Source: a virus
Length of the DNA stretch: 23,023 nt
IMG/VR virus record: IMGVR_UViG_3300025101_000203
Location: 1-23,023 of that record
Direction: 5' to 3' (one strand)
The notes under the pieces are model-generated. The model saw only the letters and a list, made by a program, of their open reading frames with translations. It ran no database searches and was not told where the DNA came from. Numbering within the stretch: position 1 is the stretch's first letter; each line of letters opens with the position of its first letter. A program made the translations under genes and the position numbers. This document shows positions 1 through 23,023 of this stretch, in pieces.

Positions 1-31
1 TCTTGTTCTGCATTTTCTATTTCATCGGCAA

Positions 32-214
32 ATGGCAAGGGCGTTGGTGATCATGTGGGTGCTATTATGGTTACAATTAGTGAGTGGAACTTTTGATCAT
101 TACCATGTGAGTAGTTACGCGAGTGAAGAAGCTTGCAAACAAGGCAAAGCAGAAGCAAAGGTGCTAGTCACCAGCCAAAACTCTAAAGTAGTGTGTATTA
201 AAATTGAACGGTGA
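32..214 (+). CDS. Small exported or membrane-anchored protein
   Basis: A 60-residue protein with a hydrophobic N-terminus (about residues 5-19, rich in V, I, L and W, ending in VSG) that looks like a signal peptide or single membrane anchor. The rest is hydrophilic with two cysteines 20 residues apart (C35 and C55), which could form a disulfide in the periplasm. I recognise no named family. The frame stays open to the left edge, so the true start could lie upstream, or at ATG 53, which has an AGGG about 12 bases before it. Its stop overlaps the next start as GTGA, so it belongs to the lysis-block transcript. The exported protein encoded at 2660-2875 has the same architecture. Function unknown. 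Confidence 0.6.
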   Translation: MARALVIMWVLLWLQLVSGTFDHYHVSSYASEEACKQGKAEAKVLVTSQNSKVVCIKIER

Positions 215-324
215 TATTAAAGGAATGGCGTAATAAATTTATTATCTATGATAAAAACGGAAAAGTTGTTATAATTACACGCGATAAAAATGTAGCGGTT
301 AAATACGCAAGGTCTTTGAAATGA
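211..324 (+). CDS. 37-aa hypothetical protein, GTG start, coupled at both ends
   Basis: Begins at GTG 211, sharing GTGA with the stop of the preceding gene, and ends at TGA 322-324, sharing ATGA with the next start. Reading in this frame gives 37 residues beginning VILKEWRNKF and containing IIYDKNGKVVIITRD, an alternating pattern typical of a short beta hairpin. There are no cysteines or membrane segment. Evidence for coding is the exact four-base overlap at both ends in a block where nearly every gene junction does this, and AAAGGA lying just inside the frame. It has no recognised family and is easily overlooked because of its length and GTG start. Confidence 0.55.
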   Translation: MILKEWRNKFIIYDKNGKVVIITRDKNVAVKYARSLK

Positions 325-668
325 CTGAATTTGAAAAAGCTGATCTAAACAATAACGGCGTTATAGAAAAAGCTGAGTGGAACAAACTGGCTTTGGAAGA
401 TCGTAGACTTGAGATGATTGACAGAGACTTGAAGCGCAATGCGGAGCGTAGGTTTACCGGGTTCGCTCTTGCCGGGATGTTGATATATCCGTTTATCATT
501 TTGTTAGCTTCTGTTCTTGGCTTTGACAAAGCAGCTAGTCTTATTACAGATATAGCAAGTGTATACGTGATTGCTGCATCAGGTGTAGTTGCTGCATTTA
601 TGGGATTTAATGCGTATGCTGCGAAAGCAGAGCCAAAGAAAGCAAGCATACAAATGGAGGGAGATTGA
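321..668 (+). CDS. EF-hand membrane protein of the lysis block
   Basis: 115 residues. Residues 8-19 (DLNNNGVIEKAE) form a canonical EF-hand calcium loop: acidic or Asn ligands at loop positions 1, 3 and 5, Gly at 6, Ile at 8 and Glu at 12. A charged linker follows, then two membrane segments at about residues 47-68 and 77-98 and a short basic tail. The single EF-hand on a two-pass membrane protein is directly visible. Its position just before a 3-TM holin suggests a lysis role such as a holin partner or calcium-responsive regulator, but that is inference. Start ATG 321 overlaps the preceding stop as ATGA, and the stop overlaps the holin start as TGATG. Confidence 0.75.
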   Translation: MTEFEKADLNNNGVIEKAEWNKLALEDRRLEMIDRDLKRNAERRFTGFALAGMLIYPFIILLASVLGFDKAASLITDIASVYVIAASGVVAAFMGFNAYAAKAEPKKASIQMEGD

Positions 669-1054
669 TGTTTGATTTATTAGGAAAGCTGGTAGATCCG
701 GTAAGCAATATTCTTGATAAAGTTATTGAAGATAAAGATCAAAAAGCAAAGTTAGCCCACGAAATTGCAACAATGGCAGAGAAAAATTCTCAAGCTTTGA
801 TGATGCAACAGTTAGAAATTTTAAAAGCTGATGCACAAGGTAACTGGTTTCAAGCTTCTTGGCGTCCACTTATCGGTTGGATTTGTGGTATATCATTAGG
901 AATAAATTACATGATTGCACCCATTGCATTAGGTTTTGGTTTTGCAATACCGCAAGCTGATATGTCAGTAATGATGCCCTTGCTTTTAGGTATGCTTGGG
1001 ATTGGTGGTATGCGTTCATTTGACAAGTTACAAAAAACGGACAGCAAAAAATGA
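668..1054 (+). CDS. Holin, 3-TM (GTA_holin_3TM type)
   Basis: 128 residues from ATG 668, preceded by a strong GGAGGG. An in-frame TTG at 665 is a less likely start. The N-terminal half is an amphipathic helical region (VDPVSNILDKVIEDKDQKAKLAHEI). Next comes the QASWRPLIGW motif at the start of the first membrane segment, then hydrophobic segments to about residue 117 and a charged C-terminus. This arrangement matches the 3TM holin family of gene transfer agents and alphaproteobacterial phages, which form inner-membrane holes that release the endolysin. It is sandwiched between the EF-hand membrane protein and another one-pass membrane protein, with the endolysin just downstream, overlapping the next gene as ATGA. 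Confidence 0.82.
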   Translation: MFDLLGKLVDPVSNILDKVIEDKDQKAKLAHEIATMAEKNSQALMMQQLEILKADAQGNWFQASWRPLIGWICGISLGINYMIAPIALGFGFAIPQADMSVMMPLLLGMLGIGGMRSFDKLQKTDSKK

Positions 1055-1311
1055 AGGTAAATGTTGGTTTAGCGTTTGCAATGGTTGTGCAGTTGGTTGC
1101 GTTGGTATGGTATATCAGTGGTCTTGTGCATGATCTGGAACATTTGCAAGGTACTGTATCAGCGCAGCAAGATTTGCTTGAACTTATAGATCAAGATGTA
1201 GATGATCTGTGGGCTTTCTGTACTTTTACCGAAAACAAGTGGGCAGAGGCTTACACAAGTGATATGGTGTACGAAAGATTGTGCGGAACAAAGGAGTTTG
1301 TTAATGAGTAA
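1051..1311 (+). CDS. One-pass membrane, coiled-coil protein (possible spanin-like)
   Basis: 86 residues. Residues 4-24 form an N-terminal membrane anchor (VGLAFAMVVQLVALVWYISGL), followed by a helical heptad-like stretch (HDLEHLQGTVSAQQDLLELI) and an acidic, aromatic C-terminal region with two cysteines. This topology, a short cytoplasmic N-terminus with a periplasmic coiled coil, and its place between holin and endolysin are what an inner-membrane spanin subunit would show. I see no overlapping lipoprotein partner, so the spanin assignment is tentative. Start ATG overlaps the holin stop as ATGA. Its end overlaps the endolysin start by eight bases. Confidence 0.65.
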   Translation: MKVNVGLAFAMVVQLVALVWYISGLVHDLEHLQGTVSAQQDLLELIDQDVDDLWAFCTFTENKWAEAYTSDMVYERLCGTKEFVNE

Positions 1312-1912
1312 AGCATTAAAAAAACTTCAAGAAAAGTGTGGAGCAAATGCTGATGGTAGCTTTGGACCAAATACTGCAAAGGCTATTTGCAATCAGTATG
1401 TTTTAAATGCAGAACGTGGGGCGCATTTTCTCGGTCAATTAGTACATGAAAGCGGCACGTTTAAATACACTGAAGAAAACTTAAACTACTCTAAAGAAGC
1501 CATCCTTAAAGTGTTTGGTAAATACTTCAAAACAGAAAGCGAAGCGGAAAGTTGTGCGCGCAATCCACAAGCATTGGCTGACCGTGTGTACGGACACCGT
1601 TACGGCAATAACGGACAAGGATACCTGTGGAGAGGACGCGGATTTTTACAAGTTACTTTCAAAGAAAATTATGCAATGTTTGCTGATGATATGAAATTGC
1701 CAGAGGTTATGAAAGACCCAGATTTAGTTGCAACTGAGTACCCGATGGAAAGTGCTATTTGGTTTTTTAAACGTAATAATCTTTGGGATCTTTGTAACGA
1801 AGCGCCAAATGCCGATAGTGTAAAGGCTCTTACACGCCGCGTAAACGGTGGCTACAATGGTTTAAAACACCGCGAGAAAGAAACTTACAAAATATATGAT
1901 TGGTTAACATAG
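1304..1912 (+). CDS. Endolysin, GH19 chitinase-like muramidase
   Basis: 202 residues. The start at ATG 1304 is supported by AAGGAG at 1291-1296; earlier in-frame starts lie inside the preceding gene. The N-terminus has a short peptidoglycan-binding-like repeat (NADGSFGPNTAKAI, residues 15-28). The catalytic domain shows LVHESGTF with E49 and EENLNYS with E58, the usual GH19 acid/base pair, then RGRGFLQVTFKENY (residues 110-123), the family signature. GH19 endolysins cut the glycan strands of peptidoglycan. There is no signal peptide, so release through the adjacent holin is expected. This is one of the most secure functional calls in the window. Confidence 0.92.
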   Translation: MSKALKKLQEKCGANADGSFGPNTAKAICNQYVLNAERGAHFLGQLVHESGTFKYTEENLNYSKEAILKVFGKYFKTESEAESCARNPQALADRVYGHRYGNNGQGYLWRGRGFLQVTFKENYAMFADDMKLPEVMKDPDLVATEYPMESAIWFFKRNNLWDLCNEAPNADSVKALTRRVNGGYNGLKHREKETYKIYDWLT

Positions 1913-1921
1913 GAGAAAGCA

Positions 1922-2098
1922 ATGCCACATGGAAAGAAACATGGTCTTTATGAGAATATCAGGTTAAAAAAGGCTAGAATTGCTGCCGGAAGTGGAGAAA
2001 AAATGAGAAAGCCCGGCACAGCTGGCGCGCCTACTGCACAAAATTTTAAAGATGCAGAAAAGACCGCAAAGAAACGCAAGAAATCTATGATGTCCTGA
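1922..2098 (+). CDS. Small basic protein with KKSMM tail (A)
   Basis: 58 residues, starting MPHGKKHGLYENIRLKKARI and ending KRKKSMMS. It is preceded by AGGAGA at a good distance. The protein is lysine- and arginine-rich, probably mostly disordered, with no membrane segment. It is the first of a run of very small basic genes placed just after the endolysin. The C-terminal K-R-K-K-S-M-M tail recurs in the genes at 2100, 2451 and 2500 and, in weaker form, at 12855. Such short basic proteins are common in marine podoviruses but I know of no assigned function. DNA binding or packaging into the virion is possible, by inference only. Confidence 0.7.
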   Translation: MPHGKKHGLYENIRLKKARIAAGSGEKMRKPGTAGAPTAQNFKDAEKTAKKRKKSMMS

Positions 2099-2099
2099 T

Positions 2100-2309
2100 A
2101 TGGCTAGACCACCAGAACGTACCGGGAATAGTGGCAGACGCGCAGCGTTCTTACAACGCATGGGTAAAATGCCGGGTCCAACTAAAAATAAAGATGGCAC
2201 TGACACGCCGTTGTTGAAATCATTAAAGGCATGGGGCGCTAGCTCTAAGTCTGAAGCAGTAGCAAAAGGCAAACGCATATCCATGATGAACAAGAAGAGG
2301 AAAGCATAA
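2100..2309 (+). CDS. Small basic protein with ISMM tail (B)
   Basis: 69 residues, starting MARPPERTGNSGRRAAFLQR and ending GKRISMMNKKRKA. Very rich in K and R, with a GKMPGPTKNKDG turn-like centre. Starts one base after the preceding stop and shares its own TAATG with the next start, so the run is translated as a unit. The SMM tripeptide followed by lysines aligns with the tails of its neighbours. No recognised domain. Function unknown. Confidence 0.68.
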   Translation: MARPPERTGNSGRRAAFLQRMGKMPGPTKNKDGTDTPLLKSLKAWGASSKSEAVAKGKRISMMNKKRKA

Positions 2310-2470
2310 TGCCAGAAAAATTAGAACGAAGTTTAATGGATCGCGCTACGAAGAAAGGTCTTAAAGGTAAGAAAAAAGACGCTTACGTTTATGGCACAAT
2401 GCAAAAGGTTGGCGGTCCAAAACTAGCAAAGAAAGCAGCGGAGACAGGAAATGTACGGAAAAAAACGTAA
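2309..2470 (+). CDS. Small basic protein (C), possibly interrupted before its tail
   Basis: 53 residues, starting MPEKLERSLMDRATKKGLKG and ending GNVRKKT. It resembles the neighbouring small basic proteins but lacks the SMM tail. The frame ends right after a run of seven A bases (2459-2465). Removing one A, or a +1 slip there, would continue the protein into the frame of the next small ORF, giving a 68-residue protein ending KKSMMDKGYGKGS, the same plan as its neighbours. So either this gene is complete and short, or it is one gene with the 2451 ORF, split by a homopolymer change, read error or slippage. Function unknown. Confidence 0.6.
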   Translation: MPEKLERSLMDRATKKGLKGKKKDAYVYGTMQKVGGPKLAKKAAETGNVRKKT

Positions 2471-2516
2471 ACCAAAAAAATCAATGATGGATAAAGGCTA
2501 TGGCAAAGGGAGTTAA
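2451..2516 (+). CDS. 21-aa KKSMMDKGYG peptide (D) or C-terminal part of gene C
   Basis: ATG 2451 to TAA 2516 encodes 21 residues beginning MYGKKRKPKKSMMDKGYG. The AGGA before it is only one base from the ATG, a poor ribosome-binding geometry, so independent translation is doubtful. It overlaps the end of gene C in the +1 frame just where C has seven consecutive A bases. The more likely reading is that this is the missing tail of C. Its DNA shares TCAATGATGGATAAA exactly with the end of the next gene. Confidence 0.35.
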   Translation: MYGKKRKPKKSMMDKGYGKGS

Positions 2517-2658
2517 GCATTACTTGCCAAACGGTAAGGAGTACAAAGGACCGACACATAAAATGTCGGACGGTACGTTACATACTGGTGCTACCCACAC
2601 AAAAAGCAGTCAGGTTTTGTCTCATAAAAAACCAAAGTCAATGATGGATAAAAAATAG
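2500..2658 (+). CDS. Small basic protein with KSMMDKK tail (E)
   Basis: 52 residues, starting MAKGVKHYLPNGKEYKGPTH and ending HKKPKSMMDKK. Rich in Lys and His, with HTKSSQ in the second half. It overlaps the preceding small ORF by 17 bases, and AAGG lies close before the ATG. The stop at 2656-2658 is one base from the end of the opposite-strand gene, so the plus-strand lysis transcript and the minus-strand operon converge here without a visible terminator between them. Similar HYLPNGKEYKGPTHKM proteins occur in marine phages as far as I recall. Function unknown. Confidence 0.65.
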   Translation: MAKGVKHYLPNGKEYKGPTHKMSDGTLHTGATHTKSSQVLSHKKPKSMMDKK

Positions 2659-2659
2659 A

Positions 2660-2875
2660 TTACGGTCTTGGCATTGGTTTGACATAATCCTTTGACACAA
2701 CGTTAGTGCCTTTGCAAAGGATAGCTACGTCTTTGCCATAAGGTTCTAAAATGTTTGACATATAATCTATACTATATGAGCAATCATCAAAGCTGGGAAG
2801 CAGTATGCTTGTCTTTACCTGTTCACCTTGCACAGTGTAAAATATCATCATAAATGTAAAATACGTTTTTATCAT
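2660..2875 (-). CDS. Small exported protein with two cysteines
   Basis: 71 residues. Residues 1-17 (MIKTYFTFMMIFYTVQG) form a signal peptide or membrane anchor. The remainder is polar with C32 and C54, spaced 22 apart, and a proline-rich end. ATGAGGT upstream gives a reasonable ribosome site. It is the last gene of the leftward operon and resembles in plan the exported protein at 32-214 (leader, then two cysteines about 20 apart). This could be an envelope protein acting on the infected cell, for example in superinfection exclusion, but no sequence feature proves that. Confidence 0.6.
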   Translation of the reverse strand: MIKTYFTFMMIFYTVQGEQVKTSILLPSFDDCSYSIDYMSNILEPYGKDVAILCKGTNVVSKDYVKPMPRP

Positions 2876-2909
2876 TGTGTATACCTCATAGTTTTATTAT
2901 TGTTAGTCA

Positions 2910-2970
2910 GGGGCAGTAAAGCTAGCGTAAGCAAGCTACTTAATCCTATATTGTAAAACCTTACTGCCCC
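2910..2970. other. Nested inverted repeat between two leftward genes
   Basis: A perfect 10-bp inverted repeat, GGGGCAGTAA at 2910-2919 and TTACTGCCCC at 2961-2970, encloses a second hairpin (AGCTAGC, GTAA loop, GCAAGCT at 2920-2937, one mismatch). No T-run follows on either strand, so it is not a standard intrinsic terminator. It lies in the 100-base gap after the HTH gene and before the exported-protein gene. It could be an attenuator, RNA-stability element or protein-binding site. Confidence 0.6.
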
Positions 2971-2975
2971 ACGAT

Positions 2976-3227
2976 TTACTTCCACGGTTCCATTGGTAAA
3001 GTAATCTGACGCTTGCGCGGTACTTTATTAATAGTTGTTTTACCAGAACCATTACTACGAACAAACTCTACACCCATACGATACGCTAACGTGCGTAAGT
3101 TAGTAGGGTCTATACCAAGCTGTTTAGCTGCTACGCCTATTGTTTGATTATTGTATTGCAGTAATAAGCTTCTCATTTCCTCATAGTATTTTGCTTTTAA
3201 TGCCGGGTACGGCTTTACTTTTGCCAC
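2976..3227 (-). CDS. Small helix-turn-helix protein
   Basis: 83 residues from GTG 3227 (MAKVKPYPALK). The frame stays open upstream to 3341 with ATG at 3266 and 3341, but those residues are Thr/Ser-rich and overlap the preceding gene, so they look like a by-product of its CAA repeats. Residues 28-51 (QTIGVAAKQLGIDPTNLRTLAYRM) read as a helix-turn-helix: helix, G-I-D turn, recognition helix. The C-terminus is basic (KVPRKRQ). It sits at the end of the recombination operon, so it may regulate that operon or bind recombination DNA. The start is uncertain because no clear ribosome site is visible for GTG or ATG. Confidence 0.62.
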   Translation of the reverse strand: MAKVKPYPALKAKYYEEMRSLLLQYNNQTIGVAAKQLGIDPTNLRTLAYRMGVEFVRSNGSGKTTINKVPRKRQITLPMEPWK

Positions 3228-3562
3228 GGTGCTTTCTGCGCTGGTGGCTGTTGCTGTTGTTGCCATTGGTTTGCCTGTGGTTGTTGTTCTTGTTGTGCTT
3301 TCGGATTTGGAAACAGTGTAATGCTGCCGATCTTGGGCCATTGTTTTGCATCATCCCCTTGTTTAGCGCTTACAGATAAACTTACGACAAGCCTATGCTG
3401 TAACATAATATCATGTATTTGTTGTATCGCAGCTATAGCTGCCGGATCACCCTTTATTTCTTTGGGTTCGTTTATCCATGCGGATATAGACATACTAACA
3501 GCTTGTCCGTTATTCATAAAGCCTTGTATCTGGCTGTTGCTATTCCCTAATTGTGGTTTCAT
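3215..3562 (-). CDS. Gln-rich-tailed protein of the recombination operon
   Basis: 115 residues. Residues 1-80 alternate polar and hydrophobic in a beta-rich pattern (AVSMSISAWINEP, HRLVVSLSVSAKQ, GSITLFPN). Residues 88-115 are a low-complexity Gln/Pro tail ending KAPWQK. The start ATG overlaps the stop of the annealing-protein gene as ATGA. A beta-rich domain with a flexible Gln-rich tail beside a single-strand annealing protein suggests a single-stranded-DNA-binding role, but I do not see an OB-fold signature or an acidic SSB tail. Treat it as a hypothetical protein of the recombination module. Confidence 0.6.
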   Translation of the reverse strand: MKPQLGNSNSQIQGFMNNGQAVSMSISAWINEPKEIKGDPAAIAAIQQIHDIMLQHRLVVSLSVSAKQGDDAKQWPKIGSITLFPNPKAQQEQQPQANQWQQQQQPPAQKAPWQK

Positions 3563-4143
3563 AAAAAAGCCTTTCTTTTGTAAATTTCATTTTGGAGTTG
3601 TTCATAAATTTTAGGATACTCTAAATTAAGTTTATCCAGCTGATCAGAAAAATATTCATCCCATTGTTCTAATTCATTAAGATCTGCAATACTTTGCAGT
3701 TCACCGATACGTTCATCCGCAAAATGTTGCCAAAACGCTTTTTCATCTATCGTAACTTCTTTTTGCTGCGCCTGTTCAACTTCATTAATAGAAGCATACT
3801 GACCACCATGTAAACCGATACTTGCTAACGCTCGACCAACAGCGCTTGTCTCGCAGTTTTCTATCGCAGATGTTTTGTTAACGTTTGACGAGCCGCGTAT
3901 CTCTTCAGCATATCCAGATCCAATAATCATACCGTCTTTGTTTTTTATGACAGCTTTAGCTATAACGTTGTCACCATTGTATGATATGATGTCAGTTTCT
4001 ATACCATACTCCATACCAAAAGCTTTTCTAAAAGCTTCTACTCTGGTCGATACCATAGTGTATTTTTTACCGCCACGCTGATCTACACCGTCTGTTTGAT
4101 TAAGGTTGTTAACCTCTTGCATGGCTTGTTCTAAGTTACTCAC
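3559..4143 (-). CDS. Single-strand annealing recombinase (Rad52/Erf/Sak-like)
   Basis: 194 residues, GTG start sharing GTGA with the exonuclease stop. The core at residues 40-115 (FGMEYGIETDIISYNGDNVIAKAVIKN, then NKTSAIENCETSAVGRALASIGLHGG at 89-114) has the beta-sheet plus E-T-S-A-V-G-R-A-L helix typical of phage annealing proteins in the Rad52-like group. The C-terminal third is acidic and helical, with Trp-rich segments (KAFWQHFADERIG, LEQWDEYFSDQLDKL), probably a partner-binding tail. Such proteins anneal complementary single strands made by a 5'-3' exonuclease, and that exonuclease is the gene immediately upstream. Subfamily (Erf, Sak or Sak3) cannot be fixed by eye. Confidence 0.78.
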   Translation of the reverse strand: MSNLEQAMQEVNNLNQTDGVDQRGGKKYTMVSTRVEAFRKAFGMEYGIETDIISYNGDNVIAKAVIKNKDGMIIGSGYAEEIRGSSNVNKTSAIENCETSAVGRALASIGLHGGQYASINEVEQAQQKEVTIDEKAFWQHFADERIGELQSIADLNELEQWDEYFSDQLDKLNLEYPKIYEQLQNEIYKRKAFL

Positions 4144-5123
4144 TTTGTAACACCTCCTAGTTCTTTAGCCTGTTTCAATATTTCCGGGTTCATATCACGC
4201 CACACAAAACTATCTGCAAAGTGTGGATCACACAGCTTTAACAGCTGTTGTACGTTCTCCGTCACCATCATAAGTTTTTCACGGCGCTGACACGCTGCAA
4301 TTACATCAGCAAGCGCGTATTCTAATTCATCTATTGTTGCTTCAAACACAACGTACCCTAGTCTGTTTGCGTACACGATACGCGGTATCTTGCCAGTTAA
4401 ATGCCAATACCCGGCGATCTGTTTAAGATGCGGATCTTTTATTTTCTTTGGCAAAGAGTTTGCGCGTGGCTTGTCAGTATCAACGCTCGTATCCCATTGC
4501 GTCTTAAGTTCTACTGCACCTTCTTGATAATCACCAAAGCCTAGATAATCTAGTTCGCAACCGGGCAGTTTACCGCGCAGCATCGTTTGCCCAATGATTT
4601 CATTAGCACCGTACATTGCTTCACGTAAACCAAGCTCCGCGTTTTTACATACAAGCTCAAACTCATTAATACCTATATCATCTTTCTTAACTGGTTTACC
4701 TTGCTCATTGTATCGTGGTAGTTGTCTACCCGTCAGCTGACGTTGCACTTTATCTTGATCTATCCAAGCACCAGTTTGTATTGACGTAAGCACGTTTAAT
4801 GCTTCCCGGTACGCTTCACCTTGCATAACACCATCAACTAACATTTGATCGCAAAAGTATTCTACAGCCCTTCCGCTGCACATATTTACGTTATCGTTAA
4901 ACTGCGCTTTGTTGCGGTAATCTACATAATATCCAGACTGTGCGAGTATTGCTTCAGCTTGTAAAATGTCACCTTCTGTCTTTCCGTTAACAATATCAAG
5001 CGCAATGTTTCTTTCTGTCCGAAGTATTCCCTTATCAAAAAACGTATAAAAATCAGGGGTACTTGGGTTACTATGGTGATAGTAGCCTTTGCTGTACGCC
5101 CATGAAAAGTTATTTCGTATCAT
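4140..5123 (-). CDS. Phage exonuclease, PD-(D/E)XK RecB/Cas4-like
   Basis: 327 residues. The nuclease core is at about residues 185-245: CELDYLGFGD with D192, GAVELKTQW with E205 and K207 (the E-x-K motif), and HLKQIAGYW with Q235 and Y239 (the Q-x3-Y of RecB-family nucleases). An N-terminal helical region of about 180 residues precedes it. The enzyme would resect DNA ends to give single strands for the annealing protein encoded next, with a four-base overlap, forming a Red-like pair. Start ATG follows GAAAGAGA. It is the first gene of the leftward operon and is read divergently from the Cro-like gene. The presence of both partners in order makes the role convincing. Confidence 0.82.
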   Translation of the reverse strand: MIRNNFSWAYSKGYYHHSNPSTPDFYTFFDKGILRTERNIALDIVNGKTEGDILQAEAILAQSGYYVDYRNKAQFNDNVNMCSGRAVEYFCDQMLVDGVMQGEAYREALNVLTSIQTGAWIDQDKVQRQLTGRQLPRYNEQGKPVKKDDIGINEFELVCKNAELGLREAMYGANEIIGQTMLRGKLPGCELDYLGFGDYQEGAVELKTQWDTSVDTDKPRANSLPKKIKDPHLKQIAGYWHLTGKIPRIVYANRLGYVVFEATIDELEYALADVIAACQRREKLMMVTENVQQLLKLCDPHFADSFVWRDMNPEILKQAKELGGVTK

Positions 5124-5137
5124 TTTTTCTCTTTCGA

Positions 5138-5154
5138 TTGACAGATTGTGTCTA
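5138..5154. promoter_or_regulatory. Operator copy 1 (TTGACA-N5-TGTCTA)
   Basis: Inverted repeat TTGACA GATTG TGTCTA in the divergent early control region. The same arrangement recurs at 9051-9067 and 9922-9938. It covers the -35 box of the rightward promoter, so a bound repressor would block it and could also affect the leftward exonuclease operon. The Cro-like protein encoded 40 bases downstream is the likely binder, by inference. Confidence 0.55.
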
Positions 5155-5166
5155 ACTTAGTATCAA
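5138..5166 (+). promoter_or_regulatory. Rightward early promoter, sigma-70 type
   Basis: Perfect -35 TTGACA at 5138-5143, 17-base spacer, -10 TATCAA at 5161-5166 (four of six matches). Transcription would start near 5173 and reach the Cro-like gene, whose AAGGAG lies at 5181-5186. The overlapping operator fits autoregulation. A weaker mirror-image pair (TTGATA and TGTCAA, also 17 apart) could serve the leftward operon. Confidence 0.65.
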
Positions 5167-5193
5167 GGAAAATAAATTACAAGGAGTTTTTTT

Positions 5194-5397
5194 ATGACGC
5201 TGGATGAATGGCGAAAATCGCAAGGCATGAGCTACCCGGTTTTGGCAAGGAAACTAGGTGCAGCTGGTGCTACGGTTGCCCGGCGCTGGTGTTTGCCAAG
5301 TGACCACAAGGACAGAATGATACCGTCACCTAAGTTTATGCGTATCATACAAGATAGTACACACGGCGCAGTGCAGCCAAACGATTTTTACAGGTGA
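5194..5397 (+). CDS. Cro-like HTH transcriptional regulator
   Basis: 67 residues. MTLDEWRKSQGMSYPVLARKLGAAGATVARRW (residues 1-32) matches the Cro/CI-type HTH: helix 1, then S-Y-P-V-L-A-R-K-L-G as helix 2, turn, and a V-A-R-R-W recognition helix. PSPKFMRIIQ follows, the helix that completes such domains. The length suits a Cro-like protein without a dimerisation/cleavage domain. It is preceded by a strong AAGGAG and is the first gene of the rightward operon, divergent from the exonuclease operon. It probably binds the TTGACA-N5-TGTCAA sites. No CI-like partner repressor is seen in the window, so lysogeny control is not demonstrated. Confidence 0.78.
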   Translation: MTLDEWRKSQGMSYPVLARKLGAAGATVARRWCLPSDHKDRMIPSPKFMRIIQDSTHGAVQPNDFYR

Positions 5398-5400
5398 TGT

Positions 5401-5733
5401 ATGGGTGGTAAAGCAAGTAGAGACAAGGGCGCAGCATTTGAACGCGAGATTGTAAACTGGCACAAAGAGCGCGGTGTAGATGCAGAGCGCATACCGTTAA
5501 GCGGTGCGATGAAGGGAAACTATGCGAGTGACATCAAGCTAGGACCGCAACTTGCGTTAACAGCTGAGTGCAAGCGCAGAGCTAGAGCGTGGCAAGATAT
5601 ATATGATGCGTTCGACCAAGATAACAGCGATGTTGTGTTTATCCGCAAAGACAGGAAACCAGCATTAGTTGTTTTAACAATGGAAACTTACGAAACTTTT
5701 TTACAATGGTTTGATTGGATAAAGGAGAAATAA
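5401..5733 (+). CDS. PD-(D/E)XK nuclease, Holliday-junction-resolvase-like
   Basis: 110 residues. GAAFEREIVNW (E14 or E16), AERIPLSGA, ASDIKL (D44) and TAECKRR (E56-x-K58) give the motif order of the Hjc-like archaeal/phage resolvase group, including the R-I-P-L-S-G-A signature after the first helix. The fold cuts branched DNA using metal ions bound by the D and E residues. In the same early operon as a DNA-modification protein and opposite the recombination genes, it could resolve recombination or replication intermediates before packaging. Starts three bases after the regulator stop. Confidence 0.72.
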   Translation: MGGKASRDKGAAFEREIVNWHKERGVDAERIPLSGAMKGNYASDIKLGPQLALTAECKRRARAWQDIYDAFDQDNSDVVFIRKDRKPALVVLTMETYETFLQWFDWIKEK

Positions 5734-5734
5734 A

Positions 5735-6022
5735 ATGGGATACACTGAAACAGGCATAGGGTATCAATCAACAGATACAAGCAAAGAGGCAGCTGTAACT
5801 AATTACAAAGGCAAGCTGACAATACGTGACCGGGTGCATCAGCTGCTACAGAAAACATCTCAGGCATTATCTACTGAGGACATTGCCGGGTTGTTAAACG
5901 TACCATACGGATCGGTGCAGCCCCGGTTGTCAGAACTACAGAATGAAGATAAGGTTGAGGACAGCGGAGAACGCGGTAAAACTCGCTGGGGTAAGGCTTG
6001 CATCAAATGGAGAGCAAAGTGA
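5735..6022 (+). CDS. Winged-helix DNA-binding protein
   Basis: 95 residues. Residues 30-80 (IRDRVHQLLQKTSQALSTEDIAGLLNVPYGSVQPRLSELQ) have a clear winged-helix pattern: helix 1, S-T-E-D-I-A as helix 2, V-P-Y-G-S-V-Q-P-R-L-S-E-L as the recognition helix, then a wing with KVEDSGERGKTRWGK. The N-terminal 28 residues are polar and probably flexible. Preceded by AAGGAGAAAT. Proteins of this type are common in phage early regions and often sit near replication genes. Regulator or replication-accessory roles are both possible. Confidence 0.7.
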   Translation: MGYTETGIGYQSTDTSKEAAVTNYKGKLTIRDRVHQLLQKTSQALSTEDIAGLLNVPYGSVQPRLSELQNEDKVEDSGERGKTRWGKACIKWRAK

Positions 6023-6246
6023 CTTACATAGTTGAAAAAGGCGATAGCGCTGTAGAAGTTACAGTGATTGACGATACGCGCAAAGTTGAATTGCCAATGA
6101 AGAAATGCCCTTACTGTGATGGTGAGGGCGATTACTTAGTTGAAGAGCCTGTAGTTGATTACGTGCATGGTGGTTACTTACAAGAGAAGCGTGTTACTTG
6201 TGACGAATGTTATGGCAATCGTTACGTGGTTATTGAAGATGAATAA
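6019..6246 (+). CDS. Zinc-finger protein (two CxxC pairs)
   Basis: 75 residues from GTG 6019, which shares GTGA with the preceding stop and has GGAG six bases upstream. ATG 6007 and TTG 5998 are in-frame alternatives. KKCPYCDGEGDY and VTCDECYGNRYV form a pair of C-x2-C-x-G-x-G-like knuckles, as in DnaJ-type zinc domains, separated by about 25 residues. The N-terminal 28 residues look like a small beta sheet. Such proteins are frequent in phages and usually bind nucleic acid or a partner protein. No enzyme motif seen. Confidence 0.68.
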   Translation: MTYIVEKGDSAVEVTVIDDTRKVELPMKKCPYCDGEGDYLVEEPVVDYVHGGYLQEKRVTCDECYGNRYVVIEDE

Positions 6247-6931
6247 TTATGAAGTTGTAGAAGTTCCGAGCAGCACAGTTTGCGGACTATTTAAAGAAAA
6301 TCATTATTTAAAGAGAGTGCCTAATATTAAGTATGCTTTTGGGCTTTATAAAGAAAAGTATTTGTTTGGAGCATGTACTTTTGGGTTACCTCCGTCACAA
6401 ACTCTTTGCGCTGGTATTTTTAATGGAAAGTATCAAAACGAAATATTAGAGCTTAACAGATTGTTCTTAGTTCAAAACACAAAAAATTTAGCTTCTTTTT
6501 TTATTGCTAAATGTATGAAGCAGTTACCAAAACCAAGTGTAATTATAAGTTTTGCAGATACTAGCGCTCACCATCATGGATACATATATCAAGCATCAAA
6601 TTTTATTTACACAGGATTAAGCGCAAAATTTACAGATTATGCAGTTAAAGGTTTAGAGCATTTACATCACGCTACTATTGAGGATAGCGTTGGCAGATAT
6701 GACAAAAGCCCAAATTTAAATAAAAAAGAGGCTTTACAAAAAAAATACGGCGATAAGCTGTACAAAACAGAGCGACCAAGAAAACACCGATACATTTATA
6801 TTTGCGGCAGTAAAAAACAAAAAAAGGATCGTAAAAAAGATTTATTGTATCCAGTTTGTAATTATCCGAAAGGAAATAATAAAAATTATAGCGTGGGAAA
6901 TGTTGCACCGACACAGGGATTATTACTTTGA
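6239..6931 (+). CDS. mom: Mom-like adenine modification protein
   Basis: 230 residues from ATG 6239, overlapping the preceding stop by eight bases. Residues 31-58 (YAFGLYKEKYLFGACTFGLPPSQTLC), EILELNRLFL (68-77), SVIISFAD (100-107) and HHHGYIYQASNFIYTG (111-126) match the order and motifs of the phage Mu Mom family, a GNAT-related fold that converts adenine in DNA to a carbamoylmethyl form and so blocks many restriction enzymes. The C-terminal 40 residues are very basic (KKQKKDRKKD), suited to DNA contact. The gene is visibly more A/T-rich than its neighbours, suggesting separate acquisition. The Mu mom regulator Com is a zinc-finger protein, and zinc-finger genes flank this one on both sides, but that parallel is only suggestive. 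Confidence 0.8.
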   Translation: MNNYEVVEVPSSTVCGLFKENHYLKRVPNIKYAFGLYKEKYLFGACTFGLPPSQTLCAGIFNGKYQNEILELNRLFLVQNTKNLASFFIAKCMKQLPKPSVIISFADTSAHHHGYIYQASNFIYTGLSAKFTDYAVKGLEHLHHATIEDSVGRYDKSPNLNKKEALQKKYGDKLYKTERPRKHRYIYICGSKKQKKDRKKDLLYPVCNYPKGNNKNYSVGNVAPTQGLLL

Positions 6932-7143
6932 ATAGTATGGAATGTAAATCTTGTGGTCGTGAGCATGACGTTAATCGTGGTGGCTGGATTATATTGGCTA
7001 CCAAGGATTTGATTTGTGATCCAGCTGACAAGCCTGAGTGCTGGGAACAGCTGAGTGATTGGTACATACAGAAGCGCGCACAGATGCAAGCTTTGCATGA
7101 TAAAAATAATGGGTTGACAAATGCGAAAACCGCTGTACGCTAA
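6928..7143 (+). CDS. Small zinc-ribbon protein
   Basis: 71 residues from TTG 6928, sharing TTGA with the Mom-like stop and having AGGG nine bases upstream. ATG 6937 gives a shorter version without a visible ribosome site. CKSCG near the N-terminus plus C30 and C38 could make a C4 zinc site, in the layout C-x2-C ... C-x7-C. The C-terminal part is helical (QLSDWYIQKRAQMQALHD). It lies directly after the Mom-like gene and may work with it or regulate it, as Com does for Mu Mom, but similarity to Com itself is not evident. Confidence 0.55.
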   Translation: MNSMECKSCGREHDVNRGGWIILATKDLICDPADKPECWEQLSDWYIQKRAQMQALHDKNNGLTNAKTAVR

Positions 7144-7504
7144 CGCGAGCCTCCCGAGGCGAGATAATAACTATAAAGTTAATAACAATATAGTTAATAA
7201 CAATATAGCAGTAACTATAAATAACTATAATAACAATATACTTAATAACTATAAGCAAGACGTACTGAAACGAACACTTGTCAAGATGAACCCGGCGTAC
7301 AAAAAAGCTGGCGAGAAAGCGCGACAAGATCCGTTAGCATTTCGGTTAGAAAAAGTTATGAAGTTATTGCGAACCCGGTTAGGAACGCAGAATTTTATTG
7401 AAGCAGTAAATCATGTAGCTACATTGTCACCAATGGAGCAAGCAAAGTTTTGCCAGAGCGTTGAGGACTATTATGCCGCAAGATGTATCGAAAATGACAG
7501 CTGA
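7121..7504 (+). CDS. Asn-rich N-terminus protein over an iteron-like region
   Basis: 127 residues. Residues 16-45 are a low-complexity Asn/Ile/Val stretch (NNYKVNNNIVNNNIAV and on), encoded by AT-rich tandem DNA repeats. Residues 50-127 are an ordinary helical domain (KVMKLLRTRLGTQNFIEAVNHVATL, EQAKFCQSVEDYYAAR). No family recognised. It overlaps the preceding gene by 23 bases and the next by 32. The odd N-terminus is best explained by the DNA carrying a cis-acting site that the reading frame tolerates, as the lambda origin lies inside gene O. A replication-initiation role is therefore possible, not shown. Confidence 0.6.
   Translation: MRKPLYANASLPRRDNNYKVNNNIVNNNIAVTINNYNNNILNNYKQDVLKRTLVKMNPAYKKAGEKARQDPLAFRLEKVMKLLRTRLGTQNFIEAVNHVATLSPMEQAKFCQSVEDYYAARCIENDS
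7149..7254. repeat. AT-rich iteron-like repeats with adjacent GC hairpin
   Basis: A GC palindrome GCCTC-CC-GAGGC (7149-7160) is followed at once by AT-rich repeats. GTTAATAACAATATA occurs twice in perfect tandem (7178-7192 and 7193-7207), and TAACTATAA occurs four times (7168-7176, 7212-7220, 7222-7230, 7246-7254). Iterons beside a hairpin within an early gene resemble phage and plasmid replication origins. No DnaA-box consensus was noticed. Confidence 0.55.
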
Positions 7505-7883
7505 AGATCTTAATGAGTTATTTATGGAAGCGGCACAAACAGAACGTTATATGCCCGGTGTGTATCGCAGACAACATTTATCAAGCTGGCCTGATTATGT
7601 ACAGTCATGGTCTAGCTATGGTTGGTCTGATGTTAAACAGGTACGCATACAGCCTACAGCTACACAAATTGATCGTTTGTATACTGCGTTAGATTTGGGT
7701 CTACGCATGGGGAAGGACGATAGGAAAATAATTTGGGCAGCTGCACATAGCGCCGTAGGAAGGGAACGAGGACCGCAATGGACTAAGCTGGGTAAAATGC
7801 TCGGACGCTCACGGAGAAGCGTCAAGAACGAGTATATCGCTGCGCTGGTACGTTTGACTTGGATAATAAAAAAGCCGCACTGA
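7473..7883 (+). CDS. HTH protein of DUF6362-like type
   Basis: 136 residues from ATG 7473, with GAGG six bases upstream; an in-frame TTG at 7461 is less likely. The N-terminal half has a helix and the conserved-looking R-x-H-L-S-S-W-P-D-Y-V segment. The second half ends in an HTH: WTKLGKMLGRSRRSVKNEYIAALVRLTWII. This order (helical N-terminus, S-x-W-P, D-R-x-x-x-A-L, C-terminal HTH) resembles DUF6362 proteins of alphaproteobacterial phages, as I recall them. It is the last gene of the rightward early operon, the place where a late-gene activator or antiterminator often lies. The leftward operon's terminator overlaps its last codons on the opposite strand. Confidence 0.65.
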   Translation: MPQDVSKMTAEDLNELFMEAAQTERYMPGVYRRQHLSSWPDYVQSWSSYGWSDVKQVRIQPTATQIDRLYTALDLGLRMGKDDRKIIWAAAHSAVGRERGPQWTKLGKMLGRSRRSVKNEYIAALVRLTWIIKKPH

Positions 7884-7899
7884 ATGAACAGTACGGCTT
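7864..7899 (-). terminator. Rho-independent terminator of the leftward accessory operon
   Basis: Read on the minus strand: AAGCCGTACTG, loop TTCATT, CAGTGCGGCTT, then a run of T bases. The 11-bp stem has one G-U pair and the T-run is six long (with two shared by the stem). On the plus strand the corresponding pair is a mismatch and no T-run follows, so it works mainly leftward. A second small hairpin CCCGG-TACA-CCGGG (7900-7913) sits just before it. It overlaps the end of the opposite-strand HTH gene. Confidence 0.85.
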
Positions 7900-7941
7900 C
7901 CCGGTACACCGGGCCTCACACTAAAACTACGTTAGAGCATT

Positions 7942-8199
7942 TTAATCTAATTGTCCAGTTTCTCTTAATGTTTGTTCGTCAGCTTCATAAAAACCAGCTG
8001 ACAATTCATACCGAAGCCAACCAATAATACCTTTTAAAGTATCTTGGTTCCAACAAACAACTGTACACGTACTAGATACCCAACAATGTTTGGGTGGTGC
8101 GTCAAACGTAATGCTCCAATTACCAAAACTGTGTTCGTAATCAAATTCAACACCGTGTAGCTGACAAATTGATTTAAGTTTTTCTAAAGTTTTATTCAT
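7942..8199 (-). CDS. Hypothetical protein of the accessory operon
   Basis: 85 residues from ATG 8199 (MNKTLEKLKSICQLHGVEFD). An in-frame ATG 33 bases upstream would add a hydrophobic stretch that belongs to the overlapping 31-aa membrane gene in another frame. The protein is compact, with three Trp and four Cys in HCWVSSTCTVVCW and a GIIGWLRYEL helix. It ends in EADEQTLRETGQLD, an acidic tail. No family recognised. Its start overlaps the preceding small gene as ATGA. It is the last gene before the operon terminator. Confidence 0.6.
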   Translation of the reverse strand: MNKTLEKLKSICQLHGVEFDYEHSFGNWSITFDAPPKHCWVSSTCTVVCWNQDTLKGIIGWLRYELSAGFYEADEQTLRETGQLD

Positions 8200-8291
8200 T
8201 GCAAAGCCCACAAGATAAAAAATAACATACACGGAGCAGCAAACACTGCTACTGCTCCAATGATGTCACCGATAAGGTCAAGCCATTTCAT
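8196..8291 (-). CDS. 31-aa single-pass membrane protein
   Basis: Starts at ATG 8291 with TAGGAG eight bases upstream, and stops at TGA sharing ATGA with the next gene. The product begins MKWLDLIGDIIGAVAVFAAP and continues CMLFFILWALQ: almost entirely a hydrophobic helix with a short charged N-terminus. Good ribosome site, exact four-base overlap and membrane-helix composition together support a real gene too short for most gene finders. Small membrane proteins in phage accessory operons often alter the host membrane or block superinfection, but nothing in this one identifies its role. Confidence 0.6.
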   Translation of the reverse strand: MKWLDLIGDIIGAVAVFAAPCMLFFILWALQ

Positions 8292-8301
8292 GTTGTTGCT
8301 C

Positions 8302-8652
8302 CTATCGTAAATATTCTGGGCCAGTCCATCTAACCCATGAAAAATCGCCATCAAGAACATTGCCACGCGCTTGGTTTTTTGCTGGAGCAGACCAGCTTGC
8401 TGCTTTTAAAATGTCACCTTTTCTAAATTTTGGATCATCGTCAGAGTTAACAACAAAGCCCCATGCAGAGCCGCCGTTCATCTCTGTTATCTTGATATAC
8501 TTTTTACCAACTTTGTAACCAAGCTCTTCACCGTGTTTTACAATGCTAGCTTCAAGCCTTTCTGCGTTACCGCCAGCTTTAATCCAGCGTCTTTGCATTT
8601 TTGCATAATCATCTTTTATAGCTGTTAATAAATTCTCTAATTGCTGTTGCAT
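8302..8652 (-). CDS. Conserved phage hypothetical protein
   Basis: 116 residues. The N-terminal helical half (QLENLLTAIKDDYAKMQRRWIKAG, VKHGEELGYKVG) leads to a beta-rich half (KKYIKITEM, SAWGFVVN, KFRKGDILKAASWSAPAKNQARGNVLDG, WVRWTGPEYL). The KxGDIL-K-A-x-x-W-x-A-P-A-x-N-x-A-R-G-N block is a pattern I recall in many marine phage proteins of unknown function. No catalytic motif seen. It begins directly after the stop of the preceding gene. Confidence 0.65.
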   Translation of the reverse strand: MQQQLENLLTAIKDDYAKMQRRWIKAGGNAERLEASIVKHGEELGYKVGKKYIKITEMNGGSAWGFVVNSDDDPKFRKGDILKAASWSAPAKNQARGNVLDGDFSWVRWTGPEYLR

Positions 8653-8853
8653 TTAATATTTCTCCATTATTTTAAATGCTAAGTTTGCTAACTGAACTGG
8701 ACCCATGTCGTTCATCTTTGCTTTGTTGTTATCGTTTACTGCATTGTAAACTTTCATTACCGCAGACGCAGTAAACATATCTACAAGCACACCATCAATC
8801 TTTTCTGCTTGATGATTTTTAACAATTTGGTCCATTACTTGAATACTGTTCAT
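8653..8853 (-). CDS. Small conserved phage hypothetical protein
   Basis: 66 residues, all helical (VLVDMFTASAVMKVYNAVNDNNKAKMN, LANLAFKIMEKY). The strong TAGGAGG before the ATG supports this start. The segment DMFTASAVMKVYNAVNDxNKAK resembles short phage proteins I have seen without known function. Adjacent to the next gene with no gap, so they are co-translated. Confidence 0.62.
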   Translation of the reverse strand: MNSIQVMDQIVKNHQAEKIDGVLVDMFTASAVMKVYNAVNDNNKAKMNDMGPVQLANLAFKIMEKY

Positions 8854-8855
8854 TG

Positions 8856-9032
8856 TTAGCCTCCTAATCCTACAATGTTGTGATCTTTGCTAACAGGTAT
8901 GATTTCTATGTAGAACTCGCTAAGACTGCTAGCCTTGAGTTGTTCGGCAGCGTCAAGCGCTGCCTGATGGTTGTCGTACTTGCCGACAATGCTGTTGCCG
9001 TACATGGCGATTTTTTTAACAATGTATTGCAT
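8856..9032 (-). CDS. 58-aa hypothetical protein
   Basis: Starts at ATG 9032 with AAGGAG five bases upstream and ends at TAA 8856-8858. The product begins MQYIVKKIAMYGNSIVGKYD and continues with a helix (NHQAALDAAEQLKAS) and a beta strand (EFYIEIIPVS), an alpha/beta layout, ending NIVGLGG. Its ribosome site, its fit between two operon genes, and codon use like its neighbours show it is real. An open frame on the opposite strand across this region is then only a shadow. TTGACA-N5-TGTCAA lies just upstream. Confidence 0.65.
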   Translation of the reverse strand: MQYIVKKIAMYGNSIVGKYDNHQAALDAAEQLKASSLSEFYIEIIPVSKDHNIVGLGG

Positions 9033-9050
9033 AGTTACTCCTTAACAGGT

Positions 9051-9067
9051 TTGACAGTATGTGTCAA
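9051..9067. promoter_or_regulatory. Operator copy 2 (TTGACA-N5-TGTCAA)
   Basis: A perfect inverted repeat, TTGACA GTATG TGTCAA, between two genes of the leftward operon. No good -10 box follows at the right distance on either strand, so it is more likely a binding site than a promoter. It could block or pause transcription inside the operon. Confidence 0.55.
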
Positions 9068-9071
9068 GCTA

Positions 9072-9335
9072 CTAATCGTCAATTTGTTCGTCTGTTACGT
9101 CTACCCAATAATCAAGCTGTTCGTAGACATAATCGTATTTTACAACTGTTGGTATAAATGGAACGTTTGCAGAAGTTCTACACGTAAGAACTTTGCCCCA
9201 AAAATAGCTTTCTTCTGAGGTAGCAGTTCTTTTTTTGAACACTCGACCGCACTCAGTAATTGCAAACACAGCTGTCTGATTACCTTCGCAATTGTTACTT
9301 CTATTTAAGTATTGGATTTCTTTGATGTGATACAC
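9072..9335 (-). CDS. Hypothetical protein, GTG start
   Basis: 87 residues from GTG 9335, with AAGGAGG nine bases upstream, inside the end of the preceding gene. Residues 1-50 are beta-rich with two cysteines (NNCEGNQTAVFAITECGRVFKKR). The second half has PTVVKYDYVYEQLDYWVDVTDEQIDD, aromatic and acidic. No family recognised. It follows the peptidase-like gene with two bases between, so the two are probably co-expressed. Confidence 0.6.
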   Translation of the reverse strand: MYHIKEIQYLNRSNNCEGNQTAVFAITECGRVFKKRTATSEESYFWGKVLTCRTSANVPFIPTVVKYDYVYEQLDYWVDVTDEQIDD

Positions 9336-9337
9336 AG

Positions 9338-9850
9338 TTACTTACCTCCTTGCATATCGAACAATGGTAAGCCGAAAGTCTGAGCCTCGGCTATGTCAAA
9401 CGCTTTTGCAGCGTCTATCTGTTTGAACACTAAAACAGTGTGGCTAATCTTTTTTCGCTTGCCCCAATAGTCGTTGATGTCAACAACGCCGCCTTGATCT
9501 AACACTTTGTTGCCGTGAATTAATTGAACGTGCCCGGTAGTAGTAGCCATGTAAACGTGGTTAGGATTGGCAACGTCTTTGATAAATCGCTGCAAAGTCA
9601 TGCCGTAACCTATGCTGTAAGGGTGCATCTTTTGCAATAACTTGTCGTACTTGACGTTAAGCTTGTTTAAAACAATTAAACGCTCGTCATGTTTAGTACC
9701 GCCATGCCATCTTTTCTTAGAAGCAACACGCTTGCAATGCTTTTTGAACTGAACAAACGCATCGTTTAAGCTGATGCCAGCAACAACAGCCACTGCTTGA
9801 ACGCCGCAGTGACCGCCTTTGAAAGCATCTTTGGGAAGCGCAAATTCCAT
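9338..9850 (-). CDS. Papain-like/C39-like cysteine peptidase or related
   Basis: 170 residues. GGHCGVQAVAVVAGISLNDAF (residues 12-32) has the Cys (C15) at the start of a helix, and TTGHVQLIHGNKVLDQGG (104-121) supplies the His (H107) and Asp (D118) of a papain-fold triad. The intervening region has the usual K-H-D-E and TLQRFI segments. This order matches phage proteins often annotated as C39-like peptidases. The substrate is unknown: it may process a phage or host protein, or be a deubiquitinase/deamidase-like effector. It is the first gene of the accessory operon, with GGAGGT upstream, so an early host-takeover or anti-defence role is reasonable, by inference. Confidence 0.6.
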   Translation of the reverse strand: MEFALPKDAFKGGHCGVQAVAVVAGISLNDAFVQFKKHCKRVASKKRWHGGTKHDERLIVLNKLNVKYDKLLQKMHPYSIGYGMTLQRFIKDVANPNHVYMATTTGHVQLIHGNKVLDQGGVVDINDYWGKRKKISHTVLVFKQIDAAKAFDIAEAQTFGLPLFDMQGGK

Positions 9851-9909
9851 ACTGTCATTACCTCCGTTGTTGTTTGGAAAACTGTGGGAGCAAGCTCAAC
9901 CACAACTTA

Positions 9910-9938
9910 CATATAATGTATGTGACAGATACTGTCAA
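9910..9938 (-). promoter_or_regulatory. Leftward early promoter, sigma-70 type
   Basis: On the minus strand TTGACA (9938-9933), 17-base spacer, TATATG (9915-9910). A start near 9903 gives a leader of about 50 bases before the peptidase-like gene. The -35 box forms half of operator copy 3, just as at the 5.14 kb promoter. Confidence 0.68.
9922..9938. promoter_or_regulatory. Operator copy 3 (GTGACA-N5-TGTCAA)
   Basis: Inverted repeat GTGACA GATAC TGTCAA over the leftward promoter's -35 box. Its spacer GATAC resembles the GATTG of copy 1. Together with copies 1 and 2 it suggests one regulator for both leftward and rightward early transcripts. Confidence 0.58.
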
Positions 9939-9965
9939 GGGGTATACAGAAAAAAAATATATTTA

Positions 9966-10005
9966 TTGCCGAATGTACTGAAATAGTCTATATGTATGCT
10001 ACAAT
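9966..10005 (+). promoter_or_regulatory. Rightward promoter(s) for the late leader
   Basis: Two overlapping candidates. TGC-TACAAT (9997-10005) is an extended -10 with five of six matches to the consensus. TTGCCG-17-TATATG (9966-9994) is a conventional pair. A run of A and T bases (9951-9965) upstream could act as an UP element. Either would direct transcription into the terminator at 10067 and beyond it into the small terminase gene. Confidence 0.55.
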
Positions 10006-10011
10006 CGCAAG

Positions 10012-10091
10012 ATGTTGTGTTTTGCCTCAAGCAACAACAATGCCTGTTACTTGCTGTTGTTAACTAGCCCGGTTACGCCGGGCATTTTTTT
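10012..10091 (+). ncRNA. Possible short leader RNA ending at a terminator
   Basis: From the extended -10 promoter to the terminator is about 80 bases without a convincing gene. It contains a 7-bp hairpin (AACAACA at 10033-10039 with TGTTGTT at 10055-10061) followed by the terminator hairpin. This layout resembles the lambda PR'-tR' leader (6S RNA), where late genes need antitermination. The transcript itself is inferred. Confidence 0.4.
10067..10091 (+). terminator. Intrinsic terminator just before the packaging genes
   Basis: GCCCGG (10067-10072), loop TTACG, CCGGGC (10078-10083), then A and seven T bases. Only 11 bases separate it from the small terminase ATG, so it ends no visible gene upstream on this strand and must affect transcription entering the late operon. 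Confidence 0.85.
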
Positions 10092-10102
10092 AGGAAGCTG
10101 TA

Positions 10103-10549
10103 ATGCCAAGTAGAACTGTTACGATTAAAGTAATGCAGAAGATATGCGATAGGTTAGCCGAAGGTGAGACGCTGGTAGATATTACCAAAGATAAAGCTAT
10201 GCCTAACTATCGTAGCGTTACACGCGCTGTACAGGCAGACGAAGAGATATGGGAGATGTACAGGAAAGCGCGCATATTGCAGAGCGAATATTATTCAGAC
10301 CATATTAACAGGTTAGCTATGGAAGAACTGCCAGAAGTAGCAGATCCACGTATGATTAACGCAGAGGTGCAACGGCGTAGGTTAGAGATTGATACGCTGA
10401 AATGGACAGCTGCGCGTAACCAGCCATTTGGCATTAGAGACAAGAAGGAAGATCAACCAAGTAGCTCGGCGATCACGATCAGCTGGGCTGGCGGTGACGT
10501 TGCTGTTAGCGCGACTGAAGAGGAAGAGGAGGTTGTTGTTAGGCACTGA
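10103..10549 (+). CDS. Terminase small subunit
   Basis: 148 residues. The N-terminal HTH (VMQKICDRLAEGETLVDITKDKAMPNYRSVTRAVQADEEIWEMYRKAR) has the phage TerS order: helix, G-E-T-L turn, M-P-x-x-x-x-V recognition helix. A helical middle follows (QSEYYSDHINRLAMEEL ... RRRLEIDTLKWTAARNQPFGIRDK), then an acidic tail EEEEEVVV. TerS binds the packaging start site on the DNA and passes it to the large subunit, which is encoded two genes downstream. GGAAG precedes the ATG. The family match is by pattern and order, with the large terminase as support. Confidence 0.8.
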   Translation: MPSRTVTIKVMQKICDRLAEGETLVDITKDKAMPNYRSVTRAVQADEEIWEMYRKARILQSEYYSDHINRLAMEELPEVADPRMINAEVQRRRLEIDTLKWTAARNQPFGIRDKKEDQPSSSAITISWAGGDVAVSATEEEEEVVVRH

Positions 10550-10833
10550 GACACGTATGACATTACATCCTGTGTGACCGAGCTACGTGCGCGAGGCGGC
10601 AAGATTGCAGAACACAAGCGGAACATCTTGGCTCAACATCGCAAAACAAGAACAAAGCTGTACGTGTGTAGAACAAAACGTTACAAAGTGTTAACATAAT
10701 ATACATTATGCGAATAAGGTGGGCATTTTTGGCAATCCGGCCGACCCGACCCTCCAAAATTTGCCGCGCGTCTGCTTACTACATAATATACCTAAACAAT
10801 AGTGTCTGCCCCTCACACAGCCTGAGAAAGCCC
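10550..10833. other. Spacer between the terminase genes; possible cos/pac or late promoter region
   Basis: 284 bases without a secure gene. It holds a weak 41-codon frame (10574-10699), the palindrome CATAAT-ATAC-ATTATG (10695-10710), an exact 11-base repeat ACATAATATAC at 10694-10704 and 10781-10791, and between them a GC-rich block (about 10718-10772, with GACCCGACCC) unlike the rest of the window. Location between the TerS and TerL genes suits a packaging site. The AT repeats could also be -10-like elements. None is proven. Confidence 0.5.
10574..10699 (+). CDS. Possible 41-aa basic protein, GTG start
   Basis: In the same frame as the small terminase and 24 bases past its stop, GTG 10574 opens 41 codons (VTELRARGGKIAEHKRNILA, ending KRYKVLT). 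The product is strongly basic, with one cysteine. There is no clear ribosome site, and the frame could simply be a fossil read-through of the terminase gene. Listed because its composition (R/K-rich, few hydrophobic runs) resembles small phage proteins and not random translation. Confidence 0.28.
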   Translation: MTELRARGGKIAEHKRNILAQHRKTRTKLYVCRTKRYKVLT

Positions 10834-11010
10834 ATGAAAGAGGAAAACGTTGTACTGCTAGGTCACATTAACGAATTGCGTAGGCTAACTGTAGAGGCGT
10901 CTACAGCGGCGGTACAATACGAAAGCGCTGTATTATTGTTGGACATATACGAGCGAATGTTACAGAATATGGGTATTATGGATTTTGGCAAGGACGAGAC
11001 TAAGCACTAA
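10834..11010 (+). CDS. 58-aa helical protein before the large terminase
   Basis: From ATG 10834 (MKEENVVLLGHINELRRLTV) to a stop that shares TAATG with the large terminase. It is wholly helical with heptad-like spacing (INELRRLTVEASTAAVQYESAVLLLDIYERML). GAGAAAG upstream is a moderate ribosome site. The in-frame start at 10708 would add residues read from the GC-rich spacer, so it is unlikely. It may be a packaging accessory protein, unassigned. Confidence 0.6.
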   Translation: MKEENVVLLGHINELRRLTVEASTAAVQYESAVLLLDIYERMLQNMGIMDFGKDETKH

Positions 11011-12284
11011 TGCACATTGAGATACCTTACGAGCCTAGGGAGTTGCAGCGTAAGTTGCACAATGAGATGTCAGTTAAGCGCTGGGGTGTTGTTGTTTGCC
11101 ATCGTCGTTTTGGTAAGACTGTCTGGGCGATTAATCATATACTACGTGCTGCGTTAATGTGTGAGAAGAACAACCCTAGGCTAGCGTATATGGCTCCTAC
11201 GTATAGGCAAGCTAAGAATGTAGCGTGGGATTATATAAAGGAGTATGCTGGAAGGATACCGGGTGTACGTTTCCATGAAACGGAACTTCGGTGTGATTTA
11301 CCTACTGGTGCTAGGATTTCTTTGCTGGGTGCGGAAAACCCGGATAGTTTACGTGGAATATATTTAGATGGCTGCGTTATGGATGAGGTCGCGGATATGC
11401 CAGAGAATGTATTTCCAGAGGTGTTACGTCCGGCGTTATCTGATCGCAAAGGGTTTTGTATTTTTCTAGGCACACCAAAAGGGCATAATGCTTTTTATGA
11501 AAAGTATGAAGAAGCTGTAGCGAATGATGATTGGTTAGCTGCGGTGTATCGTGCTAGCGAAACTGGTATATTGGATCAGGAAGAGCTTGACGCGGCGAAG
11601 GTTATGATGTCGAGCGATCAGTATGCACAGGAGTTTGAGTGTAGTTGGAACGCAAATGTACCCGGTGCGGTATATGGAAAAGAGTTAGAAGAGGCGCAAG
11701 CCGATGGTAGGATTACGAATGTACCCTACAACCCGGCTAGCAAGGTAGATACTTGGTGGGATTTAGGTGTAGGCGATAGCACTGCAATATTTTTTACGCA
11801 GAACATAGGGCGCGCTGTTCACGTTATTGATTATTATGAAGCGCGTGGGGAAGGGTTGCCACACTATTGCAAGGTACTTTCTTCTAAGAATTATCTATAT
11901 GGTGAGCATAATGCACCACATGATATAGAAGTTAGAGAGTTAGGTACTGGTAAGAGTAGGCGAGAAATAGCTTGGGATCTAGGATTGAATTTCCGGGTGG
12001 TTCCTAAGTTACCAATAGAGGATGGTATTCACGCGGCGCAGATGCTGATACCGCGTTTATATTTTGATAGAGAGAAGTGTAAGTATGGCTTGGAATGTCT
12101 TAGGCAATATCACCGGGCGTATAACGAGCGCACTAGGAGTTTTAGGGCTACGCCTGTACATGATTACTCTAGTCACGCGGCAGATGCTTTTAGGTATCTG
12201 GCGGTGGGTCTTAGAGAAGAAGGACGCGGTGTTACAGCGCCGCAAAGACAAGCGGTAATGGACTATGATCCATTCGCAGCATAG
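11010..12284 (+). CDS. Terminase large subunit
   Basis: 424 residues. ATPase: Walker A CHRRFGKT (residues 30-37), Walker B CVMDE (122-126) and coupling motif LGTPKG (153-158). RNase H-like nuclease: WWDLGVGDST with D251, then a region up to HAADAFRY with D392. It pumps DNA into the prohead and cuts it. It is close to the shorter end of the usual TerL size range. Start overlaps the preceding stop by one base. The motifs, order and size make this the most certain packaging gene. Confidence 0.95.
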   Translation: MHIEIPYEPRELQRKLHNEMSVKRWGVVVCHRRFGKTVWAINHILRAALMCEKNNPRLAYMAPTYRQAKNVAWDYIKEYAGRIPGVRFHETELRCDLPTGARISLLGAENPDSLRGIYLDGCVMDEVADMPENVFPEVLRPALSDRKGFCIFLGTPKGHNAFYEKYEEAVANDDWLAAVYRASETGILDQEELDAAKVMMSSDQYAQEFECSWNANVPGAVYGKELEEAQADGRITNVPYNPASKVDTWWDLGVGDSTAIFFTQNIGRAVHVIDYYEARGEGLPHYCKVLSSKNYLYGEHNAPHDIEVRELGTGKSRREIAWDLGLNFRVVPKLPIEDGIHAAQMLIPRLYFDREKCKYGLECLRQYHRAYNERTRSFRATPVHDYSSHAADAFRYLAVGLREEGRGVTAPQRQAVMDYDPFAA

Positions 12285-12294
12285 GAGATATTAG

Positions 12295-12858
12295 ATGGCA
12301 GCAGCAGTTCCTGTAATATTAGGTGGCATAGGTGGCGGCGCAGTAGGGTACGGTGTAGCTACAACGTTAGCTTTAGGTACGGTAGGTACGGCAGTTGCAA
12401 CGGCTACTGGTGCGGTGGTGGGCGCTTCTTTAATGATGCCAAGTCCTCAAGCGCAAGCTATGGAAATAAATGATGGTACAGTAACTACTGTAGATACTAT
12501 TGAGACAGATGATACCGATATTAATACAGATAGCCCTACAGGTGGCGCAGATACAACCATAAACGAAATTACAACGTTGCAAGAAGGTTTGATAACAACA
12601 GCTGATACAACGGTAGACAATACTGATTACAGCAACGTATCAAGCGCTGGTGTAGCTTCTACAGGGGCAGAAAATGTAGCGGCGGCAAGTGCCGTTAGTA
12701 CAGGTGTTGGCGAAGATAGTGCTATAGATTTTTATGAAAGAGGTCGGCAAGCTACAATACTTACAACGCCACAAGGGTTATTAAGTAATGCAACTACTGG
12801 TGTTAATACACTTCTTAGGCCTACACCCGGATTAGCTGGCGCTGGACTAATAGCATGA
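12295..12858 (+). CDS. Virion-associated protein with Gly-rich membrane-like N-terminus
   Basis: 187 residues. Residues 1-46 are small and hydrophobic (VILGGIGGGAVGYGVATTLALGTVGTAVATATGAVVGASL), a glycine-zipper-like membrane segment. The middle is low-complexity Thr/Asp/Ala. The C-terminal GRQATILTTPQGLLS and LRPTPGLAG match a short motif, G-R-x-x-T-I-L-T-x-P-x-G-L-L, often found at the end of small podovirus structural proteins. It lies between terminase and portal genes with AGGAGA upstream. A role in the virion or in DNA ejection is plausible, function unknown. Confidence 0.65.
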   Translation: MAAAVPVILGGIGGGAVGYGVATTLALGTVGTAVATATGAVVGASLMMPSPQAQAMEINDGTVTTVDTIETDDTDINTDSPTGGADTTINEITTLQEGLITTADTTVDNTDYSNVSSAGVASTGAENVAAASAVSTGVGEDSAIDFYERGRQATILTTPQGLLSNATTGVNTLLRPTPGLAGAGLIA

Positions 12859-13046
12859 TGGGTAAACGACCAAAAAATATAGCTGGCGCTATGGGCAAAC
12901 GATCTGCACAGCCAGCGAAAAGAATGAAAAACGCAACAGTAGATCCTATTGAGCGTTTAAATCAGCGTATGGCTGGTCGTACACAAGGCGGCGCTAAAAG
13001 TAAAAAGCGTAAAACATTAATGTCCGGGTATGGAGGAATGTACTAA
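12855..13046 (+). CDS. Small basic protein with KRKTLMSGYGG tail
   Basis: 63 residues, starting MMGKRPKNIAGAMGKRSAQP, very Lys/Arg-rich, ending KKRKTLMSGYGGMY. ATG 12855 shares ATGA with the preceding stop; ATG 12858 is one codon later. The tail resembles the K-x-S-M-M-x-K-G-Y-G tails of the small genes at 1922-2658, 10 kb away, and the position inside the head operon links that family to the virion. It overlaps the portal start as TAATG. Function unknown. Confidence 0.65.
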   Translation: MMGKRPKNIAGAMGKRSAQPAKRMKNATVDPIERLNQRMAGRTQGGAKSKKRKTLMSGYGGMY

Positions 13047-14659
13047 TGGCTGAAGTTTTACCTATGATAGCGCAGCTTGATAGGCGTTTAAAGACGTTGC
13101 AAACGCAAAGATCTAATTGGGAAAGCCATTGGCAACAGCTAGCAGATTTTATGTTGCCGCGAAAAGCAGACATTACTAAGAAACGACAGCAAGGCGATAA
13201 GCGTACAGAGTTGTTATTTGATGGTACTGCAATCCATGCTGTAGAATTATTATCAAGTAGTTTACACGGTATGCTTACTTCTCCAAGCACACCTTGGTTT
13301 TCTATGCGCTACCGCGATCCAGTGCTGCAACAAAATGATGCTGCTAACGAATGGTTAGAAGTTGCAATAGATCAAATGTATCAAGCGTTTCATAGATCTA
13401 ACTTCCAACAAGAGATACATGAGCTTTACTATGATTTAGTTGTATTTGGTACAGCTGCTTTCTATGTAGAAAGTGCGCCAGAAGGTTTACGTTTTTCTTC
13501 CCGGCATATTGCAGAAATTTGCATTAGTGAAGATGCAGAAGGTCGCGTAGATACGGTGTATCGTAAGTTTAAACTAACAGCGCGTAGCATTGCTATGCAG
13601 TTTGGCGAAGAAAACTTACCGCAAGAAATTAAAAAAAGTTTAGATAGTGAGCCATTTAAGGAACATCCTATTATTCATGTGGTACACCCACGCAAAGATG
13701 GCAAAGGTAGAGCAAAGAAAAGCAAGCCTGTAGCGTCTATTTACTATACAGCTAATACACGACAGCTACTATCTGAAAGCGGTTTTGACGAATTTCCGTT
13801 TATGGTTCCGCGTTTTGTTAAAGATAGTGTTAGTACTTACGGACGTAGCCCGGCAATGAACGCGCTACCAGATACTAAAATGCTAAACAAAATGGCAGAA
13901 ACAACAATTAGGGCTGCACAAAAACAGATCGACCCTCCGCTAATGGTTCCTGATGATGGGTTTATGTTGCCTGTCAGGACAACACCGGGGGCTTTAAACT
14001 TTTACCGTACAGGTACAAGAGATAGACTAGAGCCGTTGCAGATAGGAGCAAACAATCCTCTAGGTTTAAATATGGAAGAGCAAAGACGAAACGCTATCAG
14101 GCAAGCTTTCTTTGTAGATCAGCTGCTAATGGCTAATGGACCGTCTATGACTGCTACCGAAGTCTTGCAAAGAAACGAAGAGAAGATGCGGTTGCTTGGG
14201 CCTGTTTTGGGTAGGCTACAAGCCGAATTGCTCCAGCCGTTAATCTCTAGATCCTTTGCATTGCTGCTCCGTAACGGTCTTCTCCCAGCCGCGCCGGAGC
14301 AGCTTCAAGGTCAGGATATAGATATTGAATATGTATCGCCATTAGCAAAAGCGCAAAAAATGACAGATCTACAGTCAATGTTGCGTGGGTTTGAAGTCTT
14401 GTTGCAGATGCAGCAAGTAGCGCCAGTAATGGATTATCTAGATGATGATAAGCTTGTACAGTATTTAGTCGAAACAACAGGTATCCCGGCGCGTGTTGTG
14501 CGTAGTAGAAGTGAAGTAGAACAATTACGCAGACAAAGAGCAGAAGCGCAAGCAGCGCAAGCACAAGCGCAACAAGAAGCGTCTATAGCAGATCAAGCGC
14601 AGAAGCTAGCACCAGCGTTAAAAGTCGCGTCTGATGCAAGACAACGTGGACAAATATGA
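13046..14659 (+). CDS. Head-tail connector (portal) protein, T7 gp8-like
   Basis: 537 residues. The N-terminal WESHWQQLADFMLPRK block, FDGTAIHAVELLSSSLHGMLTSPSTPWF, YDLVVFGTAAFYVE and FVKDSVSTYGRSPAMNALPDTKMLNKM are in the order typical of the T7-type connector family. Length matches (about 530-560). The C-terminal tail is Gln/Ala-rich (residues 490-535), a coiled-coil-like region. It forms the twelve-fold ring through which DNA enters and to which the short tail attaches. It shares TAATG with the upstream gene and ATGA with the next. Confidence 0.93.
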   Translation: MAEVLPMIAQLDRRLKTLQTQRSNWESHWQQLADFMLPRKADITKKRQQGDKRTELLFDGTAIHAVELLSSSLHGMLTSPSTPWFSMRYRDPVLQQNDAANEWLEVAIDQMYQAFHRSNFQQEIHELYYDLVVFGTAAFYVESAPEGLRFSSRHIAEICISEDAEGRVDTVYRKFKLTARSIAMQFGEENLPQEIKKSLDSEPFKEHPIIHVVHPRKDGKGRAKKSKPVASIYYTANTRQLLSESGFDEFPFMVPRFVKDSVSTYGRSPAMNALPDTKMLNKMAETTIRAAQKQIDPPLMVPDDGFMLPVRTTPGALNFYRTGTRDRLEPLQIGANNPLGLNMEEQRRNAIRQAFFVDQLLMANGPSMTATEVLQRNEEKMRLLGPVLGRLQAELLQPLISRSFALLLRNGLLPAAPEQLQGQDIDIEYVSPLAKAQKMTDLQSMLRGFEVLLQMQQVAPVMDYLDDDKLVQYLVETTGIPARVVRSRSEVEQLRRQRAEAQAAQAQAQQEASIADQAQKLAPALKVASDARQRGQI

Positions 14660-14868
14660 AGGAATTAGAACAATTAAAACTCGCCTATCGCCGTACATTT
14701 AATACGGAGGATGGGGAGCAAGTGCTTAGTGATCTTAAAAAGCGTTTTGCTTTTGAGACAACCACTTTTGTTTCTGGCGATCCCCATCAATCAGCTTTCC
14801 AAGAAGGTCAACGCGCAGCAATATTATTGATCGTCAGTATGTTGGCCGAAGGAAAAAAACAAGGATAG
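14656..14868 (+). CDS. Bbp19-like small phage protein
   Basis: 70 residues. The pattern AYRRTFNTEDGEQVLSDLKKRFAFETTTFVSGDPHQSAFQEGQRAAILLIVSML matches the Bbp19-like small proteins found next to portal genes: x-F-x-T-x-x-G-x-x-V-L-x-D-L, then G-D-P and E-G-Q-R-A-x-x-L. Function is not established; an assembly role is assumed from position. ATGA overlap with the portal gene. Confidence 0.7.
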   Translation: MKELEQLKLAYRRTFNTEDGEQVLSDLKKRFAFETTTFVSGDPHQSAFQEGQRAAILLIVSMLAEGKKQG

Positions 14869-14876
14869 GAAACTAA

Positions 14877-15743
14877 ATGAGCGAAGAGACAACCCAAGAT
14901 GCTGGACCTCAAGAAGTCGCTGAAGCAGTTGCAGCGGAGCCTGTAGTACAGGAACCAGTTGCACAACAAGAAGTTGCACAACCTGTAAGCGAAGGTAATT
15001 GGCTTGATGCGTTAGATGAAACGTATCAGCAAGATCCTTTGATTAATAAGTTTACAAGTGCAAACGAACTAGCAAAGAGCCACATTAGCGCGCAGAGAAT
15101 GATCGGCGCTGATAAGGTAGTTATACCCGGTCAATCTGCTACGCCAGATGAATGGCGCGCAGTTTATCAAAAACTAGGCGCTCCACAAGATCCGGGCAGC
15201 TATGAGCTAGAACAAACGGAAGTATTTGACGAAACGTCTTTTGATGCTTTTCGCAACAAAGCTTACGAGCTTGGCTTGTCAAACAAACAGGCGGCAGAGA
15301 TTGCTGGCTTGTATCAAGAGCAAGTAAACAATGGTCGGCAAGTTTTAGAGCAGCGCGCAGAGGAAGTACGTTTTTCCGGGGAGCAAGAGTTACGACAACA
15401 GTTTGGCGATCATTTTGACCAGCGCTTAGAAATGGCAAGGTCAGCGTCACAGACTGTTATGAGTGAAGATGATTTAAGGATTTTTTCTGAAGTGCAGCTA
15501 GCAGACGGTAGATTGTTAGGGGATCACCCGGCAATTGTAAGAGCGTTTCATAAAATGGCTGAACTTATAGGAGAAGATAATTTAGTCGGTGAAACGACTG
15601 AAGTAGTTATGAGTTCGCAAGACGCAAGACAGCGATATAATGAGATAGTCGCGCAAGGATCTCCCTATTGGGATAAATTCCATGCCGAACATCAAAACTA
15701 TATTGATGAAGCTTTGCATTTGCGTACTTATTTTGCTGGATAA
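14877..15743 (+). CDS. Capsid assembly scaffolding protein
   Basis: 288 residues. The N-terminus is acidic and Ala/Gln/Val-rich (residues 1-40). The middle has a conserved-looking SGNWLDALDE-type start, SANELAKSHISAQRMIGADKVVIPG and WRAVYQKLGAPQDPGSYEL, typical of podovirus scaffolds. The C-terminal half is long helical. It would direct prohead assembly and be lost on maturation. Placed between the connector and the capsid genes as in T7 (gp9). Acidic, without catalytic motifs. Confidence 0.85.
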   Translation: MSEETTQDAGPQEVAEAVAAEPVVQEPVAQQEVAQPVSEGNWLDALDETYQQDPLINKFTSANELAKSHISAQRMIGADKVVIPGQSATPDEWRAVYQKLGAPQDPGSYELEQTEVFDETSFDAFRNKAYELGLSNKQAAEIAGLYQEQVNNGRQVLEQRAEEVRFSGEQELRQQFGDHFDQRLEMARSASQTVMSEDDLRIFSEVQLADGRLLGDHPAIVRAFHKMAELIGEDNLVGETTEVVMSSQDARQRYNEIVAQGSPYWDKFHAEHQNYIDEALHLRTYFAG

Positions 15744-15868
15744 CCGAAAGGCCCAGAACGTCAAGCTTGTGCGTCAAGCGGAGTAGCTAACCTAAATAGT
15801 AGCATTGGCCCTTATGGGATAACCGAAGCGCAGCAAACTTTAACTGAAACTGTAATAAGGAGAGACTT
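15744..15868. other. Scaffold-capsid spacer with 11-base direct repeat
   Basis: 125 bases without a gene, unusually long for this operon. GGATAACCGAA occurs at 15738-15748 (across the scaffold stop) and at 15817-15827. GGCCC follows the first copy and precedes the second. TAAGGAGAG just before the capsid ATG is a strong ribosome site. It may hold a capsid-specific promoter or an RNA element that boosts capsid synthesis, but I see no convincing promoter. Confidence 0.5.
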
Positions 15869-16729
15869 ATGTCTACTCAAATAACTACAGCTTTTGTTCA
15901 ACAGTTCTCCGCGAACATCCAGATGCTATCACAGCAAAAGGGTTCGTTGCTGCGTAATGCAGTTGACAGTGAGAGTGTGAACGGTGAAAAAGCTTTTTTC
16001 GATCAAGTAGGTGCAGCGGCAGCTGTTCTACGAACCTCACGCCATGCAGACACGCCATTGGTGGAAACACCACATAGCAGACGTATGGTAACTATGGCTG
16101 ATTATGAATATGCAGATTTGATTGACGATCAAGACAAAGTACGCTTGCTTGCTGATCCAACATCTACTTATTCTCAAGCAGCGGCGGCAGCTATGGGCAG
16201 AGCAATGGATGATGTAATCATTACTGCGGCTCTTGGTACAGCAACAACTGGTAAAGATGGTAGCACTTCTACAACGCTTCCAGCTGGGCAGAAAGTTGCA
16301 CATGGCAGCGCCGGGTTAACTATTGCAAAACTTCTAAGTGCTAAAGAAATCTTAGATAGTAACAGTGTTGACCCATCCATCACGCGGCATATTATTGTAT
16401 CGCCAAAGCAAATCTCTGATCTGCTTAACAATACAACCGTAACGTCAAGTGATTTTAATACTGTAAAAGCTTTGGCAACAGGTGATCTAAACTCATTTGT
16501 TGGCTTTAACTTTATCGTATCTAATCGTTTGAACACTGACAGCAACAGTGACCGTCAGGTTATTGCTTTTGCCAGTGACGGTATCAAGCTGGCAATCGGT
16601 AAAGAACCGTCTGCTCGGATTGATGAACGTGCCGATAAGTCATACTCAACGCAAGTCTATTACTGTCAGTCCATCGGGGCAACTCGCATGGAAGAAGAAA
16701 AAGTAGTAGAAATTGCGTGTAACGAATAA
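15869..16729 (+). CDS. Major capsid protein
   Basis: 286 residues. MSTQITTAFVQQFSANIQML is a typical start of the Phage_capsid_2-type fold. Further matches are QKGSLLRNAVDSE, the DYEYADLIDDQDKVRLLADPTSTYSQAAAAAMGRAMDD block and a GATRMEEEKVVEIAC end. Strong AAGGAG upstream. The size and position after scaffold, before a decoration-like protein and the tail tube genes, support it. Confidence 0.9.
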   Translation: MSTQITTAFVQQFSANIQMLSQQKGSLLRNAVDSESVNGEKAFFDQVGAAAAVLRTSRHADTPLVETPHSRRMVTMADYEYADLIDDQDKVRLLADPTSTYSQAAAAAMGRAMDDVIITAALGTATTGKDGSTSTTLPAGQKVAHGSAGLTIAKLLSAKEILDSNSVDPSITRHIIVSPKQISDLLNNTTVTSSDFNTVKALATGDLNSFVGFNFIVSNRLNTDSNSDRQVIAFASDGIKLAIGKEPSARIDERADKSYSTQVYYCQSIGATRMEEEKVVEIACNE

Positions 16730-16741
16730 GGAGACTGACGA

Positions 16742-17203
16742 ATGGCTACTGTTTATTCAACTCAACGCACTAATTCACGCGCTACACCAGCCGTGATGAA
16801 TAAGGCAAACGAAATGAGTGGCAGAATTAGAGTTGCTCATGGTACTTTTGAAGCATCTTCTTTAGCGTCTGGTGACGTTATTGAAATGTTTATCATGCCT
16901 GATGGGGCGAGATTGTTAGAAGGATCACTTGCACATGATGCAATGGGTTCATCTACAACCTTGTCTGTAGGTTTTGCTGCACATACTAACGCAGCTGGTA
17001 GCGCAGTAAGCGCGTCAGCGGCAGCGTATAAAGCAGCTGCGGCTTCTACGTCAGCGCAAAAGGTAGACATCCTTGCTACACTAGCTCTCGGTTCCGGCAC
17101 AGAGTTAGATGCTAACGAGGACGGTGTTCCTGTAACGGTAACAATGGGCGGTGCAGCTGGCACTGGTACTGTTGAACTTACCATTAAGTACGTTCTAGAC
17201 TAA
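16742..17203 (+). CDS. Capsid-associated (decoration-like) protein
   Basis: 153 residues. Ala/Thr/Ser/Gly-rich and beta-patterned (RIRVAHGTFEASSL, DVIEMFIMPDGARLLEGSL, SSTTLSVGFAAH, VPVTVTMGGAAGTGTVELTIKYVL). Proteins of this type and composition follow the capsid gene in many podoviruses and are thought to sit on the capsid surface. Twelve bases separate it from the capsid gene, with AAGGAG. The terminator after it would keep capsid and decoration messages abundant. No family name assigned with confidence. Confidence 0.68.
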   Translation: MATVYSTQRTNSRATPAVMNKANEMSGRIRVAHGTFEASSLASGDVIEMFIMPDGARLLEGSLAHDAMGSSTTLSVGFAAHTNAAGSAVSASAAAYKAAAASTSAQKVDILATLALGSGTELDANEDGVPVTVTMGGAAGTGTVELTIKYVLD

Positions 17204-17204
17204 T

Positions 17205-17236
17205 AGAGTGGGGCGCGCTTGCGCCCCCTCTTTTTT
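17205..17236 (+). terminator. Intrinsic terminator after capsid genes
   Basis: AGAG (17205-17208), a bulged T, GGGGCGC, loop GCTT, GCGCCCC, CTCT, then six T. Strong hairpin and T-run on the plus strand. It lies where T7 has its T-phi terminator after gene 10, giving high capsid expression and lower expression of tail genes that read through. Confidence 0.88.
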
Positions 17237-17250
17237 ATTGGAGATAGAGA

Positions 17251-17856
17251 ATGACAAGTACCGTTGATATTGCTAACTATGCGCTAAACAGTTTAGGTGC
17301 ATCTAATATTACTGCGCTAGATGAAAACAGCAAACCAGCGCGCATTGTTAACCAGCGATACGAAGCGGTAAGGGATAGTGTGTTTAGATCGCATCCTTGG
17401 AATTGTTTAATTCGTAGGGCAGAGCTAGCACAAGAAAGTACAGCGCCTACATATGGCTACGGTAAACAGTATGCGTTACCTACAGACCCATTTTGTTTGC
17501 GCGTATTAGAGTTTAGTAACGGCACATTAACGTTTCCGTTTGATAATATGAGAAGCAATAGCGATACTCCGGCGTTTATTATTGAGGGTCGCAAGCTATT
17601 GACAGACGAAGGTACTGCAAAAATTAAGTATGTTGCCCGGATTACAGACCCACAACAGTACGATGCCGGGCTAATTGAAACCTTAGCAGCTAGATTGGCG
17701 TATGAAATATCGTATGCAATTACAGGATCTACTACTGTACGGCAGCTATCGGCAGCTGATTACGATAGAAAACTCAAAGAAAGCACGTTTCAAGACGCAA
17801 CTGAAGGTGCGCCAGAGCGTATTGAAGCTAATGATTTTGTCGAGGCGCGTTTCTAA
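17251..17856 (+). CDS. Tail tubular protein A, T7 gp11-like
   Basis: 201 residues. DIANYALNSLGASNITALDENSKPARIVNQRYEAVRDSVFRSHPWNCLIRRAEL is the classic N-terminus of the gp11/TTPA family: A-N-x-A-L-x-x-L-G, then R-x-x-V-L/F-x-x-x-H-P-W-N. ALPTDPFCLRVLEF and YAxRITDPQQYD follow. It forms the upper tail ring joined to the connector. TTGGAGAT upstream; shares TAATG with the next gene. Length is normal. Confidence 0.92.
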   Translation: MTSTVDIANYALNSLGASNITALDENSKPARIVNQRYEAVRDSVFRSHPWNCLIRRAELAQESTAPTYGYGKQYALPTDPFCLRVLEFSNGTLTFPFDNMRSNSDTPAFIIEGRKLLTDEGTAKIKYVARITDPQQYDAGLIETLAARLAYEISYAITGSTTVRQLSAADYDRKLKESTFQDATEGAPERIEANDFVEARF

Positions 17857-19859
17857 TGGCAAGATCTGCACCTTCACTAAGCACATTTACAGCTGGTGAA
17901 ATATCGCCACGCTTAGAAGGGCGTATTACGCTAGAGAAATACAAGGCTGGCTTATCAGATTTAACTAACATGGTGGTGCAACCACACGGCGGCGTTACAC
18001 GTAGACCGGGTACTCAGTATCTTGGTACTGTAAAAGATAGCAGTGTAAAGAGTAGGCTTATACCATTTCAGTTTAAAACCACAGATACATACATACTTGT
18101 GTTTGGGGATCAAGTTATGCGTGTGTATCGCAACGGTTCTCAAGTTTTAAAAGGATCGGCACAAAATATTACAGCTGTAACAAAAGCAAACCCCGGCGTA
18201 GTAACAATATCTTCTCATGGCTATAGCAATGGTGATGAAATATTTTTAGATAATGTTGTCGGCATGACAGAATTAAATGGTCGTAACTATAAGGTAGCTA
18301 ACGTCACAACAAATACATTTACGTTGCAAGATCTATTTGGCAACAACATAAACACAACAAACTTTACAACATATGCGTCAGCTGGGGCAGTAGATGAAAT
18401 ATTTGAAGTAGCAACGCCATACGCAGCGGCTGACATATTTAATTTACGTTTCGCGCAAAGTGCAGATATTATGTATTTTGTACATCCAAGCTATGCAATT
18501 CGTACTTTATCGCGTACAAATCACAACGCTTGGACATTTGCCACAGCAACAATTACTGGATCGCCTAATCCATCACTGTCAGGTACTGATAATTACCCTA
18601 GTGTTGTTACGTTTTTTGAACAAAGACTTGTTTTTGCAGCAACAAATAACAATCCACAAACGTTATGGTTTAGTAAAAGCGCGGATTATCTTAACTTTAC
18701 TACAGGAACAAACGCAGATGATGCACTGATTTACACAATTGCATCAAATCAAGTAAACAATATTAGGTATTTATCAGCTACGCGAGTGCTTACTATTGGT
18801 ACTTCCGGCGGTGAATACGTGCTTACAACTACAAATGACGGTCCTATAACGCCGACTACAACGCAAATTCGTAAGTATTCTAACTACGGATCGGCTAATA
18901 CAGAGCCTGTACAGGTCGCAGATGTTACGTTGTTTCTGCAACGCGGCAATAGAAAAGTGCGAGAGTTTAAGTATATTGGTGAAGTAAACACAGCCGGGTA
19001 TCAAGCGCCAGATCTAACAGTGTTAGCAGAACATATTACTGAAGGTGGCCTAGAAAGTTTTGCGTATCAACAAGAGCCAGAAAATATTGTATGGGCTATA
19101 CGTGCCGATGGTGCGCTAGTAGGTTTAACGTATCGGCGTGAAGAGCAAGTTGTTGCGTGGCATAAACATACGATAGGTGGCACGTTTAGCGGCGGTTCGG
19201 CAGTAGTCGAAAGCATTGCAACGTTACCTACGGACACAGGTAATGACGAGCTATACATGATTGTAAAACGCACTATCAATAGTGTTACCCGGCGATATGT
19301 AGAGCGAATGAAAGATTTTGATTTTGGCAGCAATACTACGTCTGCATTTTTTGTAGATAGCGGTTTATCGTATTCGGGCAGTGCGGTTACTAGTTTTAGT
19401 ACGCTGTATCACTTAGAAGGTGAAACGGTTTCTGTGCTTGCTAACGGCGCAAGTCATGCAAATAAAGCAGTATCAAGCGCATCTATAGCACTTGATTTTT
19501 CTGCAACTACCGCTGCTATTGGGTATGGGTATACATCAAATATGCAAACGTTGCGGATTGAAAGTGGATCTTCTGACGGAACAAGTCAGGGTAAACCGAA
19601 AAGAATACACGGTATTACAGTACGATTATTTGAAACAGTGGGCGTAGAAGTGGGCAACGATAGCTCGGAAACGGATCGGATCTTTTTCCGTGACAGTTCT
19701 ATGGATATGGATACAGCGGTTCCTCTTTTTTCTGGCGATAAAGATGTTGAGTTTCCGGGTGGCTTTGATGATGATGATAGAATATACTTACAACAGACAC
19801 AGCCACTACCGTTGACAGTATTAGCACTGTATCCAAGGATGAATACTTTTGATAAATGA
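17856..19859 (+). CDS. Tail tubular protein B (nozzle), T7 gp12-like
   Basis: 667 residues. SLSTFTAGEISPRLEGRITLEKYKAGLSDLTNMVVQPHGGVTRRPGTQYL is the family signature at the start. LRFAQSADIMYFVHPSYAIRTLSR and YPSVVTFFEQRLVFAATNNNPQTLWFS are further typical blocks, followed by a large beta-rich region. It builds the hollow tail nozzle through which DNA is ejected. Size fits gp12-like proteins that lack large extra domains. It overlaps TTPA by one base and the next gene as ATGA. Confidence 0.92.
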   Translation: MARSAPSLSTFTAGEISPRLEGRITLEKYKAGLSDLTNMVVQPHGGVTRRPGTQYLGTVKDSSVKSRLIPFQFKTTDTYILVFGDQVMRVYRNGSQVLKGSAQNITAVTKANPGVVTISSHGYSNGDEIFLDNVVGMTELNGRNYKVANVTTNTFTLQDLFGNNINTTNFTTYASAGAVDEIFEVATPYAAADIFNLRFAQSADIMYFVHPSYAIRTLSRTNHNAWTFATATITGSPNPSLSGTDNYPSVVTFFEQRLVFAATNNNPQTLWFSKSADYLNFTTGTNADDALIYTIASNQVNNIRYLSATRVLTIGTSGGEYVLTTTNDGPITPTTTQIRKYSNYGSANTEPVQVADVTLFLQRGNRKVREFKYIGEVNTAGYQAPDLTVLAEHITEGGLESFAYQQEPENIVWAIRADGALVGLTYRREEQVVAWHKHTIGGTFSGGSAVVESIATLPTDTGNDELYMIVKRTINSVTRRYVERMKDFDFGSNTTSAFFVDSGLSYSGSAVTSFSTLYHLEGETVSVLANGASHANKAVSSASIALDFSATTAAIGYGYTSNMQTLRIESGSSDGTSQGKPKRIHGITVRLFETVGVEVGNDSSETDRIFFRDSSMDMDTAVPLFSGDKDVEFPGGFDDDDRIYLQQTQPLPLTVLALYPRMNTFDK

Positions 19860-20305
19860 TAGCAAGACCACTTAGTAAAGTTCACGTTTTAGATGTAGCG
19901 GATCGTGTTCCGTTGCAAAACAATTCGCAGTTAGGTTTAGTTCTTTCTGCAATGCCTGTTTATTTGCAGCCGGGCAGAGGCTTGGCACTTATAGACAATG
20001 GCAAGGTTTATGCCGTGACAGGTCTAGCGCCTGTATGGGAAGGTGTAGCAGAAGCATGGTTTTTGCCTACGCGAGAAATGAACGGTAAGCGGATACAGAC
20101 AGTACGTTTAGTAAAACGTGAGTTAGATGCCGCAATAACTAGACTGAAGCTGACAAGAGTACAAGCTGTTGTTAGATCAGATTTTACAAACGCACATAAG
20201 CTTGCAAAATTTTTAGGTTTTACAAGCGAAGGTGTAATGCACAAATATGGACCAGATGGTTTAGATTACGAAAGGTACGCGAAATGGATGCACTGCCACT
20301 TTTAA
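19856..20305 (+). CDS. GNAT-like internal/assembly protein (T7 gp13-type)
   Basis: 149 residues. GLALIDNGKVYAVTGLAPVWEGVAEAWFLPTREM is a GNAT-fold central sheet. VKRELDAAITRLKLTRVQAVVRSDFTNAHKLAKFLGFTSEGVMHKYGPDGLDYERYAK shows the end of the GNAT fold with the A-x-K-x-x-x-F-L-G-F-x-x-E-G-x-M-x-x-Y-G-x-D-G signature. The acetyl-CoA loop is poor, so it may not be active as an enzyme. T7-type phages have a gp13-like protein in this position. Its stop overlaps the next gene by 22 bases. Confidence 0.72.
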   Translation: MIARPLSKVHVLDVADRVPLQNNSQLGLVLSAMPVYLQPGRGLALIDNGKVYAVTGLAPVWEGVAEAWFLPTREMNGKRIQTVRLVKRELDAAITRLKLTRVQAVVRSDFTNAHKLAKFLGFTSEGVMHKYGPDGLDYERYAKWMHCHF

Positions 20306-20823
20306 TGATGGGTACGCAAGTTGCTGGCGGCATAGCAGAAAAAAGCGCTGCTAACAAAGCGGCAGCGGCAGCTGCAAGAGTTGGTGAGTTTAATGCACAG
20401 ATTATCGAGCGTGACATAAATCTAGCAGAAAATCAACGTACTATTATTAACAACAATGTGCTTATTTCTAACAAACGTAAACGTATGGCGTTTCGTGAGG
20501 CGCAAGGTGCAGCTGTAGCTGGGTTTGCTTATGCTGGCGTAGATATTGCAGTCGGTACACCTATGGATGTTTTGCGTAAAGGTGGTCGGGAAAGTGATTT
20601 TGAAATTGCTATAGATAAATTTAATAACTACGTCACCAATATGCAGATTAACGATGCTATAGAAGATACAAAGTTAACAGCGCAGTTATCACGTATGGAA
20701 GCTGGTGCATCAGCGGCCGCGCTTAGATCGTCAGGTACGGCAAGTTTAATAGCTGGTTTTGGTTCCGCTGCACGTATTGGTTACGACACTGGTTATTTCG
20801 CAAGCAATACTGCAACTGCTTAG
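20284..20823 (+). CDS. Internal virion protein, T7 gp14-like
   Basis: 179 residues. MDALPLLMMGTQVAGGIAEKSAANKAAAAAARVGEFNAQIIERD, then NQRTIINNNVLISNKRKRMAFREAQGAAVAGFAYAGVDIAVGTPMDVLRKGGRESDFE: hydrophobic start, Ala-rich helix, and the G-x-P-x-D-V-L motif common to gp14-like ejection proteins. T7 gp14 enters the host outer membrane during ejection. Start overlaps the preceding gene by 22 bases. The match is by layout and position. Confidence 0.75.
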   Translation: MDALPLLMMGTQVAGGIAEKSAANKAAAAAARVGEFNAQIIERDINLAENQRTIINNNVLISNKRKRMAFREAQGAAVAGFAYAGVDIAVGTPMDVLRKGGRESDFEIAIDKFNNYVTNMQINDAIEDTKLTAQLSRMEAGASAAALRSSGTASLIAGFGSAARIGYDTGYFASNTATA

Positions 20824-20839
20824 TAAAGGGTAAATATTA

Positions 20840-23023
20840 ATGCGTATACCTATCTATCGTGCTGGTAGCACACCTACAAGCGAAGCGCCCGGTCGTAGTT
20901 TTAGAGCAAGAGCGAGTGCAGCGCCTTTTATTCGACAGGCAGAAGCTAAAGCTAGTGTGTTTACAGCTGCTACTAAACAGATTGGTGAGTTTGCTGCTAC
21001 GCGATACAAAGCTGCTAGGGAAGCGCAGATAAACCAAAAGTTACTAGCTGGTGAAGCAGCTTTACGTGAAGATGCGCGTAGATTGTCTAGAGTTGATCCG
21101 GGTGAACTTGGTTCAATTTTTAACGAAGGTGGCAACGAACAAGAAGGTCAGTGGGCGTTAGCTACTAAAACAGCAAGAGAAAGTTTGCTAGACGGTGTTA
21201 CTGATCCGCGCAGTCAACAAGTATTAACTGACCGTTTCAATCAAATGGAGCTAACCTATCGGTATAGCTTACGCGGTGCAATAGATACAAAGCTTGATGC
21301 AGCTACGCAAAAAACAAGAGCCGATGCAGCAACGCAGTTTTCGCAAAACATTGCAAGTGCTACAGAACTAAACGAAGCAAAACTTCACGCAAATAACTTT
21401 GGCATTAACTCTGTTAGGCTTGCACAGTTAGGACTAGGTAATCCCGGTGCATTAAAACAACAAGAGTACAATGCTTTGTACAACGGTATTCTTGGCAATA
21501 TACGTGCAGCATTGAATAGTAGCGGTACGCCTGTACAAGACTTAGAAGAGTTACGACTAACTCTTAGGGATTTACAAAAGCTGCAAAGCGAAGGGCTTTC
21601 TGTTTCTGAAAGGGCAGCTGGTAGGGAAACTGTGTTAGCCAACAGTGGAGCCGGGCGTATGCAGATCGGTTTACTGGAAATGTTGCCGATGAATGATGCG
21701 GCAAAACTATTGCAAAGTCTTGGCGCTGGTGCAGCGTTTTTTGATGCTCCGTCAGCTGAACAACAAAAACTTGAAAGAGTTAATCTTCAAATTCTTAAAG
21801 AAACAAAAAAAGGAATTACTGATGGCGTTTCAATGTTGCAAAAAGGATTGGCTTTACCTGATGGTTATATAGAAACGTTAGAAGCGCAAGCGCAACTGAC
21901 TATGCCTTTCGGAGATGAAGCAGACCAAACTGTTACTACTGAAGGTCTTGCTGATTTACGTTTTTTAAACAATCTTTCGCAAGCTGTTAAAGGTGTCAGT
22001 AACACAAAAGGTATTAACGATTTAATAATTAGCTTAGAAGGTCCGGGTGTTACAGAAGGTCAAGCAAGTTTAGGTTTAGAGTTTTTGCGCGGTTTTAAAG
22101 CTGACATGGAAAAACAACTTAAATCTGATCCTGTAGGATACGCTTCTAAAGTAGGGTCGGTAGATATAACTCCAATAGACTTATCTCCACAGGCAATACA
22201 AAGTTCAAACTTTACAGGTGGTATTGATAACACCGGGATCTCTAAAAGAATAAATGATGCGATTGCAATACATGGTCATTATGAACTTGACGGAGCTATA
22301 AAGTTTCTTACGCCAGAAGATGTTGCTAAATATGCGCCAAGTTTTAATACAGGAACAGCTGTAGAAAAAATGCAAGCTATCACTACAGTTCAACAAATGT
22401 TTGGTAGACACGCCGGGTCGGTGTTAGAACAGCTGTCTGGTCAAGCGCCTGTTACAATGCACGTTGCTGGTCTTATGCAAGATGGGCTTATGCCACAAGC
22501 TGAAGTAATATTTAAAGGTGTAGAAGAAATAAACGCAAACGGTGTGCCGATAGAAGGTACTGATATGCGTGAAGCAGAAAGCACAATGTTTGGTATTATT
22601 GGTGCGGCGTATGAATTTTTGCCCGGCGAACTAAATGCTAAACTTAAAAAAGATATAAAAGATGTAGCATTAGCGTATTACGCAGAAGTTATTTCGCGTA
22701 AAGTTGATAAGACTTATGACGAAGGTTTGTGGTCAGAAGCTGTTAAGATTGCGTCAGGTTTTAATCCGCAAACTGGTGGCGGTGGTGTGCAAGAAATAAA
22801 AGAAAAACCAACAATTCTACCGCCAAATAGAACAGCTGAAGAAATAGAAACAGCATTAGAAAATATAACAATAGAAAACTTTAGCAGTATTGCTAGCACA
22901 ACACTTATTGACAAAGAATTATTTGAGGCAATTCAAAGTGGCGAACAATATTCTTTATATACAAGAGGTCGTGAGAATGGAAAGATTGTTTACGGTGTTC
23001 AGCGTGGCGAATATGGATCAACT
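20840..23023 (+). CDS. Large internal virion/ejection protein, 5' part (T7 gp15/gp16 position)
   Basis: Opens at ATG 20840 with AAAGGG nine bases upstream and stays open for 728 codons to the window edge, so the gene is cut off. It starts MRIPIYRAGSTPTSEAPGRS and continues with long Ala/Gln/Lys-rich helical regions (residues 20-320), then a more globular portion. GREN and VYGVQRGEYG near the end suggest more domains to come. Position after the gp14-like gene and the helical make-up point to the inner-core ejection proteins that form a channel for DNA entry. I see no lytic transglycosylase motif in the visible part. Confidence 0.78.
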   Translation, partial: MRIPIYRAGSTPTSEAPGRSFRARASAAPFIRQAEAKASVFTAATKQIGEFAATRYKAAREAQINQKLLAGEAALREDARRLSRVDPGELGSIFNEGGNEQEGQWALATKTARESLLDGVTDPRSQQVLTDRFNQMELTYRYSLRGAIDTKLDAATQKTRADAATQFSQNIASATELNEAKLHANNFGINSVRLAQLGLGNPGALKQQEYNALYNGILGNIRAALNSSGTPVQDLEELRLTLRDLQKLQSEGLSVSERAAGRETVLANSGAGRMQIGLLEMLPMNDAAKLLQSLGAGAAFFDAPSAEQQKLERVNLQILKETKKGITDGVSMLQKGLALPDGYIETLEAQAQLTMPFGDEADQTVTTEGLADLRFLNNLSQAVKGVSNTKGINDLIISLEGPGVTEGQASLGLEFLRGFKADMEKQLKSDPVGYASKVGSVDITPIDLSPQAIQSSNFTGGIDNTGISKRINDAIAIHGHYELDGAIKFLTPEDVAKYAPSFNTGTAVEKMQAITTVQQMFGRHAGSVLEQLSGQAPVTMHVAGLMQDGLMPQAEVIFKGVEEINANGVPIEGTDMREAESTMFGIIGAAYEFLPGELNAKLKKDIKDVALAYYAEVISRKVDKTYDEGLWSEAVKIASGFNPQTGGGGVQEIKEKPTILPPNRTAEEIETALENITIENFSSIASTTLIDKELFEAIQSGEQYSLYTRGRENGKIVYGVQRGEYGST

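What the first reader, a model, noticed from the sequence alone, without database searches (positions are those of the whole stretch)
1..23023. No GANTC site in 23 kb
I scanned every line for GAATC, GACTC, GAGTC and GATTC and found none, although base composition (about 40% GC) predicts about 80. The site is its own reverse complement, so one strand covers both. Other palindromic five-mers such as CCNGG and GTNAC, and the four-mer GATC, are plentiful, so this is specific and not a composition effect. GANTC is the target of the CcrM methylase of Alphaproteobacteria and of HinfI-type restriction enzymes. Total loss points to long selection by GANTC restriction, or to escape from CcrM-linked control, and to an alphaproteobacterial host.
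Basis: partly seen in the sequence, partly recalled or inferred. Interest (0 to 1): 0.78.

Follow-up and report, generated by a model that had tools for sequence, protein, structure and literature searches.

The report
Phage purged of restriction-target words
This uncultured virus of bacteria has lost every copy of the short DNA word GANTC and several other words of the kind that bacterial defence enzymes cut, an extreme but familiar form of camouflage that suggests its host is an alphaproteobacterium.

Summary
The count is right: GANTC occurs 0 times in 23,023 bases. Shuffling synonymous codons gives 39.1 (sd 5.1, minimum 24 of 1000) in the coding part. It is not specific: CCWGG, CCTGC, CCCGC, GGGAC, CTGCAG and ATGCAT are also absent against 7.6 to 33 expected; CGACG, ACGGG and CAGCAG nearly so. 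The window is a virus record related to HTVC010P-type pelagiphages. The shortage is inherited: observed/expected 0 to 0.20 in the 23 tree rows of its terminase clade, about 1 in some distant relatives. In hand-picked isolates, 16 phages of alphaproteobacteria have ratios up to 0.84 (median 0.40), five phages of other hosts 0.92 or more. Stretches of CcrM-bearing genomes are milder (median 0.53, n=20) than the window but lower than CcrM-lacking ones (0.90, n=17). Best reading: restriction-site avoidance on top of a CcrM-linked shortage, in a phage of an alphaproteobacterium. GANTC depletion in pelagiphages is published (PMC9516812). Neither host nor restriction enzyme was identified.

The parts
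1..23023 (.). Whole window: no GANTC; also no CCWGG, CCTGC/GCAGG, CCCGC/GCGGG, GGGAC/GTCCC, CTGCAG or ATGCAT
   Evidence: Script counts and 1000 synonymous-codon shuffles
11010..12284 (+). Terminase large subunit; marker for the lineage
   Evidence: Best isolate matches 55-56%, HTVC010P-type pelagiphages; 94-100% to L002-L022; tree
13046..14659 (+). Portal / head-tail connector
   Evidence: phrog_332 E 3e-164
15869..16729 (+). Major capsid protein
   Evidence: phrog_3437; up to 75% to pelagiphages
17856..19859 (+). Tail protein (tail tubular B position)
   Evidence: phrog_376 E 1e-197
665..1054 (+). Holin
   Evidence: phrog_3427; 69% to Phage C72C1 (host not given), then 43% to Roseobacter phage CRP-810
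1307..1912 (+). Chitinase-type endolysin
   Evidence: phrog_181; best isolate match Roseobacter phage CRP-901, 57%
6239..6931 (+). Mom-family DNA modification protein; a cassette missing from close relatives, hence not the cause of the GANTC loss
   Evidence: PF25680 131.9 bits, phrog_1384; 0 of 18 related virus records have it; window positions about 6246 and 6941 adjoin in G001 and G003

Best explanation
An uncultured podovirus lineage has purged, largely by synonymous changes, a set of short words that serve as targets of host restriction enzymes, GANTC among them. SHOWN: the zero count; its excess over codon-aware chance; several other wholly absent words; the lineage-wide, graded GANTC loss; the lower GANTC ratio in the sampled phages of alphaproteobacteria and in sampled CcrM-bearing genomes. 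INFERRED: the host is an alphaproteobacterium carrying CcrM, perhaps of the Roseobacter group; part of the GANTC shortage (about two-fold) is shared with such hosts' chromosomes; the rest was driven by enzymes in the host population that cut unmodified GANTC (HinfI-like specificity) while the chromosome is protected by methylation, the phage DNA being copied too fast, or outside the time of CcrM activity, to be methylated.
For: GANTC 0 against 39.1. Absence in all codon phases. Other absent words resemble known restriction specificities (CCWGG, CTGCAG, GGGAC, CCCGC, CAGCAG; enzymes recalled, no call), and the set differs between sister clades, e.g. CCGG 0/42 in L025 and CCWGG 0/27 in L034. GANTC O/E 0-0.20 in the 23 rows of the clade, 0.78 and 0.62 in HTVC034P and HTVC010P, 0.81-1.10 in L064-L081. 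Close relatives G003 (33,996 b) and G001 (30,294 b) have 2 sites and 1 site. Sixteen alpha phages at most 0.84, five others at least 0.92, exact one-sided p 5e-5 (rows hand-picked and not independent). CcrM+ median 0.53, CcrM- 0.90, p 9e-6. Wholly absent words in samples of T7 and HMO-2011 show that the phenomenon is general in phages. Profile correlation of the window: CRP-902 0.47, CRP-901 0.45, CRP-361 0.43, HTVC010P 0.10.
Against: No GANTC restriction enzyme was sought in any host, and PMC3973325 (passages) suggests that CcrM homologs are orphan methylases in all Alphaproteobacteria. No host was identified: 6 genome loci, none credible. SAR11 GANTC sites are methylated (PMC9516812), yet the SAR11 phages HTVC120P (0.84), HTVC034P (0.78) and HTVC106P (0.72) are hardly depleted. 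One CcrM- stretch is as poor as 0.36 and one CcrM+ stretch reaches 0.89; PMC3973325 also counts Magnetococcales, which as I read the passage lack CcrM, among the depleted orders. Five of eight roseophages resemble the window's word profile no more than others do (CRP-403 0.30, CRP-823 0.26, CRP-810 0.21, CRP-125 0.16, CRP-804 0.12), while HMO-2011 has 0.32, P-SSP7 0.31 and OH 0.30. Some words are in strong excess (CAGCTG 36/9.6, CCSGG 51/11.2), which simple avoidance does not predict directly.
Confidence: 0.62

Rival explanations
1. The GANTC loss is not restriction avoidance: whatever makes CcrM-bearing chromosomes poor in GANTC (for instance a cost of methylated or hemimethylated sites in genes) acts on the phage too.
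For: CcrM+ stretches have median O/E 0.53 and alpha phages 0.40, not significantly different (p 0.18). At least two-fold depletion in alphaproteobacterial genomes is published (PMC3973325, passages).
Against: The window is at 0, outside the range of the 20 CcrM+ stretches (0.28-0.89). The same genome lacks many words unrelated to CcrM. Phages of one host group, SAR11, range from 0.02 (HTVC019P) to 0.84 (HTVC120P).
Confidence: 0.17
2. Methyl-directed restriction: CcrM methylates incoming phage DNA and a nuclease that cuts methylated GANTC destroys it, so sites are selected against.
For: Fits a widespread CcrM without known partner enzymes; PMC4687349 (passages) describes DpnI/DpnII-like complementary systems for GATC.
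Against: Such a nuclease would cut a CcrM-methylated chromosome, so it could only work across strains; no candidate was searched for.
Confidence: 0.08
3. Escape from CcrM/GcrA transcription control.
For: CcrM and GcrA act at GANTC sites in promoters (PMC9836097 and PMC3973325; passages).
Against: Most expected sites lie inside genes, in codon phases 0 and 2, and all are gone; promoter control gives no reason to clear coding sequence, nor for the other absent words.
Confidence: 0.04
4. The phage's own Mom-type modification or another phage enzyme created the bias.
For: A Mom-family gene lies at 6239-6931.
Against: 0 of 18 related virus records have the Mom family, yet G001 and G003 have only 1 and 2 GANTC sites. 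PF01555 (N6/N4 methylases) matched 0 of 19 relatives' records; other methylase families were not searched there.
Confidence: 0.03
5. Chance or base composition.
Against: Minimum of 1000 shuffles is 24; relatives share the loss.
Confidence: 0.01

Closest known systems
GANTC-depleted pelagiphages (Seong et al. 2022, PMC9516812; section 12 and passages seen)
   Same: Marine phages of which whole clades lack GANTC; HTVC019P, here 1 against 56 expected in 30,000 of its 42,084 bases, is an Autographiviridae pelagiphage, the group that paper points to.
   Different: The window is kin to the HTVC010P-type phages, of which the three SAR11 phages or kin I counted are only mildly depleted (0.62-0.78); it is richer in G+C (42%) and lacks several further words.
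Restriction-site avoidance of phages such as T7
   Same: Several target-like words missing; T7 lacks CGATC and CCAGG in the sampled coding sequence and has GATC 5/122, CCWGG 2/50 in all of it.
   Different: Different word set; T7 has GANTC in excess (182/133).
HTVC010P-type pelagiphages
   Same: Gene order terminase-portal-capsid-tail, capsid up to 75%.
   Different: Terminase only 55-56%; GANTC ratio and word profile differ (r 0.10).
GANTC shortage of alphaproteobacterial genomes (Gonzalez et al. 2014, PMC3973325; passages seen)
   Same: Shortage of the same word.
   Different: About two-fold there and, total here.

Membership tests
Restriction-site-avoiding phage | Target-like words far below a codon-aware expectation | tested here: met
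   GANTC 0/39.1, CCWGG 0/20.5, CTGCAG 0/9.5 and others
Restriction-site-avoiding phage | Loss inherited in the lineage and lineage-specific | tested here: met
Restriction-site-avoiding phage | Host or its neighbours carry a restriction enzyme for the missing word | not tested
   Host unknown; no enzyme search was made
Phage of a CcrM-bearing alphaproteobacterium | GANTC ratio in the range of isolate phages of alphaproteobacteria | tested here: met
   Window 0; 16 alpha phages 0-0.84, 5 others 0.92 or more
Phage of a CcrM-bearing alphaproteobacterium | Direct host link (prophage, isolate, genome match) | tested here: inconclusive
   6 loci, none a credible host; L087 is a 78-base match at a contig end
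HTVC010P-type podovirus family | Homologous terminase, portal, capsid and tail genes in the same order | tested here: met
HTVC010P-type podovirus family | Infects SAR11 | tested here: inconclusive
   No host found; G+C 42% against 32% and the word profile speak against SAR11
Mom family (gene 6239-6931) | Match over the curated cut-off of the Mom model | tested here: met
   PF25680 131.9 bits, cut-off 27.1
Mom family (gene 6239-6931) | Adenine modification activity | not testable with these tools
   None

The most novel reading that the evidence does not exclude
CcrM is not a true orphan: across marine and soil alphaproteobacteria a yet unidentified defence reads the methylation state of GANTC, with CcrM as its protecting methylase, and unrelated phage lineages (this clade, HTVC019P, CRP-823, Pasto) have independently purged GANTC to escape it. 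GANTC density in a phage genome would then also serve as a simple marker of an alphaproteobacterial host.
Probability: 0.15. Interest if true: 0.75.

Novelty: new member of a known kind. Interest (0 to 1): 0.38.

Why it matters
Total loss of a word is a readable scar of host defence. If the separation of phages of alphaproteobacteria from other phages by GANTC ratio (16 against 5 here) holds in a full survey, GANTC density would give a cheap host clue for uncultured phages, and it would raise the testable question why phages of hosts with a supposedly orphan methylase are under such pressure. The clade also offers sister lineages with different sets of missing words, a natural record of changing restriction pressure.

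Tried and rejected
Mom as cause: rejected, the gene is missing from relatives that are nearly as empty. Phage-borne methylase: PF01555 matched 0 of 19 relatives' records and 0 of 16 alpha-phage records, so the planned test (phages with a methylase keep GANTC) could not be made; other methylase families were not searched. Host by genome scan: 6 loci. L087, a Halieaceae MAG contig, carries only 78 bases of terminase at its very end, in frame behind a gene I take for lapB (by eye), and looks like an assembly join. L082 sits in a MAG titled Euryarchaeota and is probably misbinned. The record of Phage C72C1 (best holin match) gives no host, and no held paper has that name together with 'phage'.

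Excess of CCCGG: the total of CCCG is as expected (57/57) and only its next base is shifted (CCCGC 0/17, CCCGT 1/17, CCCGA 5/11, CCCGG 51/11), so this excess may only mirror avoidance of its neighbours under a shuffle that fixes codon counts. CAGCTG is not explained that way (CAGCT 132/64).

A Vsr-like repair bias (CTNGG turned into CCNGG) was considered and dropped: CTNGG is near expectation in the window, 77/81. PADLOC: no match for the 10 window proteins given.

Errors of mine: the gene list had the Mom gene in a wrong frame (6180 instead of 6239); one search is the corrected count, and from then on the comparisons used automatic open frames. The table lists the window twice. Dropped rows: 3 of 20 CcrM- stretches as too short; loci under 9 kb; terminase matches under 300 residues and some loci left out by name; G004 from lineage statements as a whole, because it is a chimera, though its phage part L005 stays in the tree. 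The alpha and other phages were picked by hand, several are related, several are partial records, P-SSP7's record names no host, and the Manatee Spring phage (77/84), whose host is unknown, was put in neither group.
Full report
WHAT WAS CLAIMED AND WHAT IS THERE. GANTC occurs 0 times in the 23,023-base window. Base composition predicts 84.3 sites, but codon use and protein sequence lower the fair expectation: 1000 shuffles of synonymous codons over 36 open frames that I took as genes (20,760 bases) give 39.1, sd 5.1, minimum 24. Expected sites fall in codon phases 0, 1 and 2 as 19.8, 3.7 and 15.5, and all are missing, as they are from the 2,518 bases outside those frames. One-mismatch neighbours of GANTC are near expectation in total (735/780; single words from z -3.1 to +3.7). 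The absence is real.

IT IS NOT SPECIFIC. The same test finds CCWGG 0/20.5, CCTGC 0/33.2, CCCGC 0/17.7, GGGAC 0/10.8, CTGCAG 0/9.5, ATGCAT 0/7.6, CGACG 1/17.4, ACGGG 1/17.3, CAGCAG 2/21.8, GGCC 9/30.1 and TCGA 15/36.7, while GATC 84/72.7 and GTNAC 75/67.1 are normal. Several of these words are recognition sequences of known restriction enzymes (recalled, no call).

WHAT THE WINDOW IS. A linear IMG/VR virus record of 23,023 bases, of a class that is often a fragment. It carries lysis genes (holin, chitinase-type endolysin), a resolvase-like nuclease and a Mom-family gene, terminase, portal, capsid and tail genes. Megablast found no match in the phage collection. The best terminase matches among isolates are HTVC010P-type pelagiphages at 55-56%, and the capsid reaches 75%. 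ARAGORN found no tRNA.

THE LOSS IS INHERITED AND GRADED. The terminase brought in 80 IMG/VR loci, the best of 156. On a tree of 44 terminases the 23 rows of the window's clade (starred branch) have GANTC ratios of 0 to 0.20; the next rows (L043, L054, L048, L052, L053) 0.24 to 0.52; L082 0.64, HTVC010P 0.62, HTVC034P 0.78, HTVC106P 0.72; L064 to L081 0.81 to 1.10; Venkman, Manatee and P26218 0.95 to 1.03; further rows outside are L084 0.67, L085 0.25 and the Ochrobactrum phage OH 0.24 (a quick tree without bootstrap, some long branches). The close relative G003 (33,996 bases, probably near complete because both its ends match one gene of contig G004) has 2 sites, and G001 one in 30,294. Sister clades miss other words: CCGG 0/42 in L025, CCGA 0/30 and GCGC 0/14 in L048, CCWGG 0/27 and CAGCTG 0/7 in L034. 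Such turnover of whole sets of missing words is what changing restriction pressure would leave.

CALIBRATION. Wholly missing words are common in phages: in equal-sized samples of coding sequence T7 lacks CCAGG and CGATC, HMO-2011 lacks GATC and CCAGG, Venkman lacks GATC. For GANTC the isolates split by host. Sixteen phages of alphaproteobacteria range from 0 to 0.84 with median 0.40: CRP-823 0/55, HTVC019P 1/56, Pasto 4/60, CRP-804 10/60, CRP-361 10/59, OH 24/101, CRP-902 15/58, CRP-125 18/55, CRP-901 35/75, CRP-810 45/77, CRP-403 33/56, HMO-2011 79/128, HTVC010P 43/69, HTVC106P 62/86, HTVC034P 40/51, HTVC120P 42/50. Five others range from 0.92 upward: Syn5 67/73, P-SSP7 80/69, T7 182/131, P26218 68/67, Venkman 78/76 (counts in predicted open frames, several records only in part). 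The separation is complete (exact one-sided p 5e-5), but the phages were chosen by hand and several are related, so the p value overstates the evidence.

HOST CHROMOSOMES. The RAMA domain (PF18755) rang only in Caulobacter among 14 controls, so I used it as a CcrM marker. It was found over the cut-off in 37 of 150 genomes of the phylum of a Halieaceae MAG. One 20-kb stretch from each of 20 of those 37 has a median GANTC ratio of 0.53 (0.28-0.89); 17 usable stretches of 20 taken from genomes without a match have 0.90 (0.36-1.14), p 9e-6. This agrees with the published shortage of at least two-fold (PMC3973325, passages), which however also covers Magnetococcales, an order that as I read the passage lacks CcrM. 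Alpha phages do not differ clearly from CcrM-bearing stretches (p 0.18), but the window lies outside the latter's range.

HOST OF THIS PHAGE. Not found. The only genome scan gave six loci, none credible. Indirect hints: the endolysin is nearest to Roseobacter phages CRP-901 and CRP-902 (57% and 51%), then Flavobacterium phages (49%). The holin is nearest to a phage without stated host (69%) and then to CRP-810 (43%), but the 23 records with a match include six Vibrio and five Alteromonas phages. The Mom protein matches 211 records, mostly of other bacteria; CRP-902 at 39% is one of the best. The window's profile of over- and under-used 5-mers correlates best with CRP-902 (0.47), CRP-901 (0.45) and CRP-361 (0.43), then HMO-2011 (0.32), P-SSP7 (0.31), OH (0.30) and CRP-403 (0.30); four further roseophages have 0.12 to 0.26, and its structural kin HTVC010P 0.10. 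I take an alphaproteobacterial host as likely and the Roseobacter group as a guess.

MECHANISM. The simplest account has two layers: a mild GANTC shortage common to CcrM-bearing chromosomes and their phages, and on top of it counter-selection of restriction targets, which emptied GANTC together with the other words. The restriction step is inferred; no enzyme was sought, and PMC3973325 suggests that CcrM is an orphan methylase. Rivals are listed with their odds.

PRIOR ART. Seong et al. 2022 (PMC9516812, section 12 and passages) found most GANTC sites of a SAR11 genome methylated and about half of 33 pelagiphages depleted of GANTC, by clade, and raised defence by methylation marks as a possible cause. 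Among the titles and abstracts listed by my searches on GANTC with phage terms (one search listed 20 of 56 papers) I saw no report of this clade or of the alpha/other split; most listed papers were not opened, among them PMC12570018 and PMC13076061, and papers outside the library were not searched. PMC7139368 (passages) and PMC5463345 (one passage) describe phage methylases of GANTC or CcrM-like type.

VERDICT. A true and extreme observation, wrongly called specific, best read as an uncultured member of a known kind: a phage shaped by restriction-site avoidance, with a GANTC component that points to an alphaproteobacterial host.

Noticed in passing
6239-6931 (+): A Mom-family DNA modification gene inserted between positions that adjoin in the close relatives G001 and G003; 0 of 18 related virus records have it, only the more distant L082 does (41%).
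   Followed up: partly
L023-L026 against window and L034: Mirror-image sister clades: the window's clade has no CCWGG and much CCSGG, while L023-L026 have no CCSGG (L024 and L025 no CCGG at all) and about three-fold excess of CCWGG (125/37 in L025).
   Followed up: partly
window 1-23023: CAGCTG is in strong excess (36 against 9.6) here and in several relatives, but absent in the coding sequence of L034, L036 and L054; not explained.
   Followed up: partly
L090, L091, L092 (contig of L005): The 44.8-kb contig has two terminases and two portals: about 20 kb with 40 GANTC sites and about 25 kb with none, so it is probably an assembly chimera that GANTC density exposes.
   Followed up: yes
L087:9392-10078: A Halieaceae MAG contig ends in 78 bases of this phage clade's terminase fused in frame to a lapB-like gene, probably an assembly join.
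   Followed up: partly
L128, L115: The phages CRP-823 (0/55) and HTVC019P (1/56) also lack GANTC, or nearly, in the coding sequence examined.
   Followed up: partly
L048: A relative with an unusually long list of absent words (CCAGA 0/33, CCGA 0/30, ACAGG 0/25, CACTG 0/17, GCGC 0/14).
   Followed up: no
L186: A stretch of a genome without a RAMA match is as poor in GANTC (0.36) as CcrM-bearing ones.
   Followed up: no
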